Shown here: positions 1 through 64,000 of the stretch, piece by piece
Numbering within the stretch: the first letter of the stretch is position 1
How the letters are laid out: each line of letters opens with the position of its first letter
Assembly (NCBI RefSeq): GCF_016861655.1
Contig: NZ_BOLN01000002.1
Span: 248,001-312,000, forward strand
DNA from: Levilactobacillus lanxiensis
GTDB taxonomy: Bacteria > Bacillota > Bacilli > Lactobacillales > Lactobacillaceae
DNA length: 64,000 nt
Direction: 5' to 3'
Position numbers and translations under genes: made by a program
Notes under the pieces: model-generated
Told to the model about the DNA's origin: nothing
The model's input: the letters and a program-made list of their open reading frames with translations, nothing else
Databases searched by the model: none

Positions 1-15
1 CACCGACCAGCGACC

Positions 16-277
16 CAAACTAGTGTCAGCCGCAGGGCTGGGAAAACTGGACCGGTCGTGGAAGTGACCAGAGGCGCGCCAAGGTGACCAGCTGTGTCGA
101 TGGTCTTAATAGAGCGATTTTCTCTATTTAGAGCATGGGACAACCTTTGAGACCGCTCTTTGGCTCAAAGTTGAGGTGAAAGCCCGCCCTTCGGCTGGAA
201 CCGGCCCCACAGCAGGGCACCTTGAGCGCGCCGCCGGGAACGGACGCGACCAGGCCCATTTACACCAGCCCGGAGGC
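16..277 (+). repeat. Cloverleaf intergenic repeat, copy R1 (long class)
   Basis: Long-class copy of the dispersed repeat. The outer stem pairs about 35-50 with 253-271, an inner stem pairs 72-96 with 208-232, and three hairpin arms lie between. Close relative of the copy at 21341-21608. Its right end lies about ten bases from the TAG stop (minus strand) of the BCCT gene. Confidence 0.85.
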
Positions 278-287
278 AATGAAAAAG

Positions 288-1901
288 CTAGTTAGCGTGG
301 TCTGGTGATAAGATCATTGGGCCGCGGACGGCGCGTGGTAATTCAACCGTAATCCGCCGAACAACAACGGGTTGTGGCACCACCACAGGAGCGACCTTAG
401 GCTTAGCTGCCAGCATATGCCAAATGGAATGCAGCAGCAGGATGCAGACGAACATCAGTGGGAAACCGGCAATCGTTGACACGGTTTGCACGGTCTTGAA
501 GCCCCCGACCATCACAATTCCGAAGGAGAAGATGATGAAGACAACCACCCAAATCATCCGGTTCCAGCGACTAGGTTCCTGCCCGTCATCCAAGTGTAAA
601 CTCGTGAAGGATGACACGATGAAGGCGGACGACGAAATCGTCGTGGCCAGGAAGATAAAACAGGAAATACAGTACAATGCCAGAATGATCATCTTAAATG
701 GCAACGTCGCAATCACCGTGGCAACCACGGCGGCTTGACCCTGCGTGTTTAAGATGTGGACCAAGTTAACGGCCCCGGTCTGTTGAAGCCACAGGGAGTA
801 CCCACCAAAGATGGCGTAGAAACTCATGCACCCCAAGGCCCCGTACGTTAACATGCCGACTAAGACCTGACGAATCGTCCGGCCCTTAGAGATCCGGGCA
901 ATGAACAGCCCCATGACGGGCATGTAAGACAACCACCAGCCCCAGTAGAAAATAGTTTCCTGCTGAGCAGTGGCGTCCCCACCATTAGGTAACGTGTTGG
1001 TCGACATCGCGATAAACTTTTGCGCCATCAACCCAATACTGTTGGTTTCAGAATTTAAAATGTAAACCGTTGGTCCGATAATTAAAATAATGGCTAAGAG
1101 ACCCAGTGCCGTCCAGATGTGGGCGGAACTTAACCGGTTGATCCCACCATTTAACCCGTGGAATACCGTGACGGCAAATAAAATAAACAGGATAATGAAG
1201 AGCTCAATTTTTAGCATCAAGTTGTCTTGAACACCTGTAAGCCGGCTCAGAACTTTGGAAATAATCGGAATTTCCATCCCGACGGATGACCCAATCCCAC
1301 CCATGATTCCAAAGACGACCAGGAAGTCAACGATGTGGCGAGCCACAATCTTGCCCTTACTGTCTCCTTGCAAACTGGTGATAGCGGCACTGACCCGTTG
1401 GACCTTACCGTGCTTCACGTACAGCACGTAAGCAATCGCAATCGTGGCCGGCGCGAACATCATCCACGCCATTGGCCCCCAGTTGAATTGCCCCATCATG
1501 TGCGCTGCGCTGTAGGCGTTGCTCGAGAATGGCTTGAAGCCAAACGCCGGGTGCTGCAGGTAGCGCAGGGGATCAACGATGGACAACATCAAGATACTGG
1601 CATCAATCGCCGTTGCGAAGACCATGCTCCCCCACTGGAAGTTGCTGTAGTGGGGCTTGTCTTCAGGGTCACCTAATTTCACCTTACCAAACTTACCAAA
1701 TGCCAAATACATAAAAAATAAAAAGTTGACCACGTACACCATCATATAAGCCCATGACATGCGAGTATCAATCCAATTCAAGATTGAGCTAAGGGTAGCC
1801 TGTAACTGGCCACCACCTAAAATAAATAGCAATGACGCGAGAATAAATAAAACGATGGTTGGTACGAATACTAACTTATCAATATTTTTACGCGCTAAAA
1901 T
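288..1901 (-). CDS. BCCT-family betaine/choline/carnitine-type transporter
   Basis: Secondary transporter for quaternary ammonium compounds, probably an osmoprotectant, in the membrane. The family signature is clear (FYWGWWLSYMPVMGLFIARI and the following SKGRTIR), with about 12 hydrophobic segments and 537 residues. The first canonical start (TTG at 1832) would delete the first half of TM1 and has no ribosome site. The frame stays open upstream to an ATT at 1901, seven bases after a perfect AGGAGG (1909-1914), and an in-frame TGA at 1914-1916 blocks anything longer. I therefore take ATT as the start; it adds 23 residues including a KNIDKLVFVPT segment that fits the family N-terminus. The exact substrate cannot be told. 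Confidence 0.85.
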   Translation of the reverse strand: MLARKNIDKLVFVPTIVLFILASLLFILGGGQLQATLSSILNWIDTRMSWAYMMVYVVNFLFFMYLAFGKFGKVKLGDPEDKPHYSNFQWGSMVFATAIDASILMLSIVDPLRYLQHPAFGFKPFSSNAYSAAHMMGQFNWGPMAWMMFAPATIAIAYVLYVKHGKVQRVSAAITSLQGDSKGKIVARHIVDFLVVFGIMGGIGSSVGMEIPIISKVLSRLTGVQDNLMLKIELFIILFILFAVTVFHGLNGGINRLSSAHIWTALGLLAIILIIGPTVYILNSETNSIGLMAQKFIAMSTNTLPNGGDATAQQETIFYWGWWLSYMPVMGLFIARISKGRTIRQVLVGMLTYGALGCMSFYAIFGGYSLWLQQTGAVNLVHILNTQGQAAVVATVIATLPFKMIILALYCISCFIFLATTISSSAFIVSSFTSLHLDDGQEPSRWNRMIWVVVFIIFSFGIVMVGGFKTVQTVSTIAGFPLMFVCILLLHSIWHMLAAKPKVAPVVVPQPVVVRRITVELPRAVRGPMILSPDHAN

Positions 1902-1969
1902 AAATAATCCTCCTCATTTGTTTCCTGCGAGCCAAGCTCCCAGCGGATGGTGCCTCAATTAGATTGTAC

Positions 1970-2020
1970 GAAAAAAGCGCGGTTCCAGGGTCGTTATCCG
2001 AGCTACCTGTACAGCGCGCT
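1970..2020 (-). terminator. Terminator-like hairpin in the BCCT leader (possible attenuator)
   Basis: On the minus strand AGCGCG pairs with CGCGCT, with an inner CAGG/CCTG stem, followed by six T. It lies between the putative promoter and the coding region, so it may attenuate the transporter gene. No known riboswitch aptamer or leader ORF was recognised in the about 165-nt leader. Confidence 0.45.
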
Positions 2021-2074
2021 ACCGTTGAATACAAATTGCTTTCGAAAATCTTCTTAAAGCGATATCCAAAGTCT

Positions 2075-2102
2075 ATTATACGCGGTCGAATTAATTAGTA
2101 AA
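2075..2102 (-). promoter_or_regulatory. Putative promoter of the BCCT gene
   Basis: Minus strand TTTACT (-35, 2097-2102), 16-bp spacer, TATAAT (-10, 2075-2080). It would give a leader of about 165 nt containing the hairpin at 1970-2020. Confidence 0.5.
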
Positions 2103-2163
2103 ATCTTGCTGGACGATAAGTTTTTCCTGCGGCAAATAAACCGGTTACATGCCACGTCATGTT

Positions 2164-2201
2164 AGGAATCTAAGAATTTGATTAGAATTTCTAGATTCCT
2201 G
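2164..2201 (-). terminator. Hairpin downstream of the acetyltransferase gene
   Basis: AGGAATCTA and TAGATTCCT form a near-perfect stem ten bases after the maa stop codon. No clear T-tract follows, so it may be a weak terminator or an mRNA-end stabiliser. Confidence 0.4.
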
Positions 2202-2210
2202 AAAATGCGA

Positions 2211-2819
2211 CTACTTTTGCAACTTATCGGGCCATTCTTGCAAAGCCTTGGCGTTACCAGTTTCACTGTTGTCGATTTCCTTGATGACGCGGGCAGGATT
2301 GCCGGCAATCACCACGTTATCCCCGAAGGATTTGGTGACCACGGAACCAGCCCCCACGACCACGTTGTTGCCCAACGTCACGCCGGGCAGAATCGTGACC
2401 CGGCCACCGAGCCAGGCGTTATCACCAATGGTAATCGGCGCACCCATTTCAACATCGTGGGTCCGCGCCATCGCGTTCAACGGGTGAACCGGCGTGTAGA
2501 GACCAATGTTGGGGCCAAAATAACAGTTGCGACCAATCGTGATTGGACAAGTGTCCAGGAAGGTCATGTCGTAGTTGCCGTAGAAGTGGTCACCGATGTG
2601 AATGTTCCAGCCGTAGTCAAACGTAAAGCTGGCTTCGACAAAGAAGTCATCCCCGGTGTCGCTGATCAGTTGCTTGTAAGCGGCATTGCGCTGCTGATTG
2701 TCTGGTAGTTGGTTCGCCGCCTGCAAGGTCTTGCGGGCCAGCACCCGCCGGTCGATCAGTTCCTTATCAAATTGGTCATAGGGTTGTCCCGCCGTCATTT
2801 TTTCGCGTTCAGTTGCCAT
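2211..2819 (-). CDS. maa: Maltose/galactoside O-acetyltransferase (hexapeptide family)
   Basis: Acetyl-CoA dependent sugar O-acetyltransferase, cytoplasmic, 202 residues, the usual length. An N-terminal Mac domain (about 1-60, [10 protein letters not shown]) precedes a left-handed beta-helix of hexapeptide repeats (about 70-190, e.g. [20 protein letters not shown] and [15 protein letters not shown]). The catalytic His is in LYTPVHPLN. Stands alone between two intergenic repeats. Sugar specificity is not certain from sequence; the family is often detoxifying. Confidence 0.88.
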
Positions 2820-2920
2820 AATTCAAATCACTCCTCTATTTCCATGATAACACTCTGCTTCTTTTGGTGTTTGGGTTCGAGGCATGAGGGTCAAGGTCAA
2901 AAGCAGTGCAGAAGCGTTCC

Positions 2921-3100
2921 GCCTGCGGCTGGCAGGGACCAGTACTCCTCTGGGGCACGGGGCAAGCCAAAGAGCGGTCTTGCCCCTCACTGGGAGCCTC
3001 GCAACCCCCGAGTCCCCCAGACGTCCCGTGCCCTAGGCTGAGAAGAACCCTCAGCCAATGCCACCGACACAGGAGATGGTCCCTGCCAGCCTCCGACTCC
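2921..3100 (-). repeat. Cloverleaf intergenic repeat, copy R2
   Basis: Outer stem GGCTGGCAGGGACCA (2927-2941) pairs with 3077-3091. Read on the minus strand there are three arms: GGCTGAG/CTCAGCC, CTGGG/CCCAG, and GGGGCAAG/CTTGCCCC. Arms 2 and 3 differ in sequence from most copies but keep their pairing. The 3' end points to the maa start. Confidence 0.8.
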
Positions 3101-3264
3101 ACAGATTGTGCGCTGATGTTGACTTGGCGTGAGACCGTCGAAGCAGCGTGTGGTGGGTTCGGCTATTATTGGCGCCTCAATTCTCTACAAGTAGTAGAAA
3201 ATTTTTCTGACTTATTTCATCCCGTAACGTCAAGTCATCTATCCTCAACAAATTTGCTGTAACC

Positions 3265-3636
3265 AAAAAGTCGCCCACCAGCGTTAACTGACAGACGACC
3301 AAAAATACATATAAAATTTCAAGTAAAGACTGTCGTCACACGGCAACCCACACCTAGGAACTAACGCGTAACGGGCTAAACCAGTGTCAGCCGCAGGGGT
3401 GGGAAAACTGGGCCGATCGTGGAAGTGACCAGAGGCGAGCCAAGACTTACAAAAAGTCGCCCGCCAGTGTTAACTGACAGACGACTAAAAATACATATAA
3501 AATTTCAAGTAAAGACTGTCGTCACACGGCAGGCCACACCTAGGAACTAACGCGTAGCGGGCTAAACCAGTGTCAGCCGCAGGGCTGGTGAAAATGGGCT
3601 CAACCGTGGGAGTTACCTTAGCGGGTTCCCCGCTTA
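3265..3636 (+). repeat. 186-bp tandem duplication containing repeat ends
   Basis: The segment beginning AAAAAGTCGCCC at 3265 recurs at 3451 with few mismatches, offset 186 bp, and includes the first bases of a cloverleaf repeat each time. The first unit holds only a truncated copy (R3a, 3376-3444); the second leads into the complete copy R3b. No gene lies in 2820-3785. Confidence 0.85.
3376..3444 (+). repeat. Truncated cloverleaf repeat R3a
   Basis: 5' 69 bases of a long-class copy (CTAAACCAGTGTCAGCCGC onward), cut off after GAGCCAAG, exactly where the duplication unit restarts. Confidence 0.8.
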
Positions 3637-3756
3637 GGTAACTGCTATCTTTGAGACGTGACTTTCGGCTCAAAGTAAGTCTGGAGACCGCTTCTCAGGC
3701 TCCAGACGTGCGCCCACAGCGCCACAGCCCATTTTCACCAGCCCGAAGGCGCTGAC
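3562..3756 (+). repeat. Cloverleaf repeat R3b (short class)
   Basis: Short-class copy. Outer stem GGGCTGGTGAAAATGGGC / GCCCATTTTCACCAGCCC; arm 1 GTTACC/GGTAAC with inner GCGGG/CCCGC; arm 2 CTTTGAG/CTCAAAG; arm 3 GTCTGGAG/CTCCAGAC. Ends GTCAGC and GCTGAC also pair. The 3' end faces the stop of the VOC gene. Confidence 0.88.
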
Positions 3757-3785
3757 AACGACACGTTTAATCAGCCCAGTACGCG

Positions 3786-4259
3786 TTATTCCGCAGTGTC
3801 AGTAGGCGCGGAAGAGACGGGCATGTCTTGTTCGCTGAGAATCCAAGTAATCCCGTAAGCATCCACAATCTGCCCCATCTTACCGCCCAACGATTGCTTG
3901 GCAAACGGACTGATGACCTTAACATCAGACTTCACCAATCGCTGATACAGCGCATCCAACGCCTTCACGCTGGCGCTATCATCCTCGTTGACCGCTAACA
4001 TTAGTGAAATCAATGTGGACGATGTTGGTTGCCCCATTAACGCATCGGCACATTGAATATCTAACCCCATGATTTGAAAGCCACCGCGCATCGTCATTTT
4101 TTCCAGGTCGACCGCTGGATCTAGGCCGAACCGTTCTGCTTCTGCCACCGTTGGACTGACCCGGTAGGCATTGGTTGCGCCGAATACACTCTGATAATAC
4201 GCAATGGCGTCTTTGGCATTTTCAAACTCCAAGTATGGAATTAATTTTGCTTGCATCAT
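3786..4259 (-). CDS. VOC-family (glyoxalase/PhnB-like) protein
   Basis: Small vicinal-oxygen-chelate fold protein of about 157 residues. It opens with the PhnB-type strand KLIPYLEFENAKDAIAYYQS and closes with WILSEQ, the usual arrangement of two beta-alpha-beta-beta-beta units. An upstream in-frame ATG at 4274 has no ribosome site; GGGG precedes the ATG-ATG pair at 4259/4256, so I start at 4259. Role unknown; relatives include antibiotic-resistance and glyoxalase-like proteins, but a specific reaction cannot be assigned. Monocistronic. Confidence 0.8.
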   Translation of the reverse strand: MMQAKLIPYLEFENAKDAIAYYQSVFGATNAYRVSPTVAEAERFGLDPAVDLEKMTMRGGFQIMGLDIQCADALMGQPTSSTLISLMLAVNEDDSASVKALDALYQRLVKSDVKVISPFAKQSLGGKMGQIVDAYGITWILSEQDMPVSSAPTDTAE

Positions 4260-4373
4260 CGGTACCCCATTCAATACTAAATTTTTGGTAAATCCAGGCT
4301 AGTCCCTGAATTCTCGGGTCCTAGTTCCCCCAATTAGATAACCCGCACAAACTTTCTAGGTCTCATTATACCC

Positions 4374-5294
4374 TTAATTATCTCCAAACGGTAGGTTCCG
4401 CAAACTTTCGGCAATGTCCGCCACTGATTGCGCCGTTGTCTGATGAGACTGTGTGGTTGCACTGGACTTCGCTGACGTTGGCTTGGCTGCCGGTGTTGGC
4501 TTGGCCACTACCGATTGGGTCTTCGTCACGGGTTGTGTCTTGGTCACGACTTCATGCCGGTGCGTGACCGGTTGTTGCTCGGCATCACGGCGCATGCCAT
4601 CCATCGTTTCGTTTAATAAATGATCGACGAACACGTTACCCTGGTTAGTCGCATGGCCCTTGGTCCAACGATAGTTGAGATTGCTAAATTGCGGCAACAG
4701 GCGATCCACGTCTTGCCAGAGTTCTGCATTGACCAGTGGTCCAGCACTGCGCTTCCAGCCGCGGCGTTTCCACCCGGCGAGCCAGCCCTTGTTGACGGCA
4801 TTCAAAACGTACTGGGAATCCAGCACAAATAGGATGCTTTCGGTCGTCTGACCCAAGTCGACTAGCTTCTGCAGAGCGTTACGAAAGGCCATGATTTCCA
4901 TTCGGTTGTTGGTCGCGCCAAATTCACCGGCGGAACCGGTCTCGATGGCATCGGGTAATTCGATGCGGTAGGCCCAGGCCGCCTTGTCAGCGTCCTTCAC
5001 GTGCCCGCCAGCGACGTTCCCGGTGTTTCGCGAGCCACCATCGGTATAGACCGTGATTGTGGCTGACACGGGCGCTGAAGCCGATTTAGGCGTGGCTGTT
5101 CGACGCGTTTTGGCTGAGCGATGGGCGGGCGTTTTCACTGCACTGCCCTGCATAAAGGCCTTGGCCTCAGCCTCGGTGGTAAAACTTTTGTACTGTGCGC
5201 CAGAAAACCCGTTAACTTGCTTCTGCGTTTCCGGCCACGTGCGGTAGATGCCCGGCTGTTTGCCGCGTCTGACCGCATAGTATTTTTGTGCCAA
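4374..5294 (-). CDS. rnhA: Ribonuclease HI with N-terminal viroplasmin-like domain
   Basis: Cleaves RNA in RNA-DNA hybrids. Residues about 1-50 form the hybrid-binding viroplasmin domain (KYYAVRRGKQPGIYRTW...FSGAQYKSF). A linker leads to the RNase H domain (about 80-235) with the four acidic residues in YTDGGS, NNRMEIMA, VLDSQYV and VFVDHLLN. The C-terminal 65 residues are a Thr/Ser/Lys/Pro-rich tail, probably disordered. The longest frame starts at a GTG (5306) that is itself part of the GTGGGG ribosome site; TTG at 5294 gives the family-typical N-terminus AQKYYAV with correct spacing. Confidence 0.92.
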   Translation of the reverse strand: MAQKYYAVRRGKQPGIYRTWPETQKQVNGFSGAQYKSFTTEAEAKAFMQGSAVKTPAHRSAKTRRTATPKSASAPVSATITVYTDGGSRNTGNVAGGHVKDADKAAWAYRIELPDAIETGSAGEFGATNNRMEIMAFRNALQKLVDLGQTTESILFVLDSQYVLNAVNKGWLAGWKRRGWKRSAGPLVNAELWQDVDRLLPQFSNLNYRWTKGHATNQGNVFVDHLLNETMDGMRRDAEQQPVTHRHEVVTKTQPVTKTQSVVAKPTPAAKPTSAKSSATTQSHQTTAQSVADIAESLRNLPFGDN

Positions 5295-5569
5295 ATGTAT
5301 CCCCACTTTCGAACTAATTCTTAGCTAGTTTACCATACTTTTCCCCATGGCTATTGAAATCTGCTATTACCAAATTTATGGACACGTCACCATCAGCCAC
5401 CCCTCACCTAAAACTTTTTTGCGTAAATCTTAATAATCCGGAAAAACTCGTGAATTTAGAGCGTAAATTGTTTTCATAACTTTTAGATTATGCTAATCTA
5501 GAAGGTGTGAAACAATGACCGGAGAACGACCATTTTTACGATGTTTTTACTATTTTGAGGGGGTTTTTC

Positions 5570-6040
5570 ATGAAGAATCCGATCCGTGCGACCATCATAA
5601 CCGTCGACCAAGCTCGTGCCATGCTGAAGGACCAGCGTGAACAGCGCGATGAACGTTTTCCGCAACTAGCAGTCTCCGGTCAATACATCTTACCAGACTA
5701 TCGGTTAACCCGTAAGCGGGAAGCCTTTAAGATTCGGCGCCACACATTTTTGAAGAAGCATTTCCGCTCCTACGTGGCGTTCGACTCCGACAACGGTCAG
5801 ACCCTGTGGATTCACAACTTCCCCAGCCTGTCTGAAGCCTGCTTCTGGTTAAACACCGGCTTAAAGCCTGGCGACACCGACTCGACCAGTTCCTATCAGG
5901 AATGGAAGACCGAACACACTGCTGAAATTGAGGTTCTGAAGGAACAACTCAGAACCCAACACCACGAAAAGAAAAAGCCCGTTGCGGCGCCGAAACCAGC
6001 GACCGTAACCGTCAAAAAGACCAAGCACGTCAAAAAATAA
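5570..6040 (+). CDS. Hypothetical protein with Lys-rich tail
   Basis: 156 residues, not recognised. ATG at 5570 follows GAGGGGG at good spacing; the frame's earlier TTG lacks a site. The N-terminal two thirds is charged and aromatic, without membrane segments or a signal peptide. From about residue 115 it is a Glu/Lys-rich helix ending in a basic tail rich in Lys, Pro and Val. A nucleic-acid-associated role would be a guess. Followed by its own terminator. Confidence 0.75.
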   Translation: MKNPIRATIITVDQARAMLKDQREQRDERFPQLAVSGQYILPDYRLTRKREAFKIRRHTFLKKHFRSYVAFDSDNGQTLWIHNFPSLSEACFWLNTGLKPGDTDSTSSYQEWKTEHTAEIEVLKEQLRTQHHEKKKPVAAPKPATVTVKKTKHVKK

Positions 6041-6060
6041 GCGCGCATGGCAATCAAACC

Positions 6061-6098
6061 GTCATCCCCAGCAATTGCTAGTGATGGCGTTTTTGTTT
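6061..6098 (+). terminator. Intrinsic terminator
   Basis: CATCCCCAGCAA/TTGCTAGTGATG stem followed by GCGTTTTTGTTT, 20 bases after the 5570-6040 gene. Confidence 0.75.
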
Positions 6099-6110
6099 GC
6101 CCAAAATTAA

Positions 6111-6160
6111 AAGACCCGTTCACCCAACCACGATGGCTAAGGTGAACGGGTCTTGTTGTA
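6111..6160. terminator. Bidirectional terminator
   Basis: Perfect 12-bp stem GACCCGTTCACC / GGTGAACGGGTC with T-rich tails on both strands. It would end codA transcription from the right after the read-through of repeat R4. Confidence 0.75.
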
Positions 6161-6264
6161 TTTGTTAGGTTAATTAAACTGCGACGTTGACGGTCCTGCA
6201 GGTAGTCCAACTTGCCAATGACAGACAAGCACACCGCGAGGACCAGCCCCCGCAAGTCCACGAA

Positions 6265-6465
6265 CTAAACCAGTATGAGCCGCAGGGCTGGTGAAAATGG
6301 GCTCAGCCGTGGGAGTTGCCTTAGCGGGTTCCCCGCTTAGGCAACTGATATCTTTGAGACTCGGTCTGTGAGGCTCAAAGTAAGTCTGGAGACCGCCTTT
6401 CGGCTCCAGACGTGCGCCCACAGCGTCACGGCCCATTTTCACCAGCCCGGAGGCACTGTGTTTAG
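6265..6465 (+). repeat. Cloverleaf repeat R4 (short class), overlaps codA stop
   Basis: Same architecture as R3b, but arm 1 is GTTGCC/GGCAAC instead of GTTACC/GGTAAC, a compensatory pair. The terminal inverted repeat CTAAACCAGT pairs with ACTGTGTTTAG, whose last bases are the codA stop codon. Confidence 0.88.
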
Positions 6466-7697
6466 AGATCTAAGTGAACTTGCTTAGGGTCGGTCTTGAC
6501 GATGATCTTGCCGTGGTGGATCGAGTAAAGCACTTCCGACCGCTGGTTCAAAGCGTTATAGAAGTTATCATTGTTCATCACAACCAAGTTAGCTGGCTTG
6601 CCAACTTCAATGCCATAGTGGTCGGTCACGTGCATGGCCTTAGCCCCATGGGTCGTCACGAATTGGTAAGAATTCATGATGTCGTCGTAACCCATCATTT
6701 GGGTGACGTGAATCCCCATGTGCAGGGAATCCAGCATGTTACCATCGCCCATTGGATACCAAGGATCCTTGATGTCATCTTCACCGAAGGCCACGTTGAC
6801 GCCGGCTTCGTTCAATTCCTTAACCCGGGTTAAGCCCCGACGCTTCGGATACGTGTCAAACCGACCGCCCAAGTGGGTGTTGATCAATGGGTTAGAAATC
6901 ATGTTGATGTGTGACATTTGTAAGAGCCGCATTAATTTGTAAGCATAAGCGTTGTTGTAAGACCCCATGGCCGTGGTGTGGCTGGCCGTTACTTGGTCAC
7001 CCAAGCCGGTTTCGAGGGCTAAGGTCGCCAACGTTTCCAACCCACGGGAAGCGGGGTCGTCGATTTCGTCACAGTGGGCGTCGACTAACTTGCCGTATTT
7101 TTGCGCTAATTCAACGGCAAAATGTAGGGATTCGACACTGTATTCACGGGTGAATTCGAAATGAGGAATGGCCCCAATCACGTCGACACCCAATTTGGCG
7201 GACTGTTCCATCAATTCCTTACCATGAGGGAACGAGAGAATCCCTTCTTGGGGGAAGGCAACCAATTGGAGTTCGATGAAGTCTTTGACCTCGTCGCGCA
7301 CTTCAATCAGGGCCTTCAAAGCGGTCAGGCTAGGGTCGGTGACGTCCACGTGGGAACGTACGAACTGAATCCCGTTGGCAGCTTGCCGTTCCAAAGCCTG
7401 GCGAGAACGGGTCTTGACGTCTTCAATGCTCAACGTCTTCTTGCGTTCTGACCAGATCCGAATCCCATCGAAGAGAGTCCCGGATTGGTTCCATTCGGGG
7501 TCCCCCGCCGTCATCGTACTGTCCAAATGGACGTGTGGATCAACGAATGGTGGCAATACCAATTTACCCTTGGCATCAATCACCTGTTCATTATCTTTTG
7601 GTTCTAAATGGTCAGCGATGGCGATAAACTTCCCGTCCTCGATGCGAATATCTTGTGGCTGCTTTGCGTTTTCGATGTGCCCTTGTTGAATTAACAT
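6462..7697 (-). CDS. codA: Cytosine deaminase
   Basis: Hydrolyses cytosine to uracil and ammonia for pyrimidine salvage; cytoplasmic metal-dependent amidohydrolase, 411 residues, the family length. Metal ligands are visible in DPHVHLD (His55, His57), in AHCDEIDD (about 207) and in ASHTTAMG. The CodA-specific stretch FGEDDIKDPWYPMGDGNML carries the catalytic Asp. The start follows a normal ribosome site 28 bases after the upstream small membrane protein gene, so the two are probably co-transcribed. No permease (codB) lies next to it. Confidence 0.93.
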   Translation of the reverse strand: MLIQQGHIENAKQPQDIRIEDGKFIAIADHLEPKDNEQVIDAKGKLVLPPFVDPHVHLDSTMTAGDPEWNQSGTLFDGIRIWSERKKTLSIEDVKTRSRQALERQAANGIQFVRSHVDVTDPSLTALKALIEVRDEVKDFIELQLVAFPQEGILSFPHGKELMEQSAKLGVDVIGAIPHFEFTREYSVESLHFAVELAQKYGKLVDAHCDEIDDPASRGLETLATLALETGLGDQVTASHTTAMGSYNNAYAYKLMRLLQMSHINMISNPLINTHLGGRFDTYPKRRGLTRVKELNEAGVNVAFGEDDIKDPWYPMGDGNMLDSLHMGIHVTQMMGYDDIMNSYQFVTTHGAKAMHVTDHYGIEVGKPANLVVMNNDNFYNALNQRSEVLYSIHHGKIIVKTDPKQVHLDL

Positions 7698-7725
7698 GCG
7701 CGTTAACCTGCCTCCTAAATTTCAC

Positions 7726-8022
7726 TTAATAAAATCCCGGAATGGTCAAGCCCAACGCTAACAAGGAACCGTCCGTGACGATGCCCGCAATAACGGCAAT
7801 AATTGCCACCGTCGCCGGTATCAGTGCCCATCGTGGCCCCCGTCGTGCCGAGTGAACCAACCCATACAAGCTTATCACAGTTAGTCCCAATCCGAGCGTT
7901 AAAGTCAGTGGTTCGTTGGGAATTAGCAAATAAAGCTGGTCAAAGGCCCCGGCAATGGCCACCCAACTCGCTACCGCTCCGATGAAACTCCATTCTAAAA
8001 CCAGTCGCGCCCCGAAAGTCAT
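7726..8022 (-). CDS. Small membrane protein upstream of codA
   Basis: About 98 residues with four hydrophobic segments and a short Arg-rich cytoplasmic loop (HSARRGPRW). AGGGGG and GGGG precede two possible ATGs; I take MTFGARL at 8022, while 8031 or 8076 remain possible. It resembles small four-helix integral membrane proteins of unknown function (YrdB/DUF2568-like); the match is by layout only. Likely in an operon with codA. Confidence 0.65.
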   Translation of the reverse strand: MTFGARLVLEWSFIGAVASWVAIAGAFDQLYLLIPNEPLTLTLGLGLTVISLYGLVHSARRGPRWALIPATVAIIAVIAGIVTDGSLLALGLTIPGFY

Positions 8023-8140
8023 GTGCCCCATCCCCCTTTTGCTTGTTGCTAAACTATCTGTGGTGTTTAGTAGCAATTTTTCTGCATTCTATGCTATCCT
8101 AAATCTAATCAATTTATGAAAACGGAGGTCTGATTACATT

Positions 8141-8956
8141 ATGCTAAATTCTTATCCCCAAGCTCTAACTATCGCCGGCTCCGACAGCGACGGTAGCGCC
8201 GGCATGCAGGCTGATCTGCACACCTTCTTCGCCCGCAACGTTTATGGTGCGTCCGTCATCACCGCCTGTGTGGCGGGGAATTCTTACGGTATCCACGCGA
8301 GCGTGCCGATGCCAACAGATTTTATTGATCAAGAGTTCGCTGACCTAGCTGACGACTACCACATTCGTGCCGCCAAGACAGGGATGCTCGCCGATTCCGA
8401 ACTGATCGAAGATGTGGTCAAGAATTATCAGGCCGCCGACTTTGGCCCCTTAGTGGTCGATCCCGTCATCATGACGAAGCACGGTAACCAGTTGTTAGAG
8501 GAAAGTGCCTTTAACACCCTGCGGACAAAATTAATTCCGCTGGCAACCGTCCTGACACCAAACTTTTACGAAGTTCAAAAAATTGCTGAGATGACCATTA
8601 ACAGCGACGCCGACATGATTGCTGCCGCCCAGAAGATGCAGGCCATGGGTGCCAAAAACGTAGTCGCCAAGGGTAGTCACGCCGACACCAACCAGCAAGC
8701 CGTTCGGGACTACGTGCTCCTCGAGTCCGGCGAAAGCTTCTGGCTCAGCGAACCTTACCACGAAACGGACCGGGTCAACGGCACCGGTGATTCACTGTCC
8801 GCCTGCATCACGGCCGAATTGGCCAAGGGCACGCCGATGAAGACCGCCATTGCCATTGCCAAGCAGTTCGTGAACACCGCCATTGGGAGTCCGATTGAGG
8901 TGGGCCACAAGTTCGGCCCCATCAACCACTGGGCTGCCCAGCAACGCGAATACTAA
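8141..8956 (+). CDS. thiD: Hydroxymethylpyrimidine/phosphomethylpyrimidine (or pyridoxine) kinase
   Basis: Ribokinase-fold ATP-dependent kinase of 271 residues. The N-terminus has the ThiD/PdxK substrate motif AGSDSDGSAGMQADL, then VDPVIMTKHG, VLTPNFYE and the anion-hole motif NGTGDSLSA with the catalytic Asp. In lactobacilli such proteins phosphorylate HMP in thiamine salvage and often pyridoxal as well; sequence does not separate these. Single gene with its own terminator, divergent from codA. Confidence 0.9.
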   Translation: MLNSYPQALTIAGSDSDGSAGMQADLHTFFARNVYGASVITACVAGNSYGIHASVPMPTDFIDQEFADLADDYHIRAAKTGMLADSELIEDVVKNYQAADFGPLVVDPVIMTKHGNQLLEESAFNTLRTKLIPLATVLTPNFYEVQKIAEMTINSDADMIAAAQKMQAMGAKNVVAKGSHADTNQQAVRDYVLLESGESFWLSEPYHETDRVNGTGDSLSACITAELAKGTPMKTAIAIAKQFVNTAIGSPIEVGHKFGPINHWAAQQREY

Positions 8957-8964
8957 TTGGTTCC

Positions 8965-8997
8965 AAGCCCAGCCCATTTCGGCTGGGCTTTTTGTTT
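8965..8997 (+). terminator. thiD terminator
   Basis: AAGCCCAGCC / GGCTGGGCTT stem followed by TTTTTGTTT. Confidence 0.9.
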
Positions 8998-8999
8998 AC

Positions 9000-9250
9000 T
9001 CCGGCAACAGTGAAAATGACTCGTGGTCCAGTCCGTTCCCGGCGGCGGATTCAAGACGCTCTGCTGTGGGGACCGGCGCCAGCCTGAGGAGCGGTCTGGT
9101 GCCTCGCCTTGAAACCTCGCAAAGACCGCGAATTTCCAAGGTCGTCCCGTGCTCTAAACTGAGAAAAGCACTCAGTTAAGACCACCGACACAGCTGCCCG
9201 TCTTGATCCGCCTCTGGTCACTCACAACGACCATAACATTTTCACAGTCG
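9000..9250 (-). repeat. Cloverleaf repeat R5 (long class)
   Basis: Minus-oriented long copy. Outer stem CAGTGAAAATG near 9008-9018 pairs with CATTTTCACAG near 9236-9246; the inner stem includes CTCTGCTGTGGGG and CACAGCTGCCC. 3' end faces thiD. Confidence 0.78.
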
Positions 9251-9379
9251 TGGAGCTAAACATTAGTCGCCGGCCAAATGTGCGGCTGTCACAAATGTAT
9301 CCGCTTTGCTTGGTATTTTTCTTATATAAACCTATACAATACGACAATGTTAAGTTCAAAACCCAAACACCGGTATTGG

Positions 9380-9582
9380 TTTAGCCAATGTCAGTGGAGC
9401 TGGAGGCTGGTGGGGTGGCGAGGCCTGTGTCGGTGGTGTTAGCTGAGGTTCTTTCTCAGCCTACAGCACGGGATGAGCTTTGAGACTTGCGCCCTTCAAG
9501 GCTCAAAGGCAAGATACAAGACCGCTTCTCAGGCTTGTATCGGTCCCCTCAGGCGCTGCCACCCCACCAGCCGCAAGCGCAA
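9380..9582 (+). repeat. Cloverleaf repeat R6
   Basis: Outer stem GGCTGGTGGGGTGGC (9405-9419) pairs perfectly with a segment at about 9557-9572. Arm 3 is GATACAAG/CTTGTATC, different in sequence from other copies but still complementary. Confidence 0.82.
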
Positions 9583-9640
9583 CAATCGTCCCAACACCTC
9601 TGCTAATCCAAGCCACACCGGTGCTAGGTGGCTGTTACCG

Positions 9641-9820
9641 CGGATCCGGAGGTGGTCAGATGCGAAGGCTGTGTCGGTGGTGTTGGCTGGGGTTCTTTCT
9701 CAGCCTACAGCACGGGATGACCTTTGAGACTTGCGCCCTTCAAGGCTTAAAGGCAAGCTGGAAGACCGCCCTTTGGCTGGAAGCGGTCCCCACAGCCTGA
9801 AGTGTCTGAACCACCGCAGG
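9641..9820 (+). repeat. Cloverleaf repeat R7
   Basis: Second plus-oriented copy in this gap. Outer pairing GGTGGTCAGA with TCTGAACCACC, inner AGGCTGTG with CACAGCCT, arms as in R6. Its 3' end faces the stop of the 59-residue gene. The 8997-9838 gap holds only repeats R5-R7. Confidence 0.75.
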
Positions 9821-9838
9821 CGCAGCAAGAAACACCAC

Positions 9839-10018
9839 CTACCACCGGTCTGGGCGCCAGGTGCGGCCGTCTACCTCGCCACACAACTGGTCACTTCGCC
9901 GTTCCTGCTCGCGCACCAATTCGGCTAACGCCAACCAAAACGCCCGGTCGGTGAACTTCCCCTGCTGTTCCGCTAATTTATCAATTTGAAGTTGGAGCCA
10001 TTGTGCATGTTCAGTCAT
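9839..10018 (-). CDS. Small protein translationally coupled to the NAD(P)H oxidoreductase
   Basis: 59 residues, starting MTEHAQWLQLQIDKLAEQQG and ending in GRTWRPDRW. ATG at 10018 lies inside the end of the upstream gene (8-base overlap in ATGACTGA), seven bases after AAGGAG within that gene, so translational coupling is likely. Soluble, acidic, probably mostly helical. Not recognised; could be an accessory subunit of the neighbouring flavoenzyme. Confidence 0.7.
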   Translation of the reverse strand: MTEHAQWLQLQIDKLAEQQGKFTDRAFWLALAELVREQERRSDQLCGEVDGRTWRPDRW

Positions 10019-10706
10019 CTTCCTGCTCCTTAATCAGCGACAAGGTATCCGCCAAGGCATCGATATCATCTTTTTGTTGGGAAAATTCGGCTTCAATCAA
10101 CCGCCCCGTCGCCTGTTGTTCCGGTGGCAATTGCTTGATCATTTCAGGTAGGCGTTGGGCAAACCAAGCCTGACGGTCGCCCAAACTATCAGGCTGCTCC
10201 TGCGTCAGATAGCGCTGGTAGTCCACGACCAATTGGAGTTTTTCGGGTTCCTCAAGGTAGGCAAACTGGTGAATGGCGAAGATGGGTAGCCAGGTCATTT
10301 TCGCCCGTTCGGCAACAGCCGCTAAGGGGGCCAAGGCCGCGTCCAACGTGATTTGCTCGGCGCCGCCCCGTTGAAAGGCCTTGCCCGGCATCCCCGTGGT
10401 CACCACGATGCCCAATTCCTTGTCGGCCAAGGGATAGCGGTGGTCACCATACACGAACGTCCGGGTCAACACGGTATCCTCCCACTGCTTGAGTCCCGCG
10501 GGGGCCGCGTACCAATACAAGGGAAATTGTAAAATGATGCGGTCGGCGTGGCGCAATTGGTCCTGTTCCTTTGCCACGTCTAAGGTTGGTTGGCTTTCAA
10601 TATGCTCCCAAATAATGTCTTCATTCGCCGGCAGACTCGCCTTCAAAAATTGTTGGCTGGTCGAATCCGCTAGGTGAGGATGGGAGACTAACACAAGGGT
10701 CGTCAT
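10011..10706 (-). CDS. NAD(P)H-dependent oxidoreductase, flavodoxin-2 fold
   Basis: Flavodoxin-like quinone reductase type (MdaB/KefF group), 231 residues, about 50 more than the core. Visible motifs are the N-terminal VLVSHPHLADSTS phosphate loop, FPLYWYAAPAGLKQW and a long helical C-terminal extension. It probably transfers electrons from NAD(P)H via FMN to quinones or similar acceptors. The substrate is unknown. First gene of a two-gene unit with the 59-residue gene. Confidence 0.85.
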   Translation of the reverse strand: MTTLVLVSHPHLADSTSQQFLKASLPANEDIIWEHIESQPTLDVAKEQDQLRHADRIILQFPLYWYAAPAGLKQWEDTVLTRTFVYGDHRYPLADKELGIVVTTGMPGKAFQRGGAEQITLDAALAPLAAVAERAKMTWLPIFAIHQFAYLEEPEKLQLVVDYQRYLTQEQPDSLGDRQAWFAQRLPEMIKQLPPEQQATGRLIEAEFSQQKDDIDALADTLSLIKEQEDD

Positions 10707-10882
10707 GGCCTCAGCTCCTTTTCTATTTTCTCTAGAACTACTGTATCACAAAATAGTGAAACGACTGAAACCAACGCCCGGTTTGTTTGGCCATTTTTAT
10801 GAAACCGTTTACAAAAATAATAAACTCCTGTATAATTGCTCGCTGATCTAATGATTAACTTAATTCAAGGAGGAACACACAT

Positions 10883-11644
10883 ATGGCAATTCAGTGGGAC
10901 GTACAAGGTAAGAGCGTCATCATCACCGGTGGTGCGGGCGGTATCGGCCTCGGCATGGCAACGGCTTTTGTTAAGGCGGGCGCTCAGGTTTTAATCGTCG
11001 ACGTGAACGACGAACATCTTCAAGCCGCTGCGGAAAAATTAGCCGCATTCGGCACGATTGAGACGCTTAACGTGGATATTTCTACATACGAGAACGACCA
11101 GAAGATCATTGAAACGGCCATCGCAAAATTTGGCAAGTTGGACGTCTTGATCAACAACGCCCATGCTTCTCGGCAAAAGCCGTTTGACCAGCTGACCGAT
11201 GATGACTTTGCGTTGTCCTTCAATACCAGCTTCAACCCAACCCGGCATTTGATGCAATTGGCTCATGAGTCATTGAAGGCCACGCAGGGTTGCGTCATCA
11301 ATTTTGCCTCCGGTGCCGGCATCCGCGGTCAACAAACGCAGGCGGCCTACGCTGCGGCTAAGGAAGCCATCCGGGGATTGACGCGTGTCGTCGCCCATGA
11401 ATGGGCCCCCGACGGCATTCGCCTGAATATCATTTCCCCCATCGCCGAAACTGAAGGCGTCAAGCAGTGGCATCAGGCTGCGCCAGAACAATACGACCAC
11501 TTGGTCAACAGCATTCCGCTGCACCGCTTGGGTGACCCTGAACAAGATATCGGCTCTGTCGCCCTCTTCCTCGCCAGCAGCGCCAGCGCCTACATGACCG
11601 GCCAAACGCTGATGGTCGACGGTGGCGACATTCAAATGTACTAA
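10883..11644 (+). CDS. Short-chain dehydrogenase/reductase
   Basis: 253-residue classical SDR. Cofactor motif TGGAGGIGLG, NNAHA, catalytic Ser in INFASGAG and YAAAKEA for Tyr-xxx-Lys. It ends with SAYMTGQTLMVDGG, the usual FabG/glucose-dehydrogenase-like C-terminus. Substrate cannot be assigned. A good AAGGAGG lies before ATG. Single gene, divergent from the flavoenzyme. Confidence 0.9.
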   Translation: MAIQWDVQGKSVIITGGAGGIGLGMATAFVKAGAQVLIVDVNDEHLQAAAEKLAAFGTIETLNVDISTYENDQKIIETAIAKFGKLDVLINNAHASRQKPFDQLTDDDFALSFNTSFNPTRHLMQLAHESLKATQGCVINFASGAGIRGQQTQAAYAAAKEAIRGLTRVVAHEWAPDGIRLNIISPIAETEGVKQWHQAAPEQYDHLVNSIPLHRLGDPEQDIGSVALFLASSASAYMTGQTLMVDGGDIQMY

Positions 11645-11668
11645 AAGATTGCGGTTTAACTTAATATG

Positions 11669-11708
11669 AAGCCGTCACGCTGAGTGTTTTCTGCGTGGCG
11701 GCTTTTTC
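11669..11708 (+). terminator. SDR gene terminator
   Basis: GCCGTCACGC / GCGTGGCGGC stem followed by TTTTTC. Confidence 0.88.
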
Positions 11709-11801
11709 TGATGCGTATTTCTATATCCAGGGTAAGCAGAAGTCAAAAGCTGATCCAATGCATGACAGGAATACCACAATTACCCGCCGAATACCCCCAG
11801 G

Positions 11802-11930
11802 AACGTCGAAAATGCGTGGCTAGTATCAGTGACCAGAGGCGGATCAAGTTTCCAAAGCGAGGCGAAAGACCGTCCCTCAGGCTGGAGGCGTTCCCCACAG
11901 CAGGACAACTTGAATCCGCCGCCGGGAACG
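11802..11930 (+). repeat. Broken cloverleaf repeat R8
   Basis: Begins AACGTCGAAAATG and keeps the inner stem (GACCAGAGGCGGATCAAG / CTTGAATCCGCC) and one arm, but arms 1 and 2 are missing. Same start sequence as the next copy 152 bp downstream, suggesting tandem duplication. Confidence 0.72.
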
Positions 11931-11953
11931 AAAACTCGTCATCCCCAAAAAAG

Positions 11954-12183
11954 AACGTCGAAAATGTGTGATGACTGTCAGTGACCAGAGGTGAGCCAAG
12001 GCAGCCAGCTGTGTCGGTGGTGTTGGTCGGGGTTACTTCCCGACCTAGACCACGGGACGACCTTGGAAACTCGCGCACCTCAGCGAGGTTTCAAGGCGAG
12101 GCGAAAGACCGCCAACCGTTCCCCACAGCAGGCTGCCTTGAGCTCACCGCCGGGAACGAAAATCGACCGCACTCATTTTCGAC
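11954..12183 (+). repeat. Cloverleaf repeat R9
   Basis: Complete copy with outer stem GTCGAAAATG (11958-11967) / CATTTTCGAC (12174-12183), unrelated in its first bases to the GGGCTGG-type stems. Three arms present. The 3' end faces the 49-residue membrane protein gene. Confidence 0.8.
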
Positions 12184-12186
12184 CAA

Positions 12187-12217
12187 AAGAAAAACGCCTA
12201 GCTGAAACACTAGACGT
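12187..12217 (-). terminator. Terminator of the small membrane protein gene
   Basis: Minus strand ACGTCTAG / CTAGGCGT stem followed by TTTTTCTTTT, ten bases after the stop codon. Confidence 0.75.
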
Positions 12218-12227
12218 TACCCAAAAA

Positions 12228-12377
12228 TTAACTTAACCGACGATTTGAATCGTCATGGAATTTGTCACGAGTTGCCAGATGTTTGCTCTTCTTACGGAAA
12301 GCATTCCGGTTATTCAGATACAACTGGCTAACCCCGGCAATCAAAATGATCATGATAATAATAGCTACTGCATGCAT
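12228..12377 (-). CDS. Small membrane protein, 49 residues
   Basis: ATG at 12377 follows GGGGGG with normal spacing (a GTG directly before it is also possible). The product has one hydrophobic helix (about residues 4-20, VAIIIIMIILIAG) and a basic tail NNRNAFRKKSKHL ending in NRRLS. A terminator follows, which supports it being a real gene. Function unknown; a single-helix regulatory peptide is one possibility. Confidence 0.65.
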   Translation of the reverse strand: MHAVAIIIMIILIAGVSQLYLNNRNAFRKKSKHLATRDKFHDDSNRRLS

Positions 12378-12485
12378 CACAATTCCCCCCGTCAACATTA
12401 GGTTACAAATATATTATCCTAATGTTACAGGAAGATTGCAAGTCGTGGGGACCAGTCGTTACAATTTCTTGATAATTTTAGCAAT

Positions 12486-12803
12486 TTACTTACTTTCTGA
12501 CTGACTCTTTGCGCTGCTTGACGATTTCTGTTCGGACTCTTTTTTCTCTGATTCCTTTTTCTCTTTGTGTTTCTTCTGAACCTTGCGAACCTGATCTGAA
12601 ATCTGGGTTGACGGATTGACCGTCTTTTTCCCGGATAAATTAGACACTGGGTAAGCAATGAACAGGACCACGGCAGAGATAATTAAGTAACGAATATTTT
12701 TCTTGCGGTCGCCGAGCGCTTGTGTAATTTGGAAGAAATAATAGATAAGTAAAATAGCAGCGAAAAAGACAATAGCCTCGGCAACGATATGAACGACACC
12801 CAA
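12486..12803 (-). CDS. Hypothetical membrane protein with charged tail
   Basis: 105 residues. Two hydrophobic helices (about 5-27 and 38-56) are followed by a Lys/Glu/Ser-rich tail (KKHKEKKESEKKESEQK). No family recognised; no lipobox or LPXTG. An AAGGAGGGTTTCC-type site precedes ATG 12803. Confidence 0.65.
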   Translation of the reverse strand: MGVVHIVAEAIVFFAAILLIYYFFQITQALGDRKKNIRYLIISAVVLFIAYPVSNLSGKKTVNPSTQISDQVRKVQKKHKEKKESEKKESEQKSSSSAKSQSESK

Positions 12804-12881
12804 GGGAAACCCTCCTTCTGTGATTTAGCCTAACTTTACTGGAACGACCGGTCTCTGTCAACTAACGGCGCAGAACAGTGA

Positions 12882-12910
12882 TTGACACGGCTACGTTGCT
12901 TCTCTATAAT
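12882..12910 (+). promoter_or_regulatory. tRNA-Arg promoter
   Basis: Consensus-grade TTGACA (12882-12887), 17-bp spacer, TATAAT (12905-12910), about 20 bases before the tRNA. Confidence 0.88.
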
Positions 12911-12930
12911 TAAGGAGTTATTGGGATTTT

Positions 12931-13004
12931 GTCGCAATAGCTCAGCTGGATAGAGCAACGGTCTTCTAAACCGTAGGTCGAGGGTTCGAATCTCTCTTGC
13001 GACA
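12931..13004 (+). tRNA. tRNA-Arg (anticodon UCU)
   Basis: 74 nt. Acceptor stem GTCGCAA/TTGCGAC, D arm AGCTCAGCTGGATAGAGC, anticodon stem ACGGT/ACCGT around loop CTTCTAA (anticodon TCT at 12965-12967), T arm GAGGGTTCGAATCTCTC, discriminator A. CCA is not encoded. It decodes AGA and AGG. Confidence 0.96.
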
Positions 13005-13024
13005 TCACAATTAAATGGGTTATC

Positions 13025-13055
13025 AAAAAGGTTGGGACCAGGTCCCAACCTTTTT
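13025..13055 (+). terminator. tRNA transcript terminator
   Basis: AAAAAGGTTGGGACC pairs with GGTCCCAACCTTTTT. Confidence 0.9.
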
Positions 13056-13084
13056 CGTATCCATAAATGTTTCGTTTAAATGAT

Positions 13085-13327
13085 TTAGTCTTCGTACTTG
13101 CCAACAACGGGTAAGTTCTTCAGAACCTTCCGGCCGTGGGGCGACTTGCCATCGATCACACTGGTCAGTTCTTGGCCGGCTAAGTTACCGTGGTGCTTGC
13201 CACCAGCCCAGGCTTCGACGCCGCTGACGTCATACACAACGCCCGCAATTGCCACGTAAGCTGGTTGGCCATCTTGACCATTAAACTTCGCTAATTCTGC
13301 TTGGTTGAAAACTTTTTCTTCACTCAC
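13085..13327 (-). CDS. Cytochrome b5-like heme/steroid-binding domain protein
   Basis: About 80 residues, a stand-alone b5-fold protein. It shows FNQAELAKFNGQDG, AYVAIAGVVYDVSGVEAWAG and GKHHGNLAGQ; the latter holds the candidate heme-ligand His. GTG at 13327 is placed five bases after GGTGAG; the frame could also begin at GTG 13336. Whether it binds heme in this organism is unknown, since one of the two classical His ligands is not evident. Confidence 0.8.
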   Translation of the reverse strand: MSEEKVFNQAELAKFNGQDGQPAYVAIAGVVYDVSGVEAWAGGKHHGNLAGQELTSVIDGKSPHGRKVLKNLPVVGKYED

Positions 13328-13435
13328 ACAACTCACCGCCTAATAGATTTACCCTTATCGTAAACTGAGTTGGCAAACAATACAAGTAATTCGCTTGTCA
13401 GGTGATAACCATTGCGTAAATTTTAAAATTGGACG

Positions 13436-13470
13436 CAAAAAAACCACTAACCGAAGTCAGTGGTTTTTTA
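13436..13470. terminator. Bidirectional terminator after csp
   Basis: AAAAAACCACT and AGTGGTTTTTT form an A/T-flanked stem downstream of the cold-shock gene. Confidence 0.8.
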
Positions 13471-13496
13471 CTAAGCACGATTTAGGCTAATGTAAA

Positions 13497-13700
13497 TTAG
13501 TCAACTACCGTAACGTTAGCAGCTTGTGGGCCACGGTCGCCTTGTTCTACATCAAGGGATACGTGTTGGCCTTCTTCAAGAGTCTTGAAGCCTTCGCTGT
13601 TGATAGCGGAGAAGTGAACGAAAACGTCTGAGCCGTTTTCCAAAGTGATGAAGCCGTAACCTTTATCAGCGTTGAACCATTTAACAGTACCTTGTTCCAT
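13497..13700 (-). CDS. csp: Cold-shock protein
   Basis: 67-residue single cold-shock domain, an RNA chaperone. RNP1 KGYGFITLE and RNP2 VFVHFSAI are present, as is the typical [10 protein letters not shown] start. ATG 13700 follows GGAGG; the longer frame upstream is 5'-UTR. The stretch from 13701 to about 13850 is a long leader, as is common for csp genes, with a small palindrome (GCGCATAGCGC) near the ribosome site. Confidence 0.95.
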
Positions 13701-13887
13701 AAGAATGAAACCTCCATGCGCATAGCGCAATAATATTTGCATTTGAAAGCTGGGGTAAAAAGGAGCCATTCTTATAAGAACGTCGAGCCTTTACTTCCGA
13801 ACCATAAATACATTAGTCATAGAATAACAGGTATTCCCGATAATAGCAAATGCAAAGTGTCGAAATCGGCAAACTTTTTAGCGACCC

Positions 13888-14502
13888 CTATAAAGCATTC
13901 ACTGTTAACCATGTTTGTGCCGCAAGCACCTCATGCGGCGTCAGCTGGTGAGTTCCGCCCGTTATTTCCATCGTCGTTTCCGCCTGAATCTCGTCAAAAC
14001 TTTTTAAAACTTTTTTTACTGTGGCGACCGTTACCAGCGGATCATGTTCCCCCGCCGACAACCAAGCCCGATAACCAGGTCGCTGGACTGGCAACGCCAC
14101 TGGTAACTGCAACGGATGGAAGAGCAATGCCGCCTGCCCCGGAATTTGCCCCGTTAGGACCCCGTAGGCAGCCATGGCCGCACCATTTGAATAACCGACC
14201 ACCACCAGCCGTTCTGCGTCCCAGCGGTGCTCCTGGCAGACCTGCAGGACCTGCTCGCCCAGCCAGTTGGCCTCTTCATCGATTTGTGCCGGGTTCACGG
14301 GTCCCGCCGCCGTTTGCGAATAATATTGCCGTTGGGCGCCAATCCCCTGCCGACCCGCAATCGTGATCAGTGGGCTCTGTGGGGCCAGTCGCCGGCCAAA
14401 CGTCAACATTTCCTGGTTCGTCCCGCCAGTCCCCTGCAAGAGCAAAAGTGGGGCCGCCGTATTGGCACCGGGCATCGTTTCAATTAAATCCGTTTCCGCC
14501 AT
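13888..14502 (-). CDS. Alpha/beta hydrolase (phospholipase/carboxylesterase-like)
   Basis: 204-residue serine hydrolase. Nucleophile Ser in VGYSNGAAM, oxyanion region LQGTGGTNQEM, Asp in SAGEHDPLV and His in GGTHQLT, all in family order. It resembles small esterases of the YpfH/MhqD kind; substrate unknown. Its start is 11 bases after the stop of the 106-residue gene, so both are probably one operon. Confidence 0.87.
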   Translation of the reverse strand: MAETDLIETMPGANTAAPLLLLQGTGGTNQEMLTFGRRLAPQSPLITIAGRQGIGAQRQYYSQTAAGPVNPAQIDEEANWLGEQVLQVCQEHRWDAERLVVVGYSNGAAMAAYGVLTGQIPGQAALLFHPLQLPVALPVQRPGYRAWLSAGEHDPLVTVATVKKVLKSFDEIQAETTMEITGGTHQLTPHEVLAAQTWLTVNAL

Positions 14503-14513
14503 CGGTCAGCCTC

Positions 14514-14834
14514 CTAACGTTGGACGATGATTTCAATCTGGCCCTTCTGGGGCGCAAAATTCAATCCTTCACACGTTTCCGTTAAGATTTTACCGTATTC
14601 ACTTAGCACGTCCACGGGTAACGGCGTGTGTGTTCGTAAGTGTTCAATTAACTCATCGGCTGATTCTAAGTCCGCCAACGTGACAAACAGTAAGGCGTTA
14701 TTGATCAAGTCATGCAACAAATCGGTCAATAAGCCATTTGGCTTGCCAACTTTATCGGTGATGACAACCTGGTTGCTTTCTACTTCCTGGTGATTTACCG
14801 AAATATGCTTCAATATATCAAAAATCGTTTGCAT
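14514..14834 (-). CDS. Hypothetical protein upstream of the hydrolase
   Basis: 106 residues, soluble, mildly acidic, no recognised family. Starts MQTIFDILKHISVNHQ after GGAG with nine-base spacing. The centre (LLTDLLHDLINNALLFVTLAD) is helical. Operon with the esterase; no function proposed. Confidence 0.7.
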   Translation of the reverse strand: MQTIFDILKHISVNHQEVESNQVVITDKVGKPNGLLTDLLHDLINNALLFVTLADLESADELIEHLRTHTPLPVDVLSEYGKILTETCEGLNFAPQKGQIEIIVQR

Positions 14835-14922
14835 GCCCAGTCACTCCTTCGTAGGTTATTCCCCAAAACGACAGTCTTTTTCTAATTAACTCGATGATAC
14901 TGCAATTTTGCCTGAACGGAAA

Positions 14923-16062
14923 CTAATTCTTGGGAAATGCCTGCGGATGGCCCTGGTTTTGGTAGCGCGTCATGATTTTTTCCTGCACCTTGGGCAATGG
15001 CAACGCCCGAATCTCGGCTGCTGGCACCCATTTACCAGGGTAAAAGGTCAGTGCGGGGGTCGTCGCCAGTTCTGCGACCAGTAGCTTAACCTGCCAGCGT
15101 TGGTGGGTGTAGGTGTGACTGACGGGCTGCCCACTAACTGTTGTGAGGCTGATGGGGAGCTGATAGTCAGTGGAAAATTGTTGTTCCAGTGCCGCGATGT
15201 CCGTCTCTAACGTGGGGGTATCCACCGGCACGGCCTCGCGAAGCCCTGCCTGAATCACCAACGGAAACGTCCAGTACCCCGTCAACATTTGGTTGGCATC
15301 CCGCTGAACCATCAGGTATCCCGCGGGTGAATGGACGATCAGGCCATAATAGGGCATCAATTTTGGCCGCGGCGCCTTGGTCTTCACTGGAAACTCGTCT
15401 ACCCGGTCTTCCCGGTAGGAGGCGTCAAACTCGCGGACCGGTGAATGAGCCGGATCAGAATTTTTCGCCGTCATGTAGCTGGAACCCAGGTCCATGATGG
15501 CTTGGTTAAAGGCGCCCGGCCGCTCTGGGTCGACGATGGGCTGAATCACCTGCTCAAAAATTTTCCGTGTCTGGGGCTTGGCAATATCATCGTCAATCAG
15601 TAACAGCCGCGAAAAAACGCGAAAGGCATTACCATCGACCGCTGGAACCGCCTCGCCAAACGCAATGCTGGCAATGGCGCCGGCCGTGTAGGGGCCGATG
15701 CCGACTAAATCAGCCAAACCAGCCGCCGTTCGTGGCCATTCCCCGTGATAGTCAGTCACCAACTGTTGTGCCGCGCGTTGTAGATTCCGCGCTCGCGAAT
15801 AGTAGCCAAGTCCCTGCCAGGCCTTCAAGAGGTCCGCCTGCTCGGCATTAGCCAACGCCGTAACCGTGGGAAAGGTCGCCATAAAATTCTCGTAATACGG
15901 AATCACCGTATTGACCTGCGTCTGTTGCAGCATAATCTCGCTGACCCAAACGTGATAGGGCTCGTGATCCCGCCGCCATGGCAGATTCCGCCCCTCTTGA
16001 TCATACCAAGCCAACAACGTCCGGCGAAATTCCCGGATGGTGGCTGCCGACCATTTTTCCAT
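14923..16062 (-). CDS. mutY: A/G-specific adenine glycosylase lacking the Fe-S cluster
   Basis: Removes adenine mispaired with 8-oxoG or G. It has the catalytic Glu42 (SEIMLQQTQV), the helix-hairpin-helix LVGIGPYTAGAI and catalytic Asp143 (VDGNAFRV), then a C-terminal Nudix-like 8-oxoG recognition domain (about 235-370). The segment that normally binds [4Fe-4S] (about 195-216, YMTAKNSDPAHSPVREF) has no cysteine, and the whole 379-residue protein contains none. Clusterless MutY proteins are known from Lactobacillales. Length otherwise normal. Confidence 0.95.
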   Translation of the reverse strand: MEKWSAATIREFRRTLLAWYDQEGRNLPWRRDHEPYHVWVSEIMLQQTQVNTVIPYYENFMATFPTVTALANAEQADLLKAWQGLGYYSRARNLQRAAQQLVTDYHGEWPRTAAGLADLVGIGPYTAGAIASIAFGEAVPAVDGNAFRVFSRLLLIDDDIAKPQTRKIFEQVIQPIVDPERPGAFNQAIMDLGSSYMTAKNSDPAHSPVREFDASYREDRVDEFPVKTKAPRPKLMPYYGLIVHSPAGYLMVQRDANQMLTGYWTFPLVIQAGLREAVPVDTPTLETDIAALEQQFSTDYQLPISLTTVSGQPVSHTYTHQRWQVKLLVAELATTPALTFYPGKWVPAAEIRALPLPKVQEKIMTRYQNQGHPQAFPKN

Positions 16063-16142
16063 CAGCTGACCCCTTCTTCCGTTCTAATTTACGAAACCTT
16101 TTTCCTATTTTAGCGAATTCGCCCACCCAGAACAAGTAAAGC

Positions 16143-16171
16143 TTGACGTCCCCCCACGACTCCCCTATCAT
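16143..16171 (+). promoter_or_regulatory. Putative promoter
   Basis: TTGACG (16143-16148), 17-bp spacer, TATCAT (16166-16171). It reads toward the hairpin at 16229 and, further on, the OppA-like gene at 16869; it may drive either a small RNA or a long leader. Confidence 0.5.
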
Positions 16172-16228
16172 CAGTGAGGAATGACAACATAGGTAGAAAC
16201 ACCGACAAGGTTTACTGCCGAGTGGACC

Positions 16229-16289
16229 AATGATCGTTGACTCTCGATAGGTAATCGTCTAAGACTTGACTGCTTAGTTACATCGAGAG
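16229..16289 (+). other. Long hairpin of unknown role
   Basis: TTGACTCTCGAT pairs perfectly with ATCGAGAGTCAA, continued inside by CTAAG/CTTAG. No T-tract follows. It sits about 60 bases after a good promoter. Confidence 0.6.
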
Positions 16290-16372
16290 TCAAACCAATT
16301 TCAATTGCCTACAGCTAATCCAATTAAACAATCCGTAAACATTAAGGCATCAAACACAAAAAACTGAATGGA

Positions 16373-16465
16373 TTAAACCCGTGTCAGCCACAGGGGTGGT
16401 GAAAACTGGGTCCATGAGCTCAGTGTCAGTGACCAGAGGCGCGCCAAGGTGCCCGGCTGTGACAG
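16373..16465 (+). repeat. Truncated cloverleaf repeat R10
   Basis: 5' part of a long-class copy, broken off after GCCCGGCTGTG. Flank and start (16353-16380) recur at 16532-16559 before the complete copy R11, with a few differences. Confidence 0.8.
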
Positions 16466-16551
16466 TCCACCGGCTCTGACTCAGCAGTAACTATCTAAAA
16501 CAAATTGAACCAGTACCCCCCACAGAAAACAAACACACAAAGCTGAACGGA

Positions 16552-16839
16552 TTGAACCCGTGTCAGCCGCAGGGCTGGTGAAAATGGGCCACGTGGTCAG
16601 TGTCAGTGACCAGAGGCGCGCCAAGGTGCCCGGCTGTGTCGATGGTCTTAGCTGAGGTTTCTCACTCAGCTTAGCCCATGGGACAACCTTTGAGACCGCC
16701 CCTCAGGCTCAAAGTTGAGGTGGAAGCCCGCTTCTCAGGCTGGAACCGGCCCCACAGCAGGGCACCTTGAGCGCGCCGCCGGGAACGACCAGCACCGCGT
16801 TCCGGCCCAGTTTTCACCAGCCCGGAGGCGAAGTTTAAC
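16552..16839 (+). repeat. Cloverleaf repeat R11 (long class, complete)
   Basis: Best example of the long class. Outer stem GGGCTGGTGAAAATGGGCC / GGCCCAGTTTTCACCAGCCC; inner stem GGCGCGCCAAGGTGCCC / GGGCACCTTGAGCGCGCC; arm 1 AGCTGAG/CTCAGCT; arm 2 CTTTGAG/CTCAAAG. The 3' end lies 30 bases before the start of the OppA-like gene. Confidence 0.9.
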
Positions 16840-16868
16840 CCAAGACTATACATAACGGAGTGGTAAAC

Positions 16869-18521
16869 GTGAAACGTTGGCGATTCTTTCTAATATTAAT
16901 CCTGTGTACCAGCTTAGCCGGCTGCCAGATGGCCAAGGAAACGCACACGACCAGTGACAGCAAGGGCGTCATGACCCGCAAACAGGTCGTTACCCTGGCC
17001 ACCTCACAGCCCTTGACGACGCTGGATACCGACAAGCTCACCCAATTTGGGCGGCTCAACAACACCATTGAGGGCCTCTATTCAACGACCGGTGAGGGCC
17101 AAAGTGAACTGGCCCTGGCCAAAAAGGTCAAGGTGACCAACAATAAGAAGACCTATACCTTTACCCTCTGGCGTGACTCCCACTGGAGCAACGGCGACCT
17201 CATCACGGCCCACGACTTCGTTTATTCCTGGCAACGGGCGCTGTCCCCAACGACTAAGGCACCGAACGCCGACCTGTTTGTCGGGATGCAAAACGCGCGC
17301 CAGATTCTCGATGGCAAGCTGCCCGCCAGCAAGTTGGGCGTGAGCGCACCGAGTCGTTTCAAATTAGTCGTCCACCTGGATCACCCCATGGCCGAACTCC
17401 CACAACGACTGACGTTTCCCCTGTTTGGCCCACAAAATGAGCGCATCGCCCTAAAATATGGCAAAAAGTATGCAACCAAACCGCTGTACCAAGTCTATGC
17501 CGGGCCGTTCATGGTCGCCAGCAAGGGCAACACCGCCAAACACTGGCACATGATTCCCAACCCGCACTACTGGGACCGCGAGCACGTCTACCTGCAACGG
17601 ATCAACGTGGACGTTTATCATAGCAACGCCAAGATGTGGACGGATTACCGCAAGGGCACGCTCGATGAGGTCCGCTTGCTGGGCAAGGCCAACATTAAAT
17701 CGTTTGAAAAACAGGCCGCCTACACTGCGCGACCGTACTCAAAAATGGTGTTGTTAAACTATCGTCAGGCCGGTCCTAAATCCACGGTCAATCAGTTACT
17801 TCGCCAACGAATCGCCCGTTTAGCTATTTCCCACGCCATTGACCGGCAGAAGCTAGGCACCGCGTCGTATGGCAGCACCTCGCTTCCCGCCCAGGGTATC
17901 GTGCCAGCGGGGCTGAGTCGCGGGCAACGGGGCACGTCAGATTTCGCAGCCGCTCAACCGCAACAACAAACGCTGAAATTGAATTTACCGTTGGCGAAAA
18001 GGCTCTGGCAGACGGCCAAGAAACGCGCTGGCGTCAAACACATCACGCTGACCCTGAGTTACCTGGACGCCACCTACAGCTACAAGATTGCCCACACCCT
18101 GCAACACCAACTGACCACAGCCTTGCCGGGCCTCACGATTCGGCTGGTGCCCCGCGAGTGGTCCGTCGACGAACTACCGAAGCCAACCAGTAGCGATTTA
18201 ACGCTGACGACCCAGCACGCGCAGTACGCCGACCCCCTGTCGATGTTGGCGCTCTTTACCAGCACCAGCATGGCCAATACGGGAAAATGGTCGAACACTA
18301 CCTACGACCAATTGATTGCCCAGGCCAGCACGGCGCCCGCCTTTAACAGCACGCGCTGGAAAACCTTACTCAAGGCGGACGGCGTCTTGATGAAGTCTCA
18401 AGGGGTCACGCCCCTCTTTCAACCGGCCAGCACCTACCTCGTCAACCCCAAACTCAACGGGGTGCAGTACAATACGGTTGGTACGCAATCCAACTTTAAG
18501 GGTGCTTACTTTGTGAAATAA
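16869..18521 (+). CDS. Peptide ABC transporter substrate-binding lipoprotein (OppA-like)
   Basis: Extracellular solute-binding protein family 5, 550 residues, anchored as lipoprotein (signal MKRWRFFLILILCTSLAGC, lipobox LAGC). The SBP-5 core is evident: LWRDSHWSNGDLITAHDFVY and SWQRALSPTTKAPNADLF. GTG 16869 has GGAG eight bases upstream; the GTG at 16860 does not. No permease or ATPase genes flank it, so it is an orphan binding protein that would need a system elsewhere. Confidence 0.9.
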   Translation: MKRWRFFLILILCTSLAGCQMAKETHTTSDSKGVMTRKQVVTLATSQPLTTLDTDKLTQFGRLNNTIEGLYSTTGEGQSELALAKKVKVTNNKKTYTFTLWRDSHWSNGDLITAHDFVYSWQRALSPTTKAPNADLFVGMQNARQILDGKLPASKLGVSAPSRFKLVVHLDHPMAELPQRLTFPLFGPQNERIALKYGKKYATKPLYQVYAGPFMVASKGNTAKHWHMIPNPHYWDREHVYLQRINVDVYHSNAKMWTDYRKGTLDEVRLLGKANIKSFEKQAAYTARPYSKMVLLNYRQAGPKSTVNQLLRQRIARLAISHAIDRQKLGTASYGSTSLPAQGIVPAGLSRGQRGTSDFAAAQPQQQTLKLNLPLAKRLWQTAKKRAGVKHITLTLSYLDATYSYKIAHTLQHQLTTALPGLTIRLVPREWSVDELPKPTSSDLTLTTQHAQYADPLSMLALFTSTSMANTGKWSNTTYDQLIAQASTAPAFNSTRWKTLLKADGVLMKSQGVTPLFQPASTYLVNPKLNGVQYNTVGTQSNFKGAYFVK

Positions 18522-18541
18522 TTGACTCAATACTAGTTGTC

Positions 18542-18600
18542 AAAAAAGATATGATGCACCTGGGTTTGCGTTACTTCCCCAGGTGCATCATATCTTTTTT
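18542..18600. terminator. Strong bidirectional terminator
   Basis: AAAAAAGATATGATGCACCT pairs with AGGTGCATCATATCTTTTTT between the convergent OppA-like and fic genes. Confidence 0.93.
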
Positions 18601-18625
18601 TTCGCTAATATCGGCTTGTCGTCTG

Positions 18626-19468
18626 TTAGTCGTTATCTTTATCCTGCAGAAATTTCTCGAACCGCGGATCAACATCATTTTTAGCGTCTTCCTGATTTTT
18701 TTCATTAAGTTCAAGAATACTGATTCGCTGTGCCAACGTTTTGCGCACGTAATCGCTGATTAAACTTTCAAATGGTTGTAGATTGGCACTTTCACGAGAA
18801 ACGGCCAAATCTTCCATGTAGATGGTCCGCGCTTCCTTATCTGGCTGGACGTTGATGACCGGGTAACCAGCTTGGGTCAACGCCATATTCATCAACAAAC
18901 GTGCCGTTCGCCCGTTACCATCAGCAAAGGGGTGAATTGAAACGAACTTTTGATGCAAATCAGCAGCGAACTGGACAGGATGTAGGGTCTTCTGCTCCGT
19001 GTGCGCCCAATCAAGTAACTGGTCCATTTGCGGTGCAATATCAAATGGCGCGACATAGGGTTTGTCTTCACTGCCAAACGGCCACGCCGCTAAAATTCGA
19101 TAGACGCCGGCGTTCGCTTTGTCGTTAGTCGTTTGCAGGGTCACGATGCGATTTAGGGTTCGAATCAAGGTAGAACTTAACGGCGTCTGTTGACTAGCTA
19201 GTTCCATCATGTATTCGTAAGCTTCGTTCAAATCTAACGTTTCGAGGACATCTTTAACGGGAACGCCATGAACGATCATCCCTGTATTTAAGATTGAGAC
19301 GACCTCATGAAGGGTCAATGTGTTCCCTTCAATGGCGTTAGACGACCAAACATGTTCGATGCGGACACGCTGCTTTAGTTCTTTGCCCTGTTCAACTGAT
19401 AAGGGCCGAAGAGCAGCCATCTTCGCTTTAAGTTCGCTAATTTCAGCTAGTTTTTCTTCGATTGGCAT
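18626..19468 (-). CDS. Fic-domain AMPylase-type protein (self-inhibited class II)
   Basis: Transfers AMP or another nucleotide moiety to protein targets. Active-site motif HPFADGNGRTARLL (about 186-200) is intact. An N-terminal inhibitory helix carries SNAIEGN (S/T-xxx-E-G, about residues 43-48), which defines class II Fic proteins. 280 residues, with a charged C-terminal tail (LNEKNQEDAKNDVDPRF). No antitoxin gene adjoins; the inhibition is built in. Targets unknown. AGGAG before ATG. Confidence 0.92.
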   Translation of the reverse strand: MPIEEKLAEISELKAKMAALRPLSVEQGKELKQRVRIEHVWSSNAIEGNTLTLHEVVSILNTGMIVHGVPVKDVLETLDLNEAYEYMMELASQQTPLSSTLIRTLNRIVTLQTTNDKANAGVYRILAAWPFGSEDKPYVAPFDIAPQMDQLLDWAHTEQKTLHPVQFAADLHQKFVSIHPFADGNGRTARLLMNMALTQAGYPVINVQPDKEARTIYMEDLAVSRESANLQPFESLISDYVRKTLAQRISILELNEKNQEDAKNDVDPRFEKFLQDKDND

Positions 19469-19632
19469 TAGAGTTTCAGCTCCTTTTTGGCAAGTTATAT
19501 TGCCACTATTGTAGCAAAAAAGACGACCGAGACGTTATCGGTCGCCTTAAAATCTACTCAAATAAGTCGGAACAACTGACTTATTAAACGGTCAGGTAAA
19601 CTGCGAGTTGTCCCCAACTGAATTCGCTACGC

Positions 19633-19947
19633 TTAATCCGGCAGTTTAGCCGTGGCAACTTGTACCAGGTCTTCACTGACAAATTCACTGGTCAGTCGCT
19701 GCATTGGCGTGTATTCGTGCCGTTCCTTGTAGGCGACTGGATAGGCAGCGACCACCGCCACCTTCAAATGGTTTTCGGTCAGGAAAATTTGGCCAGTCCC
19801 CTTGTACTTGCCCTTGCTGTGGCGGCCAGTACGCCAGGAATGGAGCTTGAAATCGCCATCCGGTTCACGTTTGATTTCGTACTCGCCGGAGGCATTCGCT
19901 TGCACGGGCACCCCGACGTACTGGTTCACGTCGTACTTGGCCTTCAT
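19633..19947 (-). CDS. Hypothetical protein coupled to lplA
   Basis: 104 residues, not recognised. The start ATG overlaps the lplA stop (ATGA), so translation is coupled. Soluble, basic in the middle (LHSWRTGRHSKGKYKGTGQ), predominantly beta by appearance. Its position suggests a link with lipoate metabolism, but nothing in the sequence proves it. Confidence 0.72.
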   Translation of the reverse strand: MKAKYDVNQYVGVPVQANASGEYEIKREPDGDFKLHSWRTGRHSKGKYKGTGQIFLTENHLKVAVVAAYPVAYKERHEYTPMQRLTSEFVSEDLVQVATAKLPD

Positions 19948-20984
19948 TGCGCCGCCTCCTCAGTGAATACCTGAACAAGTGGCGCAACGGCATCCGCCCC
20001 CAACACGGCCGTCACATCCGGCTGCGTCAACACGGTCTCTACCGCAGCGGGTGTGGCGTCGATGCCGGTTAGCTGTTCCGAAATGGCGTGCAACTGAGCC
20101 GGGGTGCCGATCGCACCAAATAACATGGCTGTCCGCAATTTGCCGGCGTGGCGGGTAAAGTTGACGTGCAACTCACCGTTAGCGACCGTCAGCTTATGAT
20201 ATTCCCGGAAGCCGGGATTGGCGCCGTAGTTCCAGGCATCCGTATCGTATTTTTCGGCGAGCCGTTGATCAATCACGGCCCAGTCCTTGTCACTCAAGTG
20301 ATACGTTTCAATTTGATCTAGGCTGTCCACTTCAAAAATGTGGCAGAGTAAGGCTTCCTTGAAAGCTTGAATGTCCAAGTCCCGGTATTCTGGCGCCAGG
20401 TACTGCCGCAGATTGGTAATCGCCACCCGGTTGGAATCGACACCGCGATGAGGCCGGTCGCTGGCTGGCAAAAGTGAGGCGTGGGCCGCATCCACGTTCA
20501 AGTCGTACATAATGGTCCCGCCGGCCGCGTAGCCTTCTCCATTTTTAAACATGGTCATGCCGGAGAACTTTTTGCCGTCGACCGTCAAGGCACTCTTGTT
20601 GCTGATGCCCAGGTCGGCCACCCCCATCGCCTTGAGTGCCCGCAAAACGGGTTCGGCAAAGACCGTGTAGTCCCCAAATTTCGACCCATCTTGCGGATCA
20701 CCGTTAATGATGTGCTCAAAAATCAGGTTGCGCTCATCATGGTAAACGGCGCCGCCACCGGACGTCCGCCGCACGAGTTGCACGTGATTTTGTTCTAAGT
20801 AGTGGAAATCAACCTCGGCCCCCACCGTCTGGTTAATGCCGACGATGACGGCTGGTTGGTTGACGTACATCATCAGACCGTGGCCGGGTAATTTTAAATC
20901 GTTGACTAAGTAGTTGTCGATGGATTGATTGACGATGGCATCGGTCACGACTTGGCCGTTGCGATTGGTATCAATTAAAAACAT
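19944..20984 (-). CDS. lplA: Lipoate-protein ligase
   Basis: Activates lipoate with ATP and attaches it to a carrier Lys. Family motifs are RRTSGGGAVYHDERNL and TVDGKKFSGMTMFKNGEGYA with the catalytic Lys, followed by a C-terminal accessory domain (about 255-346). ATG 20984 follows AGGAG; the longer frame runs into repeat R12 and is not used. Divergent from a GcvH-like lipoyl carrier gene at 21750. Confidence 0.94.
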   Translation of the reverse strand: MFLIDTNRNGQVVTDAIVNQSIDNYLVNDLKLPGHGLMMYVNQPAVIVGINQTVGAEVDFHYLEQNHVQLVRRTSGGGAVYHDERNLIFEHIINGDPQDGSKFGDYTVFAEPVLRALKAMGVADLGISNKSALTVDGKKFSGMTMFKNGEGYAAGGTIMYDLNVDAAHASLLPASDRPHRGVDSNRVAITNLRQYLAPEYRDLDIQAFKEALLCHIFEVDSLDQIETYHLSDKDWAVIDQRLAEKYDTDAWNYGANPGFREYHKLTVANGELHVNFTRHAGKLRTAMLFGAIGTPAQLHAISEQLTGIDATPAAVETVLTQPDVTAVLGADAVAPLVQVFTEEAAQ

Positions 20985-21010
20985 TTCAGGTAACACTCCT
21001 TTCAGGTAGG

Positions 21011-21225
21011 TGGTTTGTGTGAGTTGGTGTCTGCGGCTGCCAGGATTCCGCCTGCTGTGGGGACCGCCTTCAGCCAAAGAACGGGCTTCCGGCTCGACTT
21101 TGAGCCGCGAAGCCCACCCGCCTCAAAGTTCGTCCCGTGCTGTAAGGCCGAGAAAAACACTCGGTCTAACACCACCGACACAGCCGGCTCCATCCTGTCC
21201 TCCTCCGACACCAACGGCAACAACA
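21011..21225 (-). repeat. Cloverleaf repeat R12
   Basis: Outer stem GTTGGTGTC (21023-21031) / GACACCAAC (21207-21215); arms on the minus strand include GACCGAG/CTCGGCC and CTTTGAGGC/GCGGCTCAAAG. It ends just upstream of the lplA ribosome site, so lplA is transcribed through it or from inside it. Confidence 0.8.
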
Positions 21226-21340
21226 CACCGTTCTGTTTATTTTTGTTTACCATTTCTAGCGACGTTAATTGCTATCGAGACACGTCAATTCCTTAAACAA
21301 CGCCTCACTAACAATAATCAATAAGTCGCTCGCTTCCGGG

Positions 21341-21608
21341 CTAAACCAGTGTGAGCCGCAAGGCTGGGAAAACTGGGCCGGTCGTGGGAGTGACCAGAGG
21401 CGAGCCAAGGTGCCCGGCTGTGTCGATGGTCTTAATAGAGCGATTTTCTCTATTTAGAGCATGGGACAACCTTTGAGACCGAACTTTGGCTCAAAGTTGA
21501 GGTGGAAGCCCGCCCTTTGGCTGAAACCGACCCCACAGCAGGGCTCCTTGAGCTCACCGGCGGGAACGGACGCGACCAGGCCCAGTTTTCACCAGCCCGG
21601 AGGCGCGG
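21341..21608 (+). repeat. Cloverleaf repeat R13 (long class)
   Basis: Complete long copy, very similar to R1, including arm 1 with the unusual AATAGAG/CTCTATT stem. Head-to-head with R12; 3' end toward the GcvH-like gene. Confidence 0.88.
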
Positions 21609-21749
21609 TCCACGTAGTTCAGCCCAAGCGAGCACTGATTGAAATTATTTTTAGTGTAGCATGCACCCTCAGCGTGAGCAAGTTATTGTCAGCGGTTACA
21701 AGCAAAGGGTATACTAGAAATTAACAACGACATTAGGGAGGAATTTACG

Positions 21750-22133
21750 ATGACTGAACACCCACAATCTTTTTGGCAACGACTAATGAACTGGTTCCGC
21801 GGAAATAAAACCCCGGCCGCACCAGAAATTACCGTCAAGGATGGCGTTTGGCTGGAACAACGTGACCAAGGTCACTACCGAATGGGCCTTTCTAGCGACG
21901 CCCTCGAACAAATCGGTGACATTAGTTTCGCTGACCTACCCATTCTGGCCGATGACGTGTTAGCCGCTGGCGATGACATCTTGGAAGTCGAGAGCGACAA
22001 GGCCGTCGAAAACTTCAAAACGCCATTCGCCGGGACGGTCGTTAAGGTCAACGAAGACTTAGTTGGCGACCCCGCCACTATGAATAAGAACAAGCAAGCC
22101 GACAACTGGGTATTGGATTTACAAGTTGCCTGA
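21750..22133 (+). CDS. GcvH-like lipoyl carrier protein
   Basis: 127 residues. A short amphipathic N-terminus is followed by a biotinyl/lipoyl fold (about 28-125). The carrier motif LEVESDKAVENFKTPFAGTV has the Lys in the GcvH position (ESDKA for the usual ESVKA). Other glycine-cleavage genes are absent here, so it may be a GcvH-L type carrier serving lipoate relay or redox roles. Divergent from lplA. Confidence 0.85.
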   Translation: MTEHPQSFWQRLMNWFRGNKTPAAPEITVKDGVWLEQRDQGHYRMGLSSDALEQIGDISFADLPILADDVLAAGDDILEVESDKAVENFKTPFAGTVVKVNEDLVGDPATMNKNKQADNWVLDLQVA

Positions 22134-22285
22134 ATTTCATCAAAACTAGTCAGTGCTTTTCATAGCCTGGCTAGTTTTTTCTATAGGCCACAAACAGCGC
22201 CACTACCCGTTTGCAACCAAATAGTGCGTGCCACTAATTCTAATTTTTGCTATGATAATTCTTGTTTCCACAGGAGGAGAATCAT

Positions 22286-22816
22286 ATGCAAATTGGTCAA
22301 CAAATTAAAACCCAGCGTGAACTAAAACATTGGTCGCAACAAGACCTTGCTAATCGCTTAAATATTTCACACCAGTCCATTTCAAAATGGGAGCAAGGTA
22401 CTGCTCTCCCCAGCTTTTCAAATGTTGTTCTTTTGAGTGATCTATTCGGATTATCCATTGATGAGTTTGTCCGACAAGATACCCACATGATGAATAAGTT
22501 AGCCCATCCGACCGATCGCCCATTTTCATTAGTTTTATTATTGAGCTTTGGCTGTGCTGTCATTACTTCACTCATTTCGCTCAGTATCGGAATTGACGAA
22601 TCAACTTTTATAGATAGTACCCAATCCTTCATTTTGATTGGCGTTATCGTCCTCTTGTTTTTAGTCTATTCCCAGCAACGACAAAATAAATCACATCATA
22701 CTTGGTTAATGGTTGGCATTGCTACAATCACTCTTGCCTTGCTACTAGTTCCTCAAGTTGATTCATTCTTTTTAGGATTTTATTCAGGACTACTACACCC
22801 GTTACATACAGTTTAG
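22286..22816 (+). CDS. XRE-family regulator with membrane segments
   Basis: 176 residues. An N-terminal helix-turn-helix (about 5-58, WSQQDLANRLNISHQSISKW and EQGTALPSFSNVVLLSDLF) precedes about four hydrophobic helices (80-170). Membrane-anchored XRE proteins are common in lactobacilli and often regulate neighbouring transport or stress genes. ATG 22286 follows AGGAGGAG. The coding sequence is A/T-richer than its neighbours, which may indicate recent transfer. Confidence 0.85.
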   Translation: MQIGQQIKTQRELKHWSQQDLANRLNISHQSISKWEQGTALPSFSNVVLLSDLFGLSIDEFVRQDTHMMNKLAHPTDRPFSLVLLLSFGCAVITSLISLSIGIDESTFIDSTQSFILIGVIVLLFLVYSQQRQNKSHHTWLMVGIATITLALLLVPQVDSFFLGFYSGLLHPLHTV

Positions 22817-22823
22817 ACGGAAG

Positions 22824-22860
22824 AAAAACTCCCGTGAAATTTTCCACAGGAGTTTTTGTT
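22824..22860. terminator. Bidirectional terminator
   Basis: AAAAACTCC...GGAGTTTTTGTTT hairpin with inner GTG/CAC, between convergent genes. Confidence 0.85.
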
Positions 22861-23843
22861 TACCACTTATATTGAACTGGGTTCTTAATATATTTGTTGT
22901 AAACGTCACGCACAATGGCCATTTGGTCAGCGGTAAAGGCTGGTAAATCAGCGGCGGCAACGTTGCGGGTAATTTGTTCTGGCTTGGAAGCACCCGGAAT
23001 TACCGTGCTAACGGCATCAGCCATCAAAATATAGCGTAAAGCTAATGGCGCCAACGCTTGGTCTAAGCCTAACCGTTCGTGCAATTCGTTTGCGGCCTTG
23101 ACCCCCGTGGCGTACTCTACCCCGGAGAAGGTTTCGCCTTGATCGAAGGCCTCGCCGTGCCGGTTAAAGTTCCGGTGGTCCGCTTTGCCAAAGGTGGTGT
23201 CCAGCGTGTATTTCCCGCTCAACAGGCCACTAGCCAGTGGCACCCGGGCGATGATGCCGACATTCTTGGCTTGGGCCATCTTGAAGAAATTATCGGCTGG
23301 CCGCAAGCGGAACATGTTGTAGATAATTTCTACGGCGGAAATGTCGTAGTCCAAGGCCTTCATGGCTTCTTCGACCCGTTCAACGGAAACCCCATAGTTC
23401 TTGATCTTACCATCCTTTTTCAGTTGGTCGAGTGTGAAGAAGACTTCTGGTTCATAGTAAACGGGGGTTGGTGGGCAGTGCAACAGCACGTTGTCCAGCG
23501 CATCGACGTCTAAATTGGTCAGGCTCTCTTCCACAAATTTAGTGATATTGGCTGCGGTGTACCCGCTGGCCACGTGGGGATCAAGCTTCCGACCGACCTT
23601 CGTCGAGACGAACACCTTGTCCTGCTTGCCCTTGATAAACTTGGCGAGTGCCCGTTCGCTCTGTCCATCCTGATAAATATCAGCGGTGTCAAAGAAGTTC
23701 ACGCCCGCATCATAGGCCGCGGCCAACGTATTTTGCGCGTCTGCCTCATCGAAGGGGTCGCCCCATTTTGACCCCAGTTGCCAAGTGCCCAAGGAAACTT
23801 CACTAACGTTAAAGTTAGTTTTACCAAATTGACGATACTTCAC
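22860..23843 (-). CDS. Aldo/keto reductase
   Basis: 327-residue NADP(H)-dependent (beta/alpha)8 oxidoreductase. Catalytic residues appear in FFDTADIYQDGQSE (Asp, Tyr), STKVGRK (Lys) and LLHCPP (His). The C-terminal VIPGASKPEQITRN cofactor motif is present. GTG 23843 (KYRQFGKTNF) has AGGG upstream; an earlier in-frame start is unsupported. Likely reduces aldehydes; substrate unknown. Confidence 0.9.
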   Translation of the reverse strand: MKYRQFGKTNFNVSEVSLGTWQLGSKWGDPFDEADAQNTLAAAYDAGVNFFDTADIYQDGQSERALAKFIKGKQDKVFVSTKVGRKLDPHVASGYTAANITKFVEESLTNLDVDALDNVLLHCPPTPVYYEPEVFFTLDQLKKDGKIKNYGVSVERVEEAMKALDYDISAVEIIYNMFRLRPADNFFKMAQAKNVGIIARVPLASGLLSGKYTLDTTFGKADHRNFNRHGEAFDQGETFSGVEYATGVKAANELHERLGLDQALAPLALRYILMADAVSTVIPGASKPEQITRNVAAADLPAFTADQMAIVRDVYNKYIKNPVQYKW

Positions 23844-24050
23844 CGTAATCCCTGCTTTCTGCGCCAGTCTTGCCGGCGCCATCCCCTTTATTCTGCCGTT
23901 TTATTTAAGGAGCGTCAATAACTAACCCCCGCCACATGAACAAAATATTTACCATTTCCGCTAAAAAGGACTACCATGAAAATTGAAGCCGGTGGTACCC
24001 ATGCCAGTAACAGATCCGCTGACCCCAAATTTTTTTTGGAGGTAATGGTT

Positions 24051-24266
24051 ATGGCTGTTGTAGAAAAGACTGCATTATTGGATAAAGAAATGAGTGAAGT
24101 GTTCGACTGGTCCGACAAGAAGTTACCTGTTCGTGACGCTCTCTGGGATCACTTCATGGAATCCAATGGTCACAACACCGATGAAACTGAAGCTTCGATG
24201 AAGGAAATCGACGCTAAGTCCGACGATGAAGTTCGTTCTTACGTGGAAGATAACCTTAAGAAGTAA
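24051..24266 (+). CDS. Small acidic hypothetical protein
   Basis: 71 residues, MAVVEKTALLDKEMSEVFDW to DEVRSYVEDNLKK. TTGGAGG lies eight bases before ATG 24051; the longer upstream frame is not supported. Very acidic, all-helical by composition, without Cys. Not recognised. A strong terminator follows, typical of an abundant single-gene transcript. Confidence 0.75.
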   Translation: MAVVEKTALLDKEMSEVFDWSDKKLPVRDALWDHFMESNGHNTDETEASMKEIDAKSDDEVRSYVEDNLKK

Positions 24267-24282
24267 CCGGCTGTCTCAACCT

Positions 24283-24320
24283 AAAAATAACCTCGCCCTT
24301 GTGGTGAGGTTATTTTTCTT
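24283..24320 (+). terminator. Intrinsic terminator
   Basis: AAAAATAACCTCGCC / GGTGAGGTTATTTTTC hairpin after the 71-residue gene. Confidence 0.9.
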
Positions 24321-24344
24321 TGGCTAAAATTAATCTGTCCGAAT

Positions 24345-24387
24345 GCAAAAAGGCCCCTCAGATACCGTAACGCATCTAAGGGGCCTC
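24345..24387 (-). terminator. Terminator of the phosphatase-EamA operon
   Basis: Minus strand GAGGCCCCTTAGAT / ATCTGAGGGGCCTTTTTGC hairpin. Confidence 0.88.
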
Positions 24388-24402
24388 GTTTGAATTTTAA
24401 AA

Positions 24403-25026
24403 TTAGTTAAACTGTGCCGTTACCCCATAAGTTCGGAGATAACGTCGACCAGTCGCCGGATCAATTTCCATTCGGGTCACGCTGGTATTGGCCGGTTCTG
24501 GCAACGCCGTCGTCGCTGGCGCGTTCAGCATCAACAGCGCCGTCGCCTTGATAGTCAGCCCGTGGCTCACCACCAAAATGTGGTCATCCGGATGGTCAAC
24601 CACTTCTTCGGCCAGCCACTGGCCCACGCGTCGTTGAATGTCACGGTAGGTCTCCCCACCAGCTGCGACCAGCACATCCGGCAAGGCTTCGCCCGTCAGT
24701 GGGTCAAAGTCGGCCGGTTGCCGTTCCTGTAAGACCCGGAAGTTTTCCCCCGTCCACTGACCATAATCGGCCTCCATCAGCCGATCATCGAACTGCGGTA
24801 AGACGTCTAGCTTCGCCGTTAAGGCCGCTGTCGTTTGCCGGGTCCGATGTAAGGGACTGCTGACTAACTGGTCGTAGTGACTCCCCTGAAGCCACTGAGC
24901 GAGGCGTTCGGCCTGCTGTAAGCCGTTCACGGTTAAATGCGTGACCGCCGTATCCAATTGTCCTTGCATGATCTGGTCAACGTTGGCTTGCGTTTGACCA
25001 TGACGCACCCAATCAAAGGTCGTCAT
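24403..25026 (-). CDS. Histidine phosphatase (phosphoglycerate-mutase-like)
   Basis: 207 residues. Phospho-His motif VRHGQTQAN, SSPLHRTRQT, MEADYGQWTG and VVSHGLTIK complete the active site. The family includes broad-specificity phosphatases as well as mutases; the fold core is short, favouring a phosphatase. 11 bases after the EamA transporter gene, so co-transcribed. Confidence 0.88.
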   Translation of the reverse strand: MTTFDWVRHGQTQANVDQIMQGQLDTAVTHLTVNGLQQAERLAQWLQGSHYDQLVSSPLHRTRQTTAALTAKLDVLPQFDDRLMEADYGQWTGENFRVLQERQPADFDPLTGEALPDVLVAAGGETYRDIQRRVGQWLAEEVVDHPDDHILVVSHGLTIKATALLMLNAPATTALPEPANTSVTRMEIDPATGRRYLRTYGVTAQFN

Positions 25027-25037
25027 TTTCTCACTTC

Positions 25038-25982
25038 CTAATTTTCTCTCTCAAATTGCGTCTCGATCTTTCGTCGGCCCTGTTGTAGCAGGTAAATCGC
25101 CACAATCACTAGGACGGAACCAATGACTTCCGCAATCGTAATTTTTAAACTCAGGAAAATAATGGATAAAATAAACGTCACCACTGGCTGCGTTGCGTCA
25201 ACGATACTAATCACATCGGACGGCGCAAAGTGGGTACTGTACAGAATCAAGGAGAATGGCAAAATCGTTCCCACGATAATCACCGTGGCCATTGACCCAA
25301 TCAGAGTCCCAGTGATTGGTGGCATGTTCAGGAATACCGGATGGTACAGATTGAAGAAAATTCCGGCAATAAACGTTCCCCAGCCTAACACAGTAATCGG
25401 CGCATGACCATAGTCTCGTACCAATGGCCGCGGTAAAACCACGTAACAAGCCGCCGTGATCCCGGAACCAATCCCCCATAACAGGGAGTTAACGGGAATG
25501 GCCAATTGCGTGATGTCCCCCCGGGTAATCGCCAGGAACACCCCGACTAACGCGACCGCAAAGGCAATCAGATCACTGCGCAGTGGTCGTTCGTGTTTGA
25601 ACAATAGACTCCCCAACACAATGAATAAGGGACTTAGGTACTGCAAGATCGTGGCTGCGGCCGCATTTCCCGACTGAACGGCAATGTAAAAGGTCAGGAG
25701 GTTCGCGCCCAACCCAATCAAGGCATAGGCCAAGAGCCAGGACACTTCGCGCCAGCTCTTAAAAATCGTAAACGTTTCTTTGCCATATAAAACCAGACTG
25801 ATCAGTAACAAAATAACGCCGGCGCCCATCGTCCGGGCGGACAGAAACCAACTGGTCGGAATCGACTGGCCCTGTGAAATAAACTGAAGGACCGTTCCGG
25901 AAACCCCGAACATGGCCGAAGCCACCGTGGCCCAGAAAATCCCCTTCATAACATTTTCCGTTGGCGTACCTACATTTTTCAA
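25038..25982 (-). CDS. EamA/DMT-family transporter
   Basis: About ten hydrophobic helices arranged as two EamA repeats (each ending in LGSLLFKHERP and FLSLKITIAEVIGS type segments). Drug/metabolite transporter, substrate unknown. TTG 25982 follows AAAGGA with ten bases; ATG 25949 (MKGIFWATV) is the alternative. First gene of a two-gene operon with the phosphatase. The 26016-26660 region upstream has no gene. Confidence 0.85.
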   Translation of the reverse strand: MKNVGTPTENVMKGIFWATVASAMFGVSGTVLQFISQGQSIPTSWFLSARTMGAGVILLLISLVLYGKETFTIFKSWREVSWLLAYALIGLGANLLTFYIAVQSGNAAAATILQYLSPLFIVLGSLLFKHERPLRSDLIAFAVALVGVFLAITRGDITQLAIPVNSLLWGIGSGITAACYVVLPRPLVRDYGHAPITVLGWGTFIAGIFFNLYHPVFLNMPPITGTLIGSMATVIIVGTILPFSLILYSTHFAPSDVISIVDATQPVVTFILSIIFLSLKITIAEVIGSVLVIVAIYLLQQGRRKIETQFEREN

Positions 25983-26065
25983 AACACGATAAATCCTTTC
26001 TCTCTCATACCTCAAGTATGCATCATCATTTCGTTACTGGGATGTTGAACATAGTCTGTATCTTC

Positions 26066-26111
26066 CGTTCCCGACGGTGGGGTCAAGGTGCCCCACCTCT
26101 GGTCACTGACA
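26066..26111 (-). repeat. Remnant of a cloverleaf repeat, R14
   Basis: Only the inner-stem halves remain (CGTTCCCGACGGTGGGGTCA, CCCCACCTCTGGTCACTGAC); all arms are gone. Compare with R16. Confidence 0.65.
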
Positions 26112-26554
26112 CAGGTTACTTATCTTCACTATCAATACCGAGCTTACTGTCACACAGCCATTTATCCGGTCACATGCTGGCCCCACTAGTTCTCCCAGTC
26201 ACTTATCATTTTCAATTAGTTTTTAACTGACACGATTAACACGAGTCGTGCCATAATTTTTACATTTTACCGGAAAACCATTAGAATTTGGCGGCAAAAA
26301 CAGGCAAATATCACCGTCTCCAAAAATTTATTTTGTTATATTACGAAGCGGGTCAACCGCCCGCACACCAGTCAATCAGCCCAACTTTCCGGTTACCCAA
26401 TTGTTCGCTACTCACGTGAGTGTCTCCCGCCATCCCCGTGAACAGCAAACGAACTAAATTAGCTTACCACTTCCAACCCAATTGGTCACTAACCAGGTCT
26501 GACCAATTACATGAGACACCCCAGAAAATTAAAAATCATATCACAAATTCCAAC

Positions 26555-26603
26555 AAAAAAGGCAAAATCACAGCGTCCAAACTGACGAAGTAATTTTGCC
26601 TTT
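26555..26603. terminator. Hairpin, possible terminator
   Basis: AAAAAGGCAAAAT pairs with ATTTTGCCTTT over a 25-base loop, in a gene-free stretch downstream of the met operon. Apart from R14 and this hairpin I see nothing else in 26016-26660. Confidence 0.5.
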
Positions 26604-26663
26604 CAATTTAAAATTTAATATCAGTCTCACCAGCAAGGACTCGCCAGTAAAGTTGGCACACAG

Positions 26664-26858
26664 CTAAACACTAGTATGAGCCGTGAGGTTGGCGAAAATT
26701 GGCTCAGCCGTGGGATTCTGCGAGAAATTTTCTCGCAGAATGGCGACTTTGAAACTCGTTCTTTGAGGTTCAAAGCGAGCTCGAAGACCGCTTCTCAGGC
26801 TTCGGGCGTCCTCCCCACCGCGTTCCGGCCAATTTTCGCCGACCGGTAAGGCGCGGTT
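26664..26858 (+). repeat. Cloverleaf repeat R15 (short class)
   Basis: Outer stem GGTTGGCGAAAATTGGC / GCCAATTTTCGCCGACC; arm 1 ATTCTGCGAG/CTCGCAGAAT; arm 2 CTTTGAAAC/GGTTCAAAG; arm 3 GCTCGAAG/CTTCGGGC. Each stem differs from R3b at paired positions. The 3' end is 12 bases from the metI stop. Confidence 0.88.
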
Positions 26859-26869
26859 ATCCACCATTT

Positions 26870-27553
26870 CTAAGCGGTGTGGTCAACTTTACGGGCCCAG
26901 AGGTCACCGAGAAGCTGGATAGCAAACACAATCACCAGAATGATCAACATCGCCAGAATCGTGACGTCACTTTCAAAGCGGCTGTACCCGACGTTGATGG
27001 CCAAGTTCCCTAAGCCCCCACCACCGATGGCACCGGCCATGGCAGTCAGGTCGATCAGACTGATCAACGTAAGAACGGACGAGCGGACAATATCCGGCAG
27101 CCCTTCTCTGAGGTAGACGCGGAAAATAATTGCGATGGGACCGGAACCAACTGATTCAGCGGCTTCAATCACGCCACGGTCAACTTCGGACAGGGCGTTT
27201 TGAATCTGCCGCGCGTAGAATGGCGCAGACCCAATCACCAGTGGCACGATGGCTGCGGTGGTCCCGATAGCGGTCCCCACAATCAACCGGGTCAGTGGTG
27301 CGATGACGGCCAGTAAAATAACGAATGGAATTGACCGACACAGGTTAACGATCTTATCGAGAATGTTATAAACAATCCGATTTTCCAGGATACCGCCGGG
27401 TTGAGTCACAATCAAGCCAACCCCAATGGCCATCCCCAGAATCCCCGCCACAACGGCGGTAAAGAATGTCATGTACAGTGTTTCGCCGGTGGCCTGGAGA
27501 AAATCACTCTTCATGGTCACAGCATTAGGAAAATATTTGGCAAACCAAGTCAT
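26870..27553 (-). CDS. metI: Methionine ABC transporter permease
   Basis: 227 residues with about five to six membrane helices. The EAA-type loop for contact with MetN is EVDRGVIEAAESVGSGPIAI; IGGGGLGNLAI is characteristic of MetI. It starts immediately after the metN stop codon. Substrate class (methionine/S-compounds) follows from metQ and the upstream T-box. Confidence 0.93.
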   Translation of the reverse strand: MTWFAKYFPNAVTMKSDFLQATGETLYMTFFTAVVAGILGMAIGVGLIVTQPGGILENRIVYNILDKIVNLCRSIPFVILLAVIAPLTRLIVGTAIGTTAAIVPLVIGSAPFYARQIQNALSEVDRGVIEAAESVGSGPIAIIFRVYLREGLPDIVRSSVLTLISLIDLTAMAGAIGGGGLGNLAINVGYSRFESDVTILAMLIILVIVFAIQLLGDLWARKVDHTA

Positions 27554-28627
27554 TTAGGCCACCTCCGGATCTGTTGGTTTTAAGTGCGTAATGGTGATGC
27601 CGGCGTCCTGACAGTATTGCCAAGCAGCCTGTAGCTTGTCGGGATCCCCGGTCATGACGACAATCAGGTTCCCTAACGGCGTGTCTTGGAGAATTTCCAC
27701 GTTCCCGTAAAGGATATTGGAAACCACCCCGTAACGCTTGTACAGGTCGGTAATCAGCGGTGCGTCGGTGCTGGCCCCCACGTACTGGAGTTGAACCAAC
27801 TGTTGATGGTCGTCCAGGCCCAGGGTCCGCGCCTGTTTGTAAATCTTTTCAAGTGCTTGATTGATCTGCGTTGCGGTATTAATGAAGTCCTGCGTCAATG
27901 GCTTTTCGGGACGGCTAAAGATGCTGACCAGGTCACCGCGTTCGATGATTTCACCATCATCCATGACGGCCACCTTATTACAGATTTCCTTCACGGCTTC
28001 CATTTCGTGGGTGATGAGGACCACGGTCAGGCCTAATTGCTGGTTCAACCGCTTCAACAATTCCAAAATGGATGAAGTGGTCTTGGGGTCCAAGGCACTC
28101 GTCGCTTCGTCACTGATTAGAATCTCGGGGTCATTGGCCAGGGCCCGCGCAATGGCGACCCGTTGCTTTTGCCCCCCGGAAAGTTGCGCTGGGTAATCCT
28201 CAGCCTTTTCTGTCAACCCAACTAGGTCCAAGAGATGAGCCACTTTTTGTTGGCGTTCCTCATGGGACAACTCGCCACCCTTTAAGGGGTAGCCCACGTT
28301 GTCGGCAATCGTCCGGGATGCCATCAAATTAAAGTGTTGGAAGATCATCCCAATTTTCGTCCGGGCAACCCGGAGTTCCTTAGGCTTGAGTTCCAAAATA
28401 TCTTGACCATTAACCTCGACAGAACCGGCTGTTGGCCGTTGAAGGCGGTTAATGACCCGCACCAACGTACTCTTCCCGGCGCCGGAATACCCGACGACCC
28501 CATAGATGTCCCCGCGGTTGACCGTCAGTGAAACATTTTTGACGGCGGTCACGGTTTGACCCTTATTATGGAAGGTCACGTCGATATCTTTTAACTGAAT
28601 AATCGCTTCGTTAGTCACAGACTTCAT
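27554..28627 (-). CDS. metN: Methionine ABC transporter ATPase
   Basis: 357 residues. Walker [11 protein letters not shown]-loop IFQHFN, signature [15 protein letters not shown], Walker [14 protein letters not shown] and H-loop ITHEME are all intact. The C-terminal NIL domain (about 265-350) is the methionine-sensing domain that inhibits transport. AAGGAG lies almost against ATG 28627, so GTG 28618 could be the true start. Follows metQ across repeat R16. Confidence 0.95.
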
Positions 28628-28691
28628 TCTCCTTACTCGCCAATGCCGGCAGTTTCTTCATTAATATGTTTAAACTAATTTTCAATTCGCC

Positions 28692-28942
28692 TTCCGGACG
28701 GTTTAAAATGGTGGCTGATTTGCCGTTCCCGGCGGCGGGCTCAAGGTGTCCTGCTGTGGGGAACGGTTCCAGACTGAGAACCGGTCTTTCACCTCGCCTG
28801 AAAGCCTGGAAAAATCCCAGTCTCCCAGGTCGTCCCGTGCTCTAAACTGAGAAAATCACTCAGTTAAGACCACCGACACAGCTGACCACCTTGGGCCGCC
28901 TCTGGTCACTCACATTGACCACCATTTTAAACTGTCTTCCAG
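28692..28942 (-). repeat. Cloverleaf repeat R16, inside the met operon
   Basis: Outer stem GTTTAAAATGGTGG (28701-28714) / CCACCATTTTAAAC (28919-28932), inner CCTTGGGCC/GGGCTCAAGG, arms with AACTGAG/CTCAGTT. It separates metQ from metN by more than 400 bp. The 3' end faces the metN start. Confidence 0.85.
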
Positions 28943-29011
28943 GATGATAGTCAGTTAACCAATTAGTAACTTCGGTGTCCTCACCATCACTATATCCTTT
29001 CAATAACTTAA

Positions 29012-29042
29012 CCGCCGCCTCCCAATAAACGTGAGACGGCGG
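29012..29042 (-). terminator. Hairpin after metQ
   Basis: CCGCCGTCTC / GAGGCGGCGG stem with one mismatch, followed by TTAAGTTATT. A partial terminator could lower metN/metI relative to metQ. Confidence 0.5.
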
Positions 29043-29059
29043 TATAAGTTAATCCAATC

Positions 29060-29869
29060 TTACCAAGCTGGGATGGTCAGGCCGTGGTAGTACTTCTTCA
29101 ACAACTTCTTCGTTGCTTCGGTCTGGTAAGCCTTCACGATCTTCTTGTAGGTCTTGTTGTTCTTGTCAGACTTGTTGGTTGCGATGATGTTGATGTATGG
29201 AATAGAAGCCTTGTTGATCTTTTCCTTGAAGATGGTTTCGTTATTTGGCAACTTAGCTTCGGCAGCGAATTCGTTGTTGATAACGGCACCAGTGGCGTCG
29301 GTCAATGACCGTGGCGTTTGGGCAGCATCAACGGCGGTGATCTTCAGGTTCAACTTGTTTTGCGTGATGTTCTTAGGCGTTGGTAACTTAACCTTGGAAT
29401 CCACCTTGATCAAGCCAGCGGATTGCAGTAAATGTAAGGCCCGGCCTTCGTTCGTGGAGTCGTTAGGAATGGTGATTTGGTCACCCTTCTTGATAGCTGA
29501 AACGCTCTTGACCTTCTTGGAGTACAAACGTAGTGGTGCGCGGACGGTCTTCCCAATGGAAACGATGTCCGTCTTGTGCGCCTTGTTCCATTGATCCATG
29601 AAGAATGTGTGTTGGAACGAGTTCAAATCAATTTCGTGGTTCGTCAACGCAGCGTTAGGCTGGTTGTAATCGGTGAAGGTCACCAACTTGATGTTGATGC
29701 CGTCCTTCTTTAACTTCGTTTGGATAGGTTTCCAGATTTTTTCATCGGAACCCATGATCCCAACCTTAACCGTCTTGTTGCTGCTGCTAGACTTGCCACA
29801 GCCGGAAACAATTAAAAGTGGAATCAACAATAATAAGAGCCAACTAAAATGCTTAAATGATTTCTTCAT
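29060..29869 (-). CDS. metQ: Methionine-binding lipoprotein
   Basis: NlpA/MetQ-family substrate-binding protein, 269 residues. Lipoprotein signal MKKSFKHFSWLLLLLIPLLI ends in the lipobox VSGC. Family features include KVGIMGSDEKIWKPIQ, NHEIDLNSFQHTFFMDQW and the C-terminal KKLLKKYYHGLTIPAW. First gene after the T-box leader; metN and metI follow on the same strand. Confidence 0.95.
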   Translation of the reverse strand: MKKSFKHFSWLLLLLIPLLIVSGCGKSSSSNKTVKVGIMGSDEKIWKPIQTKLKKDGINIKLVTFTDYNQPNAALTNHEIDLNSFQHTFFMDQWNKAHKTDIVSIGKTVRAPLRLYSKKVKSVSAIKKGDQITIPNDSTNEGRALHLLQSAGLIKVDSKVKLPTPKNITQNKLNLKITAVDAAQTPRSLTDATGAVINNEFAAEAKLPNNETIFKEKINKASIPYINIIATNKSDKNNKTYKKIVKAYQTEATKKLLKKYYHGLTIPAW

Positions 29870-29944
29870 ACTCAGTAATCCCCTTTGTTTTTTAAACTAT
29901 TATCCTCATAAGATAAACGCCACGATTGAAAAATGCGACCAAAA

Positions 29945-30243
29945 GAAAAAGTCCGCTCCTAAATTAATAGAAACGAACTTTGTCGTGGTACCATTCTAAT
30001 TCAAGTCAGGTTAAAGACACCCGGCTCCTCATTAACACTCGCCAGCTTGCGCCTTGAAGTGCGTGCACGATAATGAGTGCCGGACATTACCACCTCATCG
30101 CAAGGACTCAGTGATACCAATTCATTTCAGGCCATCTTCACCCCGCCGTGGGTTACCCGCTTTCAGCAAATCGCGAGCTCTCTTGAAACCATTAACGGTG
30201 GTTACTCTCCTGATCACATTGTTTTTTCAATCGCTTAATTTAT
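29945..30243 (-). promoter_or_regulatory. T-box riboswitch (probably Met)
   Basis: Leader of metQ. The T-box sequence AATTAGAATGGTACCACG (29984-30001) is followed by a terminator (29945-29982: AAGTTCGTTTCT/AGGAGCGGACTT plus TTTTTC). Upstream are AGAGAG and GCGA elements of stem I. A candidate specifier is ATG in GAAATGAA (30123-30125), which would read tRNA-Met. Uncharged tRNA would prevent termination and turn on methionine uptake. Confidence 0.88.
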
Positions 30244-30248
30244 CTGTA

Positions 30249-30277
30249 AGTCTAATGCAACTTTAATTGGGTGTCAA
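30249..30277 (-). promoter_or_regulatory. metQ promoter
   Basis: Minus strand TTGACA (30272-30277), 17-bp spacer, TAGACT (30249-30254), directly upstream of the T-box leader. Confidence 0.75.
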
Positions 30278-30389
30278 GACAAAGTTGATATAAATTCATT
30301 CATAACGAACCGCATGATACCGGCATTCCCTAATAAGTGTCCCTTAGAAACCGGTTGCGTCCTAAATAAATTTCTCACCTAAATTTCAC

Positions 30390-30938
30390 TTAATCATCAA
30401 TGATTTGCTCGCGTAAGAGGCCCGCAGCTAGTAAAAACATGTGCGTCACAACCGGGCCGACAAAACTAAATCCGCGGCGTTTTAAATCCTTGGCGACCGC
30501 GCTGCCGATGCCTGATTGATTGGTCAGCATGTCTCGGGTAACCGCCGGCAATAACAAGGGGGTGCCGTTCACAAATTCCCAGAGGTAGGCACTGAAACTG
30601 CCAAACTCTCGTTGTACCTGCACCATGGCTCGGGCGTTGTGAATGGTTGCCCGAATTTTCCGACCGTTGCTGATCATGTCTGGATCGTTGGCAATCCGTT
30701 CGCCGTCGAGTTCGTCTTCGAACCCAGCCACCCGCTGCGGGTCCATCCCCGCAAACAGCCGCCGATAAACCGGTAGCTTGCTGGCGGCCGCCTGCCAACT
30801 CAGGCCGACTTGAAACACGCCGACCGTTAAAAGTTCGTACAGCACGTGGTCATCATGAGTGGGCGTGCCGAAATACGCTTGATATTCCTGGGTCCCATCG
30901 CTATCCCAAACGTGCCCATCATCCGGTCCAATTGCCAT
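30390..30938 (-). CDS. Divergent Tag-like (3-methyladenine glycosylase I) protein
   Basis: 182 residues, clearly of the Tag fold (FQVGLSWQAAASKLPVYRRL, NGRKIRATIHNARA, LKRRGFSFVGPVV). The catalytic Glu of Tag (E38 in E. coli, CLEGQQAGLSW) is Gly here (TVGVFQVGLSW), and the N-terminal Cys/His and C-terminal His/Cys zinc ligands are missing. A canonical Tag is at 42466-43026. It may have another activity or only bind DNA. ATG 30938 chosen after GAAGGGG. Confidence 0.82.
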   Translation of the reverse strand: MAIGPDDGHVWDSDGTQEYQAYFGTPTHDDHVLYELLTVGVFQVGLSWQAAASKLPVYRRLFAGMDPQRVAGFEDELDGERIANDPDMISNGRKIRATIHNARAMVQVQREFGSFSAYLWEFVNGTPLLLPAVTRDMLTNQSGIGSAVAKDLKRRGFSFVGPVVTHMFLLAAGLLREQIIDD

Positions 30939-30981
30939 GTCGCCATCCCCTTCTCGCTTTATGATACCACGCCCAAAACAC

Positions 30982-31013
30982 AAAAAAGCTCTCGGATTTT
31001 ACAACCCGAGAGC
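30982..31013 (-). terminator. Intrinsic terminator reading toward the Tag-like gene
   Basis: Minus strand GCTCTCGG / CCGAGAGC stem followed by TTTTTTG. It ends a transcript coming from the right, where no protein gene is visible. Confidence 0.85.
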
Positions 31014-31144
31014 CATTACCCAACAACGCGAATTGCCAGGATTTTCGAAAGTACCCGACCATGGGTACATGTCTACGAGAACCATCATACCATGAACGGG
31101 CACAATTTGAAAGCTAATCATGGTCATTGGTCCACTTATGCCCC

Positions 31145-31310
31145 GAAAAAATCCGGTTCCACTAGCGTTTGGTCTAGCAAAACCGGATTCGATAAAACCT
31201 GCTGTAACCAGTCCCCCGTCCCCACTCACTGACGTTAGCCCACCTAAGTCAGTATCGAGAAGCGCCAGCGACCTGGTTCTTTCCAGATGATTGGAAATAG
31301 CAGTTGTATC
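31145..31310 (-). ncRNA. Candidate structured small RNA with terminator
   Basis: A putative promoter (TTGACG 31336-31341, 16-bp spacer, TAAATT 31314-31319) precedes about 160 nt that can fold by CTGCT/AGCAG (31299-31303 with 31199-31203), AACCAG/CTGGTT (31273-31278 with 31206-31211) and ACTGAC/GTCAGT, then a terminator AATCCGGTT/AACCGGATT plus six T (31145-31189). No credible ORF. It may be an sRNA or an orphan leader; no known RNA family recognised. Confidence 0.45.
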
Positions 31311-31423
31311 CCAAATTTAGTTACACAACATCTGACGTCAACAATCATTAACCACGCTGACTTTTGATATCAACCGATCGAATACGCACAAATACATAAC
31401 ACGGAAGAAACCATCAACTAACG

Positions 31424-31505
31424 ATTTGAACCAATCTCAGCCGTGAGGTCAGTCAAAATGGTGACTTTGAGACTCGCTTCTTAGGGGCTCAAAGCAAGTC
31501 TGAGT
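31424..31505 (+). repeat. Broken cloverleaf repeat R17a
   Basis: Start (TTTGAACCAATCTCAGCC) and arm 2 (CTTTGAGAC/GGCTCAAAG) remain; arm 1, arm 3 and the 3' end are missing. A complete copy follows about 150 bp downstream. Confidence 0.72.
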
Positions 31506-31575
31506 CAAAATTTCTGCAAATGGCCTAATCAACCAATTCAACCAAAACTATCATCAAAAGATCACTTGCGCCGGT

Positions 31576-31777
31576 CTAAATCAGTGTGAGCCGCAAGGTT
31601 GGTGAAAATGGACTCAGCCGTGGGAATTCCCTTAGCAACGGTCTTGGTTGCTTAGGGAATTGATATCTTTGAGACTCGTTTCTTAGAGGCTCAAAGTAAG
31701 CTCAGAGACCGTCCTTTGGCTCTGGGCGTTCGCCCACAGCGTTCCGGTCCATTTTCACCGGCCTGGAGGCGCGGTTA
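31576..31777 (+). repeat. Cloverleaf repeat R17b (short class)
   Basis: Outer stem AGGTTGGTGAAAATGGAC / GTCCATTTTCACCGGCCT; arm 1 AATTCCC/GGGAATT; arm 3 GCTCAGAG/CTCTGGGC. 3' end faces the oppA stop at 31806. Confidence 0.88.
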
Positions 31778-31805
31778 CCACACCATTTAACCTAGTAGCC
31801 AGCGA

Positions 31806-33446
31806 TTATTTGATATAAGCGTATTTGTAGCTCCACTGGGTGCCCGCCGTGTTGTGAATAATCCCCTTAACGTCAGACCGTGTCAGGTAAGCATAGTTCG
31901 CTTGGTACAAGGGCGTGAAGCTCTGCGTCTTGTTCACCAACTTGGCTGCCTGAACCATGTCTTGCCAACGGGCCTCATCGTTGCCGGCATCTTGGTTCTG
32001 TGCCTTGTCGATCAGCGCATCGTATTGCTTGTTGGACCACTTGCCGTAGTTCAGCGAGTTCGAGCTGACCGGAATCTGCAGGAAGGAAATCGGATCGTTG
32101 AAGTCGGCCCCCCAGTGAGACAGGTAGAGGTCAAAGTCGCCGTTGGTCGAACGAGATTGGGCTACGGAAGCCGGCACGTTTTGAATCTTCAGGTCAAAGC
32201 CCTTCAGATTCTTTTCCAGCGCACCCTTTAAGTATTGGGTCACGGTGCTGGCCGCAACGTCATCGTTGCCGGCCATGATGCTCAGGCCAACCTTCTTGAT
32301 GCCGAGTTGCTTCAGCCCAGCCGCCCACTTTTTCTTGGCTAAAGTTGGGTTGTACGTCGTGGTGTTCTTGACCTTCTGCTGGCTAGCAAAGTCCTTGCCA
32401 CTCTTAGGATCACGCGCTAAGCCACTGGCAACGAAACCGGTTGGCGTCACGGATCCATCCCCCAGCACCTTCTTGGTCAATTGACTACGGTTGATGGATA
32501 AGGCAATGGCCTGGCGGATATTTTGATTGTTCATGATCCGTCGCTTGGCCTTGTCAGCATCTTGGAAGTTGTATTTCAAATGAATCACGATGGAATACGG
32601 ATATTGCTGGAATTCTTTGTCATTCTTGTAGTTTTTAACTTGCTCATTGGATAACTGCGCAAAATCGAGTTTCTTGTTCTGGTACAAACTCAGACCCGTT
32701 TGGGGATTCGTCACAACCTGATAATTAATCTTTTGAAGCTTAACGACCTTTTTATCCCAATACTGGTTGTTCTTCACAAAGGACCAGGTGTTGCCCGTCC
32801 CGTTCCAGCCCTGAATCTTGAAGGGCCCACTGTAGACCATGTACTCGGACTTGGTGGCATACTTCTTGCCGTATTTGTCGATAACCTGTTTATTTTGTGG
32901 GGCGAATAACGGGTAAGCCATTAAAATTTTAAAGTAAGCGATGGGCTTATCCAGCTTGATGACCACCGTCTGTTGGTTCTTGGCGTGAATCCCAATGGTA
33001 CTGGGCTTAGCCTTACCGGCGATAATCTTATCCCCATTTTTAATGCCAGAAAACATCGTCATGTAGGACGACTTGGTGGATGGCGTTAACGTCCGCCGCC
33101 AGGAATAAACGAAGTCCTGAGCCGTAATCTTGTCGCCATTGCTCCACTTTGCGTTGTCGCGAATATGAAACGTCCACGTCTTTTTATCCTTCGACATTTT
33201 TGCTGAATCTGCCAACCCTGGTGCAACCTGACCGTCTTTGCCTAACCGATAAAAACTTTCAAAAACGTTCCCCGTCTGGCCATAACCGGTGGCCTTGGCG
33301 AGGTCGATGGTGTCGAGTGCGGCCGTCGCTGGTAACCGCAAAACTTGTTGCGGCTTGGACGTTGCCGCAGTTTGGCCACAGGCAGCTAACCCCATACCAA
33401 TTGCCAATACTGCTGCGATTAACCCAATCCCAGTCCATTTTTTCAT
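31806..33446 (-). CDS. oppA: Oligopeptide-binding lipoprotein (OppA-like)
   Basis: 546-residue extracellular solute-binding protein family 5. Lipoprotein signal with lipobox LAAC (Cys23). Core motif FHIRDNAKWSNGDKITAQDF followed by VYSWRRTL. It probably captures peptides for an Opp system encoded elsewhere. Distantly similar in layout to the lipoprotein at 16869. It is preceded by a leader with a small Cys-rich peptide and a strong terminator, pointing to attenuation control. Confidence 0.92.
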   Translation of the reverse strand: MKKWTGIGLIAAVLAIGMGLAACGQTAATSKPQQVLRLPATAALDTIDLAKATGYGQTGNVFESFYRLGKDGQVAPGLADSAKMSKDKKTWTFHIRDNAKWSNGDKITAQDFVYSWRRTLTPSTKSSYMTMFSGIKNGDKIIAGKAKPSTIGIHAKNQQTVVIKLDKPIAYFKILMAYPLFAPQNKQVIDKYGKKYATKSEYMVYSGPFKIQGWNGTGNTWSFVKNNQYWDKKVVKLQKINYQVVTNPQTGLSLYQNKKLDFAQLSNEQVKNYKNDKEFQQYPYSIVIHLKYNFQDADKAKRRIMNNQNIRQAIALSINRSQLTKKVLGDGSVTPTGFVASGLARDPKSGKDFASQQKVKNTTTYNPTLAKKKWAAGLKQLGIKKVGLSIMAGNDDVAASTVTQYLKGALEKNLKGFDLKIQNVPASVAQSRSTNGDFDLYLSHWGADFNDPISFLQIPVSSNSLNYGKWSNKQYDALIDKAQNQDAGNDEARWQDMVQAAKLVNKTQSFTPLYQANYAYLTRSDVKGIIHNTAGTQWSYKYAYIK

Positions 33447-33513
33447 AAGAAGTTTGCTCCCTTTTCCTCAAATTTTTGTGGTGTACAATCCGCAAAATTA
33501 TGATTTAAATACA

Positions 33514-33563
33514 GAAAAAACGGGCTACCGCCTTCACTTAACTCGTGAAAGCGGTAGCCCGTT
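33514..33563 (-). terminator. Attenuator terminator in the oppA leader
   Basis: Minus strand ACGGGCTACCGC / GCGGTAGCCCGT stem with inner TTCAC/GTGAA, followed by TTTTTT. It lies between the leader peptide stop (33598) and oppA start (33446). Confidence 0.9.
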
Positions 33564-33597
33564 CGACACTGCCAACCTAGGTCGGCGCTATGTACTA

Positions 33598-33702
33598 CTA
33601 CGGTTTAGCCGGAAAATCACGAATTGAGGTAGCGCAAAAAGACACGTTACATTCGCAACATGCGGCAAGCAGTGATTTAACTTGAGTGGCGTTCTTCAAC
33701 AT
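33598..33702 (-). CDS. Cys-rich leader peptide upstream of oppA
   Basis: 34 residues, beginning MLKNATQVKSLLAA and containing CCECNVSFC. ATG 33702 lies nine bases after GGAGG. The 12 bases just after the SD (33702-33713) are perfectly complementary to 33611-33622 near the end of the same ORF, so the ribosome site can be masked. With the terminator downstream this has the form of a translation-dependent attenuator, perhaps sensing cysteinyl-tRNA (four Cys codons in nine). A secreted peptide is a less likely alternative. Confidence 0.65.
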   Translation of the reverse strand: MLKNATQVKSLLAACCECNVSFCATSIRDFPAKP

Positions 33703-33756
33703 CGTGATTTTCCTCCTTAACTTATTTTTTGTAATTAATTGGATTGTACAAGACCT

Positions 33757-33785
33757 AAGATACCCTCTTCCTCGGTGTTTGTCAA
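33757..33785 (-). promoter_or_regulatory. Promoter of the oppA leader
   Basis: Minus strand TTGACA (33780-33785), 17-bp spacer, TATCTT (33757-33762). Transcription would start near 33750, about 50 bases before the leader peptide. Confidence 0.75.
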
Positions 33786-33890
33786 AGGTTAAAATCGGCC
33801 ACCGACAGATTTCAAAAGTGGCGGGTAACATTCCGTGGTGGAAAAAGGTATACTTGAAACAAGTTTAACTAGTAGAAAGGATTTGAACGT

Positions 33891-36140
33891 ATGGACATCG
33901 AACGCATGCTTGCTGAACTAACGTTACCAGAGAAGGCCGCTCTGGTTTCAGGAAAAAATAGTTGGTACACGGCCGCTATTGACCGGCTGGACATCCCCGC
34001 CCTTATGATGACGGACGGCCCTTCCGGCTTACGGAAGCAGACCGCGGATTCAGGCACCACGAACATTAACGACTCGGTTCAAGCCATTACTTATCCGGCT
34101 GCCGCGCTGAGTGCGAGCTCCTGGAATCGTGATCTTATGCACCAACTAGGTGAACACCTGGGTGACGAGGCTCGCGCAGAGCAAGTCAGTCTGTTGCTGG
34201 GACCCGGCGTCAACTTGAAGCGTTCTCCCTTGGGTGGGCGTAACTTCGAATACCTTTCAGAAGATCCCTTAGTGGCCGGCGAACTAGGCGGTGCCTACGT
34301 TCAAGGCGTCCAATCCAAACACGTCGGTGTGGCCGTTAAACATTTTGCCGCCAACAACCGGGAAAATCAACGGTTCACGGCCTCCAGCGATATGGATCAA
34401 CGGACACTGCGCGAACTTTATTTACGCACTTTTGAAATCATCGTCAAGGCCGCTTACCCTGCCACCATCATGACCTCTTATAACAAGATTAATGGGACGT
34501 TAAATTCTCAAAATCGCCGGTTGCTCCGCAGCATCTTGCGTGACGAATGGGGCTTCCACGGTGCAGTCATGTCTGACTGGGGCGCCGTCGCTGACAACGT
34601 CCAGGCCTTACGCGCTGGGCTTGATTTGGAAATGCCAGGTCAGGGCCAAGCTTCCGTGAACAACATTATCCGGGCCGTCGAAACCGGCGAACTGGACGAA
34701 GGAACGCTGAACAAGGCGGTCCGGCACTTACTGCACATCATTGAGAACTGGCTGCCTGCCGACCATGCGGGGACCTATGACCACGCGGCCCATCACCAAT
34801 TTGCCCGTAAGTTGGCCGATGATGGCATCGTGCTCTTAAAGAACCGGCACGCTGAACTGCCACTAGATCCCAAGACCGCTGGCAAAGTGGTCGTTATCGG
34901 TGAATTGGCCGATCAACCACGCTACCAAGGGTCCGGCAGCTCCCACGTCAACCCAACGAAGTTGACCACGCCATTGGCTGCTCTGCAAGACAGCGACCTT
35001 GAAGCCAATTATTACCCTGGTTACCGGTTGGATCAAAGTGAAACGGACGACAGTTTAGTCGAAGCTGCCCTCACCGCCGCTAAGGACGCCAATCACGTCA
35101 TCATTTTCGCCGGCTATCCGGAAAATACGGAATCGGAAGGCTTTGACAAGACGTCATTGATGCTCCCTGAAAACCAAGGCGAGTTGATTGGCCGTCTGTC
35201 AAAGATCAACGACCACGTCACGGTCGTGCTCCAAAACGGTTCCGCGGTTGAAATGCCTTGGATTCACGGTGTCGACGCCGTTGTCGAAACTTATTTGGCC
35301 GGCGAAGCGGTCGGTGAAGCTACCTGGGATATCATCACCGGTGCGGTCAACCCGTCCGGTCACTTGGCCGAGACCTTCCCTCAACGTTTGACCGATACGC
35401 CAATGGCCCCAACGTTTGGACAGGACCCCCATCACGAATATTACACGGAAGGCATGTTCATGGGCTACCGTTACTACGATACCCACGAAATGCACGTGCT
35501 CTTTCCATTCGGTCATGGTCTCAGTTACACGACCTTTGAATATACCAATCTGGCCGTCGACGAGAACGAACACGGCGCGATCATCACCTTTGACCTGACC
35601 AACACGGGCGACCGCGCTGGTCAAGCGGTGCCACAACTCTACGTGGCCAATCACGCCTCGCACGTGCCAATGCCAACCAAGGAACTGCGCGCCTTCACCA
35701 AGGTCGCCGTCGCACCTGGCGAAACCAAGGTCGTGACCCTAAAACTCAACCGGCGTGACTTTAGCTGGTGGTGTGAAGGCAAGTCCCGCTGGCAAGCCGA
35801 TTCTGGCGACTATGAACTCATGGTCGGCGATTCTTCACGGGACATCCGGCTACAGACCAAATTGACCATGGACTTTAAGAACTCCCCCGCCCCTGTGACG
35901 GCCGAGACTTACTTATCCACGATTGTCAGAGATCCGCGCCTGCAACAGATTTTCAAGGAGACGGTCCTGGCACCAGAACACGCTAACGGCAATAACTTCT
36001 TGGCAACGACTGACGAGCATGGCAATTTAGCCCTACTCCAAGATCAAATGTTCCTGAACATGCCACTACGGGCGGTCATTGCGCTCGGCGGTCCAGCTGA
36101 TTTGATTCACGATTTCATTAACGCCGCCAACAAGCGGTAG
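33891..36140 (+). CDS. Beta-glucosidase, glycoside hydrolase family 3
   Basis: 749 residues, cytoplasmic (no signal peptide). N-terminal GH3 barrel with MTDGPSGLRKQ, KHFAANNRENQR and the nucleophile Asp in VMSDWGAVADN; GH3 C-terminal domain (about 310-520); fibronectin-III-like domain (about 550-660) and a helical tail. It hydrolyses beta-glucosides or related glycosides from the non-reducing end. No sugar transporter adjoins. AGAAAGGA before ATG. Confidence 0.94.
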   Translation: MDIERMLAELTLPEKAALVSGKNSWYTAAIDRLDIPALMMTDGPSGLRKQTADSGTTNINDSVQAITYPAAALSASSWNRDLMHQLGEHLGDEARAEQVSLLLGPGVNLKRSPLGGRNFEYLSEDPLVAGELGGAYVQGVQSKHVGVAVKHFAANNRENQRFTASSDMDQRTLRELYLRTFEIIVKAAYPATIMTSYNKINGTLNSQNRRLLRSILRDEWGFHGAVMSDWGAVADNVQALRAGLDLEMPGQGQASVNNIIRAVETGELDEGTLNKAVRHLLHIIENWLPADHAGTYDHAAHHQFARKLADDGIVLLKNRHAELPLDPKTAGKVVVIGELADQPRYQGSGSSHVNPTKLTTPLAALQDSDLEANYYPGYRLDQSETDDSLVEAALTAAKDANHVIIFAGYPENTESEGFDKTSLMLPENQGELIGRLSKINDHVTVVLQNGSAVEMPWIHGVDAVVETYLAGEAVGEATWDIITGAVNPSGHLAETFPQRLTDTPMAPTFGQDPHHEYYTEGMFMGYRYYDTHEMHVLFPFGHGLSYTTFEYTNLAVDENEHGAIITFDLTNTGDRAGQAVPQLYVANHASHVPMPTKELRAFTKVAVAPGETKVVTLKLNRRDFSWWCEGKSRWQADSGDYELMVGDSSRDIRLQTKLTMDFKNSPAPVTAETYLSTIVRDPRLQQIFKETVLAPEHANGNNFLATTDEHGNLALLQDQMFLNMPLRAVIALGGPADLIHDFINAANKR

Positions 36141-36159
36141 TGAACCGATAAAATTCGCC

Positions 36160-36211
36160 AAAAAAAGACGAGGTCCCGACGTTGTTTAAAACGTCAAGGT
36201 CTCGTCTTTTT
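36160..36211. terminator. Bidirectional terminator
   Basis: AAAAAGACGAG...CTCGTCTTTTT outer stem and GACGTT/AACGTC inner stem between convergent genes. Confidence 0.9.
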
Positions 36212-36225
36212 CGTGTGCAGTTTGC

Positions 36226-36672
36226 TTACCGATTCAATGGCAAAACCATATCCAGGTGGGGAATCCCGGTTTCCAAGTAAACCTCGCTAGTGGGCGTAAA
36301 CCCAAACGATGCGTAAAACTTTTGCAAGTAGGCTTGAGCCTGAATCACAATCTGTTGCGCGTCCGGATAAGTGTCCCGAGCGGCAGCAATGGCTTCGGTC
36401 ACTAACTCACGACCAGCGCCGTGCTTGCGCGCCGAAGCGGCAACGAGGACCCGGCCAATCCGAACTTGATTGGGTTCCGGAATTAACCGTGCGTAGGCTA
36501 ACACCTGACCCACATCGTCCGTTCGAAAAAGATGTTGTGCAATCAGATCATCGTCGTCAACTTCCTGATAAACACAGTCTTGTTCCACCACAAAAACCGC
36601 CACCCGTAACTGGTAAATACGGAAGAGTTCCGTGGTCGTTAGTTCAGCAAAACTTTTTTGGATAAAAGACAT
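36226..36672 (-). CDS. elaA: GNAT acetyltransferase, ElaA family
   Basis: 148-residue acetyl-CoA dependent N-acetyltransferase. YQLRVAVFVVEQDCVYQEVD is the ElaA signature, then RIGRVLVAASARKHGAGREL for acetyl-CoA binding. Substrate unknown. Follows the choloylglycine-hydrolase family gene by 11 bases, so probably same transcript. Confidence 0.88.
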   Translation of the reverse strand: MSFIQKSFAELTTTELFRIYQLRVAVFVVEQDCVYQEVDDDDLIAQHLFRTDDVGQVLAYARLIPEPNQVRIGRVLVAASARKHGAGRELVTEAIAAARDTYPDAQQIVIQAQAYLQKFYASFGFTPTSEVYLETGIPHLDMVLPLNR

Positions 36673-36683
36673 TTGTTCAGCTC

Positions 36684-37667
36684 CTAGTTCAACGCACTAA
36701 TGTGTGGCTGGTGGTCCAATGGATATTCCACGGGCGTATCCCAGTCGTTTAACATTTCGTCGGTCATTTTAACGCCTTGCAATTCCAAGTTGTCATAAGG
36801 TTCCATGAAGTAAGAACGCTCAGTCAGGTTGGCGTAGGCCCGGTATTGCGTGTAGTCGCTGTGACCGTCAGCCTTTAGCTTGACCCCCTTCGGAATCGTG
36901 ACACTGTCTAATAGGTGTTGTAAGAGGTTCAGGGTCGTCGGCGTGTCGTCCGTCTTAATGCTGAAGTGCTTGTTGTAAACCGTCCGGACAAAGCGGGATG
37001 GTGACGTGTAGTCCCCGGGCAGGCCCAACGCCCCGGTCCCAGGACCCTGGGTAGCTAACTCAAACCCTTCATAATCATGCAAAGGTACGTCGGCAGCTTG
37101 CAGCGTCCCGTACGTGCTGAGGTTTTGTAAATGCCAGCTCAATTGTGGTGAGTTCGCCATGACGCCGACCGGATCATCAATCAAATGAATATCATGACTG
37201 GTGGCTTCAAGTACGGCAGTCTCCCCCGTTGGATCACTAAAGATAAAGTGCAGCGGTGCCGTGATGCCGAGCAAGGCAACCGGGATGTCCAAGAGTTGAA
37301 TGTGCTTGACCAGTTCCCGCAGGTCAGCCACACTCTTGGCGTTGCCCAAAGCCCAGGCTGTCACGTCATGTGGCGCTAAGCCCAACTTGTCGGCTGGAGC
37401 GGTTGCTTCGTACTTCGCGTATTGTGAAAAGTACAGAGCAGCTGCCCCAAGACCGTATTCATTCACGCCATCAACAAAAATGTAATGGCTCAGGTTTCGG
37501 CCGGCCCCGACGAAGCCATACTTCGTGGTGAAGGTCCCCGCATCCCCTTGAATCTGTTGGTTCCGCGGCATAAAGATGGGTTGGCCACCCAGTTCAAACG
37601 CAAAATCCATGGTCCGGGCTAAGAATTGGTCGCCCCGACTGTTCTCATAGGTCAAACTCGTACACAT
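36684..37667 (-). CDS. Choloylglycine hydrolase / penicillin V acylase family amidase
   Basis: 327 residues, Ntn-hydrolase that deconjugates bile salts or cleaves penicillin V. After Met removal Cys2 is the nucleophile (MCTSLTY). Arg18 and Asp21 (ARTMDF), the Asn in VMANSP and the Arg in SPSRFVR are intact. Bile-salt versus penicillin preference cannot be told from sequence alone. Cytoplasmic. 503 bases upstream are gene-free and may hold regulation. Confidence 0.92.
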   Translation of the reverse strand: MCTSLTYENSRGDQFLARTMDFAFELGGQPIFMPRNQQIQGDAGTFTTKYGFVGAGRNLSHYIFVDGVNEYGLGAAALYFSQYAKYEATAPADKLGLAPHDVTAWALGNAKSVADLRELVKHIQLLDIPVALLGITAPLHFIFSDPTGETAVLEATSHDIHLIDDPVGVMANSPQLSWHLQNLSTYGTLQAADVPLHDYEGFELATQGPGTGALGLPGDYTSPSRFVRTVYNKHFSIKTDDTPTTLNLLQHLLDSVTIPKGVKLKADGHSDYTQYRAYANLTERSYFMEPYDNLELQGVKMTDEMLNDWDTPVEYPLDHQPHISALN

Positions 37668-38112
37668 TGAAAATCATCCCGTTTCTAATATAGTTACCCA
37701 TTATTCTAAACCATCAAAATCCGTTTTGCACGGATAATCGTTAAAACTATAACCAATTATGCTAATTTGTTTAAAAACTTCATTTGGCGTTCATTAACGA
37801 TTTACGCCACCAACTGTCTGGTTCACGGATGATTCACCCGCAAAGTTAGGGCAACTTAATAAGCTGAACGGCTTAACGTCCCTGTTTTTACCCGTCAACT
37901 AGCTATTAGCTTTCTATTGAATCCAGTTACTGTTAGGGTTGCCCCAGAGAATAGAGTTGTCATGTAACCCCAGCCTAGGGGAAATCCAGTTTTTCTTTGG
38001 GGACTCGTATTGAAGTGTGTCGTTCTTGTAAGGTGCTGGCTAAGTTAAGCACGCTAGCAGCATCTCGGCGGCACGTTGCGTCACCTCTTTAACTGTTCTC
38101 CTGTGACTCGAC
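37668..38112. other. Gene-free stretch upstream of the amidase gene
   Basis: About 445 bases without a supportable ORF or cloverleaf repeat, unusual here. Possible weak -10 elements (TAGAAT, TATATT) occur near 37690-37725. No known riboswitch recognised. Confidence 0.5.
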
Positions 38113-38114
38113 AG

Positions 38115-38154
38115 AAAAAAGGTCTTGGATATACAAGCAGTCCAAGACCTTTTT
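38115..38154. terminator. Terminator of the tag-sbcDC operon
   Basis: AAAAAAGGTCTTGGAT / GTCCAAGACCTTTTT hairpin just after sbcC. Confidence 0.9.
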
Positions 38155-38170
38155 GGTCTGGAAAAAACTG

Positions 38171-41100
38171 TTATTCCGCGGCGTGATACCGAATCGTACT
38201 CTCTCCGTTGCCGTTGGCAATCACTTGTAATTGGTTTTCAACCTGATCACGGAGTTCACTCACGTGACTAATGATGCCAATCATCCGGTGCTTACCCTCA
38301 ATCGTTTCCAACGATTCCAGTGCCGTCATTAAAGCATCTTCGTCCAATGACCCAAAACCTTCATCAATGAACAGGGCATCGACGTCGACACTCCCCGTGG
38401 TCTGTTGGATAACTTCACCCAGGGCCAGAGCTAACGCTAACGAGGCAATGAAGCTTTCACCACCCGAGAGCGTATGCACGCTCCGTTGCTCACCCACGTG
38501 ATCGTCATAAACGTTGATTTCCAGGCCGGACCGCTTCTTGGAGTTCGCCTGGGATTCATCAATCACGAATTGATACCGACCATTCGTTAATTGCTTTAAG
38601 CGATGATTACCGACTCGTAGGATTTGGCGTAAATAGGTTTGAAGCACATACCGTTCCAGGCCTAACTTACTGTTGGGACCATCCCCATTGACCACGCCAC
38701 TGAGTTCGGTCAGCTCCTGCGTCGTTTGCATGGCAGCTGCCTGCTTATCCACCTGTGTCTGTAATTGCTGGGTGTGTGTGGTGTTAAATTCAAAGAGATT
38801 TTGTAGTTGTCGTTGCTGTTCCTGAAGGTCCGTCATCTGGGCCTTGGCCTGAGTCAAAGTTGCTTGAGTCTTCTCCCGGTCTGGTGTTGGCTGGTCCTTC
38901 GTGCGGGCAACCAGGTCGGCAATAGTCGCGGCTAGGCTGTCCTGACGCTTGTCAAAATCGGCCAGCGTCCGCCGCTTAGTCGCCAACGACCCGACTTCTG
39001 CTAGGGCTGTCTGGACCTGTTCGACCACGGTCGCATCAGTTGCGCCGAAATGTGCCATCAAAAGTTTGGTTACGACCGTCTGGGCCTGGGTCAGTCTTGC
39101 CTGACTGGTCTGGACTTCTTCTTCAGCCTGCGTCAAGCGGGACTGTGCGACAGCCACTTGATTTTCTGCCTGTTGGACGGCTGAGTTTACCGCGTCTAAG
39201 GTCTGCTGGTCGGCCTTCAATCGGGCCCGTAAATCAGTGAGCTGTTGCATAAATTCGGCTAGTGTTGTTGCTTGATCCGGTAACCGCTTCTTCTCTGTTG
39301 CCAGTTCAGCACTCAGCTTAGCCGCCTGCGTTTGTTGGTCATGCACAGCTTGCTCAGCCGTCTGTACCTGACTCTGCAGGGTGGTTGCCGCTGTGGTCAA
39401 CGTCTTCATCTGTTGTTGAGCTCGGTGCAAGGCTTGCCGCTCTTGTTCGTTCTTAGTTTCTGCCTGCTGATAAGCCTGCTGGGCCGAATGTTGTTGCTGG
39501 GTCAGTTCGGCTAGCGTGGTCGTCGTTGGTTGATCTAAGGCCGCTTGTAGCTCAGCCAATTGGATAGCCTGAGTTGCCGCTTGTTCCGTCACACGCTGTT
39601 GCCAACTGGCTAGCTGGGCAGCGACCTCGCTGGCCTGCTTTTCTAACCGGTCCGCTTGTGCTTGAACCGTCTTGACGGCATCCTCTGACACCGTAGTCGC
39701 CGTCGTGGTGGCAGCTGGATGGGGATGATGTTCCGACCCACAGACTGGACAAGGCGCCCCCTCAGTTAGTTGCGCACTCAGTTCAGCAATTTGGCTCCGC
39801 AAGAAGGCTTGGTAGCTGGCATCGGCGGCCGTCCGCTTTTCCTTAGCAGCTGTTTGGGCCGTCTGCGCTTGTGTCTTTAAACTAGTCACTTTCTGTTGAC
39901 TAGTTGTGAGTTGGTGGTCCGCCTGCTGTACACTTGCCAATTGCTTCTCGCTGGCCTGCAGCTGAGCGTCACGCTGCGTCAGCTGATTTTGACGGTCAAA
40001 AATAGCCGGTTGCTGGTCCACGACCTGTTGCTGAGCCTGCTGAGCCGTTTTATTTTCAGCGACGGCGGTTCGGACTTGCTTGAGGTGCGCCTGAGTCTGA
40101 TCAACCTGTTCTTGTTCAAGTTGCGTTTGTTGGGTCAATTCAGCCACGTGTTGGTAGACCGGAATCAGTTCCTGTTGTTGGGCTAATTGATCATTTTCTT
40201 GCTTGATTTTTTTGACCAGCGGTTGCTGCTTCTGTTGCTCAGCGACGGCTACCTGGTACTTCTGCTTCGCTGATTGTAAGGCCGTTGCTGCCTGCTCACT
40301 GGCCTGTTTCCGCTGTTGGAACGTTTGCTGGGCCTGCGTTTGGTCCTGCCACTGGGGCTGAATCTGCTGCGTCCAGTCCAACTCAGCAATTCGCTTCTTC
40401 AGTGCCTGCATGGCTGGTTGTTGTTGGGTCAATGCTTGTTGTTCTTGTTGGCGGTCGGCGAGTCGCTTACGATCGGCCAGTAAGACCGATTCCTGCTCAT
40501 CTTGCCGGACCAATTGACTGTGCAAATGGTCTGCTTGCTTGAGTTGGGTGGTAACTGCCGTTTGTTGGGTCTTAGTCGTAGCTTGCTGTTCAGCCATTAA
40601 TGCTAAAATATCAGTCGTTTGTTGATTGGCCAGCAGACTAGTAGCTTTCTCTTTATTTTCAGTTGTCCACTGCAGCTCACCCCGTAGCCGGTCAAGGGTC
40701 GCCGCCGTTTCCTTATTCGCAGCCTCATTTTGCCGAAGCTGGCGCTTAAGGCGGTCCGTCCACCGCGCAAAGATTGTGGTATTAAATAGTTGTTCCAAGA
40801 CCACCGCTTTGTCCTCGCTGGGGGCAATCAGGAACCGGCGGAACTGGCCCTGTGGCAGTAAAACGATTTGGGCAAACTGCTTGCCATCCATCTGCAACAA
40901 GTCCTGCAGGTAATCGCGAACCTGACCTTCTTTCGTCAACTGTGTGATTTCTGTATCGTTTTCAAAGACGGTCAATGTCACACTGGCCGCGGCCTCCGTC
41001 AATCCAGTTCCCCGCTTCTTAGCTAAAATCTGCGTGGGTTCGCGCACAATTTCATAAGACCGATTCCGGTGGGTAAAGGTGAACGTGACCCGCGTCTGGT

Positions 41101-41320
41101 CCGTGTGGGTCGCAAAGTCTGACCGCATGGATTTGGCTTCCCGGTCAACGCCAGAGGTCTGGTTGAACAGGGCATAACACATGCCATCAAAAATGGTGGT
41201 CTTGCCACTCCCAGTCTTCCCGCTAATCAAAAATAAAGGTGTGGCGGAAAATTTTGTGAAATCAACCGTTTCATCTCGGTAGGGACCAAAGTATTCTAGA
41301 TGTAAAGTTACGGGACTCAT
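38171..41320 (-). CDS. sbcC: Nuclease SbcCD, ATPase subunit SbcC
   Basis: 1049-residue SMC/Rad50-like protein that opens hairpins and processes double-strand ends with SbcD. N-terminal ATPase half with Walker A GKTGSGKT and FGPYRDETVDF, long Gln/Ala-rich coiled coils, the zinc hook CPVCG near the middle, then LSGGESFIASLALALALGE and Walker B DALFIDEGFGSLD. It starts at ATG 41320, overlapping the sbcD stop by four bases. The many antisense ORFs here are due to coiled-coil codon bias. Confidence 0.96.
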   Translation of the reverse strand: MSPVTLHLEYFGPYRDETVDFTKFSATPLFLISGKTGSGKTTIFDGMCYALFNQTSGVDREAKSMRSDFATHTDQTRVTFTFTHRNRSYEIVREPTQILAKKRGTGLTEAAASVTLTVFENDTEITQLTKEGQVRDYLQDLLQMDGKQFAQIVLLPQGQFRRFLIAPSEDKAVVLEQLFNTTIFARWTDRLKRQLRQNEAANKETAATLDRLRGELQWTTENKEKATSLLANQQTTDILALMAEQQATTKTQQTAVTTQLKQADHLHSQLVRQDEQESVLLADRKRLADRQQEQQALTQQQPAMQALKKRIAELDWTQQIQPQWQDQTQAQQTFQQRKQASEQAATALQSAKQKYQVAVAEQQKQQPLVKKIKQENDQLAQQQELIPVYQHVAELTQQTQLEQEQVDQTQAHLKQVRTAVAENKTAQQAQQQVVDQQPAIFDRQNQLTQRDAQLQASEKQLASVQQADHQLTTSQQKVTSLKTQAQTAQTAAKEKRTAADASYQAFLRSQIAELSAQLTEGAPCPVCGSEHHPHPAATTTATTVSEDAVKTVQAQADRLEKQASEVAAQLASWQQRVTEQAATQAIQLAELQAALDQPTTTTLAELTQQQHSAQQAYQQAETKNEQERQALHRAQQQMKTLTTAATTLQSQVQTAEQAVHDQQTQAAKLSAELATEKKRLPDQATTLAEFMQQLTDLRARLKADQQTLDAVNSAVQQAENQVAVAQSRLTQAEEEVQTSQARLTQAQTVVTKLLMAHFGATDATVVEQVQTALAEVGSLATKRRTLADFDKRQDSLAATIADLVARTKDQPTPDREKTQATLTQAKAQMTDLQEQQRQLQNLFEFNTTHTQQLQTQVDKQAAAMQTTQELTELSGVVNGDGPNSKLGLERYVLQTYLRQILRVGNHRLKQLTNGRYQFVIDESQANSKKRSGLEINVYDDHVGEQRSVHTLSGGESFIASLALALALGEVIQQTTGSVDVDALFIDEGFGSLDEDALMTALESLETIEGKHRMIGIISHVSELRDQVENQLQVIANGNGESTIRYHAAE

Positions 41321-42450
41321 TCGTCTGCCTCCTTCTCTGCAGCTTGTAAGGCTTGCCGGGCCCATACCTGTTGCTGCTCCGTTAGTGGGTGTTGCGTGAC
41401 CTGTTCAAAGAAATCACCCAATAAAGTTAACGGATCTTGCTGAACTTGCTTCACGTCTAATTCATCCGGTGTCACATCCAGCTGGTTCACGCGGTTGAGT
41501 TCAATCACCCGGGGAAAACGCGTTTTCAAGCGCTGCATGACGTTGGTAATCGGCGTGGTATCCGTTAAGTTAACCGCCACAAAATCTTCTGGTGTGACCG
41601 CATACGCGTGGTCGCGGTCCATCAGATTGGTAAAGCTATCTTCCAAAACGACCAGGTCGTGCCAAGGCTTCAACGGCTCAAACGTCACCGAGACCGGTGT
41701 CTGATCCGTATCAATGATCCAAACGCCCTTCGTGTCGGCTGCCTCACTGGTCGAAAACTTTAGGGGTGACCCACTGTATTTAACAGTCGGTTCATTTTGC
41801 AAGGCTTCCTTCCGGTGCAAATGGCCCAGCGCAACATAATCAAATGGTGCCAACATGTCCACGGGCACGGCATTTAACCCACCAACCTGGACCAAGGTCT
41901 CCGAATCCGAGTGATTACTGCCCGCCGCAAAGAAATGCGCAATCAGCACATGTTTCTTCGTGGCATCAAATTTTTCCTGCATGGCGGCAACTAGCCGCTC
42001 CATGGCCTGGTTAACCGTTCGAATCGATTCGTCGTCAAAAAATTGGCGCGCCTGAACGGGTTCGAAGTAGGGTAATAAGAAAAATTGCGTATCCTGTAAC
42101 GTAACCGGTTTTAAGGCGTCTGCTAGCCGCGTCCGTAAGAAAAAGTCCGTACTGGCAAACCACTCTTGACCGTAGCCCAAGCGCACGCCCGAATCGTGAT
42201 TCCCGCTAATTGCTAACAGCGGAAATTTTTCTTTACGATTCAGATCAACCAACATGTTAGTCAACGCCGTCACAGCCGGTTCACTGGGGAGTGCTCGATC
42301 GTATAGATCTCCGGCAATCACGACGGCATCGACCTTTTCTCGCTTAGCAATCGCCTTGATCTGCTGGTAAGCATCCTCCTGCTCGGGAATCAAATCATAT
42401 CCGTGGAGTTTCTTACCAATGTGCCAATCTGCTGTATGTAAAAAACGCAT
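41317..42450 (-). CDS. sbcD: Nuclease SbcCD, phosphoesterase subunit SbcD
   Basis: 377-residue Mre11-type metallophosphoesterase. Metal motifs are HTADWHIGKK, VIAGDLYDRA, ISGNHDSGV and LGHLHRKE, in order. C-terminal capping and SbcC-binding region after about 270. Translationally coupled to sbcC (ATGA). 15 bases after the tag gene. Confidence 0.96.
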   Translation of the reverse strand: MRFLHTADWHIGKKLHGYDLIPEQEDAYQQIKAIAKREKVDAVVIAGDLYDRALPSEPAVTALTNMLVDLNRKEKFPLLAISGNHDSGVRLGYGQEWFASTDFFLRTRLADALKPVTLQDTQFFLLPYFEPVQARQFFDDESIRTVNQAMERLVAAMQEKFDATKKHVLIAHFFAAGSNHSDSETLVQVGGLNAVPVDMLAPFDYVALGHLHRKEALQNEPTVKYSGSPLKFSTSEAADTKGVWIIDTDQTPVSVTFEPLKPWHDLVVLEDSFTNLMDRDHAYAVTPEDFVAVNLTDTTPITNVMQRLKTRFPRVIELNRVNQLDVTPDELDVKQVQQDPLTLLGDFFEQVTQHPLTEQQQVWARQALQAAEKEADE

Positions 42451-42465
42451 GGTTCTGCCCTCTTT

Positions 42466-43026
42466 CTATTGGTTCTCTGGTGCCCAGTCACAGCTCAACA
42501 GGTGGTCATTCACCAAGCCCGCCGCCTGTAGGAATGAATACGTCGTGGTCGGTCCCACGAACTTAAAGCCCCGCTTCTTCATCTCGCGGGAAATGTGTTG
42601 GGCCAGATCCGTGGTTGCTGGTAACTGGGCATCACTTGCAATGGCATGCCGAATCGGTTTGCCATCGACAAAACTCCACAACCACGCGCTAAACGTACTC
42701 TCTGCTGGCCAATTTAAAATGACCCGCGCATTGTTAACGGTTGCCACTAATTTCTGGCGATTCCGAATGATCTCGGCGTCCTGTAACAGCCGTTCGATAT
42801 CGGCATCGGTCATGGCAGCGACCCGCTTTAGGTCATAATTGTAGAAATCACGCTGAAAAGCGGCGCGCTTATTTAACACGGTCTGCCAGCTGAGTCCCGC
42901 TTGATAGGTCTCCAAACAAAGCAGTTCAAAGAGCCGCTGCTCATCGTGTTCCGGCCGGCACCATTCCTCGTCATGATACCGTTCCATCTCAGGTGAAGAC
43001 GTTGCCCAATCACATCGTTTAACCAT
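42466..43026 (-). CDS. tag: DNA-3-methyladenine glycosylase I
   Basis: Excises 3-methyladenine from alkylated DNA. 186 residues; zinc ligands Cys5 (KRCDW), His18 (RYHDEEW), His175 and Cys179 (NDHLLSCDW) match E. coli Tag numbering, and the catalytic Glu39 is in CLETYQAGLSW. ATG 43026 follows GGAGGG; the longer frame is not supported. First gene of a repair operon tag-sbcD-sbcC. Confidence 0.95.
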   Translation of the reverse strand: MVKRCDWATSSPEMERYHDEEWCRPEHDEQRLFELLCLETYQAGLSWQTVLNKRAAFQRDFYNYDLKRVAAMTDADIERLLQDAEIIRNRQKLVATVNNARVILNWPAESTFSAWLWSFVDGKPIRHAIASDAQLPATTDLAQHISREMKKRGFKFVGPTTTYSFLQAAGLVNDHLLSCDWAPENQ

Positions 43027-43173
43027 TGCTTTCCCTCCAATTTTGCTTCTGAAACTACTATACCAGATTCCTGATTTAAGACCAAACAAATGTTCTACTA
43101 ATTGCTTTTTGAAACCGGGTCCAACCCCGGTATTAATGAGTTCCACCATCAATATTTACTGAACCGTTAATTC

Positions 43174-43202
43174 TTGACCCCACGCGACGTTTGGCCTATG
43201 CT
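43174..43202 (+). promoter_or_regulatory. Promoter of the M10-type protease gene
   Basis: TTGACC (43174-43179), 17-bp spacer, TATGCT (43197-43202), about 45 bases before the ATG. Confidence 0.65.
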
Positions 43203-43249
43203 ATTGTAAATACGAATTGTTTTGGGGATTTTTAAGGGAGGTTAACATC

Positions 43250-44179
43250 ATGCGCAGATTTCACCACATTCGCGCGCGTTCACTGATGATGGCTGTTGCG
43301 GCAACCCTCATCGTGGCGCCCGCCATTACCACTAGTACCGTCACCGCTCAGGCCGCCAGCGTCAATCCATCGGCCGCCACGCTAAAGAAGTCCAAGAGCT
43401 ACTACCAGAAGCACGCCAAGGCTTTAGGAAAGCAGTACAAGCTTGCCTACGACGCCCAGACGGCCCTCAAGAAAAATGGTAAAGCCGTGGTCTACGTAAA
43501 TACCAAGGATAAAACCTTAAAGAAGAGTGTCACCATTGCCATGGCTTACTGGAACAACAAGTTAGGTAAGAAGGAATTCACGCAAGGGTCCAAGAAGAAC
43601 CATACGCTAACCTTCTCCGTTTCCAAGTCCGCCGCCACTAAGAGCGATCAGAGTGATGCCTGGTGGACACCAGCGAAGAAGCAACTGCAGATTCGTTCAT
43701 CCTTCTACACGGCTGCCAAGCAAGACATTGGTACCGCGATGACCAACCAGTTGAACGACGCCTTCTACAACCAATATTCTAATACCGTTAAGAGTAAAGC
43801 GAAAGCCAATCTAGAGGCTGAAGGTATTGCCGCTACAGATGAAAATTACGATCAACTATTTAATGAAGAGGCTGCCCGCGTGGAAGAGGCCCTGCCATCC
43901 TACGCCGTCTTGAAAAAAGATGTGGCTCTGGTCCGTTCGACGTTAGCCAATGAAGGTCGGAAGTACCAGTACGCCAGCACAATTGCCCACGAACTTGGCC
44001 ACGTGCTTGGCCTGAACCACTCCCCGAAGAAAGCTGATTTGATGTACTTCGAAAGTGGCAGTTCCAACGTTTACAGCTACAAAAAGGTCAAGGCCGGCCT
44101 GTCCAAATACAATCCAATTACCAAAACGGATAAGAACCGGGCCAAGTTAGCTATCAAGATTTACACGGCCGTACACTAA
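43250..44179 (+). CDS. Secreted zinc metalloprotease, matrixin (M10)-like
   Basis: 309 residues with a signal peptide ending AQA (about residue 37). The zinc site HELGHVLGLNH and the downstream DLMY (Met-turn) identify a metzincin. The N-terminal part is Lys-rich. Secreted or loosely wall-bound; no LPXTG. ATG 43250 after GGGAGG. Substrates unknown; wall or milieu proteins are plausible. Confidence 0.87.
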   Translation: MRRFHHIRARSLMMAVAATLIVAPAITTSTVTAQAASVNPSAATLKKSKSYYQKHAKALGKQYKLAYDAQTALKKNGKAVVYVNTKDKTLKKSVTIAMAYWNNKLGKKEFTQGSKKNHTLTFSVSKSAATKSDQSDAWWTPAKKQLQIRSSFYTAAKQDIGTAMTNQLNDAFYNQYSNTVKSKAKANLEAEGIAATDENYDQLFNEEAARVEEALPSYAVLKKDVALVRSTLANEGRKYQYASTIAHELGHVLGLNHSPKKADLMYFESGSSNVYSYKKVKAGLSKYNPITKTDKNRAKLAIKIYTAVH

Positions 44180-44190
44180 TTAACTGCGTC

Positions 44191-44228
44191 AAAAGTTGCT
44201 GATTATTTTTTAATCGGCAACTTTTTTT
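44191..44228 (+). terminator. Terminator of the protease gene
   Basis: AAAAGTTGCTGATT / AATCGGCAACTTTTTTT hairpin. Confidence 0.88.
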
Positions 44229-44305
44229 CCGAAAATTGTCAGATCCCAAATAATAAATAAATCGGCAGCTGACTTCAACTGACCGAAACGGAGGAACTTA
44301 GTAAA

Positions 44306-45853
44306 TTGACTAACTCAACACGAAACTGGATTGGCCTTGGCGCCCTTTCCCTCGGGGTCTTCATGGCCCTACTAGACGTCACCATTGTTAACGTGGCGTT
44401 ACCTACCATGGTCCGGGATTTCAATGAATCCTTTAATAATGTGCAATGGGTCCTAAACGCCTACTCCTTGGTTCTGGGGGTCACCCTCTTGATTGTTTCT
44501 AAGATTGGGGACATGTACGGGCTGAAACGCATCTTTGTCATTTCCCTGGCCATCTTTGTCCTGGCCTCCGCCGTTAACGGCATGGCACCTAATCTGCTAG
44601 TCTTAGACATCGGGCGTGGTGTTCAAGCCCTTGGGGGTGCTGGGATGAACGCCCTCGCCATGGCCTTGGTCGCCGTCAGCTTCAAGGGCAGCAAACGGGG
44701 CGTGGCGCTTGGTATTTTGGGCTCCATCATCGGGTTATCCTCAGCGTCCGGTCCCCTGGTCGGCGGTTATCTAGTCGCCCAATTTGGCTGGCGCTCAATC
44801 TTTTACGTGAACATCCCCATTGGGATTATTGCCATTATTTTAACTCTGATTTACGTGGATGAGGTGCCTGACTTAAGTCAAAACCATCAAATTGATTTTG
44901 CCGGCATGGCCCTATCCGCCGCAAGTTTATTTGCCCTCATCTACGGCTTGATTTTGAAGGAAAACCATCAGGACTGGCACTGGACGAGTCCCCAAATGTT
45001 GGGCTGGTTTGGCGCGGCTATTCTGTTCTTCGTCGTCTTCATCATGGTTGAAGCCCGTTTGAAACAGCCCATGGTCAACCTGGCCATGTTCAAGAACCCC
45101 CATTTTGTGGGAACGGTCATGGTTGCCCTAGCATTGGGTGCCGGTATTTACTCCTACAACACCTACCTGACCGCCTTGATGCAAAATTATATGGGCTACT
45201 CAGCGTTGCAGGCCGGGGTTCGGCAATTAACCATCAGCATTTGGTCCCTAATTCTCGGCCCACTGACCGGATACCTGGGTAACCGCTATTCTAAAAAATG
45301 GATGATCAGTGGTAGCCTCTTCCTGGGCGGCATCGGTTTCTTAATGTTAGCCAACGCCATGACCATTCACGTCTCCTTCGCCGAGTTGTGGCCAGGAATG
45401 GTGCTCATGGGAATCACCAACGGGATGGTCAACCCGCTCCTAAACAGTACGGGGATGGAAGGTGTGCCGGTTCGGGAGATGGGGATGGCCTCTGGCTTAA
45501 TCAACGTCTTCCGCCAAATCGGGGTGACCTTAGGGATCGTTAGCCTCGGATTAGTTCAAAATAACGTTTACCAAAATTATTTGACCAACCACTTTGGCCA
45601 AATTAACATGCCACACAAGGCCGCCACCGCGATTCATCAGGCCTTGGTCAGTGCCGGGCCCTTCTCTGGTCACGGCATTGCCTTCAGCGCCCGTTTGGCT
45701 AAAATGCCCTTCGCTCATGCGGTCCAACAGACCGTGTGGCAAGCCTATGCGAATGGCACGCGTGCGGTCACGTTGACTTCGGCTGGCATTGCCATTGCTG
45801 GTGCGCTGTGTGCCGCGATTCTCATGCGCAACCGCCAAACGAATCACAATTAA
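44306..45853 (+). CDS. DHA2-family multidrug exporter (MFS, 14 TM)
   Basis: 515 residues with about 14 helices. Typical EmrB/QacA motifs: LDVTIVNVALPTM in TM1, GDMYGLKR loop and RGVQALGGAG. Proton-driven export of drugs or metabolites. Start is TTG at 44306 after GGAGG. Single gene with its own terminator; no adjacent regulator. Confidence 0.9.
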   Translation: MTNSTRNWIGLGALSLGVFMALLDVTIVNVALPTMVRDFNESFNNVQWVLNAYSLVLGVTLLIVSKIGDMYGLKRIFVISLAIFVLASAVNGMAPNLLVLDIGRGVQALGGAGMNALAMALVAVSFKGSKRGVALGILGSIIGLSSASGPLVGGYLVAQFGWRSIFYVNIPIGIIAIILTLIYVDEVPDLSQNHQIDFAGMALSAASLFALIYGLILKENHQDWHWTSPQMLGWFGAAILFFVVFIMVEARLKQPMVNLAMFKNPHFVGTVMVALALGAGIYSYNTYLTALMQNYMGYSALQAGVRQLTISIWSLILGPLTGYLGNRYSKKWMISGSLFLGGIGFLMLANAMTIHVSFAELWPGMVLMGITNGMVNPLLNSTGMEGVPVREMGMASGLINVFRQIGVTLGIVSLGLVQNNVYQNYLTNHFGQINMPHKAATAIHQALVSAGPFSGHGIAFSARLAKMPFAHAVQQTVWQAYANGTRAVTLTSAGIAIAGALCAAILMRNRQTNHN

Positions 45854-45857
45854 GCAA

Positions 45858-45887
45858 GAAGCCTGGGATGAGCCCGGGCTTTTTTGC
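45858..45887 (+). terminator. Terminator of the DHA2 exporter gene
   Basis: AGCCTGGG / CCCGGGCT stem followed by TTTTTTG. Confidence 0.88.
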
Positions 45888-46124
45888 ACCCATTTATATG
45901 GCCGAAACGTGCGACAAAAGGCACCCGGTTCCGCTTAAAACTGCTAACCAAACAATCCAAGACCAGGATTATTCGGTTAACAGCCTTAATGCTCGCCGGC
46001 TAACCGCCTTGTGTCCCACTCTTTTTAATTGCAACGGAACTGTAATCAAATGTAAATTGCGCGTAACCTCCGGGCAACCCATACCGTGTACAATGAACCC
46101 AAAGACTTGAGGAGGACATCATTC

Positions 46125-47069
46125 ATGAAGATCACGTTACATAAATTTGTCGCTGGGGCCGCTGCATTTGCCGCTGTCTTAGCCGTGGGCGTTAGTTTGA
46201 ACACCACGACCGCTAACGCAGCCGGCAATAAAGTTGCCGATGTTTCGCAATACCAAGGGAACATCAACTGGACGAAGGCGTCAAAGGACTTAAAGTACGC
46301 CATCATTCGGGTGCAACATGGTAGCAAGGGCGACGCTGGCTACATGGTCGATAGCAAGCGTAACGTCAACGCTAACGGTGCTTACAAAGCTGGTGTGCCA
46401 TTCGGTCAATACATGTTTGCCGAATTTACCAGCGTTAAGGACGCCCAACAAGAAGCCAAGGACTTCTACAAGCGGAGTAATTCCCACACCAAGTTCTTTG
46501 TCCTGGACGAAGAAAAGCGGATGCCATCTGCGAAGAGTTCCGAACAAACCTACGTGAACGCTTGGTTGAAGACGATGCGGAGCTTGACCGACAAGCCCCT
46601 GATCATGTACGCCGGCGAGTACTACGCCAACTCACACAACTTGAACTTCTCCAAGTTCGATGGGTCTTGGATCGCCAAATACAGCTCCACTAAGCCTAAG
46701 GTTTCTGGCACGTCCATCGACCTCTGGCAATACACCAGTTCTGGTCGCGTTTCCGGTATCAGTGGTAACGTTGACTTGAACAAGATTCAAAACAGTTCCG
46801 TCGTTAAGAGCTGGTTCGCTGACACCTCTTCTCATTCAACCGCTAGCTACTACAGTAGTATCAGTGGTGTGAAGGGTATCAAAATCAAGAAGGCCGTCTA
46901 CGAATACAACAACATTCTCTTTACCAATGGCCAACGGAGCACCAAGTTAGCCGCTGGCAAGACCTTAGCTGTTAAAGGCATCACCAAAAACAGCAAGGAT
47001 GCTTACCGGTTCCAATTAACCAACGGTAAGTACGTCACGGCCAACAAGGCTTACGTTTCAACTTACTAA
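46125..47069 (+). CDS. Secreted GH25 lysozyme-type muramidase
   Basis: 314 residues. A signal peptide ends at ANA (about 30). GH25 domain: VADVSQYQGNINW, YAIIRVQHG, FGQYMFAEF, FFVLDEEKR (acidic pair) and IDLWQY...NVDLN. The C-terminal about 65 residues (GIKIKKAVYEYNN to VTANKAYVSTY) form an SH3-like/DUF5776-type wall-binding module. It probably cleaves peptidoglycan during wall turnover. ATG 46125 after GAGGAGG. Confidence 0.92.
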   Translation: MKITLHKFVAGAAAFAAVLAVGVSLNTTTANAAGNKVADVSQYQGNINWTKASKDLKYAIIRVQHGSKGDAGYMVDSKRNVNANGAYKAGVPFGQYMFAEFTSVKDAQQEAKDFYKRSNSHTKFFVLDEEKRMPSAKSSEQTYVNAWLKTMRSLTDKPLIMYAGEYYANSHNLNFSKFDGSWIAKYSSTKPKVSGTSIDLWQYTSSGRVSGISGNVDLNKIQNSSVVKSWFADTSSHSTASYYSSISGVKGIKIKKAVYEYNNILFTNGQRSTKLAAGKTLAVKGITKNSKDAYRFQLTNGKYVTANKAYVSTY

Positions 47070-47081
47070 ACTGATTTTTCT

Positions 47082-47113
47082 AAAAGTGTCTCCCGCGGGA
47101 GGCGCTTTTTTTG
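47082..47113 (+). terminator. Terminator of the GH25 gene
   Basis: CTCCCGCGGGAG core stem with TTTTTTT tail. Confidence 0.85.
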
Positions 47114-47141
47114 CGACCAAAATTCACTTGCACCACAATCA

Positions 47142-47189
47142 CAAAAGGTGTGCCGACGACAAGTTTGCTTGTCGTTGACACACCTTTTT
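47142..47189. terminator. Bidirectional terminator between GH25 and GH8 genes
   Basis: AAAAGGTGTG...CACACCTTTTT with inner ACGACAAG/CTTGTCGT. Confidence 0.92.
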
Positions 47190-47200
47190 CACTTGTCCGT

Positions 47201-48331
47201 TTAGCTTAAGGCAATGACGACCTGGAGCGTGGCGGAGAAATAGTTCTTCTTTTCAATCGACTTGGGTAACTGCTTGGCCGACTTGTTCTTCAAGCTGGTC
47301 TTCTTCATGACCTTGGCACCAAAATTAACGGGTGCCGTGAAGGCCGTGTTGGTGTAATTGTTGACCGCCTTACCGCCCAACGTATAACCAGCTAAAATTT
47401 TCTTTTTCTGGTTATAGAATTTGAGTTGCTTATTCAGTGCTTTCTTGGTGATGGTATCTTTCTTCATTTTGTAAGTTTGGGCTAACCGCCATGGGACCCG
47501 GCAAGCATTGTAGCCGACTTGGTTGTCGGTTCCCGACTCAATCGTGTAGGGCTTCACGGCCTTTAATTTGATGCTCTTCCCGGTCGCAAAAATAAAGTCG
47601 GGGAATAGCCCGGTCTTATGCCGCGCACTCAGCTTCTTAACGGCCGTTTGACTGCGAGTCGCCACCTTGGTCCAAGTACTATCCTTGGTGTACTTGGCAA
47701 ACGTCTTAAAGTACCCGGTCATCAAATCAGCCGTCCGGAGCTTGCTGACGTCGTAGGAATTAGTCGCCCAGTTCCCCATCTTGGGTAGATAGGTCGTCTG
47801 GTTGATTTCCTTTTGCTTGATGGCTTTAATCAGTTTCTTGGCAGCGGCCTTGTAGTTGACCTTCTTGCTACCCCACTTTTTGTCAGCCAAAATCAACGCG
47901 TAGGCGATGTCCAAATCCCCATCGGTCGCGGAATTCTTCTGTTGCCCCACACTGGTCATCTTACCGTTACGCTTGGTTTGTTGCCATTGCATCAACGGCA
48001 CCTTGCTGGAGACCCGGTGGGCGCGGTAATACTTGTACATTTGGTTAAACGTAGTCCGCGTATTGACCCCCTTCTTAGCGGCCAAAACTGCGGCCAGCAT
48101 CCCATAACCTTGTCCTTCAGACAGCGCGGTCGTGGTGCCAGAACCGCTGTTGGTCTTCACGTACTTCTGCGTCTTGCCACCCACGTAAACCTTTTGCCAC
48201 TGCTTGTACAACGTTGTGGCCGAAGCCGCGTGAGCCGTAGTCGTTGGCGTCGCGATGGTGGTCGCGGTCAAGGCCAACCCACTGACGGCGACGATTCCCG
48301 CTAGGCTGGCCCAAAATTTATGTAAATTCAT
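47201..48331 (-). CDS. Secreted glycoside hydrolase family 8
   Basis: 376 residues; signal peptide ending AHA (about 36). GH8 motifs: general acid Glu in LSEGQGYGML, the ATDGDLDIAYALI signature and YNACRVPWRLA. GH8 enzymes cut beta-1,4-glucans, chitosan or mixed-linkage glucans; which one is unknown. Lys-rich throughout, as for many lactobacillar exoenzymes. Convergent with the GH25 gene. Confidence 0.9.
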   Translation of the reverse strand: MNLHKFWASLAGIVAVSGLALTATTIATPTTTAHAASATTLYKQWQKVYVGGKTQKYVKTNSGSGTTTALSEGQGYGMLAAVLAAKKGVNTRTTFNQMYKYYRAHRVSSKVPLMQWQQTKRNGKMTSVGQQKNSATDGDLDIAYALILADKKWGSKKVNYKAAAKKLIKAIKQKEINQTTYLPKMGNWATNSYDVSKLRTADLMTGYFKTFAKYTKDSTWTKVATRSQTAVKKLSARHKTGLFPDFIFATGKSIKLKAVKPYTIESGTDNQVGYNACRVPWRLAQTYKMKKDTITKKALNKQLKFYNQKKKILAGYTLGGKAVNNYTNTAFTAPVNFGAKVMKKTSLKNKSAKQLPKSIEKKNYFSATLQVVIALS

Positions 48332-48438
48332 GTGTGCGAAACCCCTTTCATACTTGCTTACCTCTATTATAAGCTAAATTCAAAAAGCCACCGAACCCAA
48401 AATGGATTCGATGGCTAAAGTTTTTATATTATAATAGT

Positions 48439-48535
48439 TCGTTTCCGCCAGCGGGCTCAAGAATCCCTGCTGTGGGAAACAACTCCCACACAGCTAGCCA
48501 TCTTGGCCCACGTCTGGTCGTTGAACCATTTCAAC
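48439..48535 (-). repeat. Broken cloverleaf repeat R18a
   Basis: Only inner-stem halves remain (GCGGGCTCAAGA with TCTTGGCCC; GCTGTG with CACAGC); all arms are lost. Head-to-head with R18b. Confidence 0.75.
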
Positions 48536-48566
48536 AGACGACTAAATCTATGGTTTTCTTTACGCA

Positions 48567-48846
48567 CTAAACCAGTCTCAGCCGCAGAGATGGTGAAAAT
48601 GAACCTGGTTGGCCCAGCGTTAGTGACCAGAGGCGGGTCAAAATTCCCGGCTGTGTCGATGGTCTTAGCTGAGCGGTTTTCTCAGTTTAGACCATGGGGC
48701 AACCTTTGAGACCGTACCTCAGGCTCAAAGTTGAGGTGGAATCCCGTTTTCCAGGCTGGAACCGACCCCACAGCAGGGTGTTTTGAACCCACCGCCGGGA
48801 ACGAACAGCACCTCCACCGAATCAGTTTTCACCATCCCGGAGGCGT
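48567..48846 (+). repeat. Cloverleaf repeat R18b (long class)
   Basis: Outer stem AGATGGTGAAAATGA / TCAGTTTTCACCATC; inner stem with CAAAATT in place of CAAGGTG and GTTTTG in place of ACCTTG, so pairing is kept. Three arms. The 3' end is 16 bases from the CMD stop. Confidence 0.85.
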
Positions 48847-48861
48847 CAATAAAAAGCTAGT

Positions 48862-49182
48862 TTAATCCTTGAAGATTTCCTTAGCGATATTGAAGGCAGA
48901 CCAAGCTTTTGGCCAACCAACATAGAAGGACAGGTGCGTAATCACTTCTGCAATTTCGTCCTTAGTAATGCCGTTACCCTTCCCAATCTTCAGATGTGCG
49001 GGTAATTGTTCAAAATTCCCAGCGGAAATCAGGGCGGAAATTGTGATCAGACTGCGTTGATGGGCGGATAGTTTATCCTCACGTGACCAGACTTGCCCAA
49101 ATAAAACGTCGTCATTCAGTTCGGCAAACTTGGGGGCAAATTCACCTAAGTTATCCCGACCAGCTGTTTGTTTCTTTGTCAT
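48862..49182 (-). CDS. Carboxymuconolactone decarboxylase-like protein
   Basis: 106 residues, AhpD-like helical fold (SREDKLSAHQRSLITISALI, ITKDEIAEVITHLSFYVGWP). It lacks the Cys-x-x-Cys of AhpD peroxidases, so it is of the gamma-CMD type with unknown substrate. 12 bases after the cupin gene; part of the MerR-cupin-CMD operon. Confidence 0.87.
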   Translation of the reverse strand: MTKKQTAGRDNLGEFAPKFAELNDDVLFGQVWSREDKLSAHQRSLITISALISAGNFEQLPAHLKIGKGNGITKDEIAEVITHLSFYVGWPKAWSAFNIAKEIFKD

Positions 49183-49194
49183 GGTTATGACCTC

Positions 49195-49605
49195 CTAGTC
49201 TAATGCATCGTAATGCGCGTCATCAACGGGTTCCAACCATTCTGGGGTGCCCGCAGTAATCGCCACGTGGCTGAACCAGCTGTCCTCGGTTGCGCCGTGC
49301 CAGTGCTTCACGCCATCCTTGGTCACCACCACGTCGCCGGCGTGTAACCGCCGAGCTGGCTTGCCTGCTTCTTGGTACCAGCCTTCGCCACCGGTCACCA
49401 ATAAGATTTGGAAGCCATCATGGTGAATGTGCCAGTTGTTCCGACAACCGGGTTCAAAGGTGACATTGCCCACGCCCACACTGACGTCGGGATCACTGAC
49501 TAATCCTTGTAAATAACTTTGACCGGTGAAGAATTGTTGGTACGCCTCGTTCTTGTCGCCGAGGGGGAAGATAACCCCGTTTTTAACATCTTCGTTTTTT
49601 GCCAT
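49195..49605 (-). CDS. Cupin-domain protein
   Basis: About 136 residues (144 from the upstream start at 49629). Cupin motif 1 is NNWHIHHDGFQILLVTGGEG and motif 2 includes GDVVVTKDGVKHWHG, giving His ligands for a metal. Initiation region is a perfect 24-bp tandem duplication, so two in-frame ATGs each have their own GGAG. Paired with a CMD protein, as in many operons, probably acting on a small organic compound. Confidence 0.88.
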   Translation of the reverse strand: MAKNEDVKNGVIFPLGDKNEAYQQFFTGQSYLQGLVSDPDVSVGVGNVTFEPGCRNNWHIHHDGFQILLVTGGEGWYQEAGKPARRLHAGDVVVTKDGVKHWHGATEDSWFSHVAITAGTPEWLEPVDDAHYDALD

Positions 49606-49642
49606 TATTGATTGCTCCTTTTTTGCCATTATTGATTGCTCC
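49595..49642 (-). repeat. 24-bp tandem duplication of a translation start
   Basis: Units 49595-49618 and 49619-49642 are identical and each holds GGAGCAATCAATAATGG. The length (8 codons) keeps both starts in frame. Confidence 0.95.
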
Positions 49643-49644
49643 TT

Positions 49645-50067
49645 TTATTTATTAAATTTTTGTAGATAATCGTGAAAGCTCTCGGTGTCCGGAATGGTGT
49701 GGTCGGTCTTGCCGTCATACCAGTCGATCTTGCGACCCAAAACTTTCAAATGCATTTGAAGTTCAGCGATATCTGCTTCGGCATCGTCCTTGACCTTCTG
49801 CAGCATCGCCCGACGCTCGGCAATTGTGTCGTCACCCTCGGCACGAAGCTGGACGTAACGTTTCAACTCATTCAGTCGCATGCCGGTGCCTTTCAGATGC
49901 AAAATGAACCCGATCCAACGAATATCTTCTGCCGTATAGTACCGAACGCCATGCTCATCTCGCTGAGACCGAATCAGGCCCTGGTCCTCGTAATATCGCA
50001 ACGTGTAGGCTGATAGCCCCACCAGCTTTGCAAACTCGCCAATCCGATACTGCTTTTCGTGCAACAC
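49645..50067 (-). CDS. MerR-family regulator
   Basis: 140 residues. N-terminal winged helix (YRIGEFAKLVGLSAYTLRYY then EDQGLIRSQRDEHGVRYY) and dimerisation coiled coil; no Cys for metals or thiols, so an organic effector is likelier. GTG 50067 after GGGAGG. First gene of the operon with cupin and CMD genes, and it likely controls it through the overlapping dyad at 50107-50126. Confidence 0.92.
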   Translation of the reverse strand: MLHEKQYRIGEFAKLVGLSAYTLRYYEDQGLIRSQRDEHGVRYYTAEDIRWIGFILHLKGTGMRLNELKRYVQLRAEGDDTIAERRAMLQKVKDDAEADIAELQMHLKVLGRKIDWYDGKTDHTIPDTESFHDYLQKFNK

Positions 50068-50098
50068 CTAACGCCTCCCTCTCTTGCTTACAGACCCT

Positions 50099-50129
50099 AG
50101 TAAACACCTTTGAGTGCACTCGAAGGCAA
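50099..50129 (-). promoter_or_regulatory. MerR-type promoter with operator in a 19-bp spacer
   Basis: Minus strand TTGCCT (50124-50129), 19-bp spacer, TTTACT (50099-50104). The spacer contains the dyad CCTTTGAGTGCACTCGAAGG (50107-50126). Overlong spacer plus central dyad is the hallmark of MerR activation by DNA untwisting. Confidence 0.85.
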
Positions 50130-50139
50130 GGGTTATTTA

Positions 50140-50190
50140 CCAAAAAAATAAAAAATAAAAACGCTATCCCCGCCGAAACGGCGTGATCGC
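50140..50190 (-). terminator. Terminator of the TetR gene
   Basis: CGCCG/CGGCG stem followed by TTTTTATTTTTTATTTTTT on the minus strand. Confidence 0.75.
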
Positions 50191-50228
50191 GTCTTAACGT
50201 CAAACTTATGGTCGACCGTTCACATCCC

Positions 50229-50798
50229 CTACTGAATCGTTGTGAACTGGTCAATCGCGAGTTGCATGGTCTGGTCAAACCGGTCGTCAACCTTGCGGGC
50301 AGGCAACCGTAAGAAGCCACCAATTTCCTGCAAGATAAAGCCAAATAAGGCGGACCTGTACAGCGTGGATTCAACCAGCGCCGTGTTGTCGACCTCATCT
50401 AGATGTAGACTGGCAAACATTTGCTTGTACAGGTCGACCAAGGCTTGATGGGTCGCCGTCAAATGTTGCAGGTCATTGGGATTTAACAGGATGGGGGCTA
50501 GATGCCGCTGCTGTAAACAGCCCGCCCGAAATTCCTGGGCAAAGACCCACAAGGCCTCCTTGCCAGCGACCCCCACCAGGCGCCGCATTAAACGATCCGC
50601 AATTTCCTGCACGAAGGCGACCCCCACCTGATCCAACAGGTCGTTCAAACTATCAACATAATTATAAATGGATTGTGGCCGTACCTCTAATCGGCTGGCC
50701 AACTCCCGAATCGTTAAATGGTCTAACCCATCCACAGCAATGATGTCACTGGCCTGGTCCAAGACCTTTTCCCTGGTTAATGTCCGTCGTTTTACCAT
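50229..50798 (-). CDS. TetR-family repressor
   Basis: 189 residues. N-terminal HTH (REKVLDQASDIIAVDGLDHL then TIRELASRLEVRPQSIYNYV) and TetR_C-type ligand domain. ATG 50798 after GAGGGG. Divergent from the DHA2 exporter, whose promoter carries a palindrome, so it very probably represses that exporter. Confidence 0.92.
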   Translation of the reverse strand: MVKRRTLTREKVLDQASDIIAVDGLDHLTIRELASRLEVRPQSIYNYVDSLNDLLDQVGVAFVQEIADRLMRRLVGVAGKEALWVFAQEFRAGCLQQRHLAPILLNPNDLQHLTATHQALVDLYKQMFASLHLDEVDNTALVESTLYRSALFGFILQEIGGFLRLPARKVDDRFDQTMQLAIDQFTTIQ

Positions 50799-51005
50799 AT
50801 TGTTACCCCTCTTCTCCTGTCTGTTCCTCAAGTAAGCTGTCGTTTACGGCGATAGCAGACTGCCATTCAGTCTTCTTCAACCTGACTGAAATTTCAGCGT
50901 TCGATTAACAAACTGAGTTGTTTTCATAATTGTTTTTGCGTCAGTTAAAAGCTCTTTGGTACCCGTGGCACCACGTACTATTATTATACCCTGAAAAGAA
51001 TTTTT

Positions 51006-51053
51006 AATAAACTGTTCTAAGTAGTTTATTTATTTCCTTTAACAGGTTATAAT
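51006..51053 (+). promoter_or_regulatory. Exporter promoter with probable TetR operator
   Basis: TTTATT (51025-51030), 17-bp spacer, TATAAT (51048-51053). The palindrome AATAAACT (51006-51013) / AGTTTATT (51023-51030), 9-bp centre, covers the -35. Confidence 0.78.
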
Positions 51054-51105
51054 GGTTTTAAAATTTACGGGAACCGGATGATTCCCACCAAAAGAGGCTT
51101 TTATC

Positions 51106-52560
51106 ATGACAGATACCAATGGCAAACCTTTTAGCCGCGTGTGGCTAATGGTGACGCTAATGTTCGGGACATTTTGTACGGCCCTGACCACCAACATGCT
51201 GGTCACCGCGTACCCCACGTTAATGACCCGCTTCGATATTTCTAGTGCCACCGTTCAGTGGCTGACGACCGGCTTTCTGCTGGTCATGGGGATTATGATT
51301 CCCATCAGTGCCTGGCTGATCAACAACTTTAGTTTACGCATCATTTACCTGACCGCCCTGAGCTTTTTCCTGGCCGGACTGGTTATCAGCTATACCGCTA
51401 ACAGCTTTAACCTGATTTTTCTAGGTCGGCTGATTCAGGCTATCGGTGTGGGAATTACCTTCCCGACCATTCAAACCGTTCTGCTCGTCACCTTTCCCGC
51501 CGATAAACGGGGAACGATGATGGGGCTGGGCGGTGTCGTGATTGGCCTCGCACCAGCCTTAGGGCCGACCGTCTCCGGTTGGATTCTCGACAATGCCAGT
51601 TGGCGCGACCTGTTCGGCGTCATGATTCCACCGGTCATCTTGGTATTGATCCTGTCGCTGATCTTCGTGCGCCCAGTCATCCCCGTGAAAAAATCCCCCA
51701 TCGACCTGCTGGCGATTTTATTGTCGACGATTGGATTTGGGAGCCTGCTCTACGGCTTTTCCGAAGTCGGTGAAAATGGCTGGGGCTCGACCAGCGTCAT
51801 TGCTGGTATCCTGATTGGCCTCTTCTTCATTGGACTTTTCGCCCGTCACGAGTGGCCGCAAGCCCATCCTTTTCTCAATGTCCGCCTGTTAAAAATTCCG
51901 TCCTTTACCGTGGCTTCCTTTATCACGGCCCTTTCCAACACCGCCATGATTGGGATTCAAGTGGTCTTACCCATGTACCTGCAACAGGTGCGCGGCCTGA
52001 CGCCCTTCCACTCTGGGCTAATGATTCTCCCCGGGGCCTTGGTCTATGGTCTGGTCAGCCTGTTGAGTGGCCACCTTTACGACCAAATGGGTGGCCGGCG
52101 ACTGGCTTTGGTCGGCACGTTCCTATTAACACTGGGAACCCTGCCCTTTGCCTTTCTCACTCGTTCGACGCCGTACAGCTACATCATCTGTGAATACACG
52201 ATTCTAATGATTGGGGTCGCCATTGTCACGATGCCGCTGACCGCCGCTAGTTCGATTGACTTGCGCGGCCTGCAGCTGAGTCACGGAACCGCCGTCAACA
52301 GTACCATGCGGCAGGTCATGACCTCGATGGGGACCGCCATTCTCGGCAGCGTTCTCACCAACGTCACGACCCAACACACGCCGGCGCATGCTTTACTGAC
52401 CAGCGCACCGCTTGCGTACCAGAACCAGGCCTACGACGCGGCCATGACCGGTTTCCACGCTGCCTTCCTGGTGGCCACGGCCTTTGGCATCATCGATTTC
52501 ATCTTTGCCTGCTTCGTTAAACGACAGGTCCAGGATCAAGAACAGGAGGCCACCGCATGA
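51106..52560 (+). CDS. DHA2-family efflux MFS transporter
   Basis: 484 residues, about 14 helices. Motifs FDISSATVQWLTTGFLLVMG, GRLIQAIGVGITFP and FPADKRGTMMG typical of DHA2 pumps in lactobacilli that pair with DUF4811 proteins. Overlaps the DUF4811 gene by four bases. Controlled by the divergent TetR gene, so likely inducible by its substrate. Confidence 0.92.
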   Translation: MTDTNGKPFSRVWLMVTLMFGTFCTALTTNMLVTAYPTLMTRFDISSATVQWLTTGFLLVMGIMIPISAWLINNFSLRIIYLTALSFFLAGLVISYTANSFNLIFLGRLIQAIGVGITFPTIQTVLLVTFPADKRGTMMGLGGVVIGLAPALGPTVSGWILDNASWRDLFGVMIPPVILVLILSLIFVRPVIPVKKSPIDLLAILLSTIGFGSLLYGFSEVGENGWGSTSVIAGILIGLFFIGLFARHEWPQAHPFLNVRLLKIPSFTVASFITALSNTAMIGIQVVLPMYLQQVRGLTPFHSGLMILPGALVYGLVSLLSGHLYDQMGGRRLALVGTFLLTLGTLPFAFLTRSTPYSYIICEYTILMIGVAIVTMPLTAASSIDLRGLQLSHGTAVNSTMRQVMTSMGTAILGSVLTNVTTQHTPAHALLTSAPLAYQNQAYDAAMTGFHAAFLVATAFGIIDFIFACFVKRQVQDQEQEATA

Positions 52561-53306
52561 TTTTAATTTTACTTTTACTCGGGATTCTGTTGTTCATCGG
52601 CGGCTTCCTGCTACTACCCACGAAACGCCAACGGTTCGTCGGTGGTGGCCTGGGGTTCATCGTTCTGGTCGGTGCCGCTACCTTAATGATTGGCAACGAC
52701 AACTGGCACTGGGGGATGCACCAAGTAACGACGACGCGAACAACCAACATCGCGTCCATTTCACCCTCTAAGCAAGTTAACCTCTTAGTTTATCAGCCAA
52801 TCCGGCAAGCCAAAAAGGAACGGGTTTACGTTTACCGGCTGCCGAATCAGCAAAAACAGCGGCACACCGCGGCCAGCGTAAAGACCCATAATCAACTTAA
52901 TTATCGCGACGTGTCGCAAGCTAAGTTGCAAACCAAAACCACGCGCTGGCACTATAATAACGCGTTGTGGCGGGGATTATTCTCCTGGACCGGCCAACAC
53001 CAAACGCTGATCAAGCGCCAAAACACCTTCATTCTGCCACACAGCTGGACCACGCTCAGTGTGCGGCAGGCCAAGTGGTTGTCACAAACGGTCGCCAAGC
53101 AGGAAGCAACGGTCAAGTCTAAGACAACGAAGGCCGTCACCGCGGCTGTCATTGCGGCCAAAGAAGCTCAACCTGACCTGACACAACAACAGCTCAAACA
53201 GATTCAACAGAAAGCCACGCGCACTGCTCAACAACAAGCGACACAACAAGCTGCCAACGGCTTAGCCCGCCTGTTAAAGCAAGCGCAGCAACAACCAGCA
53301 AAATAG
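52557..53306 (+). CDS. DUF4811 partner protein of the DHA2 pump
   Basis: 249 residues. Two N-terminal helices (about 1-20 and 29-45) anchor an extracellular beta-rich region and a long Gln/Ala/Lys-rich coiled C-terminus (QQQLKQIQQKATRTAQQQAT). ATG overlaps the pump stop (ATGA). DUF4811 proteins regularly follow such pumps, perhaps as an accessory subunit, though no function is established to my knowledge. Confidence 0.85.
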   Translation: MILILLLLGILLFIGGFLLLPTKRQRFVGGGLGFIVLVGAATLMIGNDNWHWGMHQVTTTRTTNIASISPSKQVNLLVYQPIRQAKKERVYVYRLPNQQKQRHTAASVKTHNQLNYRDVSQAKLQTKTTRWHYNNALWRGLFSWTGQHQTLIKRQNTFILPHSWTTLSVRQAKWLSQTVAKQEATVKSKTTKAVTAAVIAAKEAQPDLTQQQLKQIQQKATRTAQQQATQQAANGLARLLKQAQQQPAK

Positions 53307-53307
53307 A

Positions 53308-53530
53308 AGAAACCAGAAAACTAACGTCGTCAGCCACCTCCGGCTTCCAGGAATTCCGGCTGCTATGGGGCCCGGCTCCAGCCTGAGGACCGGTCTTCCA
53401 CCTCGCTTTGAAGGCGCGAAAACCACACGTCTCCAAAGTCGGCCCATGCTGTAAGCTGGCAACCCACCAGCTAACACCATCGACACAGCTACCTCCATCC
53501 CTGGAGCCTCCGGTTACGTTGGTTTTCTTC
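53308..53530 (-). repeat. Cloverleaf repeat R19
   Basis: Outer stem GAAAACTAACGT (53316-53327) / ACGTTGGTTTTC (53516-53527), next GGCTTCCAGG / CCTGGAGCC, then three arms. Begins right after the DUF4811 stop. Confidence 0.82.
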
Positions 53531-53703
53531 CTGCTTAAATTGTTCTAGTTACCCTAATTTTTTCAGGTTGAACTCTCAAATTTACGTATTTTGTTCACCT
53601 CTGACGGTACACCTGGATTATTGCTATTTGATTAACTACTACCACCGGGCAACGACGTTGTTGTCTCACGGGTTATGCGTTAAATCAATATTAGCTACAA
53701 TGA

Positions 53704-53998
53704 CGATGAAAATGAGTCATTTCTGCACACGTGGACGCCTCTGGTCCCCATGTCAGTGACCAGAGGCGAATCAAGGTAACCAGCTGTGTCGATGGCGTTA
53801 GCTGAGGTTTCCCACTCAGCTTAGGCCATGGGACGACCTTTGAGACCGCACTTCAGGCTCAAAGTCGAGGTGGAAGCCCGGTTCTCAGGCTGCAACCGGC
53901 CCCACAGCAGGGCACCTTGAATTCGCCGCCGGGAACGAACAGTTACGATAATTTCATCGCCCACAGCGTTCCGACCCATTTTCACCGGCCCGGAGGCG
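53704..53998 (+). repeat. Cloverleaf repeat R20 (composite end)
   Basis: Long-class copy with outer stem GATGAAAAT / ATAATTTCATC, followed directly by the 3' end of a short-class copy (GCCCACAGCGTTCCG to CCGGAGGCG). This may be one element inserted in or recombined with another. Head-to-head with R19. Confidence 0.72.
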
Positions 53999-54013
53999 AA
54001 AACAAAGACATAA

Positions 54014-54049
54014 CAAAACGACCAGGACAATGGCGTCCTGGTCGTTTTG
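54014..54049. terminator. Adhesin gene terminator
   Basis: AAAACGACCAGGA / TCCTGGTCGTTTT hairpin. Confidence 0.9.
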
Positions 54050-54070
54050 TGCTACGGTCACTTATCAAAA

Positions 54071-55840
54071 TTAATGCCGCCGCTGACGATCATAGAACCC
54101 CAGCAACGTGACAATCAGTAAGGCGAAACCTGCTAAGGTCAAGGCCTGATTGATTGGCCGTTCACCAGTTTGTGGTAACGTGTGGCCGGCGTACTGCGGT
54201 GTGCTGCTAGCGTGGTGCAAACTAGTCGTCGCGCTACCAGTTCCGGTTGCAGAGCCATTTCCAGTCGCATTCCCAGCTGGCGACATCGTAGTTCCCGTCG
54301 TTGTAGCAGTGCCATTCGCACCACTGCCGCCCGTCACGGGATGCTGCGTGGTCGCTGAAGTTCCTGGCTTGTGCGTGCTGGTTCCCGGTTTCTGTGGCTT
54401 TTGTGGTTTCTGAGGACTGGTTGGTTTCTGAGGCTTTTGTGGCTTTTGTGGCTTTTGCGGTTTCTGCGGATTAGTTGGTTGCTGCGGTTCTGTTGGCGTT
54501 GTTGGCGGCACAATCGTATTACCGCCACCACCGGTTCCAGGGTTCCCTGGTGTTGTCGTACTACCACCTCCGCCAGGACCAGGATTTGGATTCTCTGGAG
54601 TTACAGATCCACCAGGATTTCCTGGATTTGGTTCGCCACCGCCACCAATGTCACCACTGTCTTCCCGTTCATCGACCGCGAAGACCTCAACTGGCGTCGT
54701 TTGCCCCGCCACAATAGTAAATGGGATGGGTGTTGGATCTAGCGCAAAGCCGGCTGGTGGCGTCAGTTCAACGAATTCGTAATCACCTGCGGGCAAGTCT
54801 GTGTACGCAATTTGTCCTTGCTCATCGGTAGCTAACCGGTCCGCAATGACCGTGCCATCAGTCTTTTGCAACCGATAAATGGCTCCAGGCAATTCCTCTC
54901 TGGTTTTATTATCCCGTTTCGTCAGGACAACCTCACCCGTGGCGTTCTGCCCGTTACCACTACCGTTGCCGCCCCAGGCAATCTGCGACCCGACCGTCTT
55001 GCCATCCCAGGTGGCCTGGTTGAACCAACTACCACCGGTATTTAAGATGGGTTTGGTTTGGTAGGTCATGTTCACAGCAGAGGTCACGTTATCAAATTTA
55101 AACGTCATCTCACGGTCATTATTGGTGACCTCAGGAGTGATCGTGCCGGTCGACGTAAAGCTCCCATCGGCACTATAGTTCCCGGTTTCGGCGTGGACCG
55201 ACCCCGGGATATAATCCTGGTCGCCGCCCAAGGTGTCGGTCACCACGGTTGAGCCCACGTTCTGACCACCAGGATTAAACGCAATATTCCAGGTCAGCTT
55301 AGTCGGCACCCCGTTCTCATCCTTCTCGGCAACCCAACCAATTTTGTTGATGCCCCAGTCGAGGCCGGAGCCGTTATTATTGGTCGTGCCTTTGACGTAA
55401 AATTGGAGCTTGCCACCCCGGTTGGTCCCAACACCAGCCAGTACATCATTAAATGTGATGGTCCCGCTGGTTTGACCAGCCTTAATGACAAACGTCCCCA
55501 CTTCATAACCCGATGAGTCCAGCAGTGGCACTGTCGTATCGTGTTCGGCAACGGACCCGGCTGGTAACTCAACAGTCGCGGTATCGCCCGCGGCAATTGG
55601 TGCACCATCCTTGATGCCCCACTCGTACTCGACGGAATAAGTTGTCCATTTGTCCAAGCTACTGCCATTCTGAATGGGTTTGCCATGAACATCGGTAATC
55701 GTGGCGTCGCTCCCACTTAACCCGCCTGTGGCGACGGGCATGCCATGGGCGACAACGCCGTCAAAGACTGCTCCCCCGCCAAGGAAGACGGCCAGAGCTA
55801 TAACGAAGCCCAGCACGACCTGATAGATCTTCCTGCGCAT
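54071..55840 (-). CDS. LPXTG surface adhesin with collagen-binding-type and Cna-B domains
   Basis: 589 residues. Signal/anchor MRRKIYQVVLGFVIALAVFL; N-terminal beta-rich adhesin region (about 40-330, with KLTWNIAFNPGG and MTYQTKPI typical of collagen-binding A-type domains). One SpaA/Cna-B domain (about 335-425) has candidate isopeptide residues Lys in LTKRD and Glu in EFVELTPP. Then a Pro/Gly linker, PQK repeats and a Ser/Thr/Gly stretch. Sortase signal LPQTG with hydrophobic tail and RQRRH. ATG 55840 after GGAGGAGG; the longer frame lacks support. Confidence 0.92.
   Translation of the reverse strand: MRRKIYQVVLGFVIALAVFLGGGAVFDGVVAHGMPVATGGLSGSDATITDVHGKPIQNGSSLDKWTTYSVEYEWGIKDGAPIAAGDTATVELPAGSVAEHDTTVPLLDSSGYEVGTFVIKAGQTSGTITFNDVLAGVGTNRGGKLQFYVKGTTNNNGSGLDWGINKIGWVAEKDENGVPTKLTWNIAFNPGGQNVGSTVVTDTLGGDQDYIPGSVHAETGNYSADGSFTSTGTITPEVTNNDREMTFKFDNVTSAVNMTYQTKPILNTGGSWFNQATWDGKTVGSQIAWGGNGSGNGQNATGEVVLTKRDNKTREELPGAIYRLQKTDGTVIADRLATDEQGQIAYTDLPAGDYEFVELTPPAGFALDPTPIPFTIVAGQTTPVEVFAVDEREDSGDIGGGGEPNPGNPGGSVTPENPNPGPGGGGSTTTPGNPGTGGGGNTIVPPTTPTEPQQPTNPQKPQKPQKPQKPQKPTSPQKPQKPQKPGTSTHKPGTSATTQHPVTGGSGANGTATTTGTTMSPAGNATGNGSATGTGSATTSLHHASSTPQYAGHTLPQTGERPINQALTLAGFALLIVTLLGFYDRQRRH
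54400..54480 (-). repeat. In-gene Pro-Gln-Lys coding repeats
   Basis: Nine-base units coding Pro-Gln-Lys recur in tandem (QKPQKPQKPQKPQKP), with TSPQKP interruption. It forms the wall-spanning stalk and is prone to length change. Confidence 0.85.
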
Positions 55841-56062
55841 TGCAATCCTCCTCCAATCTAACACATGCTTTCCTAACTTCTTCCTGACTATCCGCAACCT
55901 TGCCCTCACTATAGGCCCAACACCGGCTTAGGGGTTAAGTCCTAAATTTAAAAATGGGGGTTAAAAAAGCATTGGCCGCCAACCCGCAGTTTAAAACGCC
56001 TTCCCATTGACGCTACCGCCGATTCACCATCCACTCCTGCTGGTGGCACGTCTTTTGCCCGA

Positions 56063-56094
56063 CAAAAAACGCGCAACCACAATGATTGCGCGTT
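56063..56094 (-). terminator. Terminator of the MFS gene
   Basis: Minus strand AACGCGCAA / TTGCGCGTT stem followed by TTTTTTG. Confidence 0.85.
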
Positions 56095-56129
56095 CATGCA
56101 TTTATATGATTAAGCTAATTTCGTGTTAA

Positions 56130-57329
56130 CTAGTCCGTCTGTTGCTCCAGCTCGGTCTGCCGATGTTGCTTGATCACATGATTCAGCGTTAATGCTAAGA
56201 CCAAGGAGATGGCGGCATACCCAGCTGCGCCCCAGCTGATGCGGTTCAGGCCAACGACGCCCAGCATCCCGGAAGCCGTGGCTGACCCCAGAGAAATTCC
56301 AAAGTTAAAGAAGATGGAATTTAAGGATGATGCCAATACGGCTGATTGCGGGTAGTCTTTCTCAGCAATATTTAAGAAGTGAATCTGAATGGGTGAGTTG
56401 AGAATCGTGACGATCAGGCTCATCACTAATAGGATGGCCAGGCCGACAAACTTGTTGCCTAGACCAAATGGCAGGAGGGCTAATAGGATCACGTCCGCCA
56501 CGTAAAAACGCGGCATGATGCGTAGTCCATTACGTTCCGCCAGCATCCCCGAGAACCGGTTGCTGAGAATGCTCATAATCCCAATCAGGAACAGCAGCCA
56601 ATTTAAACTGGTCGTGCTAAAGCCTAGCGCGGTCGTCAGCAGTGGCCGAATGTAGGTGTAGTACGCGTACATCGTGGCCGCCGTGAATAGCACGAGCGCG
56701 ATACCCACGTAGATTCGGCGGTCCTTCAGTAAGACTAATTGGTTCTTCACGCTGCCTTGCACCTGCTCGACCTCGCGTGGCAACAGCCAGCCCAACAGAA
56801 CACAGGTGATGGCACTGATGACGGAAATCAGGTAAAAGGCGTCGTGCCAGCTATAACTGGTACTGATAGCCGTCCCAATTGGCACCCCAAAGACGGAGGC
56901 AATACTGAAGCCGGCAAAGATCCAGGAGACCAGGCTCGCCCGCTTTTCTCGCGGCGCAATTGCACTGGCAAACGTCATGATGAGGGAAATAATCGCCCCC
57001 GCGACCACGGCCGTCAGAACTCGTGACAGCAGTAGGACCGGATAGCTCATCGCCAACCCGCTCAACGTATTCCCGATCAAAAAGATCACCATCAGGGTCA
57101 TTAGCGTCTTGTAGCGACTAAACCGGTTGGTTAAAATCGTGATAAACGGCGTGCTAACGGCATACACCGTCGCAAAGATTGTCACCAAATACCCCACGGT
57201 CGCCACCGGAATCTGGTACTCCTTAGCGATGTCGGACAGGACCCCGACCACGATAAATTCGTTGCACCCCAACATGAAGGCAACTAGGACAAACACGATG
57301 GCTTGCCAACGATACTTGTTCATTTGCAA
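56130..57329 (-). CDS. DHA1-family MFS exporter, copy 1
   Basis: 399 residues, 12 helices, AraJ/YdhP-like. Motifs LGCNEFIVVGVLSDIAKEYQ in TM1 and TNRFSRYKTLMTLMVIFLIG in loop 2-3. Close paralogue of the next gene upstream (aligned without large gaps), so the pair arose by tandem duplication. Exports sugars, arabinose-like compounds or drugs in relatives; substrate unknown. Confidence 0.9.
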   Translation of the reverse strand: MQMNKYRWQAIVFVLVAFMLGCNEFIVVGVLSDIAKEYQIPVATVGYLVTIFATVYAVSTPFITILTNRFSRYKTLMTLMVIFLIGNTLSGLAMSYPVLLLSRVLTAVVAGAIISLIMTFASAIAPREKRASLVSWIFAGFSIASVFGVPIGTAISTSYSWHDAFYLISVISAITCVLLGWLLPREVEQVQGSVKNQLVLLKDRRIYVGIALVLFTAATMYAYYTYIRPLLTTALGFSTTSLNWLLFLIGIMSILSNRFSGMLAERNGLRIMPRFYVADVILLALLPFGLGNKFVGLAILLVMSLIVTILNSPIQIHFLNIAEKDYPQSAVLASSLNSIFFNFGISLGSATASGMLGVVGLNRISWGAAGYAAISLVLALTLNHVIKQHRQTELEQQTD

Positions 57330-57552
57330 TTCCTCTGATTTCTTAAACTTGCGAACGGGTCAAAACCGATGTCCGCATACGAATGATTTTCTACTGGTCA
57401 TCCCCACTTTTCAATTTTGGGGGAAATGACAGTAACTTTATCTTTAACATTACACTATCTCGCCCCAAAATATTAGGGGGACGACTCAGGTAATCCCTTA
57501 CATTCGCAAATTATTTTTTGAGCATTCTCTAGGCACTCTGAAACCCGATTGT

Positions 57553-58746
57553 TCAGTCTTCCTTAACCGCGACCCGCTGCCGCTGATGGGCTGCGTTGGC
57601 CCGATTTAAAATGACGGCAACAATCAATGACAGAATGGCAAAAACTGTGGCGCCATATCCTAGGCTCAGGAGTCCGCCGCGGACCAGGACAACTGAGGCT
57701 GTGGCCGACCCTAGTGAGATACCGATATTAAAGAAAATAGCGTTGAGCGAGGACGCCAGGAGCGTTGCCTGGGGATAGTCTGCCTCCGCCACATCGAGAA
57801 AGTGAATCTGAATCGGTGAATTCACCACGGAAATGATGAGGGTCAACACTAAGAAGAGGCCAAAGCCCGTCACCCGATTACTCATCGCAACGGGCAACAA
57901 TAATAGCAAGATAATATCAACGACATAAAAGCGGGGCATCGTGGTCAACCCATCCCGTTCTGCCACGGTTCCCGACAGCCGGTTGCCCAGGATACTCATG
58001 AGGCCCAGCGCAAACAGCAACCAATTTAGCGCTATGGTCCCGAAGCCTAGACCCGTCGTGAGTAGCGGTCGGATGTAGGTGTAATACGCGTACAGAGCCG
58101 CGGCGGAGAAGAGAATCAGAATGGCACCCAAATAAATGCGCTTGTCCGTCAACATGACTAGTTGGTCCTTGATGCCACCCGCGGCTTGGGGCAGGTCTCG
58201 GGGCAAAATAACCGCCATGACCACACACGTTAGGAGGCTCAGAACGGAAATCAAATGGAAGGCCACGTGCCAGCTGGTTGCGGTACTGATGGCCGTGCCA
58301 ATCGGTACCCCCACGACGGAGGCAATACTGAAGCCGGCCGCTAGCCAGGAAATCAGCATCGCCCGCTTGTTCCGGGGCGCAATATCGTTGGCAAAGAGAA
58401 TGATCAACGACTCAATCGCCCCGGCAACCGCCGCCGTCAGCATGCGGGATACCAGGAACCACCCGTAGCTGGTCGCAAAGCCACTCCAAGTATTGCCCAC
58501 CAAAAAGATGAGCAGCAAGACCATCAGCGTTTTATACCGGTTAAAGCGGTTGCCGAAAATGGTAATCAACGGCGTGCTAATCGCATAGACAATGGCAAAG
58601 ATGGTCACCAGGTAGCCGGCCGTCGCCACGGTCACGCGCAGTGAACGGGCGATGTCTGAGATGACCCCGACCACCATAAATTCGTTACAGCCCAGCATAA
58701 ACGCCACGAGCACCAAGGCACTGGCCTGCCAGCGATACTTGTTCAT
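57553..58746 (-). CDS. DHA1-family MFS exporter, copy 2
   Basis: 397 residues, paralogous to 56130-57329 with shared MNKYRWQA start, LGCNEFMVVGVISDIA and NSPIQIHFLDVAEADYPQ. ATG 58746 after GGAGG; the frame extends upstream without support. 223 bases separate the two copies, with a CCCC/GGGG hairpin over TAATATTTT. The region 58747-59103 has no gene; no cobalamin riboswitch core recognised there. Confidence 0.9.
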   Translation of the reverse strand: MNKYRWQASALVLVAFMLGCNEFMVVGVISDIARSLRVTVATAGYLVTIFAIVYAISTPLITIFGNRFNRYKTLMVLLLIFLVGNTWSGFATSYGWFLVSRMLTAAVAGAIESLIILFANDIAPRNKRAMLISWLAAGFSIASVVGVPIGTAISTATSWHVAFHLISVLSLLTCVVMAVILPRDLPQAAGGIKDQLVMLTDKRIYLGAILILFSAAALYAYYTYIRPLLTTGLGFGTIALNWLLFALGLMSILGNRLSGTVAERDGLTTMPRFYVVDIILLLLLPVAMSNRVTGFGLFLVLTLIISVVNSPIQIHFLDVAEADYPQATLLASSLNAIFFNIGISLGSATASVVLVRGGLLSLGYGATVFAILSLIVAVILNRANAAHQRQRVAVKED

Positions 58747-59103
58747 TTTCGTTCCTCCAATCAGAAAAAACTGCTTTCTTTTAGGGTACACTATTTGCGA
58801 CGCTGTCGTTAGAGAAAATTAAAAGAGCTTCCGCCAGTAAGTTGTTGAAAACTCTGCCTGATTCTATAGGAAACGATAGATACTTTGGGGAATTCCCAGT
58901 GAGGTCGCCATCCAGTCTGTGCGCTGTTTTAGTGAGTCTGGGTGGCTGGCTCTTTGAAATAGCACTATTTTGACCCATCGGCTAGTAATATCTTGTCCTT
59001 TCATTGAACCCAAGTGATTCATCCGCTACAATTTAAATAGGTGTTAACGGATACATCACTGATTTAATGAAGGATTTGCCATTACTATTAAGAAGGTCTG
59101 ATT

Positions 59104-60186
59104 ATGTCTAATTCTTCATCAACACAAAAAAATTATAGTAACCTCGCCCATGCTTTGGCAAAATTTACTAGTCTCACGCAAATAAAAGCTCTTTGTTATG
59201 ACTTTAATGGCATATTGTTAAAAGACGACGCTGTGTTTCTCAATAGTTTAGCTATCAAACAGGCGCTAGCTGACGAGGACCTGACACACTTCGCCATCTT
59301 TCCGGTTACCCTGGGCACGCAACTCTGGGGTACCATCATGTGTACCGCCAAGAACGTCTCCTCCAAGCGCTTGTCACTCGCACAAGATTACCTCACCAAT
59401 GTCCTACGGGAATCCTTCGCCAGCAACACGGATTCTTTTACTATCTGGGATGCGTTAACTGCCCACCAAGTCAAACAGATCAATTATTTCCACAATTTCT
59501 TCCCGCTTTCTGAGCCTAACCCGCTAGCCACGCCTTCAAATCCGGCAACCATCAACGGACATCCCATTGCCAACTCTGATGCTTACCACAGTATCAAGCT
59601 CGCCATGGCGTATATTCATCGAAACATCCAACAGTCACTCTCCTTAAACGACGTGGCGGAAGCGGCCTACCTCTCCCCGTCATACCTGAGCCGTCTATTT
59701 AAAAAATATCTGCATGTTAATTTTGTTGAGTACGTCAATAATCAAAAAATTGCCCTGGCTCAAGAAAAACTGGCCCTGACCCTCACACCCATTAATCAAG
59801 TTTCGGCACAATTGGGCTTCTCACAAACCAGCTATTTTACGAAAATATTTAAGCGCAAAACACATCTAACGCCCTCAGAATTTCGACAACACAATCATGC
59901 CATCCAAAAAGTTTACACGATTCCCCGTGACCTGGATTGGGATGATTCTGCCTCCATCTACGACGTCACTAAAAATTATTTTGAACGCCATGAAATTAAC
60001 TACCAAACAGATGCTGACGACGATGGCGCAACTTATTTAACCCGCATCGGCAATTTAGCTGATAAAGAAGACTCACAAGGCTGGGTCTACACCGTCGATG
60101 GCCAGCAGCCTGTACAATCTGCTAATGAAGTAAACGCACAAAACAAATCCGTAATTCAATGGGTTTACATGAATTACGCTAATTAA
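59104..60186 (+). CDS. AraC-family regulator with C-terminal DUF4430-like domain
   Basis: 360 residues. Residues about 10-105 resemble a reduced PocR-like sensor (FAIFPVTLGTQLWGTIMCTA). The AraC double HTH is at about 163-265 (LNDVAEAAYLSPSYLSRLFK and INQVSAQLGFSQTSYFTKIF). Residues 283-360 match the DUF4430 pattern (QGWVYTVDGQQPVQSAN then VIQWVY), as in the secreted protein encoded convergently next door. Such a domain after an AraC HTH is unusual. I infer it senses the same ligand as the neighbouring uptake operon. PocR regulators govern pdu/cob genes in other bacteria. Confidence 0.85.
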   Translation: MSNSSSTQKNYSNLAHALAKFTSLTQIKALCYDFNGILLKDDAVFLNSLAIKQALADEDLTHFAIFPVTLGTQLWGTIMCTAKNVSSKRLSLAQDYLTNVLRESFASNTDSFTIWDALTAHQVKQINYFHNFFPLSEPNPLATPSNPATINGHPIANSDAYHSIKLAMAYIHRNIQQSLSLNDVAEAAYLSPSYLSRLFKKYLHVNFVEYVNNQKIALAQEKLALTLTPINQVSAQLGFSQTSYFTKIFKRKTHLTPSEFRQHNHAIQKVYTIPRDLDWDDSASIYDVTKNYFERHEINYQTDADDDGATYLTRIGNLADKEDSQGWVYTVDGQQPVQSANEVNAQNKSVIQWVYMNYAN

Positions 60187-60192
60187 CTATAG

Positions 60193-60226
60193 CAAAAAGC
60201 TCAGCCGAAATGGCTGAGCTTTTTCT
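60193..60226. terminator. Bidirectional terminator
   Basis: AAAAAGCTCAGCC / GGCTGAGCTTTTT between convergent regulator and operon. Confidence 0.93.
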
Positions 60227-60263
60227 TATTATAACGATTGATTCACTTGCTACCAAGGTAATC

Positions 60264-60983
60264 TTAGTAGCCCTTAGTCGTAAAGTACCAGTGAACCTTA
60301 TCGCCATTCTTAATTGCTTTTTTGTTGGCAGCCTTGTCAATAAACTTACCATTGACGCGGTACTTCCAACCACTACCGACCTTGACGTCGTTTTGTGCTA
60401 AACCATTCACACTGCTGACAAAGACGACGGCACCATTTTGGTAAACCAGTTTCAGTTTGGAGGACTGGAGCACGGTAAATGCATTTGATTGACTGTTAAT
60501 GGTGACATCACCGTCAAAGAAGGTCTTCTTATAGCCAGTGACCACTAAATGGGCCTTCTTGGCTGTCTGCGTCTTCTTTGCGGCTTTCTTAGTTGCGGCT
60601 GCGTGATGCGTCGTGGTTGTTGCGGCCTTCGACTTAGTTGCCTGCCGATGAGTAGTCGCCGAACCGGTATTGGCGGCTGAGCTCGATTTTGTACCGGCTG
60701 TTTGGCTAGCTTGATGGCTCGTGGTTGCGGCTGAGCTGACATTAGATACGTGACGCTTGGTTGCGGCTTTCTTCGACGACGAACTTGCCCGTTTGTGGTG
60801 CGCCTTCTTGGCTACTGAACTGCTGGCCTTGCTGGCAGATTGGGCAGACGAGGAACTACTCGTCGCAACCGTATCCGGTGCCGAGGTCGCCTGACTCTGA
60901 TGACTTTGTTGTAGCGCGAGCGCGCCGCCAATCACCAAAATCGTGACGACGACCGCCGCGATGATCCATCTTGTCTTCTTCAT
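60264..60983 (-). CDS. Membrane-anchored DUF4430 (transcobalamin-type beta domain) protein
   Basis: 239 residues. One N-terminal helix (about 6-24, no lipobox), a Ser/Ala/Thr/Lys-rich stalk (about 30-145), then DUF4430 (about 150-239: TGYKKTFFDGDVTI, GSGWKYRVNGKFI, AIKNGDKVHWYF). DUF4430 includes the C-terminal beta domain of intrinsic factor and transcobalamin. It would be displayed outside the cell beside the toroid protein encoded upstream. Last gene of the operon. Confidence 0.85.
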   Translation of the reverse strand: MKKTRWIIAAVVVTILVIGGALALQQSHQSQATSAPDTVATSSSSSAQSASKASSSVAKKAHHKRASSSSKKAATKRHVSNVSSAATTSHQASQTAGTKSSSAANTGSATTHRQATKSKAATTTTHHAAATKKAAKKTQTAKKAHLVVTGYKKTFFDGDVTINSQSNAFTVLQSSKLKLVYQNGAVVFVSSVNGLAQNDVKVGSGWKYRVNGKFIDKAANKKAIKNGDKVHWYFTTKGY

Positions 60984-61007
60984 GTTGACTACTCCTTATT
61001 CCAACGC

Positions 61008-62057
61008 TTATTTGAACGTGTAAACTAGCTTCTTGCTGTAGTTCCCGTTGTTGGCAGCCGTTGCAGCTAAGCTAACTTGACCGTAAGCCAAGACCATGCT
61101 GTAAGCATCCTTCACGGAACCATCAGCCTTAACGTAACTGAACATCGTCTTCAATGGCGTTGCGGTTTGACCCTTCTTAAGCGCCGTCTTGTTCACAAAC
61201 TTGAAGGACGTCTTGGTAGTTGATAAGGCTAAGATCCCTTCGGCAGTTGAGTTGGCGTTAGGATTTTGCTTGCCCTGGTACGTGTAACCAAAGGCCCCAC
61301 TCTTGTAGATGTTCTTCTTCAGGTAGCTGCGACCAGCAATTTCGGCCTTGGTAACGGTTTTGTTGGTGCTCTTACCCATCATCAAAGCATTTACAGCAGC
61401 GGCAGTGGTATCGCTGTCGACACTAGCAACGGTGTTGTTGTAAGCCCACCCCTTGTTGGATTGTTGGCTCTTAGCAATCTTCAAGCTCAAAGAAGACTTG
61501 GAGAACTTCGCCTTGCTAGGCTTCTTGAAGGTCTTGTTTGAGGAAACGGCAACCAGTGCTTGGCTTTGGACGTTAACCGTTTGCTTGCTCATGGATTGCT
61601 TGTACAACGTGTTGACCAGGTTCAAGCTCTTCTTAGAGCCGGCTGGCGTGTACTTGGTTGGGTTAACCCCAATTGCTTGCAGGCCGATGATGGCCGTGGC
61701 CAACGTTGCGGGATCACTCTTGCTGGACACAATCAGGTTCTTCTTAACCAGTTTCTTGTTAGCCTTGGTAAATTTGTAACCTTGCTTCTTCAAGCCTAAC
61801 AGGAAGTCGGAGTAACCGGAAGCGGCACCCGTCGTCTTGAAATCGGTCTTGCTAAAGATCTTGGCAGTGCCGTTCACACCGTCTTTATTTTGTTTCATCA
61901 TCTTTTTGGCATATGTATACATCGCCTTGTTTTTGCTCTTTTGGGAGCTCTTGGAAGCGACTTTGATGCTAGCGGCATTAACATCCATAACGGGTACAAC
62001 TGCCCCTAAAGCCATTACGGCGGTCAATGAAGCTGTGATTAACTTATTATTCAACAT
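61008..62057 (-). CDS. Secreted alpha/alpha-toroid protein, intrinsic-factor-like
   Basis: 349 residues, signal peptide ending NAA (about 29), no lipobox or LPXTG. The rest shows prenyltransferase/squalene-cyclase-type repeats: ATAIIGLQAIGVNP, GWAYNNTVASVDSDTTAAAV and FGYTYQGKQNPNANSTAEGI. This is the (alpha/alpha)6 fold used by the N-terminal domain of intrinsic factor. With the DUF4430 protein next to it, the two would rebuild an intrinsic-factor-like binder. Function in corrinoid binding is inferred. Confidence 0.8.
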   Translation of the reverse strand: MLNNKLITASLTAVMALGAVVPVMDVNAASIKVASKSSQKSKNKAMYTYAKKMMKQNKDGVNGTAKIFSKTDFKTTGAASGYSDFLLGLKKQGYKFTKANKKLVKKNLIVSSKSDPATLATAIIGLQAIGVNPTKYTPAGSKKSLNLVNTLYKQSMSKQTVNVQSQALVAVSSNKTFKKPSKAKFSKSSLSLKIAKSQQSNKGWAYNNTVASVDSDTTAAAVNALMMGKSTNKTVTKAEIAGRSYLKKNIYKSGAFGYTYQGKQNPNANSTAEGILALSTTKTSFKFVNKTALKKGQTATPLKTMFSYVKADGSVKDAYSMVLAYGQVSLAATAANNGNYSKKLVYTFK

Positions 62058-62071
62058 AAAACTATCCCCTT

Positions 62072-62776
62072 TTATAAAATATTGTACTTGGTAATCAAAC
62101 GATCCATAAGCTTACGCCATGGTTGATACAGAAGCAGTAAACTAATCCCGTTCGTTGCGGCATGCATAGCATCAAACATGAGACTGGCTGCAAACGACAG
62201 GAAGAAACTGGCGGGACGTAATGGCCGAACGTAGGCCAACGCGTACCAAAGATCCATGATCCAGCCGAACCAGAGGCCCCACAGAGTTCCCCAGATGACC
62301 ATCACCCAAAGATTATTCTTCAACTGGGTGCGGCCGAGGAGTCCTGTGGTCAGTCCCATGAGCCCCCAGGCTAGCATTTGCCAAGGGGTCCACGGTCCCT
62401 GTCCCAGGAACAGGTTGGAGACCAACGCCATCATCGACCCAGAAACGAAGCCGAGCTCCGGTCCCAGGCTGACGGCACTGACGATGACCACAAAACTAGT
62501 CAGCTGCACGTTGGGAATTGCGGCTAAGGGCACGCGCCCCATGACGCCTAGGGCCACAATGACCGCTAAAAAGACTAACAATCGCGTACCCATTTGCCGT
62601 TTCTCAAAGTGCCAGTAGGCTGGCAATAAGCTGACGGCCAGACAAGCAAAACTAAAAATCACAAAATGATGTCCCTTTAACAGGAGCATCCCCGCTAACA
62701 GAACCAGGATTAAGCCCACCGGCACAACCAAATTCCAATTGTTTTTCCACCATCCACGCTGTACGATTTTTCTCAC
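62072..62776 (-). CDS. ECF transporter S component (vitamin-type, possibly corrinoid)
   Basis: 234 residues, about six helices. PNVQLTSFVVIVSAVSLGPE and NLFLGQGPWTPWQMLAWGLM are typical of the ECF_trnsprt family that includes cobalamin S components. GTG 62776 directly abuts AAGGAG, with no spacing; codon 4 (ATC at 62767) sits eight bases after AGGAGG and could be the true start. Two bases follow the ATPase stop, so coupled. The substrate is inferred from neighbours. Confidence 0.85.
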   Translation of the reverse strand: MRKIVQRGWWKNNWNLVVPVGLILVLLAGMLLLKGHHFVIFSFACLAVSLLPAYWHFEKRQMGTRLLVFLAVIVALGVMGRVPLAAIPNVQLTSFVVIVSAVSLGPELGFVSGSMMALVSNLFLGQGPWTPWQMLAWGLMGLTTGLLGRTQLKNNLWVMVIWGTLWGLWFGWIMDLWYALAYVRPLRPASFFLSFAASLMFDAMHAATNGISLLLLYQPWRKLMDRLITKYNIL

Positions 62777-62780
62777 CTCC

Positions 62781-64000
62781 TTAATCGGTTATCTGTGTGA
62801 CGTCTTGACTAAACAAGGCGGTTGGGACCTGTTGCCGAAGCAGCCGGTTGACAGCGGTCGTGGACAAGAAGTTTTCCGTGAAGAACTGCCGCGTTGGTTG
62901 CGGTTCGGTCAGACACCCGTTAAACATGAATGTGCAGGTGTCCGCAAATTCCGCACAAAAGTCCATGTCGTGGCTGGCCATGATCAGCGTTAGCCCGGCT
63001 TGATGCTTCGCTTGCAAGATACGCCCAACCAGCAATTTCGTCGCCGGATCCAAGCCCTTGGTCGGTTCGTCCAACAGCAGGACTTGTGGCCGCGTAATCA
63101 GTGCCAAGGCTAAGCCGAGAAGCTGTTGCTGGCCACCACTGAGGTCGAACGCATTCTGCTCGGCCACCGCCTGCAATTTAAATGTTTCCAACGCGCTTTG
63201 CACACGTTCGGTCACGTCACCGGATGCCAGCTTGGCTTGGGCCGTTAGCTCCTCGGTGACCGTGTCGCCGTTGAACTGCTCCGTCGGGTTCTGCGACAAA
63301 TAACTAAGCTGCCGCAGTCGGTCGCGATTCTTCATCTTCCAAATAATCTGATGATTCAAGCGAACCTTACCATGTTGCGGTTTGCGGAGGCCCGCTAACA
63401 CTGTTAATAGCGTCGACTTGCCGGACCCATTTTTACCGATGATGGCTAGCCAACTCGCTGGCGTCACGGTCAGGTCGAGTTGATGCAAAATGTCACCAGT
63501 TGTCGGATACCGTAAGGACACGTGTTGAACTTCAAAGTGCCAGTCGGCCGGTCGCTTGATGGACTCGGGTTCCACTAACGGTGCCGCCTTAAACCGCCAG
63601 CCCCGCTGGGTGATCAGCCGCCGACCAGCCGTCACGGTCAACGGCAAGGGCGTCGCATCCAAGTGGTGGGCCAGGAAAAACTGGGGCACGGCCGGGACAA
63701 ACGGTTGAAGCTTGGGGGCCGCCTGCATGCGCCGCAGACCGGTCGAGACATCCCCGTCGTATGTAAGATGCCCATCCTCTAGGAGCACCAGCCGGTTGGC
63801 TAGGGCCAACACCCGATTCAACCGGTGCTCCGTCAGGACGATGGTAATCGCGAGTTCATCGTGCACCTGCTGTAAAATGTTCAAAAAGTTTTGCGCCGTC
63901 GTCGGATCTAACTGGGCGGTGGGTTCATCCAGCAGAATCACCTGGGGCTTCAGTGCTAAGACTGAGGCTAAATTCACTAGCTGGAGTTGCCCACCTGAAA
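62781..64000 (-). CDS. ECF transporter double ATPase, 5' end outside the window
   Basis: Partial: the frame stays open through position 64000, where the first signature SGGQ is visible. Remaining first domain has Walker B VILLDEPTAQLDP and H-loop VLTEHRLNR. The second ATPase domain (EVQHVSLRYPTTGDIL onward) is complete with Walker A GKNGSGKST, LSGGQQQLL, Walker B VLLLDEPTKGLDP and ASHDMDF. Fused EcfA-EcfA' type energising module for the S component next to it. The T component is presumably upstream, beyond the window. Confidence 0.9.
   Translation of the reverse strand, partial: SGGQLQLVNLASVLALKPQVILLDEPTAQLDPTTAQNFLNILQQVHDELAITIVLTEHRLNRVLALANRLVLLEDGHLTYDGDVSTGLRRMQAAPKLQPFVPAVPQFFLAHHLDATPLPLTVTAGRRLITQRGWRFKAAPLVEPESIKRPADWHFEVQHVSLRYPTTGDILHQLDLTVTPASWLAIIGKNGSGKSTLLTVLAGLRKPQHGKVRLNHQIIWKMKNRDRLRQLSYLSQNPTEQFNGDTVTEELTAQAKLASGDVTERVQSALETFKLQAVAEQNAFDLSGGQQQLLGLALALITRPQVLLLDEPTKGLDPATKLLVGRILQAKHQAGLTLIMASHDMDFCAEFADTCTFMFNGCLTEPQPTRQFFTENFLSTTAVNRLLRQQVPTALFSQDVTQITD

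What the first reader, a model, noticed from the sequence alone, without database searches (positions are those of the whole stretch)
1..54000. A dispersed family of large three-armed (cloverleaf) intergenic repeats
About two dozen copies (R1-R20 plus fragments) fill nearly every larger gap from 1 to 54 kb. Intact copies share one layout: an outer stem, an often long inner stem, then three hairpins with apical CCG/GGC-type ends. There are two size classes, about 190-200 nt (R3b, R4, R15, R17b) and 250-290 nt (R1, R11, R13, R18b). No copy holds a credible gene. I do not recognise this as a named repeat family.
Basis: seen in the sequence. Interest (0 to 1): 0.88.

Follow-up and report, generated by a model that had tools for sequence, protein, structure and literature searches.

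The report
Hidden cloverleaf repeats of lactic bacteria
About one base in twenty of the sampled genome of this lactic-acid bacterium belongs to one family of folded, gene-free DNA elements that also occurs in related bacteria but not in the RNA library we searched; most copies have the same one of their two ends against a gene, and the family likely spread by being copied through a folded single strand.

Summary
The window is Levilactobacillus; profiles find 24 copies or fragments in it and 148 in 564 kb of its genome (5.1% of bases; reversed control 0), roughly 700 cores per genome by extrapolation. Short, long and core-only copies share one core: 24 cores of two genera pair in 92.7% of cells, 34 of 44 pairs change on both sides, slid controls 36-44%. 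A covariance model finds it in 111 of 397 genomes of the family, in probable Streptococcus and one further family. Rfam has no match. Two unusual signatures: the right end lies within 60 nt of a gene in 39 of 51 isolated copies, the left in 1 of 51; and the first ~50 nt outside the ends form an inverted repeat peculiar to each site (0 of 5000 permutations), though not in two other genera. Related species hold short or long forms in the same gap (13 of 46 clusters). I read it as a mobile family likely copied through a folded single strand; the enzyme is unknown and transcription untested.

The parts
15..293 (+). long element (core 89-215)
   Evidence: nhmmer 295 bits; CM R1 E 8.6e-25
2945..3075 (-). 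core-only element
   Evidence: CM R1 E 5.5e-22
3362..3445 (+). left-end fragment of a long element; overlaps the first of two tandem 150-nt copies (3264-3413, 3450-3599)
   Evidence: nhmmer; direct repeat D19
3544..3775 (+). short element (core 3601-3722)
6249..6477 (+). short element (core 6304-6426); same gap holds the long form in L. wangkuiensis and L. mulengensis
6252..6261 (+). left flank GCAAGTCCAC: inverted copy of the deaminase 3' end
   Evidence: sequence; flank test
6475..6484 (+). right flank GTGAACTTGC: inside the deaminase gene (6462-7697, minus strand), the presumed original arm
   Evidence: sequence
9000..9259 (-). long element (core 9061-9196)
9422..9555 (+). core-only element
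9666..9798 (+). core-only element
11795..11933 (+). two fragments of a long element
   Evidence: weak core 11824-11903
11960..12185 (+). long element (core 12006-12131)
16359..16463 (+). left part of a decayed long element
16536..16853 (+). long element (core 16631-16760); short form in the same gap of two related species
21052..21186 (-). core-only element
21322..21616 (+). long element (core 21415-21541) with the highest inverted-flank score of the 51 tested (41)
26039..26093 (-). fragment; near-full long form in both related species
26666..26872 (+). short element, diverged subtype (core 26705-26823)
28667..28961 (-). long element (core 28751-28884); the same kind of outer arms encloses a short core in L. 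mulengensis and L. cerevisiae
31459..31502 (+). fragment of a short element
31561..31794 (+). short element (core 31615-31742)
48437..48476 (-). fragment of a long element
48554..48864 (+). long element (core 48648-48776); inverted short form in L. wangkuiensis
53360..53491 (-). core-only element
53669..54016 (+). long element (core 53781-53910); short form in L. wangkuiensis

Best explanation
These are copies of one large family of non-coding elements with a conserved three-hairpin core, and they likely spread by being copied through a folded single strand that is inserted with its right end against a gene, the site-specific left arm being probably made by fold-back copying of the 20-50 bases beside the right end. 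Shown: the common core, its pairing and its covariation; the number of copies; the polarity towards genes; the inverted repeat outside the element that differs from site to site in Levilactobacillus and in one further family; the lack of a target-site duplication; and the presence of short or long inner parts in the same gap of related species. Inferred: that the family is mobile and not just inherited and converted in place; that the moving form is single-stranded (DNA more likely than RNA, because six genomes rich in copies have no reverse transcriptase of the common kind); that the right end is joined first and the left arm is copied by snap-back priming from the outer stem; and that the exchange of inner parts is gene conversion between copies. 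The enzyme that moves the element was not found.
For: Core structure: 24 cores of Levilactobacillus and Furfurilactobacillus, 92.7% of cells paired, 34 of 44 pairs changed on both sides, slid controls 36-44%, 0 of 500 shuffles reach the pairing; 66 cores (65 distinct rows) including probable Streptococcus, 95.8% and 43 of 44, slid 32.5-45.1% (alignment fitted to the model). Abundance, and copies up to 97% alike. Polarity: right end within 60 nt of an ORF in 39 of 51 isolated elements, left in 1 of 51; 12 of 13 vs 0 of 13 and 10 of 11 vs 0 of 11 in two related species; right gene nearer for short 30 of 35, long 19 of 20, core-only 11 of 13, another genus 21 of 26, another family 22 of 27, probable Streptococcus 34 of 42 (44 loci in 25 flank clusters, so not all independent). 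Inverted flanks: score 28 or more in 10 of 51 own pairs vs 9 of 2550 swapped, 0 of 5000 permutations, direct-repeat control 0 of 51; confined to the first 50 nt (29 vs 1.74 expected 8-mer matches, 35 elements); repeated in two related species (1 and 0 of 2000) and in the further family (0 of 5000). In all 12 pairs scoring 24 or more with a coding arm it is the right arm (about 8 distinct loci; 2 more pairs had none). No target-site duplication for lengths 3 to 12. Short/long difference in the same gap in 13 of 46 clusters (my count), with site-specific outer arms kept at the sites inspected. Strand-specific folding, short form: 59 G.U vs 24 A.C cells in pairs found from both strands.
Against: No clean new insertion against an empty site was caught: the apparent empty sites inspected keep remnants of element ends or cannot be resolved. 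Inverted flanks were not seen in two other genera with many copies (765 of 2000 and 1643 of 2000 permutations reached the observed sum), though element ends there were set less exactly; with 300-nt flanks the whole-window score differs little (24.2 own vs 22.1 swapped). In the further family, which is AT-rich, direct repeats also score high (25.9 own) and no swapped direct control was run. Polarity is absent in one genus (5 of 9). Strand bias is absent or reversed for the long form (9 vs 11 in common pairs, 27 vs 42 in pairs from the minus strand; 21 vs 16). No enzyme was linked to it: the two Y1 transposase loci of the genome do not resemble the element, and its one reverse-transcriptase domain was not linked to it; other transposases were not searched.
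Confidence: 0.5

Rival explanations
1. A structured RNA with a cellular job (processing site, regulator or RNA scaffold), transcribed from the plus strand, which was multiplied by duplication and is kept in place by selection on the RNA fold.
For: Conserved unpaired bases and covariation on both sides of most pairs; a common G.U pair (A2 columns 64/90, 13 of 23 rows with letters); G.U over A.C in the short form and in the fitted set A3 (136 vs 22); in probable Streptococcus 26 of 42 copies are sense between co-directional genes, 8 antisense, 8 convergent, 0 divergent.
Against: No orientation bias to genes in Levilactobacillus (38 co-directional vs 51 opposite of 131 intergenic hits); hundreds of copies in some genomes and no match in 286 of 397 genomes of the family; short and long forms alternate in a gap. 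It does not explain the site-specific inverted flanks.
Confidence: 0.22
2. An ordinary non-autonomous DNA transposon (MITE) moved by a DDE transposase that recognises the terminal GGGYTAAAC/GTTTARCCC repeats.
For: Sharp left end and short terminal inverted repeats; size and dispersed, intergenic position.
Against: No target-site duplication; arms outside the element differ at each site; orientation to the nearer gene; a core structure conserved across families while the outer stems are not.
Confidence: 0.12
3. Not mobile at present: old, vertically inherited palindromes that keep themselves symmetrical and grow outwards by template switching at the replication fork, and homogenise by gene conversion.
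For: All 12 window clusters that could be compared hold an element in both related species; outer arms of one site change together (GGATGG forms at 48.5 kb, TTTAAA forms at 28.7 kb); inverted flanks limited to 50 nt.
Against: Template switching should work on either strand and give no polarity; presence in scattered genera with 1 to at least 150 copies per genome; at the deaminase gap L. cerevisiae and several other species show, by eye, neither element nor inverted arm.
Confidence: 0.16

Closest known systems
bcr1 repeats of the Bacillus cereus group
   Same: 150-170 nt dispersed, gene-free, folded repeat (table rows seen in PMC2267715; other details recalled)
   Different: bcr1 is listed there with 12 to 31 copies; here about 700 by extrapolation and a multi-branched core shared by three families; target duplication, recalled for bcr1, is not found here
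BOX, RUP and SPRITE repeats of pneumococci
   Same: Small interspersed folded repeats of Lactobacillales, probably parasitic (abstract and passages of PMC3049150)
   Different: [quoted passage not shown] here no duplication, Levilactobacillus cores of 50-66% GC and inverted flanks; the recalled BOX-PCR primer is absent from 16 loci checked
REP/BIME with RAYT (Y1) transposases
   Same: Hairpins with a bulge in intergenic DNA, high copy number (recalled)
   Different: 130-290 nt with six core helices, not 20-40 nt single hairpins; the genome's two Y1 loci show no likeness to the element
Correia elements / ERIC / other bacterial MITEs
   Same: Terminal inverted repeats around a folded body (recalled; Correia in passages of PMC3049150)
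   Different: No target duplication, polar to genes, site-specific inverted arms
SINEs with twin priming, fold-back inverted duplications
   Same: Works like them in that a 3' end folds back and copies its own flank (analogy; recalled, and abstract of PMC10622511 in the listing)
   Different: Bacterial; no reverse transcriptase of the common kind in six copy-rich genomes

Membership tests
Rfam families (release 15) | covariance-model score above gathering | tested here: not met
   Window: only cspA and tRNA; 18 loci of other genomes: only one T-box, outside the element; two copies at E up to 10: only weak, implausible hits
MITE | target-site duplication | tested here: not met
   35 copies with both ends clear; own match not above shuffled for 3 to 12 nt; 0.329 vs 0.25 at 2 nt
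MITE | terminal inverted repeats | tested here: met
   GGGYTAAAC / GTTTARCCC, 35 of 68 copies with 7 or more of 9 at both ends
MITE | related autonomous insertion sequence | tested here: inconclusive
   Only Y1 loci checked; other IS families not searched
REP/RAYT | short single palindrome next to or mobilised by a RAYT gene | tested here: not met
   Element is 130-290 nt with several helices; the two Y1 loci lack it at E up to 10
BOX/RUP/SPRITE | sequence and composition of those families | tested here: inconclusive
   Only the recalled BOX-PCR primer was compared; composition per PMC3049150 passages differs for RUP and SPRITE
Retroelement (RNA template) | reverse transcriptase in carrier genomes | tested here: not met
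   No PF00078 match in G332, G308, G157, G060, G150, G069, each with 124-150 scored copies; one match in the window's genome
Riboswitch or cis-regulatory leader | fixed position and orientation upstream of a gene class | tested here: not met
   38 co-directional, 51 opposite, 21 divergent, 21 convergent contexts; gene classes not tested
Structured RNA | compensatory base changes in the helices | tested here: met
   Each of six helices has pairs with changes on both sides
Structured RNA | transcription of the folded strand | not testable with these tools
   no expression data

The most novel reading that the evidence does not exclude
A new kind of bacterial mobile element: a protein-free, strand-specific folded element, shared by three families of Lactobacillales, that inserts with one end facing a coding sequence and writes an inverted copy of its target next to its other end (target-site inversion instead of target-site duplication), and whose inner cassette is swapped in place afterwards.
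Probability: 0.4. Interest if true: 0.93.

Novelty: new variant of a known kind. Interest (0 to 1): 0.85.

Why it matters
A single unnamed family takes up 5% of the sampled sequence of this genome and occurs in more than a quarter of the sampled genomes of a food-relevant bacterial family (111 of 397), yet Rfam does not list it. Its two insertion signatures, polarity to genes and an inverted copy of the target, are features I know from no described small bacterial repeat, and they make a hidden transposition mechanism directly testable. The repeats occupy many of the larger intergenic gaps (12 of 19 in the window), so they matter for annotating promoters, terminators and small RNAs in lactobacilli.

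Tried and rejected
RAYT/REP origin: two Y1_Tnp genes found; their 3.4-kb loci, 89% alike and IS200/IS605-like in my reading, show no element similarity at E up to 10. Direct target duplications: none. Plasmid or phage carriage: no blastn match for the long element in plasmids or phages or for the short one in plasmids. BOX identity: recalled primer absent in 16 loci, 13 of probable Streptococcus and 3 of the further family. Reverse transcriptase partner: not consistent with distribution. RNA versus DNA by G.U/A.C counts: supportive for the short form only; the strong ratio in A3 comes from an alignment fitted on the plus strand. 'Always sense in Streptococcus': true for the first 12 loci, false in the larger set (26 sense, 8 antisense, 8 convergent). 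Clean empty sites: the candidates inspected kept end remnants or were unclear. Literature: the searches gave no paper on this family in their listings; only open-licence PMC papers were searched. Scripts (after most of its output) and 91 stopped with errors; redid the work.

Dropped rows: one search used 51 isolated copies with both ends recognised (68 with both ends, under slightly different filters); one search used 51 isolated of 66 with termini; one search kept 39 of 66 and 27 of 31 extended hits; one search kept 35; the profiles used 30 short and 28 of 30 long copies (two partial long copies left out); one search placed 136 of 148 hits; one search had genes on both sides for 42 of 44 loci and for 27 of 29.
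Full report
WHAT IT IS. The window is a stretch of a Levilactobacillus chromosome. Its deaminase (6462-7697, minus) is 100% alike in protein to that of L. wangkuiensis and 99% to two others, while the DNA of the region is mostly 88-95% alike to L. wangkuiensis, so the species is near but probably not the same. The window is G000:C2:248001-312000 of a 3.03-Mb genome in 24 contigs. Levilactobacillus is in Lactobacillaceae, Lactobacillales.

CHECK OF THE OBSERVATION. Blastn of a short copy (window 6262-6462) and a long copy (16553-16832) against the own genome gave mostly full-length matches of 87-97% and 83-91% (a few partial ones up to 94%), with only 40 of 274 and 40 of 410 candidates scored. 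Profiles from 30 short and 28 long copies found 148 hits in 564 kb (window, 100 kb of contig 1 and twenty 20-kb stretches of nine contigs), 28,691 bases or 5.1%; reversed sequence gave none. The covariance model found 134 cores in the same sequence; outside the window that is 116 in 500 kb, or roughly 700 per genome by extrapolation. In the window there are 24 hits in 13 clusters, all before 54,016. They lie in 12 of 19 gaps of 250 nt or more and in none of 36 smaller gaps.

ANATOMY. Short copies (66 aligned) have an outer stem of about 18 pairs, a closing stem, and three hairpins; long copies (45 aligned) have an additional inner stem around a homologous core. A third class is the core alone. 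The core runs CTGTG ... CACAG: hairpin A (variable in sequence, nearly always paired), a GGGA/UCCC helix that encloses hairpins B and C, and in B and C the shared motif GAGAC...GGCU. On 24 cores of Levilactobacillus and Furfurilactobacillus 92.7% of cells pair, 34 of 44 pairs have changes on both sides, and sliding the partners by 1-3 columns drops pairing to 36-44%. On 66 cores from 11 genus labels of the family, probable Streptococcus and one further family, aligned to the model, the figures are 95.8% and 43 of 44. The conserved ends are GGGYTAAACC.GTGTCAGCCGCAGGG on the left and, less sharply, CCCGGAGGCGC...GTTTARCCC on the right.

WHERE IT OCCURS. Model R1: 111 of 397 sampled genomes of the family, 11 of 40 genera, 25 of them in the window's genus (8 candidates scored per genome; genomes without a match are listed only in part). 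With up to 150 scored, copy-rich genomes of four other genera reach 124-150. 65 and 49 or 50 cores in 200 kb were counted in two of them. By name, 20 of 65 scanned loci of about 11 kb hold a core: Levilactobacillus species, one uncultured Lactobacillus, and Furfurilactobacillus rossiae and milii; L. brevis ATCC 14869 had no match to the long copy by blastn. In the order, three genomes outside the family had a single R1 hit each (15 of 295 genomes positive). Model R2 then found 23 genomes of one further genus among 398 of the class, with 1-17 copies in the eleven checked, and 41 in a genome of a third family. The further genus is probably Streptococcus: I infer this from a purD-element-purE-purK-purB order and kinship, not from a name. 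Among 398 genomes of the phylum only the own genome and one of that genus matched (strict filters).

HOW IT SITS. In Levilactobacillus the transcription direction of neighbours does not matter (38 co-directional, 51 opposite, 21 divergent, 21 convergent; 5 inside ORFs). But the right end of the element lies against a gene: 39 of 51 isolated copies within 60 nt (median 10), the left end 1 of 51 (median 366); 12 of 13 vs 0 and 10 of 11 vs 0 in two related species. The gene at the right shows its 3' end or its start about equally (22 and 17 within 60 nt). The same polarity holds for core-only copies (11 of 13), for a copy-rich genome of another genus (21 of 26, sign p 0.0025), for the third family (22 of 27) and for probable Streptococcus (34 of 42, of 44 loci in 25 flank clusters); it is not seen in one genus (5 of 9).

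THE INVERTED FLANKS. Outside the conserved ends, the left flank often is an inverted, decayed copy of the right flank of the same site. Own pairs score 20.6 on average, swapped pairs 14.7; 10 of 51 own pairs reach 28 against 9 of 2550 swapped; 0 of 5000 permutations; direct repeats reach 28 in 0 of 51. The matches stop at 50 nt: 29 near-diagonal 8-mers in the first 50 nt against 1.74 expected, 5 against about 9 in the next 250; over the whole 300 nt the score gain is small (24.2 vs 22.1, 35 elements). In the two related species 1 and 0 of 2000 permutations reach the observed sum. Of 14 pairs scoring 24 or more there, 12 have a coding arm, and it is the right one in all 12 (about 8 distinct loci). 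At the deaminase gap the gene's own end (GTGAACTTGC, 6475-6484) is mirrored as GCAAGTCCAC (6252-6261); L. cerevisiae and other species printed without an element show, by eye, no such mirror. In the third family each copy has its own outer stem (own 31.3, swapped 20.1, 0 of 5000), but that genome is AT-rich, direct repeats score 25.9 there and had no swapped control. In two other genera the test was negative.

EXCHANGE IN PLACE. Over about 250 kb compared between the window's genome, L. wangkuiensis and L. mulengensis, I count 13 of 46 clusters in which one species has the short and another the long form in the same gap, and 2 with a changed orientation (six clusters could be compared with one species only). 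At 28.7 kb outer arms peculiar to that site enclose a long core in two species and a short core in two others. At the purD-purE gap three element subtypes and tandem pairs occur among related genomes (by eye, output cut), and at least nine genomes have only a short spacer there.

MECHANISM. The polarity relative to the element's own orientation, and the coding right arm, fit a strand-specific process: one strand of the folded element is joined at its right end to the target, and its free left end, held next to the right end by the outer stem, primes copying of the neighbouring 20-50 bases before synthesis returns to the chromosome. This is inference. A DNA intermediate is favoured over RNA because six copy-rich genomes lack the common reverse-transcriptase domain. 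G.U pairs exceed A.C mismatches in the short form (59 vs 24; columns 20 vs 7) but not in the long form (9 vs 11; 27 vs 42 in pairs from the minus strand; 21 vs 16), so strand-specific folding is supported only in part. No enzyme is identified.

COMPARISON. It resembles small interspersed repeats such as bcr1, BOX or Correia elements in size, position and abundance, but fails the target-duplication test of MITEs, has no Rfam match and shows two insertion signatures that I know from none of them. Of papers I saw the abstract and passages of PMC3049150 and passages of PMC2267715, otherwise search listings.

Noticed in passing
window 13437-13931 (-): Rfam cspA thermoregulator match (95.4 bits); nearby a tRNA-Arg at 12930-13006.
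   Followed up: no
window 3264-3413 and 3450-3599: 150-nt tandem duplication, 93% alike, carrying the left end of an element; extra left-end fragments 130-290 nt upstream of full copies recur at about ten places of the genome.
   Followed up: partly
L261, L276-L305 (purD-purE gap of probable Streptococcus): Three subtypes of the element, some in tandem or hybrid, occupy the same purine-operon gap in related species.
   Followed up: partly
L376, L377, L380, L385, L375: A sub-family with outer stem GATATTTCCC/GGGAAATATC (one arm changed in L375), preceded by a small GCAAGCCGGAGGCTTGC hairpin, in several probable Streptococcus genomes.
   Followed up: no
G000:C4:76966-77523 (L361): The only reverse-transcriptase domain found in the window's genome, in a 360-aa frame; type not determined.
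   Followed up: no
between window 60189 and 60264, in L. wangkuiensis: About 18 kb extra DNA in G001:C4 against a 75-nt gap in the window.
   Followed up: no
window 56773-57072 and 58196-58495: Two neighbouring stretches 69% alike over 300 nt, within two adjacent minus-strand ORFs.
   Followed up: no
L. brevis strain CD0817 (L087): A strain named L. brevis with 41 blastn matches to the long copy (40 of 127 candidates scored), unlike ATCC 14869 with none; its deaminase is 98% like the query, so its species name may be doubtful.
   Followed up: no
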